From NCBI GenBank assembly GCA_013377005.1, contig JACABE010000013.1, positions 1 through 52,004 of the forward strand: DNA of 52,004 nucleotides, read 5' to 3'. The notes under the pieces were generated by a model. That model was not told the DNA's origin and made no database searches. It was given only the letters and a program-made list of their open reading frames with translations. Below, piece by piece: positions 1 through 52,004 of this stretch (positions within the stretch are counted from its first letter, which is position 1; each line of letters begins with the position of its first letter). The translations under genes were made by a program, and so were the position numbers. Source of the DNA: Bacteroidota bacterium (lineage in GTDB: Bacteria; Bacteroidota; Bacteroidia; Bacteroidales; JACABE01).

Positions 1-50
1 AAATATTTATAGAGCTTCGGAAGGGTGTGCTCAGCTCATGCAGGGCACAC

Positions 51-177
51 ACAGCACCTTGCTTCAAGCGGGGTTTAACAACAAAGTGAAATAAACGACA
101 AGTAAAAACATAGCAGCAGACTGAAAGGAAAGGAAGTATACAATCCCCACCAGACAGCAAGCTGCTGAACGTTAGCC
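51..177 (+). repeat. attC-like inverted-repeat unit upstream of the first gene
   Basis: The left arm CAGCACCTTGCT (52-63) pairs with AGCAAGCTGCTG (156-167) at 11 of 12 positions. Right after the right arm comes GTTAGCC (171-177), close to the integron core GTTRRRY. The gene starts 11 bp later. The left part, through CAAGCGGGGTTTAACAACAAA, recurs at 898-930 behind the gene, so the gene is bracketed like a cassette. The span of about 125 bp fits large attC sites. This is inference: no integrase is in the window, the third R of the core is a C here, and the left R'' box of this copy is poor. Confidence 0.5.
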
Positions 178-188
178 ATTATTATAAA

Positions 189-887
189 ATGAGACAATTA
201 ATAATATTTTTCTTTATTTGTATTTATTCATTGACTTATGCTCAAAAGAATGATTCTGCATACTACCTAGATTTTAAAATAAAAGCTGAACATTTATCTG
301 AAGGTGGTTTTGAATTGCTAAATAAAAGATTAATTCAAGAATTTATCTTGACTGGTAAAAACAACAACAAATATTTAATTGAGATAATAAATGACTCTAA
401 TTCTGTGCTTTCACAGTATATGAATGGCATTTGGAAGTCAATTGACACTATAAATCATATTTTTTTCATCACAGATAGTAATGAACTTTTAGTGCCATCA
501 TTTTACATTGCTGACTTTAATAATGATGGGAATCAGGATTTACTTTGTTGGACAATGACAAACGTTAACGGGAATCAATGGACTGAAATTTATCTTAACA
601 ATACACTAACATTAATAAAATTAGTAAATACTGCTGATGGTATCTGGGCATTTCCAGAATATCATAATGATAAAAAGATAATAACATGTGAAGAAGTTTC
701 TGGATGCTTTGGGGTTTCTTCAGAAAGTTCATTTAGATTAAAAGATTTTAAAGCTACACCTATTAGAAAAGTGGAACTTGATAATACTCACATGATACAA
801 AAAAAAGGAAAATATGTTAATCAAATTACTAGAACATATATTGGCAAAAATGGGAAATGGAAATTAGTATCAATAAAGAAAAAATAA
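189..887 (+). CDS. Secreted hypothetical protein with a D-x-N-x-D-G calcium-loop motif
   Basis: A protein of 232 residues. The first 19 residues (MRQLIIFFFICIYSLTYAQ) form a typical Bacteroidota signal peptide ending at an A-Q site, so the mature protein is periplasmic or surface exposed. Around residues 108-118 ADFNNDGNQDLL matches the DxNxDGxxD loop of FG-GAP/VCBS-type beta-propeller or EF-hand-like repeats. There is only one loop, so a full propeller is unlikely. No T9SS tail and no lipobox are seen. The gene stands alone between two copies of an attC-like repeat, and its ATG lies 11 bp after a GTTAGCC core, which suggests an acquired cassette. Family unknown; I assign no function. Confidence 0.8.
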   Translation: MRQLIIFFFICIYSLTYAQKNDSAYYLDFKIKAEHLSEGGFELLNKRLIQEFILTGKNNNKYLIEIINDSNSVLSQYMNGIWKSIDTINHIFFITDSNELLVPSFYIADFNNDGNQDLLCWTMTNVNGNQWTEIYLNNTLTLIKLVNTADGIWAFPEYHNDKKIITCEEVSGCFGVSSESSFRLKDFKATPIRKVELDNTHMIQKKGKYVNQITRTYIGKNGKWKLVSIKKK

Positions 888-890
888 CAA

Positions 891-930
891 TAGCTAACAG
901 CACCTTGCTCCAAGCGGGGTTTAACAACAA
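891..930 (+). repeat. Second copy of the attC-like left arm, directly downstream of the first gene
   Basis: TAGCTAAC followed by CAGCACCTTGCTCCAAGCGG and GGTTTAACAACAAA. It matches 52-85 with one substitution in the shared part. GCTAAC (893-898) is the reverse complement of the GTTAGC core at 171-176, as expected for the R'' and R' boxes of attC-like sites. No right arm or GTTRRRY core was found within the next 300 bp, so this copy looks like a half site. Confidence 0.55.
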
Positions 931-985
931 AAAGCAATAAATCAATTCTAAAATAAATGAAGACAAATATTAGAATTACTTCAGA

Positions 986-1185
986 ATTTTATAAACAAGC
1001 TAGTTATTTTTGCAAACAAGCTACATATTTTTAAATTAAAACGATATATTTTTAAAATAAAGTGAAAATATTTTCAATACGAACGTAATTTTTTTTAAAT
1101 AAACTTACTGCATTTTCAAAATAAACGAATTCATTTTAAAATAAAGGGTAGTTATTTTTAAATTAAACGTATTTATTTTACAAAC
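986..1185. repeat. Array of about ten AT-rich units phased at about 21 bp
   Basis: Degenerate units of the form ATTTTTAAAATAAAC plus 6-7 variable bases follow one another from 986. The AAAC/AAAG ends fall at 996, 1017, 1042, 1062, 1084, 1104, 1126, 1146, 1168 and 1185, a mean step of about 21 bp, i.e. two helical turns. All units therefore face the same side of the helix. The array ends just before a promoter and the start of an HTH gene, so it could be a multi-site operator, a partition-like iteron set or a curved-DNA element. With the half repeat at 891 it fills the 353-bp gap between the first two genes. Confidence 0.6.
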
Positions 1186-1200
1186 AGGCGTAAATTTTTA

Positions 1201-1208
1201 TAAATTTG
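1201..1208 (+). promoter_or_regulatory. -7 box TAAATTTG for the HTH gene
   Basis: TAAATTTG fits the Bacteroidota TAnnTTTG -7 consensus, 32 bp before the ATG. No clear TTTG -33 box is present; that position is occupied by the last AT-rich array unit, consistent with regulation through the array. Confidence 0.45.
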
Positions 1209-1240
1209 CGTCAGTCAAACATAAAACAAACAACCACATT

Positions 1241-1591
1241 ATGCTAGTATTTAACTTCAATCGTGTATTCAAAGCCCGCGGAATAGATAAACCATTCAGC
1301 TTTTTAGTAAAAAGTGGTTACTCCGCTAATTTTGCCACCAGAATTGCAAATAATCGCATCGAAAAACTCAATTTAAAAGACGTTGAAAACCTATGCGAAA
1401 TGCTGCAATGCACCCCAAACGACCTATTAGTATGGATACCCGAGCAAAAAGACAAAGAAAACGAAAATCACCCCCTCATAACCCTCAAACGAAACGAAAC
1501 AACCTTCAACCTTACAAAAATTCTAAACTCCGTTCCTTTAAACAAGTTGAATGAAATAGAAAAAATGATAAATGAGAAAATAAAGGAATAA
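1241..1591 (+). CDS. Small Cro/CI (Xre)-type helix-turn-helix protein
   Basis: A protein of 116 residues with an N-terminal Xre-like domain (about residues 1-65). The segment FLVKSGYSANFATRIANNRI resembles helix 2/3 of a HTH, followed by LNLKDVENLCEMLQCTPNDLL, the usual last helices of this fold (the T-P-N-D-L signature). The tail from residue 70 is charged, ends in a predicted helix (LNKLNEIEKMINEKIKE) and may dimerise. There is no signal peptide, so it acts in the cytosol as a DNA-binding regulator. It stands alone downstream of an array of about ten 21-bp phased AT-rich units, a plausible binding array for it. Neither toxin nor antitoxin partner is adjacent. The HTH call is solid; the target is inference. 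Confidence 0.8.
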   Translation: MLVFNFNRVFKARGIDKPFSFLVKSGYSANFATRIANNRIEKLNLKDVENLCEMLQCTPNDLLVWIPEQKDKENENHPLITLKRNETTFNLTKILNSVPLNKLNEIEKMINEKIKE

Positions 1592-1675
1592 ACAAAAGTT
1601 TTTTAGATAAAAATTAAAGAGAAACAAAACAAATATATTAATGAAAAACAATTTATAAATCTAATTTTAAAAAGT

Positions 1676-2848
1676 ATGAAAAACAAAAAAGTAATTTCAA
1701 GAATTGTTTCGCTAACGCTACTTTTTCTTTGTTCTACTATCAATCTTTTTGCTCAGGACGCTACGATTAGTAAATTTTCGTCGATATTAGAAGTACAACA
1801 ATACGACCGAGCAATTCATATCATGGCAATGCTATTGATAGGTTTTGGATTTCTGATGGTATTTATAAAAAAGTATGGACGTTCTGCACTAACAGCTACT
1901 TTCTTATTGGTAAGTATTTCGCTTCCGCTATATTTTTTAATTCATACTTCGGTACTTTTTGGAGAAGCTAAAAGCGAAATTGAAGAATTGATTTTAGCTG
2001 AATTTGGAGCCGCCAGTTTGTTAATTGCAGCCGGTGCTGTGTTGGGACGTTTAAAAATGTTTCAATACCTTATTTTGGGTTTACTTTTTATTCCGTTTTA
2101 CATGCTCAACGAGTGGATTATTATCGAAAATGGTTTTGGAATTATAAAAGATGGCTTTGCCGATACCGGTGGATCTATTGTTATTCATGCGTATGGTGCA
2201 TTATTTGGTTTAGCTGTTGCTATGTCGATGACTACCAAAAATGAACTCGAAAAACCAATTGAAGCAGATGCTACCAGCGATAGATATTCTATTTTGGGAA
2301 GTATGGTTTTGTGGGTTTTCTGGCCAAGTTTTTGTGCAGCGCTTGTTCCTGTTGAAGCCATTCCGCACACCGTAGTAAATGTATTTATGGCTTTGTGTGG
2401 ATCTACTTTAATAACCTATGTTTTATCATGGAAAATTCGTGGAAAAATAAACATAGCAGATATTGCCAATGCCACCTTGGCAGGAGGTGTAGCTATTGGT
2501 TCTACCTGCGACCATGCAAGTCATCCAACTGCAATTTTGATTGGTGTTTTAGCCGGAGCTATTTCTACCATTGGATTTGCAGTAGTACAAAGCAAACAAC
2601 GCAAGCTTATAAAATCTGTTGATACCTGTGGTGTTACAAATTTACATGGTTTGCCGGGTTTAATGGGAGGTTTTGCAGCCATTTTTGTGGTTAATGGTTT
2701 AAATGTATCCAGTCAGTTATCGGGGATTTTAATTACCATCGCATCAGCATTAATCTTTGGTTTTTTAACAGGAAAAATTATTTCGCTTTTCGGACATAGG
2801 GAAGAAGCTTACATTGATTCCGAAGAATTTATGGATGCCGAAGAATAA
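1676..2848 (+). CDS. Rh-type ammonium channel (Amt/MEP/Rh superfamily)
   Basis: A polytopic inner-membrane protein of 390 residues with a cleavable-looking N-terminal signal (residues 1-26) and about 11 hydrophobic segments. Rh-like rather than AmtB-like traits: DTGGSIVIHAYGALFGL at 163-179, VDTCGVTNLHGLPG at 315-328, and FGFLMVFIKKYG near residue 60. The twin pore histidines of the superfamily correspond to H171 and H324, and the conserved Asp of AmtB (D160) to D163. It should conduct NH3/ammonium across the inner membrane. No GlnK gene is next to it, which fits Rh proteins, as these are usually not PII controlled. Bacterial Rh homologues are less common than AmtB. Monocistronic, with an upstream HTH gene on the same strand. 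Confidence 0.88.
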   Translation: MKNKKVISRIVSLTLLFLCSTINLFAQDATISKFSSILEVQQYDRAIHIMAMLLIGFGFLMVFIKKYGRSALTATFLLVSISLPLYFLIHTSVLFGEAKSEIEELILAEFGAASLLIAAGAVLGRLKMFQYLILGLLFIPFYMLNEWIIIENGFGIIKDGFADTGGSIVIHAYGALFGLAVAMSMTTKNELEKPIEADATSDRYSILGSMVLWVFWPSFCAALVPVEAIPHTVVNVFMALCGSTLITYVLSWKIRGKINIADIANATLAGGVAIGSTCDHASHPTAILIGVLAGAISTIGFAVVQSKQRKLIKSVDTCGVTNLHGLPGLMGGFAAIFVVNGLNVSSQLSGILITIASALIFGFLTGKIISLFGHREEAYIDSEEFMDAEE

Positions 2849-2906
2849 ATAACCTTAATACAAGAAAATATTGAATTATTTATAACGAAAATCTGGATAA
2901 ATATTT

Positions 2907-2914
2907 TACTTTTG
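2907..2914 (+). promoter_or_regulatory. -7 box TACTTTTG
   Basis: Matches TAnnTTTG, 28 bp before the ATG of the repeat protein gene at 2943. No good -33 TTTG was found. Confidence 0.4.
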
Positions 2915-2942
2915 AATCGAAAAAACAGATAAAAAGAAGACT

Positions 2943-3833
2943 ATGAGCACAGCAATAAAAAGCATCGATAAATATCGCTTTAATACATTTATTGAAGCTG
3001 ATTCTAATGAAACTATTGAAATCACTGGCGATATAATGTCGCATGTAGAATATGATATTCAAGGTAATCTTATTGTTTCTATAACTTATGATACTTCCGG
3101 CGAAATAGCAGAACATATAAAGTATTCATACAATGAGCAAAACAAAATGATTGAAGAATTACTTTATGACACTGATGAAGTAGTTGAAAAACGTCAATTT
3201 GAATACAATGATGAAGGCTTAATAGAAAAAGAAAAAATATTTTATCAGGATGATACTTTCGATACCATATTTTATTCATACAATACCGAAAATATACTTA
3301 TTGAAAAGAAATTGGTAAATACTGATGATGAAATTGAATCATATCATACATTTCAGTATCAAAACCAAAATATAGAAAATGAAGGTGAATACGATTCGGA
3401 AAATAATTTAATATTAGAGAAAAGCTATTCTTATAATTCAAATGGATATTTAATAAAATTAATTACTTTCGATGCATTTGAAGATGAACGCATAGAAATT
3501 GCTTACGAATACGATGAGAAAGGGAATAAAATTAAAATTTTAAAATACGATAAAAAAGGAAAGCTTACAGAAAGATCAAGCTATAAATATGATGATAATA
3601 ATCAAATTATTTCCCTTGTTGAAGACAGCACATTGCTAAGTACAACCTATACTTTTGAATACAATGAAAATGGCAAACTTTCTTCCCAAAAAGAAATTGG
3701 TGAAAATGAAGAAGTAATTGCTACAATTACTTATTCTTATTATGAAAATATGTTGATAGAAACCCAATCTGAAGGTGAGGGTTATAGTCATAATTACATT
3801 ATTAAGAATGAGATAGTATATTATGAAGATTAA
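2943..3833 (+). CDS. Cytosolic YD/RHS-like repeat protein
   Basis: A protein of 296 residues made almost wholly of about ten repeats of 20-24 residues, with the pattern Y-x-Y-[ND]-x-x-[GN]-x-[IL]-[IV]-x-[EK] (for example YSYNEQNKMIEELLYDTD, FEYNDEGLIEKEKIFYQDD, YEYDEKGNKIKILKYDKKG). The pattern resembles YD repeats of RHS/teneurin proteins, which form beta-strand spirals. Unlike RHS proteins it has no toxin tip, no signal peptide and no T9SS tail, so it is probably cytosolic. It is very acidic. Two secreted relatives with the same repeat style lie at 21040 and 28495 in this window. Monocistronic with its own -7 box. Function unknown; a binding scaffold is a guess. Confidence 0.75.
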   Translation: MSTAIKSIDKYRFNTFIEADSNETIEITGDIMSHVEYDIQGNLIVSITYDTSGEIAEHIKYSYNEQNKMIEELLYDTDEVVEKRQFEYNDEGLIEKEKIFYQDDTFDTIFYSYNTENILIEKKLVNTDDEIESYHTFQYQNQNIENEGEYDSENNLILEKSYSYNSNGYLIKLITFDAFEDERIEIAYEYDEKGNKIKILKYDKKGKLTERSSYKYDDNNQIISLVEDSTLLSTTYTFEYNENGKLSSQKEIGENEEVIATITYSYYENMLIETQSEGEGYSHNYIIKNEIVYYED

Positions 3834-3965
3834 TTTCATACAATACATTTCCTAATATTTTATAAACATTTTTTCTCTTCAAAGTTTCATCTTTGCAAAC
3901 TTTTTGCGATACATTTGATGTAATTATTTATTTTAAATTCAATTCATTAAAAATATTTCTATAAA

Positions 3966-4030
3966 TTTGTTTGGTATATGAAAATATTATTTAATTTTGC
4001 ACGCGTTTTAAATGAATGAATACTTATTCA
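3966..4030 (+). promoter_or_regulatory. Promoter and candidate TetR operator of the efflux operon
   Basis: A good Bacteroidota promoter: TTTG at 3966-3969 and 3970-3973 (-33), 18-22 bp before TAATTTTG at 3992-3999 (-7). An inverted repeat covers the start region: TGAATGAAT/ACTTATTCA (4013-4030, 7 of 9 paired), ending 10 bp before the TetR start codon. A repressor bound here would cover the transcription start and early leader, fitting autorepression by the first gene. Confidence 0.6.
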
Positions 4031-4040
4031 ATTATATAAT

Positions 4041-4625
4041 ATGGCAAGATTAATAGATGATATGAAAATAGAACGCATTAAGGATGCTACGCTTGAAATG
4101 GTAGTAGCAAATGGTTATGGAGGTGCTTCTATATCGAAGATTGCAAAAAATGCTGGTGTAGCCGAAGGCTATTTATATAGATTCTATAGCAGTAAAAATG
4201 AATTGGTAAACGATTTATTATTTACCAATGTAGATGAATTGGCAAACAAAATTGAAAGATTACTTGATGAATTACATTCAGTTTGGGAGATATTTGAACA
4301 TTTAATACGATCTCTTATTAATCTATCACAACAACAGCCTGATAGAATTAAATTTCTGTTTGTATTGATGCATGATTATAATTTTAATTTAATTGAAAGT
4401 CAAAGAGAAAGAATATTTGAATTGTGCAAACGTATCAAAGAAATTGGCTTAGAGAAAAACCAATTAAGAAAAGATGTTACCGAAGAAGAAATATATTTAA
4501 TGGGTGTAGCCTACCCTATTCAATTTATTAATTTACGACTGAAAAGCTTTTTTAATAATACACAATTAACAGATAAAGAAGTGGATGAAGTATTAACATT
4601 ATGTATCAATTCTTTAAAACAATAA
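4041..4625 (+). CDS. TetR/AcrR-family repressor of the efflux operon
   Basis: A protein of 194 residues. The N-terminal HTH (residues 5-50) reads ERIKDATLEMVVANGYGGASISKIAKNAGVAEGYLYRFYSSKNELV, the standard TetR layout in which GYLYRFYSSK is the recognition helix. The C-terminal helical ligand-binding domain (about 55-194) is too divergent to name a ligand. It is the first gene of a run with tolC-like, hlyD-like and two ABC-2 permease genes; the gap to the next gene is 6 bp. It should repress its own operon and be released by an exported compound. The palindrome at 4013-4030 is the likely operator, and the twin palindromes at 6162-6226 could be a second one. Confidence 0.9.
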   Translation: MARLIDDMKIERIKDATLEMVVANGYGGASISKIAKNAGVAEGYLYRFYSSKNELVNDLLFTNVDELANKIERLLDELHSVWEIFEHLIRSLINLSQQQPDRIKFLFVLMHDYNFNLIESQRERIFELCKRIKEIGLEKNQLRKDVTEEEIYLMGVAYPIQFINLRLKSFFNNTQLTDKEVDEVLTLCINSLKQ

Positions 4626-4631
4626 AACCAA

Positions 4632-6143
4632 ATGAAGAAATTTGAAACAAATAGTTTAGTAGTTTTAATAAGTATTGTTGTTTTTAGTTTTCCTTGTTTG
4701 CAAGCTCAAGAACAAACTCAAAGTAAGAAACTAAGCTTTGAGCAAGCAATGGATTTATCAAAACAGAATAGTCACATTGTAAAGCAAGCAGATTATCAAC
4801 AGCAGGAAAAAAAACAACTTGTAAAAGCTGCGAGAGGATTGTACTTGCCTAAAATTGGTATTTCAGCTCAATATATGGCAATATCAGAAGATTTACATTT
4901 GGATTTAACACCTGTAAGAGATGCCATTGAACCTCTTTATAAAACTCTGGGTAGTTATGGTAATTTTTCAATACCGGGTGTTCCTGATAATATTGCTACA
5001 CAAATGATTCGAAAAAAGATAAGCGATGGACTTTTGCAAGTAGAAAATGGTGAATGGGACAAATTGATTCAAAAAAAGCAATTTGGAACGATAGATGCTA
5101 CTTTTGATTGGCCTATTTATGTGGGTGGAAAAATAAGAGCTGCTAACAAAGCAGCCTCTATACAACTTACTGAAGCTGATGAAGCAGAACGTCAGAAAGA
5201 AGGCGAATTGGTGAGCGAATTGGTTGAACGTTATTATGGTTTATGTCTTGCCAAACAAGCAGAAAAAGTGAGATTGGATGTATTTAAAGGTATGGAAAAT
5301 CATTTGCAGGACGCTCTGAAAATGGAGAAACAAGGTTTTATAGCCAATGCCGATGTATTAAATGTTAGGGTATTTCATTCGCAGGCAGAAAGAGAACTTA
5401 ATAAATCTCGCCGCACTTCTAATATTCTAAACCAGGCTTTACTGAATACGCTTGCACAAGACGATGATTCGAATATAGAACCTATATCTTCTCTTTTCTA
5501 TCTGGATAGTATTGAATCAATGGACTATTATAAGAAATTAGCAAAACAAAACAATCCTTTGTTGCATCAGGTAGAAGCAAAAAAACAATTGTCTATACAA
5601 GGCTATAATGTGGAAAAATCCAATTATTTCCCAGTTATAGCTATAACTGGGATGTACGACATTGCAAACAAAGATCTTTCGCCTTATACTCCCGAATGGC
5701 TAGTAGGCATTGGAATGAAATGGACGCTGTTTGATGGTGCTGCCCGTTATCGAAAGATAAAAGCAGCTTCATTAAAAACAGAACAGGTCAAAGAATATCA
5801 GTTGAAAGCTGAGTCTGACATAGAAACGGTTATAGACAAACTATATCAGGAACTCAATATGTACAAAGAGCAATTAACCGATTTAGAAACAGCTAGAGCT
5901 TATGCAAAAGAATATTTGAGAGTAAGGGAAAAAGGATTTCATGAAGAGATGGCAAACTCGACAGATGTGGTAGATGCCCGTCTGGCTCTTTCAAAAATAT
6001 TGATAGAAAGATTGGAAACAATGTATAAATACGATACAACGCTGGCAAAGTTATTAGAGTTTTCGGGAGTTTCGGAACAATTTACAGCCTATCAAAGAAA
6101 TCCAAATGTAAAAACAGAATCTTATCAATCAGAAATTAAATAA
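4632..6143 (+). CDS. TolC-family outer-membrane efflux protein
   Basis: A protein of 503 residues with a signal peptide (residues 1-25, ending LQAQ). It carries two OEP-type coiled-coil repeats. The first begins KLSFEQAMDLSKQNSHIVKQADYQQ (about 34-60) and contains TFDWPIYVGGKIRAANKAA (about 158-176). The second contains GIGMKWTLFDGAARYRKIKAA (about 356-376), the TolC-type strand-turn-helix passage. It forms the trimeric outer-membrane exit duct that docks to the HlyD-type adaptor encoded next. It lies 6 bp after the tetR gene and is followed by a 124-bp gap with two strong palindromes. The substrate is unknown. Confidence 0.92.
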   Translation: MKKFETNSLVVLISIVVFSFPCLQAQEQTQSKKLSFEQAMDLSKQNSHIVKQADYQQQEKKQLVKAARGLYLPKIGISAQYMAISEDLHLDLTPVRDAIEPLYKTLGSYGNFSIPGVPDNIATQMIRKKISDGLLQVENGEWDKLIQKKQFGTIDATFDWPIYVGGKIRAANKAASIQLTEADEAERQKEGELVSELVERYYGLCLAKQAEKVRLDVFKGMENHLQDALKMEKQGFIANADVLNVRVFHSQAERELNKSRRTSNILNQALLNTLAQDDDSNIEPISSLFYLDSIESMDYYKKLAKQNNPLLHQVEAKKQLSIQGYNVEKSNYFPVIAITGMYDIANKDLSPYTPEWLVGIGMKWTLFDGAARYRKIKAASLKTEQVKEYQLKAESDIETVIDKLYQELNMYKEQLTDLETARAYAKEYLRVREKGFHEEMANSTDVVDARLALSKILIERLETMYKYDTTLAKLLEFSGVSEQFTAYQRNPNVKTESYQSEIK

Positions 6144-6160
6144 TTAAAAAATAATAAAGT

Positions 6161-6226
6161 AACCGCTTAGCGGTCACAATGAAATTTTACCCATAACGTA
6201 TTAGTTTTTTTAACCGCTTAGCGGTT
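6161..6226. promoter_or_regulatory. Two copies of the palindrome AACCGCTTAGCGGTT
   Basis: AACCGCTTAGCGGT at 6161-6174 and AACCGCTTAGCGGTT at 6212-6226 are near-perfect palindromes (6-7-bp arms) in the same orientation, 51 bp apart, i.e. about five helical turns. They occupy the tolC-hlyD gap inside the operon. They may be a two-site operator for internal control, paired RNA hairpins that protect or attenuate the transcript, or a small repeat family. The second copy ends in TTTT, so weak termination is possible. Confidence 0.55.
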
Positions 6227-6267
6227 TTGCAAAATCATATTATTCAATCATATAAAAATATATAAAG

Positions 6268-7278
6268 ATGAAAACTAAATTATTCAACAAAAAAGGAAAT
6301 TTATTGGCAGCCATTGGAATTGGAGCATTGTTAATTTTCCTTATTTATTCCACATGGATTATTAGTCGTCCAAAACCAATAGAAGTTCAGGGTGAAGTAG
6401 AAGCTACTCAGGTAAAAGTTGCCTCTAAACTGATTGGTCGTATTGATAGTATGGCTGTGCATAAAGGAGATTGGGTTAAGAAAGGTCAATTGCTTTTTAC
6501 ATTAAAAAGCCCTGAAATAGAAGCTAAATTACAGCAAGCCAACGCTGCATTACAGGGTGCCGAAGCACAAAACAGCAAGGCTATTTTTGGTGCAGACATA
6601 GAAGATATACAGTCAGCATACAATTCTTATTTAAAAGCCAAGGCTGCTTATGAATTGGCTCAAAAAACTTTTGATCGTGTAAATAATTTATATAAAGAAG
6701 GTGTAATGCCTGCTCAAAAACGTGATGAAGCTGAAACCAACTACAAAGCAGCACTTGAAACAGCAAATGCAGCCAAAGCACAGTGGGAAAAAGCTCAAAA
6801 AGGGACAAGAATAGAAGATAAAAATGCTGCAAAAGCAATGGTGGCAAGAGCAGAAGGAGCCATCAACGAAGTTGAAAGCTTCAGGACAGAAACCAGTATC
6901 TACGCTCCTGTTGATGGTGAAGTAGCCGATATTATTGCAGAATCAGGAGAACTGGTTTCTGCCGGCTATCCGGTAGTTACCCTTGCTAAATTGGATGATA
7001 GCTGGATTACATTTAATCTTAGAGAAGACTTATTGGCTTCTATAAAAATGGGCAGTGAATTTGTTGCTAGTTTTCCTGCATTGGGTATGAAAGAGCTTAA
7101 ATTAAAAGTAACTTATATTCATGCTCTGGGAAGTTTTGCCACCTGGAATGCTACCAAAACAGCCGGCGATTTTGATATGAAGACATTTGAAGTACATGCG
7201 GTTCCTGTAGAGAAAGTTGAAGGTCTTAGGCCGGGCATGAGTGCATTGGTGGACTGGAAGAAGATAGTAACAAAGTAA
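6268..7278 (+). CDS. HlyD-family membrane fusion (adaptor) protein
   Basis: A protein of 336 residues. A single N-terminal membrane anchor (about 12-31) is followed by a barrel-sandwich/biotinyl-lipoyl-like half (VEATQVKVASKLIGRIDSM, residues 45-63). A long Ala/Lys/Glu-rich coiled-coil hairpin spans about 90-205 (KAAYELAQKTFDRVNNLYKEG). The second lipoyl half is SIYAPVDGEVADIIAESGELV (about 212-232), and a beta-barrel domain (DDSWITFNLREDLLASIKMG) follows. This is the periplasmic adaptor linking the two ABC-2 permeases downstream to the TolC-like duct. Family membership is clear; the substrate is not. Confidence 0.92.
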   Translation: MKTKLFNKKGNLLAAIGIGALLIFLIYSTWIISRPKPIEVQGEVEATQVKVASKLIGRIDSMAVHKGDWVKKGQLLFTLKSPEIEAKLQQANAALQGAEAQNSKAIFGADIEDIQSAYNSYLKAKAAYELAQKTFDRVNNLYKEGVMPAQKRDEAETNYKAALETANAAKAQWEKAQKGTRIEDKNAAKAMVARAEGAINEVESFRTETSIYAPVDGEVADIIAESGELVSAGYPVVTLAKLDDSWITFNLREDLLASIKMGSEFVASFPALGMKELKLKVTYIHALGSFATWNATKTAGDFDMKTFEVHAVPVEKVEGLRPGMSALVDWKKIVTK

Positions 7279-7735
7279 TTGATTAATTGATTAACAGATT
7301 AACAGATTAATTGATTAAACGAGTAAATGATTAACAGATTAAATGATGAATGATTTTGAATTTAGAGAGGTATTAAAAACCAGAACAAAAGTGTTTTCTC
7401 TCAGGGTGATAAAACTATTTCAGGTTTTGCCTAAAGCCACAGAAAGTCAAATTATCGGTAAACAATTATTACGTTCGGCAACTTCAGTAGCTGCAAACTA
7501 CAGAGCTGCATGCAGAGCAAGGTCTCAACAGGAGTTTTACAGCAAAATCAGCATAGTAACTGAAGAAGCTGACGAATCCCTATTTTGGTTGGAATTATTA
7601 TCTGAATCAGAAATAATGAAAAAGGAAGTATTAAATGATTTATATCTTGAAACAGAAGAAATACTAAAAATAATGGCTACAATACGCAAGAACTCAAAAA
7701 AGATAAACTAAGCTGTTATTTCAATTAATCAATTA
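7276..7735 (+). mobile_element. IVS-like insert: four-helix-bundle gene between 14-bp inverted repeats
   Basis: TAATTGATTAATTG (7276-7289) and CAATTAATCAATTA (7722-7735) are perfect reverse complements and bracket the small gene 7343-7711. The left flank to 7342 continues as short GATTAA-type direct repeats. The insert separates hlyD from its permease genes, normally neighbours. Proteins of this family were first known from intervening sequences in 23S rRNA, which also sit between complementary ends. The stop codon of the hlyD gene (7276-7278) lies within the left repeat. Confidence 0.5.
7343..7711 (+). CDS. Four-helix-bundle protein of the 23S rRNA intervening-sequence family
   Basis: A protein of 122 residues with the family hallmarks: FEFREVLKTRTKVFSLRVIKLF at the start, then QIIGKQLLRSATSVAANYRAACRARSQQEFYSKISIVTEEADESLFWLELL (about 39-89) and a last helix LYLETEEILKIMATIRKN. 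The family folds as a pentameric four-helix bundle; its molecular role is unsettled (RNA or DNA binding has been suggested from its basic surface). No signal peptide. It interrupts the efflux operon and is enclosed by perfect 14-bp inverted repeats, so it probably arrived as a mobile unit and has no role in efflux. Family call firm; mobility inferred. Confidence 0.9.
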   Translation: MMNDFEFREVLKTRTKVFSLRVIKLFQVLPKATESQIIGKQLLRSATSVAANYRAACRARSQQEFYSKISIVTEEADESLFWLELLSESEIMKKEVLNDLYLETEEILKIMATIRKNSKKIN

Positions 7736-7757
7736 TTAAATTATTCAATTAATAATT

Positions 7758-8933
7758 ATGACACACAAACACCCCATAATGCGGGTAATGAAAAGGGAAA
7801 CAGATAGAATTCTGAGTAAATGGGCGCTGATAATGATTACGGTTATTGGTCCATTGCTTGCTTTTCTGTTAATTATGCTGATTTTCTCGGCCAATGTACC
7901 CCGTGATTTACCGATAGCAGTGGTTGATCATGACCATACCAGCCTTTCGCGTTTAATATCCCGAATGACAGATGCTACTTCCATTGCAGCTGTTGACAGA
8001 AGCTATATAAGTGTGGAAGATGCCCGCAATGCCATGGAAAAAGGAAAAGTGGATGCAATACTCTATCTTCCTGAGAATACTGAAAGGGATATTTTAAAGG
8101 GAGAAAGTTCAACGATAGTGCTTTACCTTAACAATGCCAATGTAGTAAAATCGGGATTAATGAACAGTGGCATCCGAAAGGCATTAAGCACAGTATCTGC
8201 CGGAATTAAACTTAAGAAACAATTGCAGCAGGGAAAAACCCAAAAACAAGCTATTGCCGGAATTATGCCCATACAATTGCATTCTGTCCTATTATTTAAT
8301 CCCTATATCAGTTATTCGTATTTTCTAACGTTGGGTTTAATGCCTGTTGTATTAATTGTATTTACGCTTTTAGGTAGTATTCATGCCATTGGTACAGAAT
8401 TATTAAGAGGAACAGGGCCAAAATGGCTGGCTGAAGCCAATGGAAATATCATTTATGCATTAATAGGAAAAATATTGCCTTACACCATTATCTTTAGCAT
8501 TATTGCAGTATTTATGAATGTAATTTTGTTTTACAATCTCGGCTTACCGCTCAATGGCAAGCTTCATATTATATTGATTAGTGAATTTCTATTAATACTG
8601 AGTTATCAGTTCTTTGCTATATTCTTACTGGGGCTTTTTTCAAACCTAAGGTTGTGTTTATCATTAGGAAGTGCTTATTCTATGCTTGCTTTAACATATT
8701 CGGGGCTTACCTTTCCTATTGACGGCATGCCTGCTTTCGGACAAGCTTTTTCCTCTGTATTTCCTTTTACCTATTGGCTTAAAATATTTGTAAGCCAGTC
8801 GTTGAGAGGCGAACCTGCTGCCAATAGCATTGCGCCTATGTATGCTCTTTGGGCATTTATCATTCTGGGTATTTTACTGATCCCACGATTAAAACACTTA
8901 TTGCTGAACAAAGAACACTGGGGGAAATATTAA
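7758..8933 (+). CDS. ABC-2 type permease subunit of the efflux system, first copy
   Basis: A protein of 391 residues with the YhhJ/ABC2_membrane_3 layout: one N-terminal membrane helix (about 22-43), a large extracytoplasmic domain beginning with VPRDLPIAVVDHDHTSLSRLISRM (about 48-71), then five to six C-terminal membrane helices from about residue 180. The end reads LIPRLKHLLLNKEHWGKY, the usual basic tail. It should form the inner-membrane channel with its paralogue directly downstream (11-bp gap). No ATP-binding subunit is encoded in this operon, so the ATPase is supplied from elsewhere or the system is driven differently. Confidence 0.88.
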   Translation: MTHKHPIMRVMKRETDRILSKWALIMITVIGPLLAFLLIMLIFSANVPRDLPIAVVDHDHTSLSRLISRMTDATSIAAVDRSYISVEDARNAMEKGKVDAILYLPENTERDILKGESSTIVLYLNNANVVKSGLMNSGIRKALSTVSAGIKLKKQLQQGKTQKQAIAGIMPIQLHSVLLFNPYISYSYFLTLGLMPVVLIVFTLLGSIHAIGTELLRGTGPKWLAEANGNIIYALIGKILPYTIIFSIIAVFMNVILFYNLGLPLNGKLHIILISEFLLILSYQFFAIFLLGLFSNLRLCLSLGSAYSMLALTYSGLTFPIDGMPAFGQAFSSVFPFTYWLKIFVSQSLRGEPAANSIAPMYALWAFIILGILLIPRLKHLLLNKEHWGKY

Positions 8934-8944
8934 TACAATTTATT

Positions 8945-10144
8945 ATGTGGAAAACATTGTCAAACGGCTTGCAACTGATAGTTTATTTCTTTACCAATGA
9001 ACTGAAATCCATTTTTAAAGATGCAGGAGCTGTATTAATTTTTATGATTGCCCTGGTAATTTATCCTTTGCTTTATTCAATTGCTTATGAAAAAGAAGTT
9101 ATCCGCGACATTCCTGTAGCTGTAGTTGATCTCGATCATTCGGCTATGAGCCGCCAAGCCAGCAGAATGGTAGATGCTTCTGAACAGTTGAATGTTACTT
9201 ACAAACCTCAAAGTTTAAAGGATGCAGAACAATTATTCTATCAGGGATTGGTAAAAGGAGTTTTGTTGATTCCCAATCATTTTGAAAAAGATATATTAAG
9301 CGGACAGCAAACCAATGTAGTAGTGTATAGTGATGTAAGTTATTTCTTGCTTTACAAACAAGTGTACGGGGGTGCGGTATATGCTGTAGGGACTTTAAGT
9401 GCGGGCATCGAAATAAAAAGAATGCTGGCAGAAGGCAAAGCAGTTAAGCAGGCTTTTGAACAACAAGAACCTTTAAAAGTAGATGTGCAAAACCTTTACA
9501 ATCCTTCGGGTGGTTATGGCTCGTTTGTATTGCCTGGTATCATCATATTAATTTTACAACAAACCATGTTAATAGGCATTGGTATGATGGGTGGTACGCA
9601 ACGTGAGCGGAATATATTTCATGTGATTCATAAAAAAGTAAACTTAAAATGGGGCAGTATTCCTGTTATTCTTGGCAAATCCTTTGCCTATACTTTTATT
9701 TATATTTTTAATGCCATCTTTTGCATGGTAATATTGCACCATTGGTTCCGATTACCAGATAACGGCAGTGTAATAAATGTCATTTTTATACTCATCCCCT
9801 ATTTGCTTACGGTTTCGTTTCTAGGACTGGCTATAAGTGTTTTCTTCAGGGAAAGGGTGTATTCTTTGTTGTTTATGGTGTTTCTTTCGCCTGTAGTATT
9901 GTTTTTGAGTGGTCTCTCGTGGCCGGCACAATCCATTCCTCCATTTTTATATGCCATTGCCCATGTTTTCCCAAGTACGAGCATGATTCCTATGTATATT
10001 CGTATGCGTATTTGCGGTGCCGGTTTAAACCAACTTACTGCCGAATGGGGTTTTATGATGGTTCAGATGGTCGTTTATTTTGTATTGGCCTGCATTTCGT
10101 ATAAGTTTGCCATAAGAAAGTTTAATAAAGCAACAGTAAAATGA
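8945..10144 (+). CDS. ABC-2 type permease subunit of the efflux system, second copy
   Basis: The frame is open further upstream, but ATG at 8945 is chosen, giving 399 residues (MWKTLSNGLQLIVYFFTNELK). It avoids an 85-bp overlap with the first permease and matches its N-terminal layout. Same architecture: N-terminal membrane helix, external domain starting IRDIPVAVVDLDHSAMSRQASRM, then six membrane segments. The passage AVVDxDHxxxSR is shared by both proteins, showing they are paralogues that probably heterodimerise. Last gene of the tetR-tolC-hlyD-permease operon. Substrate unknown. Confidence 0.88.
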   Translation: MWKTLSNGLQLIVYFFTNELKSIFKDAGAVLIFMIALVIYPLLYSIAYEKEVIRDIPVAVVDLDHSAMSRQASRMVDASEQLNVTYKPQSLKDAEQLFYQGLVKGVLLIPNHFEKDILSGQQTNVVVYSDVSYFLLYKQVYGGAVYAVGTLSAGIEIKRMLAEGKAVKQAFEQQEPLKVDVQNLYNPSGGYGSFVLPGIIILILQQTMLIGIGMMGGTQRERNIFHVIHKKVNLKWGSIPVILGKSFAYTFIYIFNAIFCMVILHHWFRLPDNGSVINVIFILIPYLLTVSFLGLAISVFFRERVYSLLFMVFLSPVVLFLSGLSWPAQSIPPFLYAIAHVFPSTSMIPMYIRMRICGAGLNQLTAEWGFMMVQMVVYFVLACISYKFAIRKFNKATVK

Positions 10145-10298
10145 TGAGGTGATGAGCTGATTTGTAATATTTATAAATAGACAAGTCTCTCAGGTTTCTA
10201 AATAAAATACTTATAGGTATAACTATTCGTTTAAGTTTACAAAAGGCCTGTCAGTATTAAAAAAAATATTATTTTCCTGTTTAGATATAAAATATATG

Positions 10299-10306
10299 TA
10301 ACTTTG
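10299..10306 (+). promoter_or_regulatory. -7 box TAACTTTG
   Basis: Matches TAnnTTTG, 36 bp before the ATG of the T9SS Asp-box gene at 10343. The -33 region has no clear TTTG. Confidence 0.4.
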
Positions 10307-10342
10307 TTCTAATATCCAAAATACAACTTAAAACATATGATT

Positions 10343-11515
10343 ATGAAAAAACTATGTATTTTATTGATTGCTTTATTTGCATTTAATATGACGAATGCAC
10401 AATGGCAGCAAACAAGTTTAGATAGCACTACTGTTAATTCTATAACTATACAGGATTCATGTATTTATGCAGGAAGTTATTATGGTATATATAGATCAAC
10501 AAACAATGGTAATAGTTGGAGTCAAGTAAACAATGGATTAACATACACTTTTGTTAATACTTTAGCATCAAAAGATAGTAATATTTTTGCTGGAGCAATA
10601 AGAAATGTTTTTTTGTCAAATGACATGGGAAATCATTGGGTGGAGAAAATAAACGGAATATCAAATGATTTTATTTACTCTTTAGCTATAAATGGAAACA
10701 ATATTTGGGCAGGTGGTACAGGTGCGCTTTATTTATCCACAGATAATGGGAATAATTGGATTGATAAAAGGAATGGTGCATCAATTTCTACTATTTTAGC
10801 ATTTGCTTTCATTGGAAATAATATTATATTAGGAGATGATTTCAATGGATTATTTTTATCTTCAAATAATGGGAATAATTGGTATTCAGTAAATAGTGGA
10901 ATTCCTGTTTGTTATGGTGTAAACGCACTTGCAACTATAGGCAATAAAGTTTTTGCAGCCACCACAACTTGGGGAATGAATTTGTCAACTAACAATGGGT
11001 ATAATTGGTCAGCAATAAATAATGGAATATCTAATACTCTTACTAAATCTTTAGCAGTTTTTGATACTATTATTTTTCTGGGTACTGAAGGTAAAGGTGT
11101 CTTTATTTCTAAAGATTATGGTAATAGCTGGATTGCTGTAAATTCAGGTTTGCAAAATCTTGAAATAGAATCATTATCTATAAATAATAATTATCTGTTT
11201 GCAGGAACAAATAATAGTGGAGTATGGAAACGTCCTCTTTCTGAAATGACTGGAATTACTGAAATAAAACTTAATAATAACTTTACAATATCACCCAACC
11301 CTGCTATTACCAATCTATGCATAAACCTCCAGCAACAAACAAAGTTGCAAAACACCACAGTTTCCATTTACGACATACAAGGGAAATTACTATTACAACA
11401 AGAATTAACACAACCACAAACAGATCTTAATATTGCACCATTAGCCAAAGGTATATATGTGGTAAAAGTAAATAATGATAATAATAGCATGGTGAGTAAG
11501 TTTATAAAGGAATAA
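10343..11515 (+). CDS. Secreted Asp-box (BNR) repeat protein with T9SS type A sorting domain
   Basis: Start taken at 10343 (MKKLCILLIALFAFNMTNAQ, a clean signal peptide) rather than the ATG six bases earlier; 390 residues. At least six Asp-box motifs of the form S-x-[DN]-x-G-x-x-W are spaced 40-45 residues apart: STNNGNSW, SNDMGNHW, STDNGNNW, SSNNGNNW, STNNGYNW, SKDYGNSW. They indicate a beta-propeller of about six or seven blades. The last 80 residues (FTISPNPAITNLCINL, then IYDIQGKLL, and KGIYVVKVNND before the end) are a T9SS type A sorting signal, so the protein crosses the outer membrane and is attached or released outside. No sialidase active-site residues are evident. Substrate unknown. 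Confidence 0.88.
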   Translation: MKKLCILLIALFAFNMTNAQWQQTSLDSTTVNSITIQDSCIYAGSYYGIYRSTNNGNSWSQVNNGLTYTFVNTLASKDSNIFAGAIRNVFLSNDMGNHWVEKINGISNDFIYSLAINGNNIWAGGTGALYLSTDNGNNWIDKRNGASISTILAFAFIGNNIILGDDFNGLFLSSNNGNNWYSVNSGIPVCYGVNALATIGNKVFAATTTWGMNLSTNNGYNWSAINNGISNTLTKSLAVFDTIIFLGTEGKGVFISKDYGNSWIAVNSGLQNLEIESLSINNNYLFAGTNNSGVWKRPLSEMTGITEIKLNNNFTISPNPAITNLCINLQQQTKLQNTTVSIYDIQGKLLLQQELTQPQTDLNIAPLAKGIYVVKVNNDNNSMVSKFIKE

Positions 11516-11622
11516 AGTTTCATATCTAATTTATCTTATCTACCATTGTTTTTTAAGTAGTCGTCCCACAACTGTTTTATGACTTTTAATGATTTTTTTG
11601 TAGTCTTCATGTGTTTGCCGGA

Positions 11623-11693
11623 TATATATCCATCACTCATAGGTAGTCATTCTGCATTTGCGTTATATATACATCATTCATAGGTAGTCATTC
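11623..11693. repeat. Two-copy tandem repeat, 41-bp period
   Basis: TATATATCCATCACTCATAG GTAGTCATTC (11623-11652) recurs at 11664-11693 with two changes. It lies in the 356-bp gap before the DPP IV gene, together with the promoter at 11826. No gene was seen in the gap. Confidence 0.6.
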
Positions 11694-11825
11694 GCCAAAA
11701 ATGTATAAGTTGCCTGAAATCAGATTCTATTGTTTTTTTATCCTCTATTTCCCCAACAATATCATCACATTAGATCAAGACATCGAAAAATACTAATTTT
11801 CTGTTTTATTAATTACAGAAAACCT

Positions 11826-11833
11826 TACTTTTG
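11826..11833 (+). promoter_or_regulatory. -7 box TACTTTTG for the dipeptidyl peptidase gene
   Basis: Matches TAnnTTTG, 38 bp before the ATG at 11872. The -33 region contains only a weak TTTC/GTTT match. Confidence 0.45.
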
Positions 11834-11871
11834 CGTTTTATTCAATTCAAAATTCAATTATATTATAAATC

Positions 11872-14049
11872 ATGAAGAAACTATTCCTATTTACATTCAT
11901 CAGCTTATTCATATTGAGCAATGCCGGGTTTTCTCAAGAAGCCACTAAAAAAATCACACTGGAAGATATCTGGTCAAAGGGCAGTTTTCGTCCGGCTTTT
12001 ATCAACGAAATCCGATCCATGAAAGATGGAGAGCATTATTGCGTACTCGAATCCAATAGTATAAAAAAATACAGCTATCGGGATGGTAACATGGAATCGC
12101 TTATTATAGATGCATCCACCATCAAACTACCCGATGGAAAGAAATTAGAAATAGACGATTATCAGTTCAGCAAAGATGAATTCAAAATATTAATTTCCAC
12201 TAATACCGAAGCCATCTACCGCCATTCATCCATTTCTGATTTCTACATCTGGGATATAAAATCCGGCAAATTATCAGAATTATCTTCAGGAGGAAAAATC
12301 CGTTTGGCAGAGTTTTCACCTGATGGTAATAAAATTGCTTTTGCCCGAAATAACAATATGTTTGTTAAAAACCTTACCGATAACAAAGAATTACAAATCA
12401 CAACTGATGGACTCAACAATAACATTATCTATGGAAGCACTGATTGGGTATATGAAGAAGAGTTTAGTTTTACCAAAGCATTCTTTTGGTCGCCCGATGG
12501 AAGCAAATTAGCCTATTATCGCTTCGACGAAAGCAAAGTAAAACAATACACCATGACCACCTGGGGCGATTTATACCCTGAACAATATGAATACAAATAT
12601 CCCAAAGCCGGAGAAGACAATTCAGTTGTAAACATCTTTACTTATGATGCCAATACCAGCAAAATAACAAAAATGGACATTGGTGCGGAAAACAATCAAT
12701 ACATTCCCCGCATATACTGGACAGCACTACCCAATACGCTGGCTATTTTAAGAATGAACCGTCTGCAAAATAAACTTGAAATCCTCCTCAATAATGCCAA
12801 TGATGGAAGTTCTAAAATTATTTATACAGAAACCAATAAATATTACATTGAAATTACAGATGATATTCAATTCTTAAATAACAATCAATTTGTTATTACA
12901 AGTGAAAAAGACGGTTACAACCATATTTATCTCTACGATTTATCAGGAAAACTTATCAAACAGTTAACCACAGGAAAATGGGATGTAGTAAACATTAAAG
13001 GTATCGATGAAAAGAACAAACTCATTTATTATATAGCAGCAGAATCAGCACCTTATAACAAAGATCTTTGTGTAATAAAATTTGATGGAAGCAGAAAAAC
13101 AACACTTTCAACAAAATCAGGCACCAATGATGCTAATTTTAGCAATACATTCAAATATTATATTGGAACTTTTACTGATGCCAATACTCCCGGTATTTAT
13201 TCAATCAATACTGCAAATGGTAAAGAAATTAAGGTTTTAGAAAGCAATGAAAAACTTACAAAAACATTAAAAACATTCGGTTTTACAAAGAAAGAATTCC
13301 GTAAACTAAAAACCGAAGAGGGTGTAGAATTAAACTATTGGATGATAAAACCAGCTGATTTTGATTCTACTAAAAAATATCCTTTATTCATGTATGTTTA
13401 TGGAGGACCAGGACACAACACTGTTACCAATAGCTATGGATACAGCGATTTAAGCTGGTTCGAAATGCTTGCTCAAAAAGGATACATTGTAGTTTCTGTC
13501 GACAACAGAGGAACTGCTTTCAGAGGCGAAGAATTTAAGAAATGTACTTATAAAGAATTGGGAAAACTGGAAACAGAAGATCAGATTAGTGCAGCCATTT
13601 ATTTTGGTAATCAAAGATATATTGATAAAGACAGAATCGGAATCTTTGGTTGGAGCTATGGTGGTTATATGTCCACATTGTGCATGACCAAAGGAGCTGA
13701 TTATTTTAAAGCAGGTATTGCTGTTGCACCTGTAACCAACTGGAAATATTATGATAATATTTACACCGAACGTTTTATGCGTACCCCACAGGAAAATCCT
13801 TCAGGATACGATGACAACTCTCCTATTAACCATGTAAAAAAACTAAAGGGTAAGTATTTATTAGTACATGGAACCGGTGACGATAATGTTCATGTTCAGA
13901 ATTCCATGGATTTAATTACGGCATTGGTAAATGCCAACAAACAATTTGAAATGCAGTTCTATCCCAATAAAAACCATAGTATTTATGGTGGTATAACTCG
14001 TTTTCATTTATATACCCGTATGACTGAATTTATTTTAAAGAACTTATAA
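11872..14049 (+). CDS. dpp4: Dipeptidyl peptidase IV (serine peptidase family S9B)
   Basis: A protein of 725 residues, close to Porphyromonas gingivalis DPP IV. Signal peptide at 1-22, N-terminal beta-propeller (about 30-480) and C-terminal alpha/beta-hydrolase. The catalytic triad can be placed: S595 in GWSYGGYMS, D670 in HGTGDDNVH and H702 in NKNHSIYGG. The propeller has the DWVYEEEFSF segment (about 195-204) whose glutamate pair binds the substrate amino terminus in this family. It removes X-Pro or X-Ala dipeptides from peptide N termini in the periplasm or at the surface, supporting amino-acid nutrition. A strong terminator follows, so it is monocistronic. Confidence 0.95.
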   Translation: MKKLFLFTFISLFILSNAGFSQEATKKITLEDIWSKGSFRPAFINEIRSMKDGEHYCVLESNSIKKYSYRDGNMESLIIDASTIKLPDGKKLEIDDYQFSKDEFKILISTNTEAIYRHSSISDFYIWDIKSGKLSELSSGGKIRLAEFSPDGNKIAFARNNNMFVKNLTDNKELQITTDGLNNNIIYGSTDWVYEEEFSFTKAFFWSPDGSKLAYYRFDESKVKQYTMTTWGDLYPEQYEYKYPKAGEDNSVVNIFTYDANTSKITKMDIGAENNQYIPRIYWTALPNTLAILRMNRLQNKLEILLNNANDGSSKIIYTETNKYYIEITDDIQFLNNNQFVITSEKDGYNHIYLYDLSGKLIKQLTTGKWDVVNIKGIDEKNKLIYYIAAESAPYNKDLCVIKFDGSRKTTLSTKSGTNDANFSNTFKYYIGTFTDANTPGIYSINTANGKEIKVLESNEKLTKTLKTFGFTKKEFRKLKTEEGVELNYWMIKPADFDSTKKYPLFMYVYGGPGHNTVTNSYGYSDLSWFEMLAQKGYIVVSVDNRGTAFRGEEFKKCTYKELGKLETEDQISAAIYFGNQRYIDKDRIGIFGWSYGGYMSTLCMTKGADYFKAGIAVAPVTNWKYYDNIYTERFMRTPQENPSGYDDNSPINHVKKLKGKYLLVHGTGDDNVHVQNSMDLITALVNANKQFEMQFYPNKNHSIYGGITRFHLYTRMTEFILKNL

Positions 14050-14066
14050 AAAGAACCTACTTAATT

Positions 14067-14101
14067 AAAAAAGCTGTCAGTATTTTATTGACAGCTTTTT
14101 T
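14067..14101 (+). terminator. Rho-independent terminator after the DPP IV gene
   Basis: AAAAAAGCTGTCA, an 8-9-base loop, TGACAGCTTTTTT: a 13-base perfect stem ending in a T run, 18 bp after the stop codon. Confidence 0.9.
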
Positions 14102-14171
14102 AACGAAATAATTTTAATAACTCCATTGTTTTATAAGCTCAATTTCTATTATGTATTGTCAAAGATTTGTT

Positions 14172-14179
14172 TATCTTTG
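14172..14179 (+). promoter_or_regulatory. -7 box TATCTTTG that settles the downstream start codon
   Basis: Matches TAnnTTTG. A possible ATG at 14167 would lie upstream of this box, so the transcript must start later and the ATG at 14215 is the real start. Confidence 0.55.
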
Positions 14180-14214
14180 ACACAATTTTAAGCAAAACAA
14201 GACGTTGTAATATC

Positions 14215-15618
14215 ATGCAAAAAACTGTTTTATCATTTGTATTAATTTTTATTATCTCTTTTGCTTTACATTCGCAAAATACAACAATTACAGGAAATGC
14301 ATTGGGTGCTGAAGACTTAAAGATAAAATTAATTACATTTTCTGATTATATTTCAGAGCTTACTGAAAAATTAGATGAAACCACAATTGATTCCTTAGGA
14401 AATTTTAAGCTTAAAACATCTATTAATGAGTGTATTTTTGCTCAAATTCAGATTGATATATACAAAGGAGAAATTTATCTTGAACCTGGCAAAAGTTATT
14501 CAATCAAGATAAGTCCGTTAAATTTTAAAGATGATAATAAAATAAGTCCTTTTCTAAATAAAAAGAAACTTGAAATCACATTCAACACTTTAGATACCAA
14601 TGAACTGAATCAAAAAATAAGTAGATTTAATATTTTATTCGACGATTTTATAATCAACAATTTTAAAACAATACGAAATCGTAATAAATCAAAAATCGAC
14701 TCTTTCCAAGTAATAATTAATAATATATTTCCAACTTCAAAAAACAGTTTCTTAAACACTTATATAAAATATTCCATTGCTGTTATGGAGCAGATAGGAC
14801 GTACAAAAAACGTTCAAAAGTTCTATTCTTCCTATATTATGAATCAATCGATTTTGTATAATAACAAAGAATATATGTCTTTCTTTAATCAATTTTACGA
14901 AAAATTTTTCTTTACAGGAAAGCATTCTTTAAACACGAATGACTTAAAACAATTGATTGCAGATAAAAATTATATCAGCCTTCTCGATTCTCTCGGTAGA
15001 GATACTATGGTAAAAAATGAAGTAATAAGAGAACTGGTATTTTTAAAAGGCATGAAAGAATTATATTATACTCAAGCTTATGATAATGATAATATTATTA
15101 TAATGCTTTCCAAATTTTCGGGTAAAACTAAATTTAAAGAACATAAATTAATAGCTAAAAATCTTATTATTTCATTTAACAAATTAAAAATTGGCAACAA
15201 ACCTCCTGATTTTAAGCTAAAAAACACTAAAAACGAAGCATTTACTTTAGCATCTTTTGAAGGAAAATACACTTATATCGGTTTTTTTACTACCTGGTGT
15301 GCAGGATGTATGACAGAGAATGAATCAATTGCCGAATTAAAAAAGAAATTTGGTGATAAAGTTAATTTCGTTTCCATCTCTGCTGATAAACAACCACTAA
15401 ACCTCTATTATTATCTCGAAAAACATAAATACGATTGGCATTTTCTATACGCAGATGTTGAAATGCTCGAAAAATATGAAGTTCTCACCTATCCTGTTTT
15501 CATGTTGCTTGATCCAAGCGGAAATATTATAAATTTTCCTGCTTTAAAGCCAAGTGAAAATATAGAAAATGAGTTTCTGTTTTTACTGAATAAAGTAAAA
15601 ATAGAATCTAAAGAATAA
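14215..15618 (+). CDS. TlpA-like thioredoxin-fold protein with N-terminal DUF4369-like region
   Basis: Start at 14215 (MQKTVLSFVLIFIISFALHSQ, a signal peptide), supported by the -7 box at 14172; 467 residues. The N-terminal part (about 25-110: TTITGNALGAEDLKIKLITFSDYI, then LEPGKSYSI) resembles the beta-rich domain common in Bacteroidota TlpA-type proteins. A helical middle follows. The C-terminal thioredoxin domain (about 325-460) holds the redox motif WCAGC with C362 and C365, preceded by IGNKPPDFKLKNTKNE and followed by a YPVFMLLDPSG cis-Pro loop. It should reduce or shuffle periplasmic disulfides, for example on cytochromes. It ends head to head with the Nudix gene, two bases from that gene's stop. 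Confidence 0.85.
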   Translation: MQKTVLSFVLIFIISFALHSQNTTITGNALGAEDLKIKLITFSDYISELTEKLDETTIDSLGNFKLKTSINECIFAQIQIDIYKGEIYLEPGKSYSIKISPLNFKDDNKISPFLNKKKLEITFNTLDTNELNQKISRFNILFDDFIINNFKTIRNRNKSKIDSFQVIINNIFPTSKNSFLNTYIKYSIAVMEQIGRTKNVQKFYSSYIMNQSILYNNKEYMSFFNQFYEKFFFTGKHSLNTNDLKQLIADKNYISLLDSLGRDTMVKNEVIRELVFLKGMKELYYTQAYDNDNIIIMLSKFSGKTKFKEHKLIAKNLIISFNKLKIGNKPPDFKLKNTKNEAFTLASFEGKYTYIGFFTTWCAGCMTENESIAELKKKFGDKVNFVSISADKQPLNLYYYLEKHKYDWHFLYADVEMLEKYEVLTYPVFMLLDPSGNIINFPALKPSENIENEFLFLLNKVKIESKE

Positions 15619-15620
15619 CT

Positions 15621-16247
15621 TTAGTTTACAATTTTTAAATAACTACAAACAAGATGACTAATTGAAGAATAAGTATTAGATATTGTATCTATTATTTCTT
15701 CTTTTTTTAACCAAACAGCCTTTGTAATATCTTCTTTTATTTGAGGTTTTAAAATCTTCTTACTATCTGTTTTCATTAAAAACCAATAGCAGTGTTTAAT
15801 TATATTCTTGTTTTTTTCTATGTAAATATGAAAAGTATCCGGTAATTTCTTTATTACAGTTAAATTATCCATACCTGTTTCCTCTTCAATTTCTCTAATA
15901 GCTGTTGTTTTAATACTTTCACCTTTCTCCATTTTCCCTTTAGGCAAATCCCATTTCCCACGACGAAAAATAAACAAATACTTGTCTTCGGCATTACAAA
16001 CCAAGCCACCACCTGCCTTAATTTCAATATACTGAGCTTTAAAAAAAGAAAACACTTCCGTTAAATTTACAGGACAATAGATATACAATCGTTGCGTTAG
16101 TTTCTTATCAATAAAATCGGCTATTACAGCTAATAATGCTTTTTTTGATTGAAATTGATAAAATTCAATATCTTCGCTATCAAACAAATGAATGTTGATA
16201 GTTTTTACAAAATGAATTGATTGATTATTTACAAAAACTTTATACAT
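15621..16247 (-). CDS. Nudix hydrolase
   Basis: Start taken at 16247 (MYKVFVNNQSIHFVK), the usual start of this Bacteroidota family, not the ATG six bases upstream; 208 residues. The Nudix box is intact: GKMEKGESIKTTAIREIEEETGM fits GX5EX7REUXEEXGU, binding the divalent metal used to cleave a nucleoside diphosphate linked to another group. It is preceded by GGGLVCNAEDKYLFIFRRGKWDLPKG, typical of diadenosine-polyphosphate or MutT-like members. The N-terminal 65 residues form an extra domain. It is transcribed divergently from pyrE with only 7 bp between start codons, a conserved pairing in Bacteroidota in my experience. Exact substrate unknown. Confidence 0.9.
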   Translation of the reverse strand: MYKVFVNNQSIHFVKTINIHLFDSEDIEFYQFQSKKALLAVIADFIDKKLTQRLYIYCPVNLTEVFSFFKAQYIEIKAGGGLVCNAEDKYLFIFRRGKWDLPKGKMEKGESIKTTAIREIEEETGMDNLTVIKKLPDTFHIYIEKNKNIIKHCYWFLMKTDSKKILKPQIKEDITKAVWLKKEEIIDTISNTYSSISHLVCSYLKIVN

Positions 16248-16250
16248 TTG
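16243..16250 (+). promoter_or_regulatory. -7 box TACATTTG four bases before the pyrE start
   Basis: Matches TAnnTTTG. Since transcription begins about 5-7 bp after this box, the pyrE message would start at or next to its ATG (16255), i.e. be leaderless. The box also overlaps the start codon of the divergent Nudix gene. Confidence 0.5.
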
Positions 16251-16254
16251 CACT

Positions 16255-16917
16255 ATGAAATTTAATGAAGAAACAGCCTTAAAAACAGCAGAATTTTTAT
16301 TGCAAATTAAAGCAATAAAATTGAATAATTCACACCCTTTTACATGGGCATCCGGAAGAAAATCTCCAATCTACTGCGACAATAGGATTACTTTATCTTA
16401 TCCTGTGGTTAGAACCTTTATTCGCCAGCAGTTTGCACACATTGTAAATGAAGAATATGGAACTATAGACTTAATTGCAGGAGTTGCAACCGGTGGTATT
16501 GCTCAGGGTGTATTGGTTGCCCAAGATTTAGGTTTACCATTCGCTTATGTAAGATCTGAAGAAAAAAAACATGGCTTAACTAATCAAATTGAAGGTGTTG
16601 TTCAATCGGGTCAATCTGTTGTGGTTGTTGAAGATTTAGTTTCTACCGGGAAAAGCAGCTTAAATGTTGTTAATTCATTACATGATGCAGGTTGTGTTAT
16701 TAAAGGCATGGTTGCTATTTTTACGTATGGATTAAAAGTAGCAGAAGATAGTTTTAAAACGGCAAAACTTCCTTTAATCACTTTAACCGATTATAATACT
16801 TTGATTAAAGTAGCTGTTGAACAAAATTACATTAAAGATGATGACTTAATTTCTCTGAACGAATGGAGAGAAAATCCAGAGTTGTGGTCAGAAAATAAAA
16901 TAAAAGAAGGATTCTAA
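16255..16917 (+). CDS. pyrE: Orotate phosphoribosyltransferase
   Basis: A protein of 220 residues, slightly longer than E. coli PyrE (213). It joins orotate to PRPP to give OMP in de novo pyrimidine synthesis in the cytosol. The PRPP-binding loop is VVVVEDLVSTGKSS (about 121-134). The N-terminal HPFTWASGRKSPIYCDNR is the orotate/PRPP flap region of this enzyme, and AGVATGGIAQG is the small loop near residue 80. No later in-frame ATG would keep the first helix, so the start is firm although the -7 box is only four bases away. The SRPBCC gene follows after 15 bp, as commonly seen for this pair. Confidence 0.96.
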   Translation: MKFNEETALKTAEFLLQIKAIKLNNSHPFTWASGRKSPIYCDNRITLSYPVVRTFIRQQFAHIVNEEYGTIDLIAGVATGGIAQGVLVAQDLGLPFAYVRSEEKKHGLTNQIEGVVQSGQSVVVVEDLVSTGKSSLNVVNSLHDAGCVIKGMVAIFTYGLKVAEDSFKTAKLPLITLTDYNTLIKVAVEQNYIKDDDLISLNEWRENPELWSENKIKEGF

Positions 16918-16932
16918 TTTAAACTAATATTA

Positions 16933-17346
16933 ATGAAACAAATTGAAAGCGAAAATTTGATTATCAATAATTCTCAAGAAAAAATATATTCCTTTTTGAG
17001 CAATTTTAATAATTTTGGTAAATTGATGCCGGAGCAAATTATTAACTGGCAATCAACTGAAAATACTTGTTCTTTTACCATCAAAGGTATGACAGATCTA
17101 AGTATGCAAATTAAAGAAAAAATGCCGTTTCATACCATTATGATTATACCTAATGGCAAAACACCCTTTGATTTTGAACTAAAATGTTCATTTGTTGCAT
17201 TGGAATCCAATAAAACAGAATCTCAATTAACATTTTTTGCCGATTTGAATCCTATGCTTAGCATGATGGCTAGTAAACCTTTAGAAAATTTTGTGAATAT
17301 GCTAAATATTCGTTTAAAACAAAAAGCAGAAGAAGCTGGTTTTTAA
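16933..17346 (+). CDS. SRPBCC (START-like) ligand-binding protein
   Basis: A protein of 137 residues without a signal peptide. The pattern SENLIINNSQEKIYSFLSNFNNFGKLMPEQIINWQSTENTCSF at the start and a C-terminal helix (PLENFVNMLNIRLKQKAEEAG) is the helix-grip layout of the polyketide cyclase/START-like superfamily. The family binds hydrophobic ligands in a deep cavity. It is co-directional with pyrE, 15 bp behind, so probably cotranscribed; a role in pyrimidine metabolism is not implied. Ligand unknown. Confidence 0.75.
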   Translation: MKQIESENLIINNSQEKIYSFLSNFNNFGKLMPEQIINWQSTENTCSFTIKGMTDLSMQIKEKMPFHTIMIIPNGKTPFDFELKCSFVALESNKTESQLTFFADLNPMLSMMASKPLENFVNMLNIRLKQKAEEAGF

Positions 17347-17353
17347 ATTTCTT

Positions 17354-17764
17354 TTAAATTAATGTATCTAATGTTGCTTTTTTGAAAATCTCAAAAGAAG
17401 CATCCCTTACTTCTTTAAATACTTTTCTTATTTTACAAGTGTTTTCGTCCTTGCAAAATTCACAAGCTTGGTAAGCTCTTTCTGAAACACAGGGTAATAA
17501 AGCAACCGTTCCTTCAAAATGTCTTATAATTTCCGAAAGAGCAATGTCTTTAGGATTTTTGAGCAAATAATAACCACCTGTTTTCCCTAATTTACTTCCC
17601 AAAAAGCCTTGCTTCTTTAGTTCAAGCAATATATTTTCGAGAAATCGTTGAGGAATTTTTTCACTTTTCGCAATATCACTAATCAATATGGCACCATTTC
17701 CATACTCTTTGGCCAATCGGGTAAGTGCAAGCATTGCATAACGTGTTTTTTTAGATACTATCAT
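17354..17764 (-). CDS. Rrf2-family transcription regulator with four cysteines
   Basis: A protein of 136 residues. N-terminal winged HTH: SKKTRYAMLALTRLAKEYG, ISDIAKSEKIPQRFLENILLELKKQGFLGSKLGKTGGYYL (about 4-68). Cysteines C92, C101, C104 and C110 lie where IscR, NsrR and RsrR carry their Fe-S ligands (IscR C92, C98, C104), so an Fe-S-sensing regulator is likely. The gene lies 15 bp behind the Crp/Fnr gene, same strand, so the two are cotranscribed. Opposite to them run the ATPase, GTPase and Fe-S protein genes, which suggests control of Fe-S or metal-cofactor functions by redox or Fe-S status. The regulon is inferred. Confidence 0.88.
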   Translation of the reverse strand: MIVSKKTRYAMLALTRLAKEYGNGAILISDIAKSEKIPQRFLENILLELKKQGFLGSKLGKTGGYYLLKNPKDIALSEIIRHFEGTVALLPCVSERAYQACEFCKDENTCKIRKVFKEVRDASFEIFKKATLDTLI

Positions 17765-17779
17765 ATAGAATTGCTATAA

Positions 17780-18478
17780 TTAACCGTGTTTACTGATTTC
17801 TTTTAACTTATTAACATCATTGATCCTGCAATGTTTACCTTCTAATGTAATAATACCTTCTTTATTTAACTTCGAAAGGGTTGTAATTACATTTTCGTGA
17901 GAACATGCTGCAAATTCCGAAATTTCTTTGCGCGTTAATGTTAATTGAAATTCATTATTTTTATATACATTTTCTGACAAGTACAGGATAATATCAGCAA
18001 TTCGGCCATTTACCTGTTTATGTGCTAAGCTTATAAAATTAAAAATCGGCACCTGAAACATCTCAATAGATTCTCTGAACAAAGCCATCAAATAAGCACC
18101 ATGGTTCATTAAGGCATTTGCAAATGCAATATTGTCTATTAGGCATATTTCGCAATTTTCGACTGCTATCAATGAGAATACATTTATTTCTTTGAAAAAT
18201 AAATTAGCACCTCCTAATATCTTTGGACCGGAAACAATGGTCATAATAAAATTTTTACCTGTTTCATTCTGATAGTTAAACTTTACAATGCCTTTGTGCA
18301 AGAAAACTACATGTGTTGCCTTAGCTCCTTGTTTAAATATAGTTTCACCTTTTTCAAAATGCAATTGTGTGGTCATTTTTCTAATTATATCAAATTCATC
18401 AGCTGACAGATGTAAAGAACTGATTGTTTTAAAAAAACACGCATCGCAATTGTATAAGGGTAATGGATTTTCGAACAT
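17780..18478 (-). CDS. Crp/Fnr-family regulator with two CxxC pairs
   Basis: A protein of 232 residues. The cyclic-nucleotide-binding-like beta barrel spans about 30-140 (LHFEKGETIFKQGAKATHVVFLHKGIVKF). The C-terminal HTH is LTLTRKEISEFAACSHENVITTLSKLNKEGIITLEG (about 178-213). Cysteines C11 and C14 (NCDACFF) at the N terminus and C109 and C112 (NCEICLI) could hold a cluster, comparable to the C20, C23, C29 and C122 set of E. coli FNR. An oxygen-sensing role is therefore plausible but unproven. Its start faces the ATPase operon across 136 bp. The 26-bp perfect palindrome there has AAGTT-N4-AACTT at its centre, the half-site spacing used by this family. Confidence 0.9.
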   Translation of the reverse strand: MFENPLPLYNCDACFFKTISSLHLSADEFDIIRKMTTQLHFEKGETIFKQGAKATHVVFLHKGIVKFNYQNETGKNFIMTIVSGPKILGGANLFFKEINVFSLIAVENCEICLIDNIAFANALMNHGAYLMALFRESIEMFQVPIFNFISLAHKQVNGRIADIILYLSENVYKNNEFQLTLTRKEISEFAACSHENVITTLSKLNKEGIITLEGKHCRINDVNKLKEISKHG

Positions 18479-18539
18479 AGCTATTCTATTTAAGCTTACA
18501 ATATGAATTATTTAATGTTTTTTGATTATTTATTTAATG

Positions 18540-18579
18540 CAAATGTACATTAAGTTTGTGAACTTAATGTATAATTTTG
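18540..18579. promoter_or_regulatory. Divergent promoter pair around a perfect 26-bp palindrome
   Basis: TACATTAAGTT (18546-18556), TGTG, AACTTAATGTA (18561-18571): 11-bp arms with no mismatch. On the right it abuts the plus-strand -7 box TAATTTTG (18572-18579) of the ATPase operon. On the left it overlaps the minus-strand -7 box TACATTTG (reverse complement of 18540-18547) of the Crp/Fnr gene. Both promoters lack a TTTG -33 box because the palindrome fills that place. A dimer bound here would sit about 25 bp upstream of both starts, so one protein can switch both operons. The Crp/Fnr regulator is the best candidate. Confidence 0.78.
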
Positions 18580-18614
18580 TAAATAATAATGAACCTATCA
18601 CTAAAATATATTTT

Positions 18615-19412
18615 ATGATTGAGAGCATCACAATTATAGGCGGTTATGGAAAAACAGGAGAACAAGAGCCTTTGCAAACCATAAAAATTAATAAAGGCGA
18701 AATCATCGGTATAGTTGGACCAACTGGCAGCGGGAAGAGCTCATTAATTGGAGATATTGAACAAATGGCTCAATACGATACCTATTCCAAAAGAAGTATA
18801 TTAATCAATGGGCTTAAACCTTCATATGAGGAAAGAACCAATCCTAAAAAGAAAATGGTGGCTGAATTAAGCCAAAACATGAACTTTTTAGCTGATATGA
18901 CAGTGGTGGAGTTTTTGAAAAAGCATGCCAAGTGTCGCGGAAAAAATGAGGATTGTGTAAATACAGTGATTGAACATGCCAATCGCTTAACGGGAGAACC
19001 TATTCATAAAGATCATCAGTTAACTATATTGAGTGGCGGACAATCAAGAGCATTAATGGTGGCAGATGTAGCTATAATAAGTAATTCACCCATAGTTTTG
19101 ATTGACGAAATTGAAAATGCAGGTATTAAGAAACACGAAGCATTGGAATTATTATCAGGACATGGTAAAATAATATTGGTGGTAACCCACGACCCTGTGC
19201 TGGCTTTAATGACAGAAAGAAGAATTGTAATGCAGGATGGTTCTATGCAAAAACTACTCACTACTACAGCCAAAGAAAAAATGGTTTCAAAAAATATTAA
19301 TTTACTGGATAGAAGAATTATGAAGCTTCGCGAAATGGTAAGATATGGCGAATTGATTGAAGAGTTTAGTCTGGATTTTGATGAAGAAGTTTTACTTAAA
19401 AAGGCAATATAA
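18615..19412 (+). CDS. ABC-type ATPase of a putative metallocofactor module
   Basis: Start at 18615 ([15 protein letters not shown]); the frame is open upstream, but the promoter lies at 18572. 265 residues. Walker A GPTGSGKS (35-42), ABC signature [10 protein letters not shown], Walker [13 protein letters not shown] and H-loop [10 protein letters not shown] are all present, so it should hydrolyse ATP. There is no transmembrane part and no permease gene nearby. The tail of about 50 residues ([26 protein letters not shown]) is outside the usual ABC domain. It overlaps the GTPase gene by one base (TAATG), so they are translationally coupled. With that GTPase and the Fe-S protein it probably works on metal insertion or reductive activation, not transport; this is inference. 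Confidence 0.85.
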
Positions 19413-20116
19413 TGATGAAGTTTGTAATTGTTGCAGGAACACCAGGCTCAGGAAAGACATCTGTATTGCTTCATGCAATCAATCATTTAAAGAATAAATC
19501 GATACAGCCTTCGGTAGCTAAAATAGATTGTTTATATACCGATGATGATAAAAGATATGCGAAAACAGGTGTGCCTGTATTGGTTGGATTATCAAAAGAT
19601 ATGTGTCCAGATCATTTCGGTATTTACAATACCGAAGAATTATTGGATTTCGCTATAAAAAACAAATCGGATTTATTGATAGTAGAAACAGCAGGATTGT
19701 GCCATCGTTGCTCGCCTTATACAAAGGGAAGTCTTGGTATTTGTGTAATTGATGCTACCAGCGGACCCAATACGCCTATGAAAGTAGGTCCTTTCTTGAG
19801 TACTGCCGATATTGTAGCTATTACCAAAGGCGATGTGATTTCGCAAGCCGAAAGAGAGATTTTCAGGGAAAGTGTATTGGAAATGAATCCGAATGCTAAA
19901 ATTATTGAAATAAATGGTTTAAGTGGCAAGGGTTGTTCGGAACTGGCCGAAGAAATAATGCTTGCGAAAGCTGTTGAATCGGGTGATGATGTATTGCGAC
20001 ACAATGCTCCATTGGCAATTTGTACGCTTTGTGTAGGCGAAACAAGGGTTAATAAAGCGCATCATAGAGGAATTTTACGAAGAATAGATGGTTTTCAGTT
20101 TTACGAAGGGGAGTAA
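19412..20116 (+). CDS. HypB/CooC/UreG-like P-loop GTPase
   Basis: A protein of 234 residues. Walker A GTPGSGKT at 9-16, then [30 protein letters not shown] (switch-like, with Cys/His), Walker [17 protein letters not shown], guanine-specificity-like motif ITKGDV (near 150) and a GLSGKG loop. Cysteines in LCHRC and in the C-terminal [18 protein letters not shown] could bind a metal. HypB, UreG and CooC family members are GTP- or ATP-dependent chaperones that insert nickel or help load other metal centres. Start overlaps the ATPase stop by one base. The next gene of the module lies 241 bp downstream because a palindromic repeat sits between. Which metalloenzyme it serves is not shown here. Confidence 0.82.
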
Positions 20117-20120
20117 AATA

Positions 20121-20150
20121 ATTAGGAATTAGGAATTAGAAATCGGGAAG
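20121..20150. repeat. AT-rich short direct repeat (ATTAGGA unit)
   Basis: ATTAGGAATTAGGAATTAGA: three tandem ATTAGGA-like units just after the GTPase stop. The reverse complement, a run of CCTAATT units, occurs at 38606-38630, and a shorter one (ATTCCTAATTC) lies near 45390. Common low-complexity intergenic sequence in Bacteroidota. Confidence 0.5.
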
Positions 20151-20200
20151 ATAGAGTGAGGATATAATCTTAGATTTCTGCTTTTATAAAGGCTCTCTTT

Positions 20201-20282
20201 TGTCATGCTGAGGAAGGAAGCATCTCATTTATTCATACATTTATTTATTTTATGAGATTCCTCACTATTGTTCGGAATGACA
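20201..20282. repeat. REP-like palindromic repeat, solo copy
   Basis: TGTCAT...GCATCTC (20201-20226) faces GAGATTCC...ATGACA (20254-20282). It is related, in opposite orientation, to the two copies at 35807 and 36216 (shared GCATGACA and GAGATGCTTCCTTC blocks). It lies inside the ATPase-GTPase-Fe-S operon between genes two and three. The rest of this 241-bp gap contains no gene. Confidence 0.7.
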
Positions 20283-20357
20283 ATTAAAACAATGCAAACA
20301 AGTAATTGAATGGTTTTCTTACCAACAATTGCTTATTAAAAAGAATAACAACAAAGA

Positions 20358-21017
20358 ATGATTAAAAATATTATAGAAAATTTACCGGGTTTTAATTGCG
20401 GGGTTTGTGGTTTCAGGAAATGCGAAGAATTTGCAGATGCGCTGATAAACTCAACATCTGAATTAAATAACTGCACGATACTGCATCAGGAGCGGTTTGC
20501 AAACAACAGAAATACTTTAAATGAATACTTAAACGTTAAACACTGTGTTGATGCGCCCAAGGAAACCATTTATGGACTGGTGGATAAGTATGAAGCTGAT
20601 TTTATTTTAGAGCCATTGCCCGGCGAACATTCGTGCAGGGAAACCCTCTACCCTTTCTCGAAAGAAGAAATTAATACAGGCGATATTATACGCTATCGTC
20701 CGCTGGCATGCCCGATGATACATTTTGCAAAAGTGCTGAATACCAATAAAGGTTTAATTACGGTATCGATGATTGGTCCTTGCAACAGACTTGATGGTAA
20801 TATGGATTTTAAAGATGTGGGTGTTTGTATGGTGGGCGGTTTTGAAGGTATTATTAAAGGGAAACTGCCTCAGGTATGCGATACTGTGAGGTTTTTACCT
20901 TCGCATTGTATGATGCAAAAGGTGCACTCGGGTGTGGTAGTACAACTCGAAAACCGTAAGGTAAGTATTGAAGGCATACATTTGGCAGTGTGGGCTCCGC
21001 CGGTAAAGAGGGATTAA
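20358..21017 (+). CDS. Cysteine-rich 4Fe-4S protein of the putative metallocofactor module
   Basis: A protein of 219 residues. The N terminus [22 protein letters not shown] carries C14, C17, C22 and, further on, C39 (NNCTIL): the C-x2-C-x4-C-x16-C pattern of the Fe-S domain shared by RnfB, the CODH/ACS corrinoid-protein subunit and methyltransferase activators. The remaining 180 residues hold at least six more cysteines in [35 protein letters not shown] and SHCMMQ, so a second metal site is possible. No signal peptide. It is third after the ATPase and GTPase genes. A role as electron donor or scaffold in metal-cofactor assembly fits this trio, but I do not recognise a characterised homologue. 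Confidence 0.8.
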
Positions 21018-21039
21018 TGATTAGTTGCTTTTATTTCTT

Positions 21040-21945
21040 TCAATAATATTCATAGTTAAATTTAGAATATCCTGTCAGCATAACACCAGCATAATATTCA
21101 ATTTTGTCAAGTAAAAACTCTTTATTATAAATATAAATTTCTCTTTTCTCTGTTGATGAATTAATAACCTTGCAAAATATTTCTAACTTCTTTTTGGGAT
21201 AAGGAAACTGCTTAATATAACCAATTTTTGTTTCAGTTATTGACCATAAGCTTGTGTCATTTGCATTATTATAACGAAGCTCGGTTGTAATATCTGTTCC
21301 TTCACGATACAAGAATTTTCTTATTAATAATAGTTTAGCATTTGAAAACTCGGTTGTAGAAACGATTCTATTTAAAGTGTCGAACTGATTTATTGATTTA
21401 TGAATAGATATTTTATTTGTCGAATAATATGAGTTAAATGTACTGTCAATTATTTCAATATTATTTGAATTGTTGTTGTCATAGATATATGTTACTGTTT
21501 TTTCAATGCTATCTTTCTCGGTAAATCTAATTTCTTTTATTAACAAGCCAAAGGTGGAATATTTAAAAATTGTATACCCAGAAGTCCAATTTTTTTTATT
21601 GTCTTTATAGAACCATGTTTCTTCCTTTAATTTTCTACCGTCCTTGTCGTAGGTTGTAAAGTCAACTGCATTGATTTTAGAATAGTCCTTGCCACAGAAC
21701 CAAGAAACAGAACTATCTTTGCCTATTACTTGTTTCCCAAATGATTCACCAAAATCTCCATATTCTATTTCTTTTCCTTGCTTGTCGTAAACAACGAAAC
21801 TTTCAAGTTGGGTCTGTGTTTTTTCCTTTCCCTTGTCATTCGTGTAAGTCCAAATAGACGTCTCGATTCTTTTTTTAACAAGTCTTTGCTGAGAATAAGT
21901 TATTAGCACAAAAAAGATTAGTATTATTGTAATTGATAATCTCAT
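21040..21945 (-). CDS. Secreted YD-repeat-like hypothetical protein
   Basis: A protein of 301 residues with a signal peptide (MRLSITIILIFFVLITYSQQ). The mature part alternates short beta segments of the form [YF]-x-x-[YD]-[DN]-x-x-G-[KR]-x-x-[EK], for example FVVYDKQGKEIEYGDFGE, DFTTYDKDGRKLKEETWFY, IFKYSTFGLLIKEIRF and IYIYNKEFLLDKIEYYAG. They are like those of the proteins at 2943 and 28495 but more degenerate. No lipobox or T9SS tail, so probably periplasmic. It runs convergently to the Fe-S protein gene and is followed on its own strand by nothing related. Function unknown. Confidence 0.7.
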   Translation of the reverse strand: MRLSITIILIFFVLITYSQQRLVKKRIETSIWTYTNDKGKEKTQTQLESFVVYDKQGKEIEYGDFGESFGKQVIGKDSSVSWFCGKDYSKINAVDFTTYDKDGRKLKEETWFYKDNKKNWTSGYTIFKYSTFGLLIKEIRFTEKDSIEKTVTYIYDNNNSNNIEIIDSTFNSYYSTNKISIHKSINQFDTLNRIVSTTEFSNAKLLLIRKFLYREGTDITTELRYNNANDTSLWSITETKIGYIKQFPYPKKKLEIFCKVINSSTEKREIYIYNKEFLLDKIEYYAGVMLTGYSKFNYEYY

Positions 21946-22033
21946 TATAGCATGACTTAAAACTTGAATTTATGAATGTTTGAAATTTATGCCGTCGGGA
22001 ACTGCGTACCCGATGGGTTGATGAACAATAATC

Positions 22034-22945
22034 TTATTTTTTATGCTCTTTTTTGAAGTTACGTCCAAATTTTCTATAAAGAATATAAGCTACTAATCCA
22101 AATAATAATAGCCCCCATAGTTTTATCAAAAAAACTAAGAATGTTTCTAAAATATTCCAGCCAAATTTTAATGAATCAAGAATTTTACTTCCAAAACTTG
22201 GCTCGTATTCGTCAATATTCTTGTCATTTGATATTAATTCTCGCTTTATTGTTTGTCTTTGATAGATTGATATATTTATCGTACTGAAGTTAATTTGGTC
22301 AATCAAAGAAAGATTAGATATTTTTGCAACGTCAGCTTGTTCTTGTTTACTTAATAAAACTTCTTCTGCAATAGTTGTTTCGTTAAGCTTTTTCCCTCTG
22401 TTGTCAATTGCATTTGCTAATCGTTTTTCATTTTTTGCAGAACGCTTTTGTGTCAAATTATTTGAAAGTAATTGCAAAGAAACATCATCAGCTTTTACAA
22501 TTCTAAAGTCCAAATAGTCTATATTTTTTGATATTTCTTTTAATGTTGTATCAAGTTTAGTGTTTGGGACTCGTAAAGTAATTGAATTTGAAACAGTATA
22601 ATATGTTGTTTCAAGTGAAGAGTCAGCACTAATAGCTGTGTTTGTAACATGGTCGATATTACTGCTCAAGTTGGTATATGTAACAAAACCATTGTTTCTA
22701 TTTGTTATGTCTTCAATATTGTAGGTTGAATTGATAACACTTTTGACCTTAAATTTCAAGTCGGCAGTTCTTATAAATTTATGTAGGCTGTCTTTTTTAT
22801 TTTCGACTGCAGCAGTTGAAGAAATAAAGGCATTTGATGTACTATCGTTAGCAGTTACCATTTTCATTTTTTCTTCGGCTGATGGACCACAACTGAAAAG
22901 AGAGATAAGAATTCCAAGTCCTAAAATGATTTTTGTTGTTTGCAT
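22034..22945 (-). CDS. DUF4349-type membrane lipoprotein
   Basis: A protein of 303 residues. Lipobox LISLFSCGPS puts the lipidated cysteine at about 19, followed by a linker. The DUF4349 core starts near residue 57 (HKFIRTADLKFKVKSVINSTYNIEDI) and includes RVPNTKLDTTLKEISKNIDYLDFRIVKADDVS (about 126-157) and a coiled-coil stretch (LTQKRSAKNEKRLANAIDNRGKKL). A membrane helix near 265-290 (ILETFLVFLIKLWGLLLFGLVAYIL) and a basic tail end the protein. This is the standard layout of the family, whose function is not established. Monocistronic in this window. Confidence 0.82.
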   Translation of the reverse strand: MQTTKIILGLGILISLFSCGPSAEEKMKMVTANDSTSNAFISSTAAVENKKDSLHKFIRTADLKFKVKSVINSTYNIEDITNRNNGFVTYTNLSSNIDHVTNTAISADSSLETTYYTVSNSITLRVPNTKLDTTLKEISKNIDYLDFRIVKADDVSLQLLSNNLTQKRSAKNEKRLANAIDNRGKKLNETTIAEEVLLSKQEQADVAKISNLSLIDQINFSTINISIYQRQTIKRELISNDKNIDEYEPSFGSKILDSLKFGWNILETFLVFLIKLWGLLLFGLVAYILYRKFGRNFKKEHKK

Positions 22946-23165
22946 ATACTTTTAATTTTATGTTTATAAGGTCTGTTGACTAAATTTGTTGCTATCACCA
23001 ATATAATCGCAACTTATAGCATTTATTTCTTCTACAAAAATACAATTATTTTATTTCCGCGTATTTTATTTAACAAAAAACCCAAGGTATATGCAGATGT
23101 TGAAGTTAAAACATTGACGTAGCCCATTTCTTTCCAACAAAACTGCACTTAGTCAAGTGTAAAAT

Positions 23166-23236
23166 GTCGACGAAGATTTGCTGATTGAGTTTAGACACAC
23201 GTATAAGGTCGACGAAGATTTGTTCGTTAGGTTTAG
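23166..23236 (+). repeat. Two-copy 29-bp direct repeat, 42-bp period
   Basis: GTCGACGAAGATTTG(C/T) begins copies at 23166-23194 and 23208-23236; both end in GTTTAG. In one frame they read VDEDLLIEFRHTYK and VDEDLFVRFSYEV before a stop, with a stop just ahead too. This looks like the decayed end of a repeat-containing gene. It lies in the 404-bp gap 22946-23349, which holds no intact gene. Confidence 0.55.
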
Positions 23237-23283
23237 CTATGAAGTTTAATGATAAATCATTTTAGATAAGATATTGGAAGATA

Positions 23284-23324
23284 AAAAGAGCCTTTGCAAA
23301 TGAATGAACTGCAAAGGCTCTTTT
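23284..23324. terminator. Bidirectional terminator
   Basis: AAAAGAGCCTTTGCA, an 11-base loop, TGCAAAGGCTCTTTT: a perfect 15-bp stem with A and T runs on both sides, 26 bp beyond the end of the minus-strand permease gene. Confidence 0.92.
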
Positions 23325-23349
23325 ATTTTCTTAATAAAGTTTCTGGAAA

Positions 23350-23940
23350 TTATTTTTTAACTACACCTAAACGAAGAAGTTGGCGCCCGTATAATTCGTT
23401 TAATATTTGAGCTAAACAAGTGTAAATAGCTCCTAATCCGCAGATAATACCTTCGTAGCCTGCCATTACTTTAATTTGGTGTATGCCTGTAAAATCGGCT
23501 ATTGCCAATAATGCAAACAACAGCACCAATGTTCCGAATACAAATTGTAATGCACAGCTAATTTTAAAAGTTCCTATAAACATTCCTAATGAAAAAACGC
23601 CCCAAAGTGTTAAAAACCATCCCATAGATAGAGCATCGGCAGGTTCGGCAATACCCATTTTAGGCAAAGCCCATATAGCTACCAGGGTAATCCAAAAAGT
23701 GCCATAAGCTGTAAAAGCAACTGTTCCAAATGTATTGTTCTTCTTAGATTCCATAATTCCGGCAATAATCTGTGCTATACCACCCACAAATATCCCCATA
23801 CCCATTATCATACTGCTTAATGGAATGATGCCTGCATTGGCTAAGTTTAAAAATACGGTGGTTAATCCAAACCCCAATAAACCCAATGGAGCAGGATTTG
23901 CTGAAGTGTCAATAATTCTGATAGATGTAGTGTCTTGCAT
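23350..23940 (-). CDS. satP: Acetate/succinate permease of the AceTr (SatP/YaaH) family
   Basis: A protein of 196 residues with six membrane segments. The family signature [23 protein letters not shown] starts at residue 15, just before helix 1. [26 protein letters not shown] (about 47-72) and the FWITLVAIW stretch also match SatP/GPR1/FUN34 proteins. These are inner-membrane, proton-coupled channels for acetate or succinate. Its 3' end is served by the perfect terminator at 23284-23324. It stands alone; neighbours give no further hint. Acetate exchange would suit a fermentative anaerobe. Confidence 0.9.
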
Positions 23941-24020
23941 AAAATGTTTTTTGATTTTTTAAAATAAGCTGCAAAAGTAGTATAATTTCTTTTTTATGAA
24001 AGACATTATTTCAAAACAGG

Positions 24021-24059
24021 AATTGTTGAATTATTCATATTGTATATCTTTGCAAAAAA
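24021..24059 (+). promoter_or_regulatory. Promoter block shared with wtpA
   Basis: A 39-bp stretch beginning AATTGTTGAATTATTCATAT and including the -7 box TATCTTTG (24045-24052) is identical at 33 of 39 positions, without gaps, to 34770-34808 before wtpA. The conserved core is TTATTCATATTG, then TTTGCAAAAAA. Shared spacing from promoter to ATG (7 bp after the block in both) suggests one regulator. Confidence 0.6.
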
Positions 24060-24066
24060 CTCAAGC

Positions 24067-24807
24067 ATGAAAGTTTTAATAGCAATAGATGATACCGATA
24101 ATTTAGAAAGCAGAGGGACTGGTTTTCAGTCAAGGCAATTAGGAAAATTAATAGCCGAATTAAACATTGGTAAAATTGCAGGAATTACTCGTCATCAATT
24201 GTATGTTCATGATGATATTCCTTACACATCACACAATAGCTCGGCTTGTATTGAAGCTGAAATATTCGATTTCGATTCATTAACTTCTATTTGCCGGAAT
24301 TTTCTGCTGAATATTGCTGCCGATGGTTCGGATGCAGGATTGTGTATTGCTAAGTATGAAGACATTCATCAGGATATTATCAACTGGGGACACAGAGCAA
24401 AAAAAGAAATACTTACCAAAACAGAAGCTCATCAATTAGCCGAAGCTAATAATATTTATCTCGAAGGGCTTACGGGCGATAAAATTGGCGTTATTGGTTC
24501 TTTAGCAGCCATCGGACTACATTTTGACGGAAACGACGGAAGGTATTTATGGATTGCTGGTAAAGAAATGCGTGAAATACAAGGTATATTTACAATAAGT
24601 GAGTTGAAAAATATTTCAACAATAAACAATGTACTTATTAAAGAAAATTATAACTTTGTTGCTGATTCTGATACTATATTTATAGAAGATTGGTTGCGAC
24701 CCATCTTAAAAAATAAACAGGCAGTAATCATTGTAGAAAAATCAACTTCAAAAGAATACGACTGGAAAGCCCTGACAAAAATAGATATAAAACTGCTTAC
24801 ACAGTAG
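24067..24807 (+). CDS. TiaS-like protein (archaeal tRNA-Ile2 agmatinylcytidine synthetase homologue)
   Basis: Start at 24067 (MKVLIAIDDTDNLESRGTG), after the -7 box at 24045; the open frame begins earlier but inside the promoter. 246 residues. The N-terminal IDDTDN motif with a following GTG loop and YTSHNSSACIEAEIF resembles the N-terminal part of archaeal TiaS (COG1571-like). It lacks the OB-fold and zinc-ribbon end, so it cannot be a full TiaS. Archaeal TiaS uses agmatine on tRNA; bacteria use TilS, so a tRNA role here is unlikely. It is followed after 23 bp by an ECF-S-like membrane protein, and its promoter matches that of wtpA. Role unknown; a link to metal uptake is inferred. Confidence 0.7.
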   Translation: MKVLIAIDDTDNLESRGTGFQSRQLGKLIAELNIGKIAGITRHQLYVHDDIPYTSHNSSACIEAEIFDFDSLTSICRNFLLNIAADGSDAGLCIAKYEDIHQDIINWGHRAKKEILTKTEAHQLAEANNIYLEGLTGDKIGVIGSLAAIGLHFDGNDGRYLWIAGKEMREIQGIFTISELKNISTINNVLIKENYNFVADSDTIFIEDWLRPILKNKQAVIIVEKSTSKEYDWKALTKIDIKLLTQ

Positions 24808-24830
24808 TAAGCACTCATAAATTTAAATAG

Positions 24831-25376
24831 ATGAATACAACAACAATAGCATCAGAAAAGCGTAGCCTTTCGTTAACGATAGCCGAATTTATTTTATTAT
24901 TCTTATTAGGAGCAATGGCAATTGTTTTACATGCACGTTTAAGAATTCCGTTACGTTTACCCGGCCGTCATGGCATTGAGTTTATGATGTTATTATTAAT
25001 TGGTAGAAATATTTCTAAGTTTCGTTTTGCATCATCTTTCTCATCCTTAGGTGTAGCTTCTATGTTAGTAATCCCGATGCTGGGATTTAAAGATCCTTTT
25101 ATGTCAGTAGTTTTTATTTTGCCTGGTATTGCAATAGATTCGTTCTACAATGTATTTCCTAAAATAAATAAAAACATCTGGTTTTTGGCTCTTGCTGCCG
25201 GAATTGCTTATGCTTTGATACCAATTTCGCGATTGCTCATTTCTCTTTCAACAGGTTTCGTGTATGAATCTTTGCTTGGAAGCTTTTTTTACCCATTGGC
25301 TACTCATTTTGTATTTGGATTTATAGGAGGTTTGGGAGGTAGTGCATTGGTAAAAGCATTTAATAAGAAAAAATAA
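24831..25376 (+). CDS. Small polytopic membrane protein resembling ECF-type S components
   Basis: A protein of 181 residues with about five to six hydrophobic helices and no signal peptide. LHARLRIPLRLPGRHGIEFMMLLLIGR (about 37-63) resembles the loop after helix 1 of energy-coupling-factor S components, which capture a vitamin or metal. Helix 2 and 3 have small residues (ASSFSSLGVASMLVIPMLGF). The C terminus ends basic (FNKKK). It lies 23 bp behind the TiaS-like gene, so they share the wtpA-like promoter. No ECF T or A subunits lie next to it; solitary S components do occur. The fold assignment is tentative and the ligand unknown. Confidence 0.6.
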   Translation: MNTTTIASEKRSLSLTIAEFILLFLLGAMAIVLHARLRIPLRLPGRHGIEFMMLLLIGRNISKFRFASSFSSLGVASMLVIPMLGFKDPFMSVVFILPGIAIDSFYNVFPKINKNIWFLALAAGIAYALIPISRLLISLSTGFVYESLLGSFFYPLATHFVFGFIGGLGGSALVKAFNKKK

Positions 25377-25453
25377 TCATACTGTTGGAAATAGTTTTTT
25401 AAAACCATTTTTACTTACCGAGTTGCAAATAAACTCTCTTCGATACATATTCT

Positions 25454-26359
25454 ATGAACAACTTTATTCGATTTATAAAAAAACACTGTATTCAATTTGC
25501 AATTTTAATTGTTTGTTTTGCTTGCTTTTCTGCTTGTTCAAAAGATGAAAGCACCAATACAATTCCACCTATTATTGAATTTAAAACAGGTGGATTATAT
25601 ACTTCCGCAGATACAGCGATAGCAGAAGGTTCTAAGATATATATAGGAATTAAAGCATCAGCAAACGGTGGCGAAAATCTTTGCAACCTAATTGTTCGAT
25701 CAAACAATACACAAAGTTTGATGGACTATGGATTTAATGCAGCTTCTATTGATAAAGATTTGATAATATATAAGAATGCCGATAGCATACAAAAAATTAC
25801 AATTATCATTCGTAATAAAAATGGAATCAGTAATAACATGGAAATAATTATCCGTAAAAATGGAAGTGCCTACAAACCTATTCTTAGTTTTAACATAACA
25901 CTTGGAGGACAAAATAATTCAACAATAGGTTCATTTGCATCATTAAATAACGGACTTACATATTTTTTATCTGATGCCACTCAAAATCAAGCAATGATAG
26001 ATTTATTATATTATTACACTATCAGCAATTCAGAATATAATACAATCGCTTCTGCTGGTGCTAATATTATTGGTATTTTTAGTGGTACAAATGCCCCTGA
26101 ATATTGGTTAACTAAGAATACTACCTATTTTAGCCGCAGTGTAATTAACATTCCTAACTCCAGCTTTGATAATGCTATAAATGATAGTATAATCATTGCC
26201 AATATATTTACCAATGGAGGCAGAAAAGCAAAAGCATTAGCAGCAAATCAAATTTGGGGTATTCAAACGCAAGCCGGAAAATTCGGATTTCTAAAAATTA
26301 TATCGATTAACGGGCAGGAAAACGGAACAGTAGAATTTGCAGTTAAGCTTCAACAATAG
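25454..26359 (+). CDS. Surface lipoprotein paired with a TonB receptor, first copy
   Basis: A protein of 301 residues. Signal and lipobox CFACFSACSKDE, with the lipidated cysteine near residue 28 and a downstream S-K-D-E run of the kind that directs Bacteroidota lipoproteins to the surface. An Ig-like beta domain (about 40-135) is followed by a second domain: GSFASLNNGLTYFLSDATQNQAMIDLLYYYT (about 163-193). The end GKFGFLKIISINGQENGTVEFAVKLQQ is also found in the paralogue at 33793 (GKTGLIKVISVSGNESGKIVFDLKIQQ). It lies 50 bp before a TonB receptor gene. By analogy with HmuY-HmuR-type pairs it may deliver a ligand to that receptor; this is inference. Confidence 0.75.
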   Translation: MNNFIRFIKKHCIQFAILIVCFACFSACSKDESTNTIPPIIEFKTGGLYTSADTAIAEGSKIYIGIKASANGGENLCNLIVRSNNTQSLMDYGFNAASIDKDLIIYKNADSIQKITIIIRNKNGISNNMEIIIRKNGSAYKPILSFNITLGGQNNSTIGSFASLNNGLTYFLSDATQNQAMIDLLYYYTISNSEYNTIASAGANIIGIFSGTNAPEYWLTKNTTYFSRSVINIPNSSFDNAINDSIIIANIFTNGGRKAKALAANQIWGIQTQAGKFGFLKIISINGQENGTVEFAVKLQQ

Positions 26360-26409
26360 CTAGTAACAAACAGAAATTAATAGCTTTATAAAATTTCCAA
26401 ACTAAATTT

Positions 26410-28476
26410 ATGCAAATAAGTAAATTTATAAAAAAAACAATTTTCATTCTATGCATATTACCTCAAACAGCATGGGCACAAGATAGTATAAAAAATATCT
26501 TTTTAAAAGGCGTTACGATTAACTCAACACGCACAAATGCAGATATTGAAAGTATGGCTGCCAGTGTGGATGTTCTAAACAAGAACGATATGGAAAGTTT
26601 TCCAATAAGCAATATAGACAATATTCTGCAATCGATTTCTAATGTTTATGTAAATCGCAGTTGGGGTATTTTTTCAAAAAATTCGAGTGTCACCATGCGT
26701 GGTATGGACGGTACCAACCGTGTATTAGTACTTTATAATGGAATTCCGCTTAACAAAACCTCCGGAGGAGGTATCAATTGGTATATCATAGCTCCTGAAA
26801 CCGTCGAAAAAGTTGAAGTTATCAAAGGATCTAACTCTGCTTTATATGGCAACAATGCCATGAGCGGTATTATTAATATTGTCACCAAAATGCCTGAAGA
26901 TAAGTTTGCAGGAACAGCAAGTCTATTGTTTGCTACCTACAACACAATTGGAGGGAGACTCAATCTTTCGGGCAATCAGATAAAGGAAAATAAAGGTTGG
27001 TATTGGTATGTGAATGGGTTTTACCGAAAGGGTGACGGTTATATTAATGTTCCTGAAACACTGAGAGACAGTTCTGATTGCAAATTAAAAATGAACGAAG
27101 TCTCATCAGATATAAAAATTGGCTATCAGTTTAACAGCAATACCCGTTTATCGATAAATTATAACTTTTATCACGACCAGCGAAGCGATGGGATTAAGAT
27201 ATTCGAATCTGACGGCAGTTTATTGACCGATTATTCAAATGTTGGAATGATGGACTTTACTACTCTTTTGAAAGGAAACATACAATTTCAGGCAAAAACT
27301 TTTTATCATTACGATTATTTCTGGCAGCATACCGAAAGACTGAATGAAACCGGTGATATTTATAAATTGTATGATACTGATCAGTCATCCAACGATTACG
27401 GAATCTGGATGAATGCTTCAAAAAACATAACTAAGAATTATAAGCTTACTTTAGGTGTCGATTTAAAACAAGGCGACATGAAAGCAGAAGATACTTATCG
27501 CACTTCCACAGACCATGCTATTAGACAAGGGGAAATTGGTTTTGCTGCAATCTTTGCTCAAAATGAATTGCAAATTACAAAAAAGTATATGCTGGTTGCT
27601 GCATTAAGATACGATTATGCAAAGTTTTTCAACGGAAGTTTTTCTATCGAAAATCCTACTTATAATACTGGTTTTACTACTTCTTATACAGAAAATTACG
27701 CTTCAAATAATTGGTTTAACATTAGCCCTAAGGTATCACTAAAATATTTTGTCCATCCTAAACTTGATGTTTATGCCAGCTTTTCTCAAGGTTTTATGCC
27801 TGGAACGTTGGATGATATGTGTAGTTCAAAAAAAATTACCAAAGGTTTTAAATTGGCAAATCCAAATCTAAAACCTGAATATGTTACAAGTTATGAAATA
27901 GGATGTAACTACAAACCTATCAACAATCTGCTTTTTGAAAGCAGTTTGTATTATTCCAGAGGCAAAGATTTTCAATATTTTGTGGCTACAGGAGAGGTAA
28001 TTGATTTGGATAAAATAGTCTTGAAACGTGAAAACATTGGCAAAGTGAATATTTATGGTTTTGAAACTTCTATGAAGTATCAACTTACTAAAAATCTGCT
28101 ATTTAAAGCCAATTATACCTATAATCATTCAGAGATAGTTGAATTTAATGCTGTAAACGAAACAGGTAAAAATCTGCAAGGAAAGTTTATAGCAGAAATT
28201 CCACCACATCAAGTGTTTGCAGGTGCTTTTCTGAAAACAAAATGGGTGAATGCTTCCGCAATATTTAATTATATCAGCCAGCAATGGGCTGACGAACAAA
28301 ATGCAACAGTAATTGATCCATATTCAACCATAGATATTCGCTTATCCCGTCAATTCTTCAAACACGTCCTGTTTGCCATCGATATTCAAAACATACTCGA
28401 TCATCAGTACATTGACAAAAAAGGAGGATTAGCTCCCGGCAGGTTTATTGAACTGGATTTAGGCATTAAATTTTAA
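26410..28476 (+). CDS. TonB-dependent outer-membrane receptor, first copy
   Basis: A protein of 688 residues with a signal peptide (ending TAWAQ). The plug domain spans about 33-150 (INSTRTNADIESMAASVDVLNKNDM, then MRGMDGTNRVLVLYNGIPLN and IEVIKGSNSALYG-type VEKVEVIKGSNSALYG). The 22-strand barrel runs to residue 688, ending GRFIELDLGIKF with the terminal aromatic expected for Bam recognition. The extracellular half has SFSQGFMPGTLDDMCSSKKITKGFKLANPNLKPEY, almost shared with the receptor at 30459. No N-terminal carboxypeptidase-like domain, unlike that one. It uses TonB energy to bring a scarce ligand into the periplasm. Neighbouring wtpABC suggests molybdate, tungstate or a chelate of them. 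Confidence 0.92.
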   Translation: MQISKFIKKTIFILCILPQTAWAQDSIKNIFLKGVTINSTRTNADIESMAASVDVLNKNDMESFPISNIDNILQSISNVYVNRSWGIFSKNSSVTMRGMDGTNRVLVLYNGIPLNKTSGGGINWYIIAPETVEKVEVIKGSNSALYGNNAMSGIINIVTKMPEDKFAGTASLLFATYNTIGGRLNLSGNQIKENKGWYWYVNGFYRKGDGYINVPETLRDSSDCKLKMNEVSSDIKIGYQFNSNTRLSINYNFYHDQRSDGIKIFESDGSLLTDYSNVGMMDFTTLLKGNIQFQAKTFYHYDYFWQHTERLNETGDIYKLYDTDQSSNDYGIWMNASKNITKNYKLTLGVDLKQGDMKAEDTYRTSTDHAIRQGEIGFAAIFAQNELQITKKYMLVAALRYDYAKFFNGSFSIENPTYNTGFTTSYTENYASNNWFNISPKVSLKYFVHPKLDVYASFSQGFMPGTLDDMCSSKKITKGFKLANPNLKPEYVTSYEIGCNYKPINNLLFESSLYYSRGKDFQYFVATGEVIDLDKIVLKRENIGKVNIYGFETSMKYQLTKNLLFKANYTYNHSEIVEFNAVNETGKNLQGKFIAEIPPHQVFAGAFLKTKWVNASAIFNYISQQWADEQNATVIDPYSTIDIRLSRQFFKHVLFAIDIQNILDHQYIDKKGGLAPGRFIELDLGIKF

Positions 28477-28494
28477 CTATTAATCTTTTAAATT

Positions 28495-29238
28495 ATGAAA
28501 ACAAAATTATACATTATTTTAGCTCTTATCTTTTGCACACACACTTATGCACAAAAAAATGACCTTAATAAACTTAATCTCAAGGGTAACATCAAAACCA
28601 TCCGTGAATTTTATTTGAATTTTACATCAGAAGATGGGAAAATACAAACCAAAACTCTTGAATTAACTTATTTGAATACTTTTAATAATAAAGGAAATAA
28701 AACAGAAGACATTAAATACTCTTCAAATGAAAAAATTGACAAAAAATATCAATATATTCAGGATAGTTCAGGTCTTAGAACAGAACAAAATCAATATAAT
28801 TCAGATGGAGAGCTGATGCGTAAAATTACTTATAAATACAACGAAAATAATAATATTATCGAGGATAATAGTTATTCTTCAGAAGGCAAATTAGAAAAAA
28901 AATTCACCTATAAATATGACAAAAATGGATATGTAATAGAGGATATGAGTTTCGATTCTAATAATAAATTACAAAAGAGATTCACCTACAGTTATGATAA
29001 AGCAGGTAATAAAATTGAAAATTTAAGATTTACAGCACAAGATAGTCTTGATAAAAAGATTAACTTTACCTATGATGATAAAAATAACGTAATTGAAGAA
29101 ATTCAAACCAATGCTGATGGAAGCAATATCAGTTATTTTTATAAATATGAATACGATACAGCAAATAATTGGACTAAGAAATATTGTTTTAAAGAAAAAA
29201 TACTTGAAAGTATTGTGATAAGGAAGATTGAATACTAG
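28495..29238 (+). CDS. Secreted YD-repeat-like protein
   Basis: A protein of 247 residues with a signal peptide (MKTKLYIILALIFCTHTYAQ). The mature part has at least six near-identical repeats of 22 residues: YKYNENNNIIEDNSYSSEGKLEKKFT, YKYDKNGYVIEDMSFDSNNKLQKRFT, YSYDKAGNKIENLRFTAQDSLDKKIN, YDDKNNVIEEIQTNADGS. It has the same repeat style as the proteins at 2943 and 21040. It lies 18 bp after the TonB receptor gene and is probably cotranscribed, so it may be an accessory periplasmic part of that uptake unit. No enzyme motif, no T9SS tail. Function unknown. Confidence 0.75.
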   Translation: MKTKLYIILALIFCTHTYAQKNDLNKLNLKGNIKTIREFYLNFTSEDGKIQTKTLELTYLNTFNNKGNKTEDIKYSSNEKIDKKYQYIQDSSGLRTEQNQYNSDGELMRKITYKYNENNNIIEDNSYSSEGKLEKKFTYKYDKNGYVIEDMSFDSNNKLQKRFTYSYDKAGNKIENLRFTAQDSLDKKINFTYDDKNNVIEEIQTNADGSNISYFYKYEYDTANNWTKKYCFKEKILESIVIRKIEY

Positions 29239-29391
29239 TAAAAGTAATCTTTGCAAACTCATTCTCATTGATTTTTAGCCACCAATATAGTTTGGCTGCA
29301 CTTAATTTCCAAACAGATTTAAATGAAAAAAGCCATCTTTTACAGACAGCTTTATATATTTTCTTTCCTAAATTCTTAAATATACTCTTCC

Positions 29392-30447
29392 CTATTGAGC
29401 ATCAATGTAAATAGAATTAATTCCTTTTACGGCTCTATCTGAAAAGAAGTCACAAGCAGGAAATACTTTAAATTTACCATTTTCTTTGGTTTCTTCGTCG
29501 CTTAGTAATAGAACTTCCTGTTGATCGTTACGATTCATTAATTCGCTAAACGTATAAACACTGCGATAACCATCTACAGCTGCCACTACCACCAATGCTT
29601 TACGCAAGTTTTCCTGATTTTGCTTTGCATATTTTGCTATCAGCAATTTTAGCTGAACACCCGTAAAAGGCTGCGTACTATGAATCCCCTTACCCCTACC
29701 ATAAAAAATGGTATGCAAGGTTTCATTTTGAAATTCTTTAGGATTCCCAGTTATTTTGCCTACTTCCTTATTGTTTTTATAAAGTGTTAAAGAAGGAGAA
29801 TAGTTAGGTTTTAAATCTTTTATTACTTTTACGTCTAAAGGATAGGTTTTCACAGTAATTTTTACGGGAGAAGAAATATTTCGTTCGGTAATTAAATCAT
29901 GTGTAATTACCAATTTGCTTTCGGTAGGTAGTTGCCATAAATCTTTCGTTTTTGATGGAACTATGCGAGCAACTTCTGTTGCAATAATCATATCATGGTG
30001 ATAATTCGGATAATAAATTTCGCCCCAACTGACCACAACTTTTTCACCTTTTGCATTTTCAATCTCTAAATAAACATCAATAATAGGATGAAAAACATCA
30101 ACATTCTTTTTCTTAAGCTTGAATGTGTTTAAAATATCGAAAAGCGAGTAACCATCATAACGATAAGCACCCACAAACTTATCTTTGTCACCATTCAACA
30201 ACGTTTCTTTTACAATAACTGAATGTTTTTGTAATTTAGAAAAATCCACATAGCCAGGATTTTCAACTTCACCTGCAATTTCAATACCTTTTGCTGCAGG
30301 TAATATATAAGATTCAACATTGTCGTAAAAATTATTGGTAGCATCTATTGTATCAATATTTCTATTGTTTACGTTTAAAGCACTTTGTGCATAATTAATT
30401 GTTGTGCTAAGCATCAATAAACATAAGATAATTAGATTTTTTTTCAT
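29392..30447 (-). CDS. Periplasmic protein with two sulfite-oxidase-like molybdopterin-fold domains
   Basis: A protein of 351 residues with a signal peptide (ending INYAQ). Domain 1 (about 55-200): IEIAGEVENPGYVDFSKLQK, then YRYDGYSLFDILNTFKLKKK. Domain 2 (about 220-350): VGKITGNPKEFQNETLHTIFYGRGKG, then FTGVQLKLLIAKY, VVAAVDGYRSVYTFSELM, AVKGINSIYIDA. Both follow the GxVxxPxxxxxxxL...GxxLxxLL...DGYxxxxxxxEL pattern of the oxidoreductase molybdopterin-binding (SUOX) fold. The catalytic cysteine of true sulfite oxidases is missing in both; the mature chain has only one cysteine, near the end (FPACDFF). It lies 11 bp behind the second TonB receptor gene, same operon. It may bind a molybdate or pterin ligand rather than catalyse. 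Confidence 0.65.
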   Translation of the reverse strand: MKKNLIILCLLMLSTTINYAQSALNVNNRNIDTIDATNNFYDNVESYILPAAKGIEIAGEVENPGYVDFSKLQKHSVIVKETLLNGDKDKFVGAYRYDGYSLFDILNTFKLKKKNVDVFHPIIDVYLEIENAKGEKVVVSWGEIYYPNYHHDMIIATEVARIVPSKTKDLWQLPTESKLVITHDLITERNISSPVKITVKTYPLDVKVIKDLKPNYSPSLTLYKNNKEVGKITGNPKEFQNETLHTIFYGRGKGIHSTQPFTGVQLKLLIAKYAKQNQENLRKALVVVAAVDGYRSVYTFSELMNRNDQQEVLLLSDEETKENGKFKVFPACDFFSDRAVKGINSIYIDAQ

Positions 30448-30458
30448 TGGTTTTTGTT

Positions 30459-32789
30459 TTAATATTTAAAGTTTACTCCGAAAGTAATAAACCGTCCGTA
30501 TCCCTTCAGGTTTTTGCTATCATAAATCATTTTATCAAACAAATTCTCAATGGACAGTCTGGTTTCTAAGAATGATAAAAGCTGTTTTCTGAAATTCAAA
30601 TCAATAATAATATAATCGGGATATTGAGCATCCAAACCGTATTTATCATCAGGAATATTTGCATCATTAACCCATTCTTTTCCTACATATTTTGCGTTGA
30701 TAGATGTATTTACAATCTTATTTTTCCATAAACAACCGATAGAAGCTGAATGATTAGGAACATCGGTTAAGAATTTATTATTTATATCAACATCTGTAAG
30801 CGGATTTAAAAGCTTATACTCTTTTATTTGTGAATGACTATAAGCATAATTAGCAAACAATGAAATATTATTACAAATATGGTAATTGATACCAAATTCA
30901 AAACCATAAATTTCAACTTTACTGATATTTCTGCTTTGAAAAACAGGACTTACTTTGAAACCTTGATTAACTGAATCACCCGTAGTAACATAATACATAA
31001 AATCATTACCGATAGAATAATATACTGAAGGCGTTATTTGTATTTTATCTGTCTGATATGTAAACCCTAACTCATAATTACTTAAGGTTTCTGGTTTCAA
31101 ATAAGGATTCACTACTTTAAAGCCACCTTTAATCTTTCCTGAACGGCACATATCATCCAACGTAGGAGGACGAAATCCTACTGAATATGATAAATAAGAC
31201 TTTATATGTGAGTTTATAGTATAAAGCAAAGAAACTTTAGGGCTCAATGCTTTATAATTTTCATTAGGTATATCCTGAATTTGGTAGATATTCATGTAGT
31301 TATTTGCAGAGGAAGGTGTTTCAATAGTAAATGCACCATCAAAATACTTAGCATAATCAAAACGTAAACCTGCCACAACTTTTAGCTTATCTTTTATTAC
31401 TTCGTATTCATCTTGCAAATACAATGCAGCAAAATTCATTTTCCCTTTATTGTTTATTTTATCTGTAGAAGAATAATAAACATCAGCAGCATCCACATTT
31501 CCTTGCTTTAAATCAAAACCGGAGGTAATCGTATTTTTTATATTAATCTTATGTGATATGCAAAAGCTCAAACCTGCGTCAGTTCGTTTCGAATCAACAT
31601 CATAAAGCGTATAAGTTCCATCCTTAATATATTCATTTACCGCTTTATAATTTTCGCGTAAAATGAAAAGATTGGCGGTAATATTGGTCTTTTCGGAAGT
31701 ATATTTATAGCTGGTTCTTGAATGATAGGTTTTATGTTGCGTATAATTTCCTTTATCTTCATAAACGGTTTCGCCACCCCCTCTTTCGTCATTATAATAG
31801 GTAAGATTGGTTTCTATTTGATGTTTACTATTGATTGCGTAACCTAATTTTAGGTTTGCACCTCCTTCGTTTAAATACGATTTTACAGTATAAGGTGTAA
31901 TATTAATATCGGTTTGAGTTATATATCCATCACTTTTAGTTCTGAAGCTCGACAACATCCAATAAAAACCTTTTTCGGCATTTGCAAAAACACTTCCACC
32001 AGCATTAAAGCTAATTGATTTTGTATTATAGGTTCCATAAGATAACTCAGTGTTACCTTCAAATTTTTTTATGGGTTTACGTGTAATTATATTAATAGCA
32101 CCACCCATGGCATTGCTTCCATACAAAGAAGAAACAGGGCCTTTGGTAACCTCAATATTTTCAACATAATCTTTATTAAATAAATTCCAATTAACGCTAC
32201 CTCCATCAGTTTTGTTAATAGGAATGCCATCAATCATAACAAGGGTTCGTGATTGATCTTTTCCACTTAAACCTCTCATGCTAACAATAGATTTATTGGC
32301 AAAAATGCCCAATGTTCTGTTTACATTTACACCAGGTATATAGCTTAAAGTAGCGTCTAAGGAAGGCGATGCAATGAATGCAATTTGAGTTTTGTTAATA
32401 CTTTGTACTCTCGCAGGAATTGTATTGGCAAGTTGTTTGGTACGGGTAGCTGAAATTACTATAGGATTTGATTCTATCATTTGCATTTGCATGTTAATAT
32501 CAAGAATGTTAGTTTTGTTATTTTCAACTATTATTTTCTTTTTGATAGTTGTATAACCAACATAACTAACCATAATAGTAAATTCTCCTGCTTTATTGTT
32601 TAACAGCTCATATTTTCCTTTAGAATCAGTAACGCTACCTATCCCCGACTCAAGAATTTGTATATTCGCACCACTCAAAGCCTGATGAGTTTCGTCATCA
32701 ACTACTTTACCTGAAATCTTTTGAGCATTTACTAAAGAAAAGGGAATTAAAATACTTAAAAGGAATAAACGAAAAATTTTGGGATACAT
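30459..32789 (-). CDS. TonB-dependent receptor with carboxypeptidase-regulatory-like domain, second copy
   Basis: A protein of 776 residues. Signal peptide (1-22), then a carboxypeptidase D regulatory-like beta domain (about 24-105: KISGKVVDDETHQALSGANIQILESG, VSYVGYTTIKKKI). The plug spans about 112-235 (ISATRTKQLANTIPARVQSI, MRGLSGKDQSRTLVMIDGIPINK), and the barrel ends GRFITFGVNFKY. The loop SYSVGFRPPTLDDMCRSGKIKGGFKVVNPYLKPET is nearly that of the receptor at 26410, so the two are paralogues and probably share ligand class. It is followed by the double SUOX-fold gene and preceded by a T9SS protein gene and the second surface lipoprotein gene on the same strand. No SusD partner, so a glycan role is unlikely. 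Confidence 0.92.
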   Translation of the reverse strand: MYPKIFRLFLLSILIPFSLVNAQKISGKVVDDETHQALSGANIQILESGIGSVTDSKGKYELLNNKAGEFTIMVSYVGYTTIKKKIIVENNKTNILDINMQMQMIESNPIVISATRTKQLANTIPARVQSINKTQIAFIASPSLDATLSYIPGVNVNRTLGIFANKSIVSMRGLSGKDQSRTLVMIDGIPINKTDGGSVNWNLFNKDYVENIEVTKGPVSSLYGSNAMGGAINIITRKPIKKFEGNTELSYGTYNTKSISFNAGGSVFANAEKGFYWMLSSFRTKSDGYITQTDINITPYTVKSYLNEGGANLKLGYAINSKHQIETNLTYYNDERGGGETVYEDKGNYTQHKTYHSRTSYKYTSEKTNITANLFILRENYKAVNEYIKDGTYTLYDVDSKRTDAGLSFCISHKINIKNTITSGFDLKQGNVDAADVYYSSTDKINNKGKMNFAALYLQDEYEVIKDKLKVVAGLRFDYAKYFDGAFTIETPSSANNYMNIYQIQDIPNENYKALSPKVSLLYTINSHIKSYLSYSVGFRPPTLDDMCRSGKIKGGFKVVNPYLKPETLSNYELGFTYQTDKIQITPSVYYSIGNDFMYYVTTGDSVNQGFKVSPVFQSRNISKVEIYGFEFGINYHICNNISLFANYAYSHSQIKEYKLLNPLTDVDINNKFLTDVPNHSASIGCLWKNKIVNTSINAKYVGKEWVNDANIPDDKYGLDAQYPDYIIIDLNFRKQLLSFLETRLSIENLFDKMIYDSKNLKGYGRFITFGVNFKY

Positions 32790-32811
32790 AAATTTTACTT
32801 TTACAAGATAT

Positions 32812-32863
32812 TTTTATTCATTCACCCTTCTCCTAAAAATAAGAGAAGGATGAAGTGAATAAA
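32812..32863 (-). terminator. Long hairpin between the T9SS gene and the TonB receptor gene
   Basis: TTATTCATTCACCCTTCTC faces GAGAAGGATGAAGTGAATAA across a short A-rich loop, flanked by T5 and A6 runs. On the minus strand it follows the T9SS gene and precedes the TonB receptor start by about 25 bp. It could partly terminate transcription or stabilise the receptor message. Related GAGAAGG hairpins are common between Bacteroidota genes. Confidence 0.6.
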
Positions 32864-32885
32864 AAACAAAACAATATATATTTAT

Positions 32886-33743
32886 TTAGCGAACAACAAC
32901 TTTACCAGTGTAGTATGAGTTATCGTCGTATCTTACATTCATAAAATAAATACCTTTTCCAAAACTGCTCAAATCAATACTATTTTTCAGGGTAGAAGGT
33001 TTGCTGTGATAAACTAAACTGCCTAAAGTATTGTAAACATTTATTTCGTTTACAAAATCAACAGCATCTACATTAATGACTCCATTTGAAGGATTGGGGT
33101 ATATTGCAATAGTATTGGCGAAAATAGTTTCTTCAACTCCTGTTGTAGAAGTTGCTGTGATAATAATATCATCTATTTTAGAAATACCTGTTGCTGCAAC
33201 AGTTCCTCCATTTGCATCAAGATTGCTTGTCATTAACCATCTTAAATAAATGGAAGTTGTTCCTTGTCCGGTAATAGGAACTGGTAATTGATTTAAAACG
33301 CCAGTAGTCCAGTCATTGGCACAAATAATTGCACCATTAGGAACATCTACATAAGTCCCTCCTGATAATTTCCATTGCAATTGAAAGTTTTTTGGTCCGG
33401 GTGAGTTTCCACCACTTCTTTGTTTTGAAGACACTTTAAAACTAGTATAATTGGGAGCTTTAAATTTAACACTCCAAAATTTTCTATTAGCACCATTATC
33501 CCAATTGATTGTAGTTGCAGCATAATCTCCAGTTGTAACTCCATTTGTAAAAGTAATACTATCAATTACAGTTGTAGCACTATCTTCTTTGCGTATATTA
33601 TACGTTTTGTTGGTTAATAAACCAAAATTAGGGAATTTTGAAATTGTATCATTTAAAGGAAATGAAAAACCACTAATAGTATCCTGTGCATTAAGAGATA
33701 CTGTTAAAATAAACATTGCAATAAAAAGTAAAGCTTTTTTCAT
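32886..33743 (-). CDS. Secreted protein with T9SS type A sorting domain
   Basis: A protein of 285 residues: signal peptide (MKKALLFIAMFILTVSLNAQ), a beta-sandwich-like middle (about 21-205) and a C-terminal T9SS type A domain from about 210 (IAIYPNPSNGVINVDAVDFVNEINVYNTLGSLVYHS, then FGKGIYFMNVRYDDNSYYTGKVVVR). The middle has KFWSVKFKAPNYTSFKVSSKQRSGGNSPGPKNFQLQW, the style of lectin- or carbohydrate-binding-like beta domains seen in T9SS cargo, and LDANGGTVAATGISKIDDIIITATS. It should be exported to the cell surface. Located between the second lipoprotein and second TonB receptor gene, all on the minus strand with gaps of 49 and 96 bp; possibly an extracellular ligand catcher for that unit (inferred). 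Confidence 0.82.
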   Translation of the reverse strand: MKKALLFIAMFILTVSLNAQDTISGFSFPLNDTISKFPNFGLLTNKTYNIRKEDSATTVIDSITFTNGVTTGDYAATTINWDNGANRKFWSVKFKAPNYTSFKVSSKQRSGGNSPGPKNFQLQWKLSGGTYVDVPNGAIICANDWTTGVLNQLPVPITGQGTTSIYLRWLMTSNLDANGGTVAATGISKIDDIIITATSTTGVEETIFANTIAIYPNPSNGVINVDAVDFVNEINVYNTLGSLVYHSKPSTLKNSIDLSSFGKGIYFMNVRYDDNSYYTGKVVVR

Positions 33744-33792
33744 GTTGATTAAGATTTTAATTATTAATTAAATTTGATTGATTATAAAATAT

Positions 33793-34686
33793 TTATTGTT
33801 GAATTTTTAAATCAAAAACAATTTTCCCTGATTCATTTCCACTAACTGAAATCACTTTTATCAATCCGGTTTTCCCTGCAGCTGTTTTAAAAGGAACAAC
33901 TTTTCCAACATCGGCAAATTTATATTTGCGACTGCTAAAACCCGCACCCGAATGAAAGGAGGCAATCAGTAAACTGTCATTATTGCAGTTATCAAAAGCT
34001 AAGGTTGTAATTTGAGTTGCATAATCCCAATCGGTATAATTTTTTGGATTAAAAGAACTAATAATCGAGTAATAAGTGGGTGCATCTGAATCTCCTGCTG
34101 ATGAAAATGTATAGGATGGTGTTCCGCTTGTAACGTAGTAATAACACAAAACATCCACTAATTGAGGTGACTGTTGCCCCTGTGTTAATGTGTAAAGTGT
34201 TCCGTTTACAGTATTTAACAACTGAGGAAGAGTAGTGTTATTTTGCATTCCCATTTCAATATTGGTATAGGAATTAATAGGTGCATAAGCTTTTGTAGTA
34301 TCGTAAGTTATAAGGTTTAATGTTGCAAAATTACGATTATGATCCATTACAGAAATCGTCCATTGTAATGAATCACCCCAAACATTGGTAAATATTTTAT
34401 CAATTTGTAATAAATCTGTATTGCAACCTTCATCTACAATAGTTTTTGTAAAATTTTTCCCTGAACATTTTATGACTAAATTGGTAATATTAGCATCTTT
34501 TCCAGAGGCAATAATCCCTAATTTCACTTGATGATTAGACAAATAACTGCCATTTACAGTATAATTAACATCTGTCTTCAGCTTTAATAAAGGTAACGAT
34601 GCATTATCGTCCTTGCTGCATGACCACAATAAAAATACATTTATTAATAAAGCAAATAAACCTAATTTCTTTTTATCAATTTTCAT
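33793..34686 (-). CDS. Surface lipoprotein paired with a TonB receptor, second copy
   Basis: A protein of 297 residues. Lipobox VFLLWSCSKDDN, lipidated cysteine near 23 followed by S-K-D-D, a surface-export-like tail. The layout matches the lipoprotein at 25454: Ig-like domain to about 130, then a domain ending GKTGLIKVISVSGNESGKIVFDLKIQQ. Shared landmarks include YTVNGSYLSNHQVKLGIIASGKDANITNLVIKCSG. First gene of the minus-strand operon lipoprotein, T9SS protein, TonB receptor, SUOX-fold protein. Divergent from wtpA across 129 bp, so the uptake unit and the ABC importer share a regulatory region. The ligand is unknown; molybdate or tungstate is suggested by the neighbours. Confidence 0.75.
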   Translation of the reverse strand: MKIDKKKLGLFALLINVFLLWSCSKDDNASLPLLKLKTDVNYTVNGSYLSNHQVKLGIIASGKDANITNLVIKCSGKNFTKTIVDEGCNTDLLQIDKIFTNVWGDSLQWTISVMDHNRNFATLNLITYDTTKAYAPINSYTNIEMGMQNNTTLPQLLNTVNGTLYTLTQGQQSPQLVDVLCYYYVTSGTPSYTFSSAGDSDAPTYYSIISSFNPKNYTDWDYATQITTLAFDNCNNDSLLIASFHSGAGFSSRKYKFADVGKVVPFKTAAGKTGLIKVISVSGNESGKIVFDLKIQQ

Positions 34687-34724
34687 TTTACAAAAACCGT
34701 AGTGAATATTTATACATTTCGAAG

Positions 34725-34808
34725 CAAAAGTATTAAGTTTTTTTTGAATTAAGTAAATATTTTTTTATGAATTGTAAATTTATTCATATTGCTTATATTT
34801 GCAAAAAA
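34725..34808. promoter_or_regulatory. Divergent promoter region of the lipoprotein operon and wtpA
   Basis: Minus strand: -7 box TACTTTTG (reverse complement of 34725-34732), 38 bp before the lipoprotein start. Plus strand: -7 box TATATTTG (34794-34801), 14 bp before the wtpA ATG. The plus side is the copy of the 39-bp block also found at 24021-24059. Upstream of the -7 box, TATGAAT and ATTCATA (34766-34788) form a perfect 7-bp inverted repeat, a possible operator. Confidence 0.6.
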
Positions 34809-34815
34809 ATATAAT

Positions 34816-35802
34816 ATGAAAAATATACCGATTTACTTGTTTATCATTACATTAATGCTCTCTTGCCATCCTTCGGCTCAAAAAGAAAATCAAAGGAACA
34901 ACTCAACAGATAGTATTAGCGGTAAGTTAATAGTATTTCATGCTGGCAGTTTGGCTGTTCCTTTTAAGGAACTGGCAGATTCATTCAAAACACTGCATCC
35001 CAATATTGAAATACTTGCAGAAGCAAGCGGTAGTGTGGAATGTGCTCGCAAAATAACAGAAATCAAAAAACCATGCGATATATTGTTATCAGCAGATTAC
35101 AAAGTAATTGACAACTTATTGATTCCCGGTTTTACCAACTGGAATATTCCATTCGCTACCAACGAAATGGTAATTGCTTATAATCCCAATGCCCGCAAAG
35201 TTAACGAAATGAATAGTACTTCATGGACAAAGCTATTGTTGTCAAAAGAAGTTGCTTATGGTCGTTCCGATCCTGACGCCGATCCTTGTGGTTATCGCAC
35301 GTTGCTATGCCTGCAGCTGGCAGAAAAACATTATGGATTGAAAGGTTTTTATGAAAAAATGAAAGCTAAGGATAATCAAAACATACGCCCCAAAGAAGTA
35401 GATTTGTTGGCATTATTAGAAACCGGAAATATTGATTATATCTTCATTTATCGTTCAGTGGCTTTACAACATCATTTAAAATTTATAAATTTACCTCAGG
35501 AAATAAACTTAGGAAATAAAGATTTTGCAGAAATCTATGCTTTAGCTCAGCTCGAAGTAAAAGGAAAAAAGCCCGGCGAAAAAATAAAACAAACCGGCGA
35601 AGCAATGGTATATAGTTTTACTATCCCTTACAATGCACCTAACAGAAAAGCTGCTGAAGCATTTGCTGCCTTTCTGATGGATAGCCAGAAAGGATTAAAA
35701 ATTATGGAGAAAAATGGTCAACCTCCTTTAACAAAACCTATTGTAAAAAATTATGATAAACTTCCGGAAGTTTTAAAAAAGCTTACTCAAAAACCTAATT
35801 AA
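34816..35802 (+). CDS. wtpA: Molybdate/tungstate-binding lipoprotein of an ABC importer
   Basis: Start at 34816 (MKNIPIYLFIITLMLSC), after the -7 box at 34794; 328 residues. C17 sits in a lipobox (LMLSC), so the protein is membrane anchored in the periplasm. WtpA-family landmarks: LIVFHAGSLAVPFKELADSFK (about 36-56), EASGSVECARKI, then GRSDPDADPCGYRTLL and YIFIYRSVALQHHLKFINLP. These include the Ser, Asp and Glu ligands that hold molybdate or tungstate in the archaeal protein. A ModA identity is less likely because of the DPxxDPCGYR segment. The permease gene follows only after 502 bp, since a GIY-YIG element was inserted. Tungstate versus molybdate preference cannot be read from sequence. 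Confidence 0.9.
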   Translation: MKNIPIYLFIITLMLSCHPSAQKENQRNNSTDSISGKLIVFHAGSLAVPFKELADSFKTLHPNIEILAEASGSVECARKITEIKKPCDILLSADYKVIDNLLIPGFTNWNIPFATNEMVIAYNPNARKVNEMNSTSWTKLLLSKEVAYGRSDPDADPCGYRTLLCLQLAEKHYGLKGFYEKMKAKDNQNIRPKEVDLLALLETGNIDYIFIYRSVALQHHLKFINLPQEINLGNKDFAEIYALAQLEVKGKKPGEKIKQTGEAMVYSFTIPYNAPNRKAAEAFAAFLMDSQKGLKIMEKNGQPPLTKPIVKNYDKLPEVLKKLTQKPN

Positions 35803-35806
35803 TAAA

Positions 35807-35882
35807 GAAATGCTTCCTTCGACAGCATGACAAAACATGAATCAACTATTTGTTTTGTCATCCCTCGCTCACTCGGGATCTC
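35807..35882 (+). repeat. REP-like palindromic repeat, left copy of the GIY-YIG element
   Basis: GAAATGCTTCCTTCGACAGC starts the copy; inner arms ATGACAAAAC and GTTTTGTCAT are a perfect 10-bp inverted repeat. The right end is ATCCCTCGCTCACTCGGGAT. The right copy at 36216 has the ten bases between ATCCC and GGGAT in inverted orientation. Starts 4 bp after the wtpA stop. Confidence 0.75.
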
Positions 35883-35900
35883 ATTAAATAATATACTAAT

Positions 35901-36209
35901 ATGAAACCAATTGGATTACACAATTATTTCATTTATATTTTGACAAATAAATCAAAGAAAGTTTTATATATAGGCGTCACAAATGATGTAAAAAGAAGAA
36001 TTTATGAACATGAATTAGATGCAAACAATAACAAAGAAACATTTGCAGGTAAATATAATTGTATTTATTTGATTTACTGGGAACGCTTTACTTATATTGA
36101 TAATGCTATTGCAAGAGAAAAACAACTTAAAGGATGGAATCGTAGTAAAAAAGAGAAATTAATAAATGAACTTAATCCTGAATGGCGATTTTTAAATAAC
36201 GAGATTTAA
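35901..36209 (+). CDS. GIY-YIG nuclease-domain protein of a putative REP-type mobile element
   Basis: A protein of 102 residues, essentially one GIY-YIG domain. YFIYILTNKSKKVLYIGVTNDVKRRIYEH holds the Y-I-L and Y-I-G strands (about 10-24) and the catalytic Arg (VKRRIYEH, near 30). NAIAREKQLKGWNRSKKEKLINELNPEWRFL provides the conserved Glu (AREKQLKGW, about 75). This is the UPF0213/small single-domain group; such genes are frequently surrounded by palindromic repeats. The gene lies between two REP-like repeats that start 94 bp before and 7 bp after it, and the whole 485-bp unit splits wtpA from wtpB. It may nick or mobilise these repeats. Not part of the importer. Confidence 0.9.
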   Translation: MKPIGLHNYFIYILTNKSKKVLYIGVTNDVKRRIYEHELDANNNKETFAGKYNCIYLIYWERFTYIDNAIAREKQLKGWNRSKKEKLINELNPEWRFLNNEI

Positions 36210-36215
36210 ATAAAT

Positions 36216-36291
36216 GAGATGCTTCCTTCGTCAGCATGACAAAAAATAAATCAACTATTTGATTTGTCATCCCGAGTGAGCGAGGGATCTC
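36216..36291 (+). repeat. REP-like palindromic repeat, right copy of the GIY-YIG element
   Basis: GAGATGCTTCCTTCGTCAGC through ATCCCGAGTGAGCGAGGGAT and CTC. It is in direct orientation to the copy at 35807 except for the inverted ten bases between ATCCC and GGGAT (GAGTGAGCGA here, TCGCTCACTC there). Ends 13 bp before the permease start. Confidence 0.75.
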
Positions 36292-36304
36292 TTTAAAACA
36301 ATGA

Positions 36305-37087
36305 ATGCAAATGAATAATAGTTTCAAACTTTTAATAATATTCTTAGGCGGTTTGCTGTTATTGTTCATCATTGCACCTTTAGGTGGAATGTTTATTTCA
36401 ACTACAGCACCTGATCTTTTTATAACCATTAAAGACGTAGAAGTTACAAAAAGTATCCGTTTAACATTGTTTGCATCTCTTGCTGCTACCCTATTCATGG
36501 CTATCGGTGCCATACCTTTGGCTTATTTACTCGCTCGGAAAAACTTCTTTTTTAAAAAGCTGGTATTGGGAATTGTTGATTTACCTATTGTAATCCCACA
36601 TTCGGCAGCAGGAATCGCTTTGCTTGGTTTTTTATCGAGAGATTCAATACTTGGAAAAGCAGCATCTTCGGTTGGATTAAATTTTGTAGGCAACCCTCTC
36701 GGCATTGTAGCAGCAATGGCATTTGTAAGCGTTCCGTTTTTGATAAATGCTGCCCGAGATGGTTTTCTATCTGTTCCTGTAAGGCTTGAAAAGACAGCCA
36801 TGAGCTTAGGCGCATCTCAGGCAAGAGTCTTTTTTACTATATCTATCCCTTTAGCCGGTCGCAATATCGTTTCGGGTATGGTCATGATGTTTGCACGTGG
36901 TTTAAGCGAATTCGGAGCAATTGTAATTATTGCTTACCATCCAATGGTTACGCCTGTATTAATATTTGAACGCTTTGGCTCTTATGGTCTTCATTACGCA
37001 CAACCTGTTGCCGTTACTTTTATATTAATCACTTTGTTATTTTTTATTTTGCTAAGATATATATCAGGAGGAAAGAAAAATGCTTGA
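36305..37087 (+). CDS. wtpB: Molybdate/tungstate ABC importer permease
   Basis: A protein of 260 residues with six membrane helices. The binding-protein-dependent transport EAA loop is present: FLINAARDGFLSVPVRLEKTAMSLGASQARVFFTISIPLAGRNIVSGMV (about 145-193), the site that contacts the ATPase. MMFARGLSEFGAIVIIAYHPMV (about 199-220) is the sequence typical of ModB/WtpB permeases. The start ATG at 36305 follows the right REP copy by 13 bp. It overlaps the ATPase gene by 8 bp, so these two are coupled. Separated from wtpA by the GIY-YIG element. Confidence 0.92.
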   Translation: MQMNNSFKLLIIFLGGLLLLFIIAPLGGMFISTTAPDLFITIKDVEVTKSIRLTLFASLAATLFMAIGAIPLAYLLARKNFFFKKLVLGIVDLPIVIPHSAAGIALLGFLSRDSILGKAASSVGLNFVGNPLGIVAAMAFVSVPFLINAARDGFLSVPVRLEKTAMSLGASQARVFFTISIPLAGRNIVSGMVMMFARGLSEFGAIVIIAYHPMVTPVLIFERFGSYGLHYAQPVAVTFILITLLFFILLRYISGGKKNA

Positions 37088-38132
37088 GTTGAGAGGAATA
37101 TCAAAACAATTAGAAGCATTTTCGCTCGAAAATATAAGCTTTAGTGTAGAAAAAGGCGATTATTTTGTAATATTGGGCGAGTCGGGTGCCGGAAAATCGG
37201 TAATACTTGAACTGATTGCAGGCATGGAGAAGGTCGACAGCGGATTTATTTATTTAAATTCCAAAAACATTACACATCAAGCGATACAAAAAAGAGGGAT
37301 AAGCATGGTGTTTCAGGATTTTTCTATCTTCCCCCATTTCACAGTTGCTGAAAACATTGGCTATGCATTAAAAGCCGGATTATTTTCAAAAGCTGAAATA
37401 AAACAGCGGGTACTAAAACTGGCTGAAGAAATGGAAATTAGCAATATTTTACTACGCAAACCTAAAACACTATCGGGTGGTGAATTGCAAAGAGTAGCAC
37501 TGGCAAGAGCATTGGCGGCCGAACCGCAATTACTATTATTAGACGAACCGCTGGCGGCTATAGATGTTCGTTTGCAGGATCAGTTGCGGGCTTTATTACG
37601 AAAACTCAACCGAAAAGGAATTACAATTATTCATGTTACTCACGATTTTGAGGAAGCAATATCGCTCGCAAACCAAATTGCGGTCATTCACGACGGAAAA
37701 CTAATTTGCAGAGGAACCCCTGATGTAATTTTTCAAGCTCCCAACCATCCTTTTTTAGCAAGGTTTGCCGGAATCAGAAACTTTTTTAAAGCCACACTCG
37801 TGTATGAAACAGATACCAATATAGCAACTGTCCGCTTGGGTTCTGGAATTAAAATTAACCTGGCTTCCGATGTGGCAAGCGGAGACGGATATTTTATACT
37901 GCCTTCCGATGAGATTATCATCACAAACGACCAACCGCATTCAAGTGCAAGTAACACATTGAAAGGAGAAATATATGATATCATCCCTTCTTTTAAAGGA
38001 ATAGATATAATGGTCAACTGTGGCGAAATGTTTCATATAACTATTACCAAACCATCTAAAGAAAAGCTCGGACTCGAAATAGGTAAAACCATCTGGATAA
38101 GCTGGAAAGCTATGAATGGAAGGTTTATTTAG
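37080..38132 (+). CDS. wtpC: Molybdate/tungstate ABC importer ATP-binding protein
   Basis: A protein of 350 residues. Walker A GESGAGKS (33-40), Q-loop VFQDFSIFPH, signature LSGGELQRVALARALAAEP, Walker B LLLLDEPLAAIDV and H-loop HVTHDFEEA are complete. The C-terminal half (about 235-350: IRNFFKATLVYE, then KGEIYDIIPSFKGIDIMVNCGEMFHITI, IWISWKAMNGRFI) is a TOBE-like regulatory domain, which in this family can bind the oxyanion and inhibit transport. Overlaps the permease gene by 8 bp (ATGCTTGA). Last gene of the importer; no clear terminator follows. Confidence 0.92.
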   Translation: MLELRGISKQLEAFSLENISFSVEKGDYFVILGESGAGKSVILELIAGMEKVDSGFIYLNSKNITHQAIQKRGISMVFQDFSIFPHFTVAENIGYALKAGLFSKAEIKQRVLKLAEEMEISNILLRKPKTLSGGELQRVALARALAAEPQLLLLDEPLAAIDVRLQDQLRALLRKLNRKGITIIHVTHDFEEAISLANQIAVIHDGKLICRGTPDVIFQAPNHPFLARFAGIRNFFKATLVYETDTNIATVRLGSGIKINLASDVASGDGYFILPSDEIIITNDQPHSSASNTLKGEIYDIIPSFKGIDIMVNCGEMFHITITKPSKEKLGLEIGKTIWISWKAMNGRFI

Positions 38133-38637
38133 TGCATAGTATTAAAACATATTAATCCTTTCATTGCTAATTCTAAATTAATGATCAAACTGTAGAAAAC
38201 AATAATTACTTATTTTTCGTAATACCTTATTAATATCCATTCATTATAAAAAATACAAATTGGTCTCAGCTTTGCGTCTGTTTACCAAACCTTGCAATGT
38301 TTTCCATTGGCATACCACCCGTTTTCCAAACTCAGCTCTTATTGTTGAATCCTTGGGATTTATATTTACTTTTTCAACAATGTAGAATTTTTAAGGGTAG
38401 TAATTTTTGGGGTTGCCAATTTATATCAAACTTCTTAACTTCTGATCCAACATTCCCTGTTTATCGTAGCATCCCGCTGCGTTTTTTATTTAATTAATTA
38501 TGACACGTTTCTTTTTGAGTTCTAATCTCAACCTGTATTAATTTTCCTTCCATATTTAAGCTCTGTAAATAGAATTCACAATTAACAATTTATAATTCAT
38601 AATTCCTATTTCCTAATTCCTAATTAATTCTTAGCTT
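38133..38637. other. 505-bp intergenic stretch, no intact gene
   Basis: Between the convergent importer ATPase gene and a minus-strand envelope gene. It contains a copy of the 38-45 kb repeat family (38455-38550) and a run of CCTAATT units (38606-38630). The part 38270-38400 read on the minus strand gives a stop-bounded stretch of about 40 residues without a start; it may be a gene remnant, but I recognise nothing. No terminator hairpin was seen. Confidence 0.5.
38455..38550 (-). repeat. Cassette-region repeat, copy A
   Basis: CCCTGTTTATCGTAGCATCC, CGCTGCG, TTTTTTATTTAATTAATTAT, then CGTTTCTTTTTGAG and AACCTGTATTA. The hairpin TAGC-ATCCC-GCT(A/G) is conserved with copies C, D and E; the right half matches copy G at 45050-45118. 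Only downstream of the minus-strand gene at 38638; no gene follows it. Confidence 0.6.
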
Positions 38638-39369
38638 TTATTTGTTGTATTTATTCAAAAAATTGTAGAATATCCCAATGGTACTATAATATGGATACAA
38701 TTCATATTTCGTTTCTTTAAATTTCGTAATACTCTTTAAATCGATGGAAGCTCTGAGACCGATTTTGTGTCCATACCCTTTGGTGTTTAATGCTGAATAA
38801 GAAATTTCACTTACAAAGCCATAGCGACAATAATTTCCAAAACTTGAAACTCCATTGGCATCCAAATTATTTTTTTGGTCAAGTATTTCTATATATGGTA
38901 TTGCAATATAAAAACCAATATTTAAATCAAATGCTCGGTAGAGATTGTTTTTAATTGTATTAAATCTTTTGGGCAAGCGTATTCCAAACTGAATTGGAAT
39001 TTGAAAAAGACCCTCACTGTACATAAGATTTGTACCAATGCTGTCTGTCAATTTCGCACTTCTTGATATAACATTCAAACCTGTTTTTAGCGTATAAATT
39101 TCATTTGTATTGGATTTAAATATCCAACCATAATTAATAAACCCGTCTATGGTTGGTGTTAAACTTCCTTTTTCAAAATTATAAATACCATTTTTTGTAA
39201 TAAATGTTGTGTAATTTGTATTTACTCTGGTTTGATTTACAGCCAAAGCAACTTCAAAGAAACTTTTAAATTGTAATAAAGGGTCTTTGCTTAAGCTGTC
39301 TTGAGCATTTATTGATGTCATAGCTACTAAAAGAAGTATAGTTGCAAGAAATTTAAACTTTGTTTTCAT
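38638..39369 (-). CDS. Putative outer-membrane beta-barrel or envelope protein
   Basis: A protein of 243 residues with a signal peptide (MKTKFKFLATILLLVAMTSINAQ). The mature part alternates hydrophobic and polar residues in many predicted strands (FINYGWIFKSNTNEIYTLKTGLNVISRSAK, FQIPIQFGIRLPKRFN, FDLNIGFYIAIPYIEIL, GHKIGLRASIDLKSI, YYSTIGIFYNFLNKYNK), ending in aromatic residues near the C terminus. This is compatible with an 8- to 10-strand barrel of the OmpA/OmpW kind. No T9SS tail, no lipobox. It is the last minus-strand gene of the repeat-separated region, alone between repeat copies A and B. Family not recognised. Confidence 0.65.
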   Translation of the reverse strand: MKTKFKFLATILLLVAMTSINAQDSLSKDPLLQFKSFFEVALAVNQTRVNTNYTTFITKNGIYNFEKGSLTPTIDGFINYGWIFKSNTNEIYTLKTGLNVISRSAKLTDSIGTNLMYSEGLFQIPIQFGIRLPKRFNTIKNNLYRAFDLNIGFYIAIPYIEILDQKNNLDANGVSSFGNYCRYGFVSEISYSALNTKGYGHKIGLRASIDLKSITKFKETKYELYPYYSTIGIFYNFLNKYNK

Positions 39370-39400
39370 ATTTGTTTGGCATTGATTTCTTATATATGGT

Positions 39401-39461
39401 TTACTTTATAAGTTTCCTGTCAGCTAATTTCTATCTAAGCCATCTTCTCAATTAGCAATCG
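39401..39461 (-). repeat. Cassette-region repeat, copy B (partial)
   Basis: TATAAGTTTCCTGTCAGCTA is shared with copies C, D and E, and CTCAATTAGCA (39447-39457) with the far end of copy E. The left half with the TAGC hairpin is missing. It separates two secreted-protein genes. Confidence 0.55.
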
Positions 39462-40091
39462 TTATTGTATTAATAATTTCAATGAGTAATTCTTGTCACC
39501 GATAAGAACAAAATACAAACCTTTTTTAAAACCCGTAATATCAATCTTATCGAATTTGTTTGTAACAAAGCTATTATAATGAACATTACCAAGAATATCA
39601 ATTATTTTTACAGCTGTAACTTCATCAGTATTGGGTAAATCAATTGAAAAATAGTCATTCGCAGGATTTGGAATGATTTTAATGGATGAATTTTTATTGA
39701 TATTCAAATCAGATGTTGAAGTTATTAAATGTCCATTAAAATTAATATGAGCAGTATTAAAGTAAAAACTGTCTATTTCCATAGTTATTCTAATATCGCA
39801 CATACAAGTCACGGGCATAGTGTCAATGATTTGTTCTGATAAAACAATAGAATTACTATCGATAATGGCCGAAAAAACATGCACATCTGCGCAATTTCCG
39901 GTTCCAAGCAAACCTTTTATTATTAAAGTACTGTCGTTTGATTTGTAATACCACAGATGATAAGTTGTATCAATATTGTAAACAACTTGATTACAATAGG
40001 AATTAAATTTTAGTAATCTCTGATTTTGACCAAATAAATTCAAACCACAAATAAAAATTTGAAGAATTGAAATAATAATTATTTTTTTCAT
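39462..40091 (-). CDS. Small secreted protein with T9SS type A sorting domain
   Basis: A protein of 209 residues. Signal peptide at 1-22 (ending NLFGQ). A middle part of about 110 residues has three cysteines (CNQVVYNI, GTGNCADVHVF, PVTCMCDIRITM) in beta-rich sequence. It may form a small disulfide-bonded domain; I do not recognise it. The tail from about 135 (IKIIPNPANDYFSIDLPNTDEVTAVKIIDILGNVHYNSF, then FKKGLYFVLIGDKNYSLKLLIQ) is a T9SS type A sorting signal, so the protein reaches the surface. It sits alone between repeat copies B and C; a TTAGGC box lies 22 bp upstream of the ATG. Confidence 0.82.
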   Translation of the reverse strand: MKKIIIISILQIFICGLNLFGQNQRLLKFNSYCNQVVYNIDTTYHLWYYKSNDSTLIIKGLLGTGNCADVHVFSAIIDSNSIVLSEQIIDTMPVTCMCDIRITMEIDSFYFNTAHINFNGHLITSTSDLNINKNSSIKIIPNPANDYFSIDLPNTDEVTAVKIIDILGNVHYNSFVTNKFDKIDITGFKKGLYFVLIGDKNYSLKLLIQ

Positions 40092-40113
40092 TTTTATTTA
40101 TTTTATAATGTTT

Positions 40114-40204
40114 GCCTAAGTTATTTCCCTGCTAATCGTAGCACCTCGCTAAGATTTTTATTTAAAGTGATTATATAAGTTTCTTGTCAGCTTATTACTG
40201 GCAG
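40114..40204 (-). repeat. Cassette-region repeat, copy C
   Basis: On the plus strand GCCTAAG (40114-40120), then CCCTGCTAATCGTAGCACCT, CGCTAAGA, TTTTTATTTAAAGTGATTAT, AAGTTTCTTGTCAGCTTATT and ACTGGCAG. Read on the gene strand: CTGCCAGT... TAGCGAGGTGCTA hairpin... CTTAGGC, then the ATG 22 bp on. Confidence 0.7.
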
Positions 40205-40231
40205 GATAATTACCCTTGATTTTATACATTG

Positions 40232-40831
40232 TTATTTATTTATCTTATTTTGCAAAAATTGTCTCAAATAATTATAGTAACAATTCAATACATCTTTTCC
40301 ATACAAAGTGTCAGCCGTACTACCACCACTTTTCCAATATATTATTTTATTGTTTTTAGTAATTACAGTTGTTGGGTAGCCTTTTGTAACCTCTAGGCTT
40401 TCTATTGTTTTACTATTCATTAGTATTTGAGTAAATCCAAATTGATGCTCTTTCAAATAATCAAATACTTCGTTTTTTTCATTAAAAGTGATTGCAATAA
40501 AATCTACTTTACCACTAAATTCTATAGCTAAGCTATCTAATATAGGAATTTCAAACACACATGGACTACATTGAATAAACCAAAAATTATACATTACTAC
40601 ATTTTTTAATTGCTTATTTATAAATGTAGAATCATTAAGAGTAGTTCCTTCAAATAAAGGAAATTCTCTACCATTATAGGCACTATCTTCTCCATGATGT
40701 ACTATATAATTAAGTTTGCCAACATAAGAAGTATCAGGAAAATTTATTTTTCTTTTCTCAAAATGTTTTTCTTGTGAATATAGACTTAGAAAATTTATGA
40801 CTATTAAAATTATTAAAATTGCTCTTTTCAT
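40232..40831 (-). CDS. TlpA-like thioredoxin-fold protein
   Basis: Start at 40831 (MKRAILIILIVINFLSLYSQ, a signal peptide); a TTG 18 bases upstream is less likely. 199 residues. One thioredoxin domain with FWFIQCSPCVFEIPILDSL, a CxxC redox motif (C-S-P-C) in the TlpA position, and a later GYPTTVITKNNKIIYW cis-Pro loop. It should act as a periplasmic disulfide reductase. Typical TlpA has WCxxC; here the Trp is replaced by Gln. It stands alone between repeat copies C and D. A perfect GTTAGGT core lies 20 bp upstream of the ATG, hence a possible single-gene cassette. Confidence 0.85.
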   Translation of the reverse strand: MKRAILIILIVINFLSLYSQEKHFEKRKINFPDTSYVGKLNYIVHHGEDSAYNGREFPLFEGTTLNDSTFINKQLKNVVMYNFWFIQCSPCVFEIPILDSLAIEFSGKVDFIAITFNEKNEVFDYLKEHQFGFTQILMNSKTIESLEVTKGYPTTVITKNNKIIYWKSGGSTADTLYGKDVLNCYYNYLRQFLQNKINK

Positions 40832-40850
40832 TTCAGATTGATTTAACAAT

Positions 40851-40941
40851 ACCTAACCCCTGTTTATCATAGCGTCCCGCTACAATTTTTATTTAATGTA
40901 ATTATTATACGTTTCCTGTCAACTCAGCTAATTACTGGCAG
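40851..40941 (-). repeat. Cassette-region repeat, copy D, with GTTAGGT core
   Basis: On the plus strand ACCTAAC (40851-40857, reverse complement GTTAGGT, a full match to GTTRRRY), then CCCTGTTTATCATAGCGTCC, CGCTACAA, TTTTTATTTAATGTAATTAT, CGTTTCCTGTCA and ATTACTGGCAG. The TAGC-GTCCC-GCTA stem is perfect. Confidence 0.72.
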
Positions 40942-40966
40942 TATAAATATTTTACAACTTTCATTC

Positions 40967-41443
40967 TTAAATTTTTTTCATGTTTTTTAGTTTTTCATAG
41001 TGTCTTGTTTTCGTAAATTCATCTTTTACTTTTGAAGGTAGCATCTCAATTGATATTTGGTTCCTGAAAATCCAGAGATAAATATTTACAGAATCACGAA
41101 ACTTTAATGGTGTTTCAATTAATATTAATCGTTCTCTAATCATTGGTGCTTCTTCAGCAAAGTCTTTTTCACTTTCTTCACTGAGTCTTTTAGCTTGCTC
41201 TTTCATTTCTTTAAATGTACAAGCGTCCATTAACATTATAGAAATAATACCTTCAATATTTTGCTGAATATGATATTCATTCAGGGTACTATTTTTTTTC
41301 GCATCAATTTCATACTTTCTCAATCTTTGAATTTCTGAAAGGAATTCTTCTTGGGTAACACGAAGTCTCCAGAGTTCTCCTTTTGCCTCTAGTTCAGCTT
41401 TTTTAAAAAGAAAATCATTTATGTATTTTTCGTTTGATTCCAT
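40967..41443 (-). CDS. Hypothetical helical protein, third gene of a three-gene unit
   Basis: A protein of 158 residues, cytosolic, charged and mostly helical (FLFKKAELEAKGELWRLRVTQEEFLSEIQRLRKYE; FKEMKEQAKRLSEESEKDFAEEAPMIRERLILIE). No recognised domain and no catalytic motif. It lies 13 bp behind the gene at 41457 and forms one block with that gene and the DUF1643 gene; repeats D and E flank the block. This suggests three genes moving together. Possible roles, by position near a GmrSD-like nuclease, include a defence accessory; there is no direct evidence. Confidence 0.6.
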   Translation of the reverse strand: MESNEKYINDFLFKKAELEAKGELWRLRVTQEEFLSEIQRLRKYEIDAKKNSTLNEYHIQQNIEGIISIMLMDACTFKEMKEQAKRLSEESEKDFAEEAPMIRERLILIETPLKFRDSVNIYLWIFRNQISIEMLPSKVKDEFTKTRHYEKLKNMKKI

Positions 41444-41456
41444 AGTACTTTATAAA

Positions 41457-42086
41457 TTAAAATATATTCTGTGAAATATTTTTGTTTTTTTGTGCTTTTC
41501 CTCCATTTAGATACATTATCATTTCAACTGTCCTGAATTTAGTCATTGTGTAACCTAGTTTTTCACAAATTGAATTATGTAGTTCTTCGTATTCATCGAA
41601 TTCTGTTAGATATTTACAAAAAGTCAGAAATGACAAATATGATTCACAGTTGCCAATTCTATAGTGATGTGCTAACTCTCCAGTCAAATAGTAATATACT
41701 CTACTGTCCCAAATTGCAAAAATTTCAGGATTAATAAAATGTAGAAGCTTAGTAGTACCAACTAATGAATTATTAAATAATGATTTTAAAGTTTCAAATT
41801 CTGAAATATTTGGAGTTATTCCATTCTTAGCATTGTTTAGGATTTCAATTGCTTTATCAATTGACTTATCAATATTTTCAGAACGAAAATCAAATATTGT
41901 AGGCATCCATCCATAAGTAAAATTAATACCTATAACTAAATTATGTTTTGTTATAGTTTTAATATCACTGAAGTATTTCAAAAACTCAGGATAAGAAATA
42001 TCATAAGTTTGTTTGTCAACTTTGAAGTTACTACAATCTTGAAAAAAATTGTCTATAGAGAAATGATTTTTAAACTTGTCTATCAT
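41457..42086 (-). CDS. Hypothetical protein with a glycosylase-like KLLHF...IWDSRV segment
   Basis: A protein of 209 residues, cytosolic, helix-rich. The central passage NSLVGTTKLLHFINPEIFAIWDSRVYYYL (about 110-138) resembles the KxLHxxxPxxxPxxDxRV passage of small helix-hairpin-helix-like proteins. A strictly placed Asp after Trp could be catalytic or structural. FTYGWMPTIFDF (about 55-66) and EKLGYTMTKFRTVEMIMYLNG near the end are other landmarks. It lies 28 bp after the DUF1643 gene and 13 bp before the gene at 40967. No known family can be assigned with confidence. Confidence 0.6.
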   Translation of the reverse strand: MIDKFKNHFSIDNFFQDCSNFKVDKQTYDISYPEFLKYFSDIKTITKHNLVIGINFTYGWMPTIFDFRSENIDKSIDKAIEILNNAKNGITPNISEFETLKSLFNNSLVGTTKLLHFINPEIFAIWDSRVYYYLTGELAHHYRIGNCESYLSFLTFCKYLTEFDEYEELHNSICEKLGYTMTKFRTVEMIMYLNGGKAQKNKNISQNIF

Positions 42087-42114
42087 ATTGAAAATACCTT
42101 ATTTGATTTATTTA

Positions 42115-42642
42115 TCATAAAGACGATATATATTGCTTAATATCCAAGTTTTTTAATCCCAAATCATATGCTGCTCTCGAAGGATGACGAGGATGTCCAG
42201 TTGTTGTCATTGCTCCAATTTGCAACCAATTAATATTTAAATGAGAAACTGAATTATAAATATCAGAAAGACTATTTTTTAAATAATCTCTTTTTTTTAT
42301 TGGCTCGCCCCAAGCAGCTAAAACACTAATTTCATTTAAGTCTTTCAAACAGTCGAAAATTGAAGCTATATTTTCCGTATGAATATATGAATTCATTTTT
42401 ATATCAAGATTATCAGGACTTGTTGCCCTTTGAGGATATAAATTAAGCATTATAAAACCATCAAAGTTGTTTCTAGTTGCAAATCCGATAATCTTAGAAA
42501 TAGTCATATCGGGTTTGTTTTCATCTGCTGTACTCGGATTTAACCCAATTACTATTAAAGGTTTTAATCCTTTTGAACCAAGAACAAATCTTAATGAATT
42601 ATCCTTGCTATTCTTGTATAAGTCAATCTGATAAGTTTTCAT
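42115..42642 (-). CDS. DUF1643 protein
   Basis: A protein of 175 residues matching the DUF1643 pattern: FVLGSKGLKPLIVIGLNPSTADENKPDMTISKIIGFATRNNFDGFIMLNLYPQRATSPDNL (about 19-79), including the hallmark GLNPSTAD and the N-LYPxRAT passage, then AAWGEPIKKRDYL and GHPRHPSRAAYD. The family is widespread on mobile islands and near restriction systems; its activity is not established. First gene of a three-gene unit preceded by repeat copy E; a GTTAGCC core lies 41 bp upstream of the ATG, the same core as ahead of the gene at 189. It neighbours the GmrSD-like nuclease. Confidence 0.88.
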   Translation of the reverse strand: MKTYQIDLYKNSKDNSLRFVLGSKGLKPLIVIGLNPSTADENKPDMTISKIIGFATRNNFDGFIMLNLYPQRATSPDNLDIKMNSYIHTENIASIFDCLKDLNEISVLAAWGEPIKKRDYLKNSLSDIYNSVSHLNINWLQIGAMTTTGHPRHPSRAAYDLGLKNLDIKQYISSL

Positions 42643-42683
42643 ATTTTACATTTAAATCGCTATGCAGCTATTTTTAAAATGGG

Positions 42684-42808
42684 GGCTAACGTGTATATAA
42701 ACGCAACCCTGTTAATCTTAGCGTCCCACTACGATTTTTATTTAAAGTAATTATTATAAGTTTCCTGCCAGCTTATTAATGTAAAGGTAAGTCTACTCAA
42801 TTAGCATT
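42684..42808 (-). repeat. Cassette-region repeat, copy E, with GTTAGCC core
   Basis: On the plus strand GGCTAAC (42684-42690), then CCCTGTTAATCTTAGCGTCC, CACTACGA, TTTTTATTTAAAGTAATTAT, AAGTTTCCTGCCAGCTTATT and CTCAATTAGCA at the far end. On the gene strand GCTAAT (near the preceding stop) could pair with GTTAGC at the other end, an attC-like arrangement. Confidence 0.7.
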
Positions 42809-42815
42809 TCGGACT

Positions 42816-44678
42816 TTATTCCCATATTCGTTTTGTTAATTCATAAAGTAATAAGTGTCTTTCTTCAATTTCTTTTTTTTCATAAGTTGTATATGGTTTG
42901 AAGTTTAGATTATTGTCTTTTATAAATTTAGCAAAATTTACTTTTTTGTGATACATATCAGGAAGCAAAGTCCTTGCATAATATGTTCCTATCACATTGT
43001 AAGTTTTTAATTTCTCAGGATAAAGTTCGTCACCAGAAGATTGATTGTCCTTTCCTTTTAATAACAAAAGCCCACCAAGTCTATTTCTCTGGAAATTAAA
43101 TTCCTCTTCATCTGTGAATAATTTTAAATTGTCCTCATGATTAGTAATTATATGTTCTATATGGTAAACATTTACACCTTGAGATTGAGATACAAGTTGA
43201 TAATAGCTTCCGTATTCACTTTCGTTTGAAAAATCACTTATATAATGATCAATTCTTGCGAAATAGTATCTCAAGAAAGTTCTACCAAAATCGTTGTATC
43301 CAACATTCTTGAAGAATTCATATTTATATGCTTCGTCTAATGAATCTCTATCATATTTCTTTTTTACTGCTAATAAAAGTTGATTGTCAAAGCTGGTTTT
43401 TGCTAAATTAATCGTTTTGTTTCTAATTGAAATTGAAAGTGAAATGACATTAGTATTAAATTCATTTGATTTATAACTATTTGTCAAATTCAAAAGACTG
43501 AAGAATTTGTCAAAGTATTTTGGGATGAGTTTTAATTTTTCGTTTCGCATTTTGTCTTCTAATTCGATTGACGACAATGTCAAAACAAATTGACCATCCA
43601 TATCATTCAATTTGTTGAAATAAATAAATTCAAAGTCTTTGTAATAATCTCTATAATATTTCAGCATTTCTATATAAACGTCAGAAAAGTAAGGCAGTGT
43701 TTTTTCAACAAAATACCTTGCAGTTTCTTCATTGTTTTTCAAACCAATTTTTGATTCATATTCGTCAAGAAAAATTGTTTTATGGTATCTTGTTTTATCA
43801 AGTTTACTATACTGTTCTGCATTGTCAGAAAACTTGCTTCTAAAATAAAAACCAAAAAATTCATCAATTTGATTTTCGCCGTACTTCTCAATTTTTTCAA
43901 TTTGAGTTTCCCATATTATAATATATTTCTCTCTGTCAGCAATATCAATTTGGCTTAATATTTTACCTTTTAATATTTCATAAGGTTTAAGTGGAACACC
44001 TCTGTCGTTAATTACTTCAAAAACCATAGCAACGTCTTTGTCCTTGTCAATTTCTATCTCAATTAAATAAACTCTATGTCTAAAATAGGAAATGAAGGTT
44101 TGTAATTTGTGAGGTGTCGTAAATTTATTTTCTAAACTATTAAAGATCACCGAATAATTTTTATAAATATTTCTTTCTGAAATTACATTGTCATCCTTTC
44201 TTTTAGTAAAGTCAGTATTATTTTCCAAAACATCTTCAAGAGCAGTTTCTCTATCCTTGAAACCCACCCAAAATGTTTTGCCAAATTCAGTTACACCAAC
44301 AATTGAGTTTTTTAATGAGTCAATTATATATTGTTCAAGTTTGTATTTGATTGCTATATGATACAGTCCAATTGAAATCAATGTTAAGGTTGTAAGTCTT
44401 TGTTGTCCGTCAACAATATACTTTTTCCCTTTAATAAGATTTGTCATAAAAGTGTTTAGATAATACCATTCAAGTTTATCTGTACTTTCTTGATTAATTA
44501 TCTGATTCGGATTATATTTTTCTAAATCAAAACGATAATAAATATCCTTCAAAAGAGATGATACTGGTTTATAGTCAAGTTCATCATTCCATTTATACTC
44601 TCTCTGATAAAAGTCAACATCATATTGAATGTTGTTAAAAATCTGACTTATCTTTCTGTCGTAAGGTTTTAGTCCCAT
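42816..44678 (-). CDS. GmrSD-like DUF262-DUF1524 protein (type IV restriction-like)
   Basis: A protein of 620 residues. N-terminal DUF262 (ParB/Srx-like nucleotidase fold): QREYKWNDEL at 25-34 and KKYIVDGQQRLTTLTLIS with D90-G-Q-Q-R-L-T-T-L98, then FEVINDRGVPLKPYEILKGK (about 220-239). C-terminal DUF1524 HNH-type nuclease: VYHIEHIITNHEDN with H506, E508 and H509, then FQRNRLGGLLLLKGKDNQSS. The two activities are fused in one chain, as in many GmrSD homologues, which hydrolyse NTP and cleave DNA with modified (for example glucosylated hydroxymethyl) cytosine. Motifs look intact, so it should be an active anti-phage nuclease. First gene of the repeat-separated region; repeats E and F flank it. 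Confidence 0.88.
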   Translation of the reverse strand: MGLKPYDRKISQIFNNIQYDVDFYQREYKWNDELDYKPVSSLLKDIYYRFDLEKYNPNQIINQESTDKLEWYYLNTFMTNLIKGKKYIVDGQQRLTTLTLISIGLYHIAIKYKLEQYIIDSLKNSIVGVTEFGKTFWVGFKDRETALEDVLENNTDFTKRKDDNVISERNIYKNYSVIFNSLENKFTTPHKLQTFISYFRHRVYLIEIEIDKDKDVAMVFEVINDRGVPLKPYEILKGKILSQIDIADREKYIIIWETQIEKIEKYGENQIDEFFGFYFRSKFSDNAEQYSKLDKTRYHKTIFLDEYESKIGLKNNEETARYFVEKTLPYFSDVYIEMLKYYRDYYKDFEFIYFNKLNDMDGQFVLTLSSIELEDKMRNEKLKLIPKYFDKFFSLLNLTNSYKSNEFNTNVISLSISIRNKTINLAKTSFDNQLLLAVKKKYDRDSLDEAYKYEFFKNVGYNDFGRTFLRYYFARIDHYISDFSNESEYGSYYQLVSQSQGVNVYHIEHIITNHEDNLKLFTDEEEFNFQRNRLGGLLLLKGKDNQSSGDELYPEKLKTYNVIGTYYARTLLPDMYHKKVNFAKFIKDNNLNFKPYTTYEKKEIEERHLLLYELTKRIWE

Positions 44679-44786
44679 ATATTCTTTTATGTTTTAATTT
44701 TTTGTAATTATTATCAATATACTGCAATGTTTTTTAGCCTGTACGCATAACTTGTTTCTCAGATCAACTTTGCAGTGAGCTATTAC

Positions 44787-44816
44787 TATTTATGAGTAGC
44801 CTGCTACATTTTTTTA
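44787..44816 (-). repeat. Cassette-region repeat, copy F (degenerate)
   Basis: CTATTTATGAGTAGCCTGCT followed by ACATTTTTTTAC is a shortened version of the CTGTTTATCGTAGC-N-GCTACGATTTTT part of copies A, D and E, with two bases lost from the hairpin loop. Confidence 0.45.
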
Positions 44817-45049
44817 CAAATATACAATTTATACAAAACCAATAATAAAATTTTGTAATTAATTGTAAATTTATTTTTTATGAATAATCATTAATCCACC
44901 AATGTTATCAACATAAGTTTATAGTATAGTGTAGTTTATGTTTGCTATTTTTTTTGCTTTCAGGCAAAATAAAATGAATACAATGAAATTTAATCATAAA
45001 TATTTTAAATTATTTTCTCATACAATTAACAGCTTCAAGATGCAAAAAA

Positions 45050-45118
45050 CAAGCTGCAATTTTTATTTAAATTAATGATGATAGCTTTCTTTTTAAGTTT
45101 TAATTTGCCTGTATTAAA
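45050..45118 (-). repeat. Cassette-region repeat, copy G (right half)
   Basis: AAGCTGCAATTTTTATTTAA, TTAATGATGATAGC, TTTCTTTTTAAGTTTTAATT and GCCTGTATTA. It matches the right half of copy A (38477-38550) along its length. Marks the outer edge of the repeat-separated region. Confidence 0.55.
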
Positions 45119-45177
45119 AGTAGTAAATAGCAAATACACATATTTTTAGTTTCGGTAATTAATGTATAAAAACATTA

Positions 45178-45305
45178 GAACGCAGATTAAACGGATACGT
45201 TCCGTAAACGCAGATTTTCACGAATTATTCAGAATATTTTGATTTTCATATATTAATAATCCGTTTTATCAGCGTTTCCCAAAGGGATCTGAGTCATCCG
45301 CGTTC
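45178..45305. mobile_element. MITE-like element with GAACGCRGAT terminal inverted repeats
   Basis: 128 bp starting GAACGCAGAT and ending ATCCGCGTTC (9 of 10 bases inverted-complementary). Internal sub-repeats AACGCAGATT, TCCGTTTTATCAGCGTTTCC and AAACGGATACG continue the inverted structure. It has no coding capacity. Elements of this look, with GCAGAT/ATCCG motifs, are common between Bacteroidota genes. No TA or other target duplication is evident. Confidence 0.6.
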
Positions 45306-45450
45306 ATGAAAAACACATTAGAAAAATTAATGGTATATTTCAAATATGTCAATAAATGAATCTTAGTACTTATCTTCTATAATTCATCATTCCTAATTCA
45401 AAAAAAACAGTGATTAATCAGAATTTCATAAAATATTAAAAAAAATAGCT

Positions 45451-45458
45451 TAGATTTG
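45451..45458 (+). promoter_or_regulatory. -7 box TAGATTTG of the TamB-like gene
   Basis: Matches TAnnTTTG. Transcription should begin near 45464, and the frame of the TamB-like protein is open from 45463, so the whole leader is potentially coding and contains no ATG. Confidence 0.5.
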
Positions 45459-45582
45459 CTAAAAACAAAGAAATTCAATTATTTTTGTTCTTTCATTCAT
45501 AATCCAATCAAAACCTAAAAAAATTAAGCGAAAAATACGTAAAATACTAATCTACTTCTTTTCGGTAATTATTATTTTACCG

Positions 45583-48500
45583 TTGCTTCTCTTTGCTATC
45601 TTATCCAATGGCACGGTTCAAACGTATGTTGCCCAAAAAATAGCGGCTCGTCTATCCGATGAGTTACATACCGAAATAGCTATTTCAAAACTCCACATCA
45701 GTCTTGGTTTGCACATTTTGCTCGAAGACATCTATATTAACGACCAATATCATAATACATTACTACGCACCAAACAAATCGATTGTAAAATCCGCAAGCT
45801 TTCTTTTTTCAAAAAAAAAATAGAGTTTAGCAAAGTACTATTCGACGAAAACCAGGTAGCCATTGTAAAATATAAAAACGACTCCGTTGTCAATTTCCAG
45901 TTTTTAGTTGAGTATTTTAAATCAAAAGACACCACTACTACCTTAAAAAACGATTGGAAGATATCAGGACGCTCTTTTGAAATCAAAAATACAAGCTTTA
46001 AGTTTCAGAACCAGGATAAAATGAATTTTGTCGGCAAAACGATTGATTTAAATAATCTTATGCTGACCGATATGAATTTTAAAGTTGATACATTATTAAT
46101 GAATGGCGATACATTGAATGTAAATATCTTCAAACTCTCATTTAAAGATAAATCAGGCTTTATTTTAAATAATTTATCCACACGTATAACGTATTACCCC
46201 GGATATTTTGGTTTAAAATACCTAACGATTGAAACACCGAAAACAAAACTTTCACTCGATTGCAGTCTTGCATACAATGAACCAAATGATTTGAACGATT
46301 TTATGAATAAAGTTCAGATACAATCCAACATACGGCCTTCGAAATTAGATATGAAAGATATAGCATATTTTGTAAACAGTATGCAAGGTATGGATAATTT
46401 ACTATCCTTATCCGGGAAAATTTCAGGAAAAGTATCAAACATAAAGTTTCGCGAATTCAAATTTGGATACGGAAAAGCTACAAATTTCGAAGGCGCTGTT
46501 TCCTTAAATGGTCTGCCTAACGTCGAAGAAACTTTTATCCGCTTGTCAGTTGATAAGTTTACAACTACTAAAGCCGATATCGAAAACTTTGTTATACCCG
46601 GAAAATTTATTAAGCATATACAAATACCCCAGCAATTACTTTCGTTTGGCAATGTAATGCTTAAAGGAGATTTTACAGGATTTTACAACGATTTCAATGC
46701 TTATGCCGATTTTGTTACACAAAATGGTAATTTTTCAACAGATATTACACTCAAGAAAAATAGTAAAAATAATAATATTGAATACAAAGGACATTTGGGT
46801 GCCAACCAGTTTAATTTAGGCACTTTCTTCAATACGCCTACACTATTTGGCAAGCTCAATCTCGATGCTGAAATTTCAGGTTCCGGAATCACTGCCAATA
46901 CGGCCAAAGTTAAAATGACAGGAGGAATTAATCGCTTCGAATTTAAAGGAAACGTTTACGACAGTATCGCAATTAAAGGCGACATTGCCAACAATAAGTT
47001 CAATGGATACTTAGGTGTTAAGGACGATAAAATTGATTTTAACTTTTTGGGAGTTGTTGATTATGCTTCAAACAATCCTGTGTTTGATTTTACAGCCAAC
47101 ATTCGTGATGCCAATCTTTACAAATTAAAACTTTTAGATACAGATTCTACGGGTTTGCTTTCCACTAATCTCAATTTTAATTTCACGGGTAAAAAAATTG
47201 ATGATATTGTGGGCACTATAAAAATAGAGAATACCAGCTATCAGCAAAGAAAAGAACATTACAACATGAAAAAGCTGTCGCTGATTACATATAATGATAC
47301 CCTAGGTCAACGAAAAATAGATTTATTATCAGACTTCATTGATGCAAATATGTATGGGAAATTTAGGTTTGAAGATTTATCTTTTGTATTCAATAAATTT
47401 ATCAACAACTATTTACCATCAATTACTACTGCAAAAGCAAACAATGAGATTTTATTAAGCAACAACAATGAGCAGAAGTTTGACTTTAACATCAATCTAA
47501 AAAATGCAGAAACGCTCACTCGTTTATTAGTACCAAAACTTACGATTAGTAAAAACTCAATAATTACCGGTAGTTATAACTCAATTTCCTCAAATTTTAA
47601 GATTCATGGAAGTGCCGACACTATCAGCTTTAACAATCAGGTATTCGACAAATTTTATCTAGACGGAACTACTGATGAAAAACGATTATATTTACTCACA
47701 GGCTGCAAACGCTTACGTTTTGGGGAAAATTTGGGTATCGATAATTTCAAACTCAACTCTCTTGTACAAAGTGATAGTATTTTTTATGCCTTATATTGGA
47801 AAGATACATTAACAAAAACAAAAAATTCAGGAGATATCAGTGGATTTGCCAGCTTTAATAAAGCACCTTTAATAGATATGCGTATTGTTCGTTCCGACAT
47901 TATTATTAACGATTCTGTTTGGCATTTATACGGAGAAAACTTTCTGAGTATCAATAAAAAAGATATTACTATTCAGAATCTTGAATTTGGTGACAAAAAA
48001 CAGTCGGTAAAATTAGATGGTAAAATCAGCAACAACCCACTTGATAAATTCACATTAAGTTTCAATCATTTCAATCTCTCACAACTTGCATTTTTAATTG
48101 CAGATAAAAACATTGAAGTGGGTGGTTTTTTAGATGGAAAGGTTGATTTAGTTGATTTATACAAATCACCCAATTTTACAACAGATGTCAATGTCCTCAA
48201 TCTTTTCTTCAACAAAAACAAATTAGGCGATTTAAATATAAAATCCACCTGGGACAAAGTGAAAAATGGCTTATTTGTAAATACAAATCTTATTTTTGAA
48301 GGTAATTATAAAAAAGACACAACACTATTTATTACTGGCTGGTACTTTCCTGATAATAATGATCAAAACTTTGATTTCAAAGCTAAATTAAATCAACTTA
48401 AATTAAGAAGCTTAACCCACTATTTCAAAAGTTTTAGTTCAAAATTTGACGGACAAGCAATTGGAAACTTAACGTTGAAAGGAACATTAAAAAATCCTGA

Positions 48501-49974
48501 AATCAATGGCAAAGTTTTATTATTAAGATCTTCAATGAAAATAGATTATACAGGAGTTGAATACACTATTTCTAATTCCGATTCTATTGAAATCAATACC
48601 AATTATTTTAAGTTTACAAATTTAGGAATTGCAACCGAAACAGGCAGGGCCGTAATGGATGGTAAAATTACGCATCAGGGATTTAGAAATATTAAAATAG
48701 ACCTTAATTTAAAATATAATAATTTAATGGTTTTAAATACTATTTCAACTGATAATGAATTATTTTACGGAAAAGCTTATGCAAGTGGGATGATAAAAAT
48801 ATTTGGTACAGATAAAGATATTCATCTTGATATTAGAGCTAAAACGAATAAAGAAACTGCACTATTTATACCCCTTTCCGATAAAACTGAAACAAAAGAA
48901 AATAATTTTATAACTTTTATTGAAAAACAAAAAGAATATAAAATACCCACCAAATCAAGCAATCGTTTTGCAGGTATATCAATGAAATGTGAGCTGGAAA
49001 TAACTCCGGATGCAGAAATAGGTATTAACCTGGAAACACCTCAAACTGTGGGTAATATTAAAGCCTTTGGTGATGGAAACATTCAATTAATTATTGACAA
49101 AGAAGGCGAATTTAAAATGTTTGGAGATTATGTTATCAGTGATGGTTTATATTTCTTATCTATTCAAAGCTTTATCAATAAAAAGTTTAATATTCAAAGT
49201 GGAGCAAGTATCACATGGAAAGGCGATCCTTACGATGCAACAGTAAAAATGAAAGCCATATACAATATAAGAGCTTCTTTATATCCAATTTTAATAAATA
49301 GTGCTGAAACCAATGTGAGCAAGAAAAAAGTTCCTGTTCAAAGTATTATCAGCATTGAGGGAAAATTGAACAATCCATCAGTTGATTTCGATATTGGACT
49401 TCCAAGTGTTGACCAAGAAACAAAAGATCGCTTTTTTAGTATCCTCGACCGCAACGACAAACAACTTATGCTATCACAGAACTTCATTTTATTAATGACA
49501 AATAATTTTATTTCTCAAAACAGAAATACATATAGTTCTTCCGTTGGCACCGGAGTGGGGAATTCTTCGTTTGAAATGCTATCAAATCAGATTAGTAACA
49601 TATTATCGCAAAATATTGAATTTATTGATATAGGTGTAAATTATCGTCCTGGTGACCAACTGAGTTCTCAGGAAGTACAAATAGCACTTTCAAAGCAACT
49701 CATCAATGATAGAGTTACAATTGATGTTAATGGTGGTTTTGGAGGAACTGTAAAAACTACAGAAGCAGCAGCTAAACAAAGTACAAATATTGTAGGGGAT
49801 GTAAATGTTGAATATAAAATTACAGAAGATGGTAGATTTAGGTTTAAAGTTTTCAACCGTTCCAATACAAATGAGTTTATGAACACCATTTCTCCCTACA
49901 CGCAAGGGATAGGTTTTTTCTATCGTCGCGAATTTGATAATATAAAAGAGCTATTCAGTAACCCTAAAAAATAA
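45583..49974 (+). CDS. tamB: TamB-like (DUF490) translocation/assembly module protein
   Basis: A giant envelope protein of at least 1463 residues: N-terminal membrane anchor, a very long beta-helical AsmA/TamB-type body (motifs such as FEIKNTSFKFQNQDKMNFVGKTIDL), and a DUF490 C terminus (about 1150-1463: GNIQLIIDKEGEFKMFGDYVISDGLYFLSI, SIISIEGKLNNPSVDFDIGLP, PYTQGIGFFYRREF). It bridges the inner and outer membranes and moves lipids, or helps outer-membrane protein assembly. The start given (TTG) is the first conventional start codon but cuts the membrane anchor. The frame is open 120 bp further and reads KPKKIKRKIRKILIYFFSVI, the proper basic-plus-hydrophobic N terminus, yet with no ATG, GTG or TTG. 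A non-standard start (ATT or ATA near 45478-45500) or a sequence error is likely. Confidence 0.88.
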   Translation: MLLFAILSNGTVQTYVAQKIAARLSDELHTEIAISKLHISLGLHILLEDIYINDQYHNTLLRTKQIDCKIRKLSFFKKKIEFSKVLFDENQVAIVKYKNDSVVNFQFLVEYFKSKDTTTTLKNDWKISGRSFEIKNTSFKFQNQDKMNFVGKTIDLNNLMLTDMNFKVDTLLMNGDTLNVNIFKLSFKDKSGFILNNLSTRITYYPGYFGLKYLTIETPKTKLSLDCSLAYNEPNDLNDFMNKVQIQSNIRPSKLDMKDIAYFVNSMQGMDNLLSLSGKISGKVSNIKFREFKFGYGKATNFEGAVSLNGLPNVEETFIRLSVDKFTTTKADIENFVIPGKFIKHIQIPQQLLSFGNVMLKGDFTGFYNDFNAYADFVTQNGNFSTDITLKKNSKNNNIEYKGHLGANQFNLGTFFNTPTLFGKLNLDAEISGSGITANTAKVKMTGGINRFEFKGNVYDSIAIKGDIANNKFNGYLGVKDDKIDFNFLGVVDYASNNPVFDFTANIRDANLYKLKLLDTDSTGLLSTNLNFNFTGKKIDDIVGTIKIENTSYQQRKEHYNMKKLSLITYNDTLGQRKIDLLSDFIDANMYGKFRFEDLSFVFNKFINNYLPSITTAKANNEILLSNNNEQKFDFNINLKNAETLTRLLVPKLTISKNSIITGSYNSISSNFKIHGSADTISFNNQVFDKFYLDGTTDEKRLYLLTGCKRLRFGENLGIDNFKLNSLVQSDSIFYALYWKDTLTKTKNSGDISGFASFNKAPLIDMRIVRSDIIINDSVWHLYGENFLSINKKDITIQNLEFGDKKQSVKLDGKISNNPLDKFTLSFNHFNLSQLAFLIADKNIEVGGFLDGKVDLVDLYKSPNFTTDVNVLNLFFNKNKLGDLNIKSTWDKVKNGLFVNTNLIFEGNYKKDTTLFITGWYFPDNNDQNFDFKAKLNQLKLRSLTHYFKSFSSKFDGQAIGNLTLKGTLKNPEINGKVLLLRSSMKIDYTGVEYTISNSDSIEINTNYFKFTNLGIATETGRAVMDGKITHQGFRNIKIDLNLKYNNLMVLNTISTDNELFYGKAYASGMIKIFGTDKDIHLDIRAKTNKETALFIPLSDKTETKENNFITFIEKQKEYKIPTKSSNRFAGISMKCELEITPDAEIGINLETPQTVGNIKAFGDGNIQLIIDKEGEFKMFGDYVISDGLYFLSIQSFINKKFNIQSGASITWKGDPYDATVKMKAIYNIRASLYPILINSAETNVSKKKVPVQSIISIEGKLNNPSVDFDIGLPSVDQETKDRFFSILDRNDKQLMLSQNFILLMTNNFISQNRNTYSSSVGTGVGNSSFEMLSNQISNILSQNIEFIDIGVNYRPGDQLSSQEVQIALSKQLINDRVTIDVNGGFGGTVKTTEAAAKQSTNIVGDVNVEYKITEDGRFRFKVFNRSNTNEFMNTISPYTQGIGFFYRREFDNIKELFSNPKK

Positions 49975-50008
49975 TCTTAAAATTAAATTTACTTCGCTAT
50001 AAAAAGAA

Positions 50009-50033
50009 AAGGCTGGCAAAAATTACCAGCCTT
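50009..50033 (-). terminator. Terminator at the end of the guanylyltransferase gene
   Basis: AAGGCTGG, a 9-base loop, CCAGCCTT: an 8-bp stem. On the minus strand it is followed by TTTTCTTTTT, a good T tract, 8 bp past the stop codon. It may also slow plus-strand transcripts from tamB. Confidence 0.85.
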
Positions 50034-50040
50034 ACATATT

Positions 50041-51129
50041 TTAAACAAATTTTTCGCCTTTTTCGCTCATCACATCATTAACGAATTGACGGATTTGCTG
50101 TTCTTCCTTTTTCTTACAAATCAAAAGAATATTATCATCTTCCACCACAATATAATCATCTAATCCCTGCAAAACTACAAGCTTGTCTTTGGGCATATTT
50201 ACAATACAATTACTGGAATCGTAAATCATTACGTTTTTCCCAACAACAGTATTGCCATTCATATCTTTTTGACGTGTTTCATACAATGAACCCCAGGTAC
50301 CTAAATCGGACCAACCAAATTCGGAAGATAAAACATATACATTATCAGCCTTTTCCATTACACCATAATCAATTGAAATATTTTTACAAATAGTATAAGC
50401 ATTCTTTATAAAATTTTCTTCATTCTTTGTATTATAGTATTGCATTCCATCTTTAAAAATAGAATTTACTTCAGGTAAATATTTATCAAAAGCTTTCATA
50501 ATACTTTTTAAAGACCATACAAAAATACCAGCATTCCAAAGAAAATCGCCACTTTGCAAAAAAGATTTAGCCATTTCTAAAGCAGGTTTTTCAGTAAAAG
50601 TCTTTACTTTATTAATACGATTATTATCAAGCAATGTAATTTGATCATTAAACTGAATATATCCATATCCTGTATCAGGTCTGCTCGGTTTAATTCCCAA
50701 TGTTACAAGGCAATCATTTTGTTTTGTAGCTTCTAATGCCGCAGTAATTACTTCAATAAAAGCATCTTCCTTTAAAATAATATGATCTGATGGAGCTACA
50801 ACAATATTTGCATCTGGATTAATCTGCAAAATTTTGTAATTAGCATACGCTATACATGGAGCTGTATTTCTACGAATAGGCTCGCAAACAATTTGTTCAT
50901 CTTTAATATGAGGTATCTGTTTTTTGATGAGTTCACGATATAATTCATTGGTAACAATATAAATATTTTCGCTAGGACAAACACGCTCAAATCGCCTAAA
51001 AGTTTGTTGAATAAGCGTTTCACCAGAACCTAAAATATCAATAAATTGTTTGGGTTGAGAGGTTCTGCTCATTGGCCAAAAGCGAGATCCAACCCCTCCT
51101 GCCATAATTACACAAAAATTATTTTTCAT
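50041..51129 (-). CDS. manC: Mannose-1-phosphate guanylyltransferase
   Basis: A protein of 362 residues. The nucleotidyltransferase signature MAGGVGSRFWPMSRTSQPKQFIDILGSGETLIQQTFRR (about 9-46) has the GGxGxRxWPxSR loop of GDP-mannose pyrophosphorylases. NIVVAPSDHIILKEDAF, TGYGYIQF, KVKTFTEKPALEMAKSFLQSGDFLWNAGIFVW and FGWSDLGTWGSL follow in the usual order. It makes GDP-mannose from mannose-1-phosphate and GTP, feeding capsule, LPS or glycoprotein synthesis. The bifunctional version with an isomerase domain (about 480 residues) is excluded by length. A -7 box (TACATTTG, complement of 51146-51153) lies 17 bp upstream of the ATG, and a terminator follows. Confidence 0.94.
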   Translation of the reverse strand: MKNNFCVIMAGGVGSRFWPMSRTSQPKQFIDILGSGETLIQQTFRRFERVCPSENIYIVTNELYRELIKKQIPHIKDEQIVCEPIRRNTAPCIAYANYKILQINPDANIVVAPSDHIILKEDAFIEVITAALEATKQNDCLVTLGIKPSRPDTGYGYIQFNDQITLLDNNRINKVKTFTEKPALEMAKSFLQSGDFLWNAGIFVWSLKSIMKAFDKYLPEVNSIFKDGMQYYNTKNEENFIKNAYTICKNISIDYGVMEKADNVYVLSSEFGWSDLGTWGSLYETRQKDMNGNTVVGKNVMIYDSSNCIVNMPKDKLVVLQGLDDYIVVEDDNILLICKKKEEQQIRQFVNDVMSEKGEKFV

Positions 51130-51145
51130 CAGTATTATTTTTTTG

Positions 51146-51153
51146 CAAATGTA
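51146..51153 (-). promoter_or_regulatory. -7 box TACATTTG of the guanylyltransferase gene
   Basis: On the minus strand, a match to TAnnTTTG 16 bp before the ATG at 51129, so the leader is very short. Confidence 0.5.
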
Positions 51154-51170
51154 TAAATTAAATTCAATTC

Positions 51171-51776
51171 TTAATTGGGCGAAATTACTTTAGCCAATGG
51201 ATGAAAAAGATATTTTCTTTTATCGTTCAAACATAAACATTTGTAACGTTTTCTCAGCTTCTCTAATTTCTGAAAAGTTCTTCCATCGGGCGTTTTAAAA
51301 TTAGCATTTAAAGGCACTTCTTCTACCAACAACATATTTTGATTGCTCTGCGAATATTTCTGCAAAGCCCTTCCCATTTCTAATTTAGCATTTTCGGGCG
51401 AAGCCTCAATCTTTTGAATAGCAGCTTTTACATCTTCGGGAAATATATTCATTTCAACAAATTGATGAAGCAAACTGTAATAAGTTGTTTTAAATTCTTT
51501 TCCGTGTGGTTCAACTTTATTTTTATGCTTGTTCCACACAAATAAATGAGCAAATTCATGAATAAGTGTTATCAAAAACTCATATTCATTCAAGTTATAA
51601 TTAACTGATATTCTATGGAAAAGATAGCCATTTTGTGGTGGTCGATAATCTCCTAATTTTGTTCTTCTGTTTCTGGTAATATTAAGCTGAACATTATTAG
51701 TAGCTATCAAATTAACAATTTGATTCAAGGCATTCTCAGGAATGTATTTTGCTAAAATTTCTTTAAGCTCTGTCAT
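51171..51776 (-). CDS. SprT-like zinc metalloprotease-domain protein
   Basis: A protein of 201 residues. The SprT-family zinc motif LIHEFAHLFV gives H73, E74 and H77 (HExxH), and PHGKEFKTTYYSLLHQF supplies the third ligand region, as in SprT/Spartan-type proteins. The C-terminal part (about 150-201: FKTPDGRTFQKLEKLRKRYKCLCLNDKRKYLFHPLAKV) holds C-L-C and basic residues, probably a remnant zinc-ribbon-like segment that binds nucleic acid. Eukaryotic Spartan cleaves DNA-protein crosslinks; the bacterial role is not settled. Its start lies 14 bp inside the small lipoprotein gene upstream, so the two are coupled. Confidence 0.88.
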   Translation of the reverse strand: MTELKEILAKYIPENALNQIVNLIATNNVQLNITRNRRTKLGDYRPPQNGYLFHRISVNYNLNEYEFLITLIHEFAHLFVWNKHKNKVEPHGKEFKTTYYSLLHQFVEMNIFPEDVKAAIQKIEASPENAKLEMGRALQKYSQSNQNMLLVEEVPLNANFKTPDGRTFQKLEKLRKRYKCLCLNDKRKYLFHPLAKVISPN

Positions 51777-51918
51777 TTTTTACTTCAAGAATATAACTAA
51801 ACGTAGGACATTCCATGCATTTCTTTTTCCTGTGGTGTTTTGATGAAGCACAAGATGCTATGAGAATTGAAATAATTACTATAAGAGCTATTATTTTAAA
51901 ATTATTCGATTTTTTCAT
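51763..51918 (-). CDS. Small lipoprotein overlapping the SprT gene
   Basis: A 51-residue frame: MKKSNNFKIIALIVIISILI, then ASCASSKHHRKKKC and a short tail MECPTFSYILEVKNDRA. The lipobox ILIASC gives a lipidated cysteine near 23. The remaining mature peptide of about 28 residues has a basic KHHRKKKC run and two further cysteines, which might bind metal or pair. It overlaps the first 14 bases of the SprT-like gene in another frame. A -7 box TAATTTTG (complement of 51945-51952) lies 26 bp upstream of its ATG, so the promoter serves both genes. Easily missed by length; function unknown. Confidence 0.7.
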   Translation of the reverse strand: MKKSNNFKIIALIVIISILIASCASSKHHRKKKCMECPTFSYILEVKNDRA

Positions 51919-52004
51919 ACTCAATAAGAAGTTGTAAAAAAAGGCAAAATTAATAAAAACTATTATTTAAGTTTAGTTATTTGTAGATTTTATAGTTTTG
52001 ATAA

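Follow-up and report, generated by a model that had tools for sequence, protein, structure and literature searches.

Gene content of the island

The window, the whole 52,004-nucleotide stretch of Bacteroidales DNA that was analysed, carries an ABC importer of the WtpABC type together with two TonB-dependent receptors, two lipoproteins and several proteins without a settled family (Table 1). The earlier note read these genes as an outer-to-inner membrane molybdate/tungstate acquisition island, and profile searches bear out most of its labels. WtpA reaches 304.5 bits against TIGR03730 (cut-off 242.75) and falls narrowly under the cut-off of NF003196 (350.3 bits, cut-off 355), with PF00528 and PF00005 matched by the permease and the ATPase. 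The two receptors, each with a plug and a beta-barrel domain, are paralogues (35% identical, E 1e-130), as are the two lipoproteins with their lipobox-type signals (33% identical, E 1e-34), and the surface protein ends in a T9SS tail. The most likely start of wtpA is at 34816. The wtpB and wtpC genes are adjacent, and a GIY-YIG gene separates wtpA from wtpB. A relative (42%) of the RHS/YD-repeat-like protein sits between wtpA and wtpB at another locus (L081). There is no Rfam match at the gathering threshold anywhere in the window, and a tRNA scan of it found none.

Table 1. Positions of the island's genes and elements in the window
Feature	Position	Strand	Basis
Shared promoter/operator element, copy 1	24031..24058	+	exact copy, upstream of Mmp11-like operon
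Cytosolic Mmp11/TiaS-like protein, DDTD motif, first gene of module A	24067..24807	+	TIGR03280 E 1.6e-11
Integral membrane protein, no assigned family, module A	24831..25376	+	hydrophobic segments
Lipoprotein A (putative surface location)	25454..26359	+	lipobox-type signal; paralogue of lipoprotein B
TonB-dependent receptor 1	26410..28476	+	PF00593, PF07715
RHS/YD-repeat-like protein, signal-type N-terminus, membership uncertain	28495..29238	+	PF05593
Tandem SUOX/PruR-fold protein, signal-type N-terminus, without conserved Moco cysteine	29392..30447	-	model, fold search, conservation, wtp linkage
TonB-dependent receptor 2, CarboxypepD_reg N-terminal domain	30459..32789	-	PF00593, PF07715, PF13715
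T9SS-secreted surface protein	32886..33743	-	PF18962/TIGR04183
Lipoprotein B, DUF4466-like fold (putative surface location)	33793..34686	-	model pLDDT 93.6; PDB 4ei0
Shared promoter/operator element, copy 2	34780..34807	+	upstream of wtpA
WtpA, tungstate/molybdate-binding protein	34816..35802	+	TIGR03730 above cut-off
WtpB, permease	36305..37087	+	PF00528
WtpC, ATPase with weak TOBE	37080..38132	+	PF00005; PF03459 below cut-off

Two labels fared less well. The TiaS-like description of the first gene, which most likely starts at 24067, was corrected: TiaS is matched at E 2.5e-4, and methanogenesis marker 11 scores better, although its 43.9 bits, over positions 133-283 of the 292 of the model, lie far below the cut-off of 255.8; neither family's cut-off is reached. 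The ECF-S-like label of the membrane protein that follows finds no support. Twelve members of the family gave no Pfam match of note, to S components or otherwise (best E 0.011), and EcfT (CbiQ family, PF02361) is absent from the window's own genome and from 16 of the 17 genomes that have the Mmp11 module (it is present in G030), in a search whose control matched in 10 of 14.

A 28-bp element, TTATTCATATTG-NN-TAT-N-TTTGCAAAAA, is identical before wtpA and before the Mmp11-like operon. With up to three mismatches it matches nowhere in 100 shuffles, and no further site was found in 864 kb (23%) of the same genome. In the scanned DNA of this genome outside the window, a 20-bp core is found at three more places with two mismatches (L245, L258, L259). 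A same-genus genome repeats the core, in exact copies, before each of the two operons, upstream of the mmp11-like gene at L190 and of wtpA at L033. Since the wtp and Mmp11-like/TonB receptor 1 operons share this element, they are probably under common control. A search of the window for an E. coli ModE-like site gave 4 matches where 3.57 are expected, and this candidate was rejected.

The tandem SUOX-fold protein

The protein at 29392-30447 is 351 amino acids long and has two domains. It has no significant Pfam match (best E 0.11), and neither its sequence nor its profile (A1) matches PDB sequences up to E 10; a profile of single-domain relatives (A5) gives three chance-level matches there, the best at E 0.28. 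With VIA Z up to 11.6, the AlphaFold model (pLDDT 84) resembles PruR pterin-binding proteins as well as molybdopterin domains of the SUOX family. Together with the signal-type N-terminus, these fold matches uphold the earlier description of a periplasmic protein with two molybdopterin-enzyme folds. Matches to 2xts, 2blf and 1sox have Z 10.7-11.6 over 131-139 residues (rmsd 2.7-3.0), and the neopterin-containing PruR structure 7rkb is matched at Z 10.6 (rmsd 2.8, 116 residues aligned, 16% identity); further PruR-type matches are 7kos, 7kou, 7kom and 7kp2. The C-terminal half is homologous to the single-domain relatives (hhalign 96.9%, E 1.7e-10), of which the two tested both pass the PF00174 cut-off.

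The reading as a canonical Moco enzyme was rejected: among 95 tandem homologues, columns with at least 30% cysteine occur only at residues 17, 287 and 332, and there is no conserved Moco cysteine. The residue-level comparison with single-domain relatives covers the C-terminal domain. A cysteine kept by five of nine such relatives falls at Y249, which lies two residues beyond the hhalign block and is presumably the Moco-ligand place of the SUOX family; Y249 is conserved in the tandem homologues.

PruR is described as a periplasmic pterin binder that lacks the Moco cysteine (PMC13259868), and the window protein shares with it a secreted SUOX-type fold with the same lack. PruR differs in being a single domain of about 170 amino acids and a partner of DcpA signalling, whereas the window protein has two domains in tandem and is linked to WtpABC and TonB genes. 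PruR has a tryptophan in place of the cysteine; W141 of the tandem protein is conserved among the 95 homologues, in an alignment of the tandem family itself. An alternative is that a pterin-type metallophore, or even the Mo/W cofactor, is what the receptors take in; the tandem protein would then bind pterin in the manner of PruR and leave the freed oxyanion to WtpABC. This is unlikely. Catalytic SUOX domains match the model equally well, in a comparison made at the level of folds, and genes for de novo Moco synthesis follow the operon at L124 and L094, so salvaged pterin would not be needed.

Predicted outer-membrane components and conservation of the operon

Among NCBIfam models the two receptors score best against those of haem/haemoglobin receptors (207.8 and 230.7 bits), and neither receptor reaches the cut-off of the TonB-dependent haem receptor TIGR01785 (316.85). 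Trees of the TonB receptors and of the lipoproteins both divide by gene context. Mixed (AB) and unlabelled tips were left out of the tree scores; window receptor 1 was among them and was placed afterwards, inside a 17-tip clade with all eight receptors of mmp11/ecfS context. Lipoprotein A lies outside the SUOX/T9SS-context clade, and homologues of receptor 2 are found inside wtp operons. The best fold match of lipoprotein B is 4ei0 from Parabacteroides merdae, titled only a DUF4466 family protein (Foldseek E 5.6e-10; VIA Z 15.5); the rmsd of 11.0 over 235 residues suggests that the predicted domain arrangement differs from that of 4ei0.

Tandem SUOX loci were sampled as the best 80 of 216 matches, of which L183 was dropped because no SUOX open reading frame was called there, leaving 79. 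As the sample is the top of the list and the profile was built from sequences near lipoprotein or wtp genes, counts from it are biased. Within these 79 loci, the tandem gene is in a same-strand run with wtp genes in 42, and with wtp and TonB genes in 20, which answers the check proposed in the earlier note: the TonB/lipoprotein pair does neighbour Mo/W genes in other genomes. The run includes lipoprotein, T9SS, TonB and wtpBC genes in 16 loci, and in nine a single run holds wtpA, lipoprotein, T9SS, TonB, SUOX, wtpB, wtpC and moeA. T9SS homologues are present in 17 of these best 80 of 216, directly between lipoprotein and TonB genes in 16 of the 17. L068 has the order HTH, wtpA, mmp11, ecfS, lipoprotein, TonB, wtpB, wtpC, and at L124 Pfam confirms MoeA, MoaA, MoaC and MOSC. 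Another 12 of the 79 have no recognised setting, several with truncated flanks; these and the sugar-acid clusters described below speak against an exclusive tie to Mo/W uptake.

A less biased sample of 395 genomes of the phylum has WtpA above cut-off in five and the full-length tandem SUOX protein in four, own genome included, in each case at most 5 kb from WtpA. Among 98 genomes of relatives, again with the own genome, the tandem protein occurs in 22, and WtpA accompanies it in 21 (Fisher p 1.3e-11; this and the other Fisher tests on genome sets ignore kinship). The two genes lie within 6 kb on one contig in 10 of the 21 and on separate contigs in 11. In seven of the 22 genomes with both lipoprotein and WtpA genes (own genome included), the two lie on one contig, no more than about 11 kb apart. 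The association is incomplete: of the 34 WtpA genomes, 13 lack a SUOX gene and 12 a lipoprotein gene (the 34 include two partial matches below cut-off, G003 and G065), and WtpA is missing from 12 of the 34 genomes that have the lipoprotein. Single-domain SUOX genes, a set of 41 loci after matches weaker than E 1.8e-34 were dropped (five without a called SUOX open reading frame), adjoin TonB genes in 24. ModA/ModE or Moco genes are present at 15 of the 41, and nitrogenase-type genes at L100; the profiles used, which cover ModA/ModE and Moco genes, find none of these at the other 26.

The conserved operons and the shared promoter element make the Bacteroidales island real and conserved, and more than a chance grouping. 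They bear also on a rival reading, in which the TonB/lipoprotein pairs serve the uptake of haem, siderophores or cobalamin and have no functional tie to the neighbouring wtpABC. The pairing of lipoprotein and receptor is one that we take to resemble HmuY-HmuR, and the haem models named above point the same way, but the receptors score well under the haem cut-off, their homologues are in the wtp operons just described, in 16 loci of the best 80 of 216 and with moeA in nine, and the aldehyde:ferredoxin oxidoreductase family (AOR) is encoded in every genome with the Mmp11 module. The best fold of lipoprotein B is DUF4466-like; HmuY is absent among the matches listed for it, though it may lie beyond them. 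On balance this explanation is improbable, a little more so than pterin import. It is very improbable that the island serves sugar-acid uptake, or that of another organic ligand, with the Wtp linkage secondary: GntP permease or glycerate kinase clusters without Mo/W genes account for 18 of the 79 tandem loci (best 80 of 216), but for none of the 25 with TonB/lipoprotein genes in view, and some single-domain relatives stand beside ModA/ModE, Moco or nitrogenase-type genes.

The metal and a proposed route of uptake

AOR is encoded in 31 of 34 WtpA genomes (Fisher p 8e-15) and in all 17 Mmp11-module genomes (p 1e-8) among the 98 relatives. Because of this co-occurrence, tungsten is most likely the first metal of the system. 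At L094 an AOR gene adjoins wtp, and the gene upstream is an Rrf2 regulator instead of the HTH gene found elsewhere 5' of wtpA, which is above the PF00126 cut-off in nine of ten tested (14 candidates listed). A TupA-like query in nine genomes found nothing, in a search that had no positive control. A 1240-aa PF00384 protein (G000:C31) may be the Moco-free ActB of alternative complex III.

Strong Mmp11-like homologues are present in 17 of the 98 genomes (a partial match in G072, E 5.1e-5, was dropped and a divergent one in G046, 3.6e-37, kept), and the membrane protein gene adjoins the mmp11-like gene wherever both profiles match. At L193 the genes after the mmp11-like one are an unlabelled 186-aa open reading frame, moeA, moaA and moaC. 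Of the eight genomes that encode AOR but lack WtpA, five have the Mmp11-like gene. In these five the WtpA profile, which also matches in E. coli, finds nothing at E 0.001, and neither does a TupA-like query, in the search just described without a positive control. This raises the question of whether module A (Mmp11-like protein, membrane protein, lipoprotein A and receptor 1) is a complete second, WtpABC-independent tungsten route, a new inner-membrane importer family whose Mmp11/TiaS-like partner binds ATP and whose cargo might be a tungsten-pterin or some other chelate. Such a route is conceivable but doubtful.

The island as a whole is probably a two-membrane, TonB-dependent acquisition system for tungstate, possibly also molybdate, with WtpABC as the inner-membrane pump; the earlier reading is supported, minus its ECF-S part. 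Gene content, predicted fold, linkage and the shared promoter are direct observations; transport and its ligand are inferred from them, and the imported species may be the free oxyanion or a chelate. The lipoproteins and the T9SS-secreted protein would capture the metal outside the cell and the two receptors, whose substrate is suggested by linkage, would carry it over the outer membrane. The periplasmic tandem protein may receive or free the oxyanion and pass it to WtpA, and WtpBC, as is known for the family, would pump it into the cytosol. There it would become part of the pyranopterin cofactor and serve chiefly AOR, encoded elsewhere in the genome, a use suggested by co-occurrence.

In the usual view, molybdate and tungstate pass the outer membrane via porins. 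WtpABC transports both oxyanions (PMC11980592). The window WtpA belongs by score to that family, which is known as an inner-membrane importer, whereas here the operon or island also takes in TonB, lipoprotein, T9SS and SUOX genes. In Azotobacter chroococcum, a TonB receptor beside modE/modG/modABC (Achr_39320-39290) has been proposed as 'potentially for molybdate' (PMC4465626); that proposal is at annotation level and for a gammaproteobacterium, and the passage concerned mentions no lipoprotein, T9SS, SUOX, WtpABC or AOR. The Pseudomonas aeruginosa T6SS-ModA-IcmP system also gives molybdate uptake an outer-membrane partner, but it relies on ModA released by secretion and on an outer-membrane protein of metalloproteinase type, with no TonB receptor/lipoprotein operon (PMC8602904). 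Titles and abstracts of the open-licence PMC papers listed in searches yielded no description of the Bacteroidota arrangement.

A conserved TonB/lipoprotein/SUOX/WtpABC operon, along with related TonB-SUOX pairs next to ModABC/ModE genes and, at one locus tested, to nitrogenase-type genes, would mean that Bacteroidota actively compete for molybdate and tungstate, which they may take up in chelated form. Testable functions are thereby given to genes scored as haem receptors, hypothetical lipoproteins or 'molybdopterin' proteins, and candidate parts for tungsten uptake are named.

Layout of the island and a shared promoter element

The island, at 24031-38132 of the window, has two operon groups, with the wtp genes divergent from Group B (Table). 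The two TonB receptors are 35% identical and the two lipoproteins 33%. WtpA is encoded once in the genome, which comprises 3.69 Mb in 92 contigs.

Table. Features of the proposed acquisition island and its surroundings
Feature	Position	Strand	Group
ABC ATPase gene and neighbour	18522-20116		
TTATTCATATTGNNTATNTTTGCAAAAA, first copy	24031-24058		
Mmp11/TiaS-like protein	24067-24807	+	A
Membrane protein (ecfS)	24831-25376	+	A
Lipoprotein A		+	A
TonB receptor 1		+	A
RHS/YD-like protein	28495-29238	+	A
351-aa protein	29392-30447	-	B
TonB receptor 2		-	B
T9SS protein		-	B
Lipoprotein B		-	B
TTATTCATATTGNNTATNTTTGCAAAAA, second copy	34780-34807		
wtpA			wtp
GIY-YIG nuclease gene	35804-36297		wtp
wtpB			wtp
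wtpC			wtp

Of the two exact copies of TTATTCATATTGNNTATNTTTGCAAAAA, one precedes the probable start codon of the Mmp11-like gene and the other that of wtpA, each by 8 bp. None of 100 shuffles produced a match within three mismatches, and 864 kb of the same genome, window included, has no other site with three or fewer; the next best are an overlapping reverse-strand match with four mismatches and others with five. A 20-bp core is found exactly upstream of wtpA (locus L033) and mmp11 (L190) in a genome of the same genus, with no further exact copy in 3.0 Mb of loci. With two mismatches, the core is just upstream of wtpA at L040 and L175, and at five places outside the window. The element contains a Bacteroidota-type -7 box with TTG 19 nt upstream; the spacer, which is conserved, may serve as an operator.

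Three side features deserve mention. The GIY-YIG gene sits between two direct repeats of 85 bp with 82% identity. The repeats also carry 20-nt arms that are perfect complements of one another, an arrangement resembling the insertion of a small mobile unit into the wtp operon. A 42% relative of the RHS/YD-like protein, in another family, lies between wtpA and wtpB (L081, 1274-2041). At L103, an ABC/CobW-like pair that adjoins a TonB-SUOX pair near ModABC-like genes is similar to the ABC ATPase gene (50%) and the gene next to it (46%).

The tandem SUOX-fold protein and its operons

Pfam and PDB sequence searches gave no significant match to the 351-aa protein. A fold search with its predicted model (13 sequences, pLDDT 84) matched SUOX-family domains (2xts, Z 11.6, rmsd 2.7, 131 aligned; also 2blf and 1sox) and the pterin-binding PruR proteins (7rkb, Z 10.6, rmsd 2.8, 116 aligned). 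The C-terminal half aligns with single-domain relatives (hhalign 96.9%, E 1.7e-10), two of two of which, when tested, passed the PF00174 cut-off. One cysteine is kept at a common place in five of nine single-domain relatives; among 95 homologues of the 351-aa protein there is no conserved cysteine near that place. From these properties the protein is, as modelled, a tandem SUOX-fold protein, probably a binder rather than a Moco enzyme.

A contig profile search gave 79 loci with a called SUOX open reading frame among the best 80 of 216 matches, the nearest named being L110, from an uncultured Bacteroidales MAG (83% identity). Because the query profile was derived from loci near lipoprotein or wtp genes, counts from these best 80 of 216 are biased towards the proposed reading: the flanks hold wtp- or tup-like genes at 43/79 loci, TonB/lipoprotein genes at 25/79, both at 20/79, Moco/AOR-type genes alone at 1/79 and nothing recognised at 12/79. 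Same-strand runs, in the same best 80 of 216, hold wtp genes at 42/79, wtp and TonB genes at 20/79, the lipoprotein, T9SS, TonB, SUOX and wtpBC genes at 16/79, and a complete wtpA-to-moeA set at 9/79. Pfam identifies the downstream genes of L124 as MoeA, MoaA, MoaC and MOSC/MoCF. At L143, SUOX adjoins a PBP_like_2 protein, a weakly WtpB-like protein, an ATPase and MoeA. Fourteen small genes were found upstream of wtpA, and nine of ten tested passed the PF00126 LysR-HTH cut-off; in size and sequence they presumably resemble the ModE DNA-binding domain. At L074 (13125-14525), a 4Fe-4S membrane protein gene (PF12801) lies between TonB and SUOX within a wtpA ... wtpBC operon.

GntP/glycerate-kinase (sugar-acid) clusters constitute a second setting of tandem SUOX genes, at 18/79 loci of the best 80 of 216. 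At L139, L153, L156, L158, L161, L171 and others, tandem SUOX shares its cluster with GntP permease and glycerate kinase genes, the visible neighbourhood being free of Mo/W genes.

Paralogous pairs and phylogenetic distribution

The two paralogous TonB/lipoprotein pairs have distinct settings. With mixed and unlabelled tips excluded, the lipoprotein tree places 32/32 SUOX/T9SS-adjacent proteins in one clade with 0/10 mmp11/ecfS-adjacent ones (support 1.0), and the TonB tree places 8/8 mmp11/ecfS-adjacent receptors in one clade with 0/35 SUOX/T9SS ones (support 0.97). Lipoprotein B of the window sits in the SUOX/T9SS clade, and TonB receptor 1, a mixed tip, in the mmp11/ecfS clade. The gene order at L068 is HTH, wtpA, mmp11, ecfS, lipoprotein, TonB, wtpB, wtpC.

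Among 98 related genomes, own included and mostly drafts, the lipoprotein family and WtpA each occur in 34 (WtpA above cut-off in 32), together in 22 (p 8e-6; Fisher, kinship ignored), and in 7/22 the two lie no more than about 11 kb apart on one contig. SUOX is present in 22/98, 21 of them with WtpA (p 1.3e-11; Fisher, kinship ignored); the two genes are on one contig within 6 kb in 10/21 and on different contigs in 11/21. Phylum-wide (395 genomes), full-length SUOX was found in four, own included, each no more than 5 kb from WtpA, which is above cut-off in 5/395.

A single-domain SUOX profile matches 54/395 phylum genomes, including the tandem proteins of four. At the 41 single-domain loci with E 1.8e-34 or better, all of which were examined, a TonB gene adjoins on the same strand in 24, ModA or ModE is nearby in 13, Moco genes in 5, and either in 15; the other 26/41 showed neither ModA/ModE nor Moco genes. 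One locus (L101) has TonB, SUOX, ModA, ModE and MoaA, and at another (L100) a NifB-like protein and a nitrogenase-component protein are among the neighbours. With WtpABC linkage in one branch and Mod linkage in the other, the association is hard to explain by accident.

The metal and its proposed route

Aldehyde:ferredoxin oxidoreductase (AOR, PF02730) belongs to a family known for tungsten enzymes. It is present in 39/98 genomes, in 31/34 with WtpA (p 8e-15) and in 17/17 with the Mmp11-like protein (p 1e-8; both Fisher, kinship ignored). AOR is less than 10 kb from WtpA in 5/31 (G009, G042, G052, G056, G084), and at L094 it adjoins wtpABC-SUOX-moeA. This co-occurrence and proximity make tungsten the likeliest main metal. 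Among the 98 genomes, the Mmp11-like gene is also found in five that have AOR but no WtpA; one Mmp11-like gene (G089:C43:3793-4530) is broken by a single TAA. PF00384 enzymes occur in 31/34 WtpA genomes, but in 62/98 overall; since they are common in WtpA genomes, molybdenum may also be a metal of the system. The genome under study has one AOR and one 1240-aa PF00384 protein. An excerpt of PMC11980592 states that WtpABC carries tungstate and molybdate alike.

An excerpt of PMC4465626 puts forward, on the basis of annotation, a molybdate TonB receptor in Azotobacter chroococcum; nothing recognisable as the Bacteroidota arrangement appeared in the open-licence PMC literature searched by titles and abstracts. 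The predicted model of lipoprotein B has a DUF4466-like fold by fold search, which is uninformative on ligand. Beyond the genes, predicted folds, linkage, shared promoter and AOR co-occurrence observed, a route may be proposed: the lipoprotein and T9SS protein would capture the metal, TonB-driven entry would follow, the SUOX protein would hand the metal over and WtpBC would pump it, so that it would end in AOR.
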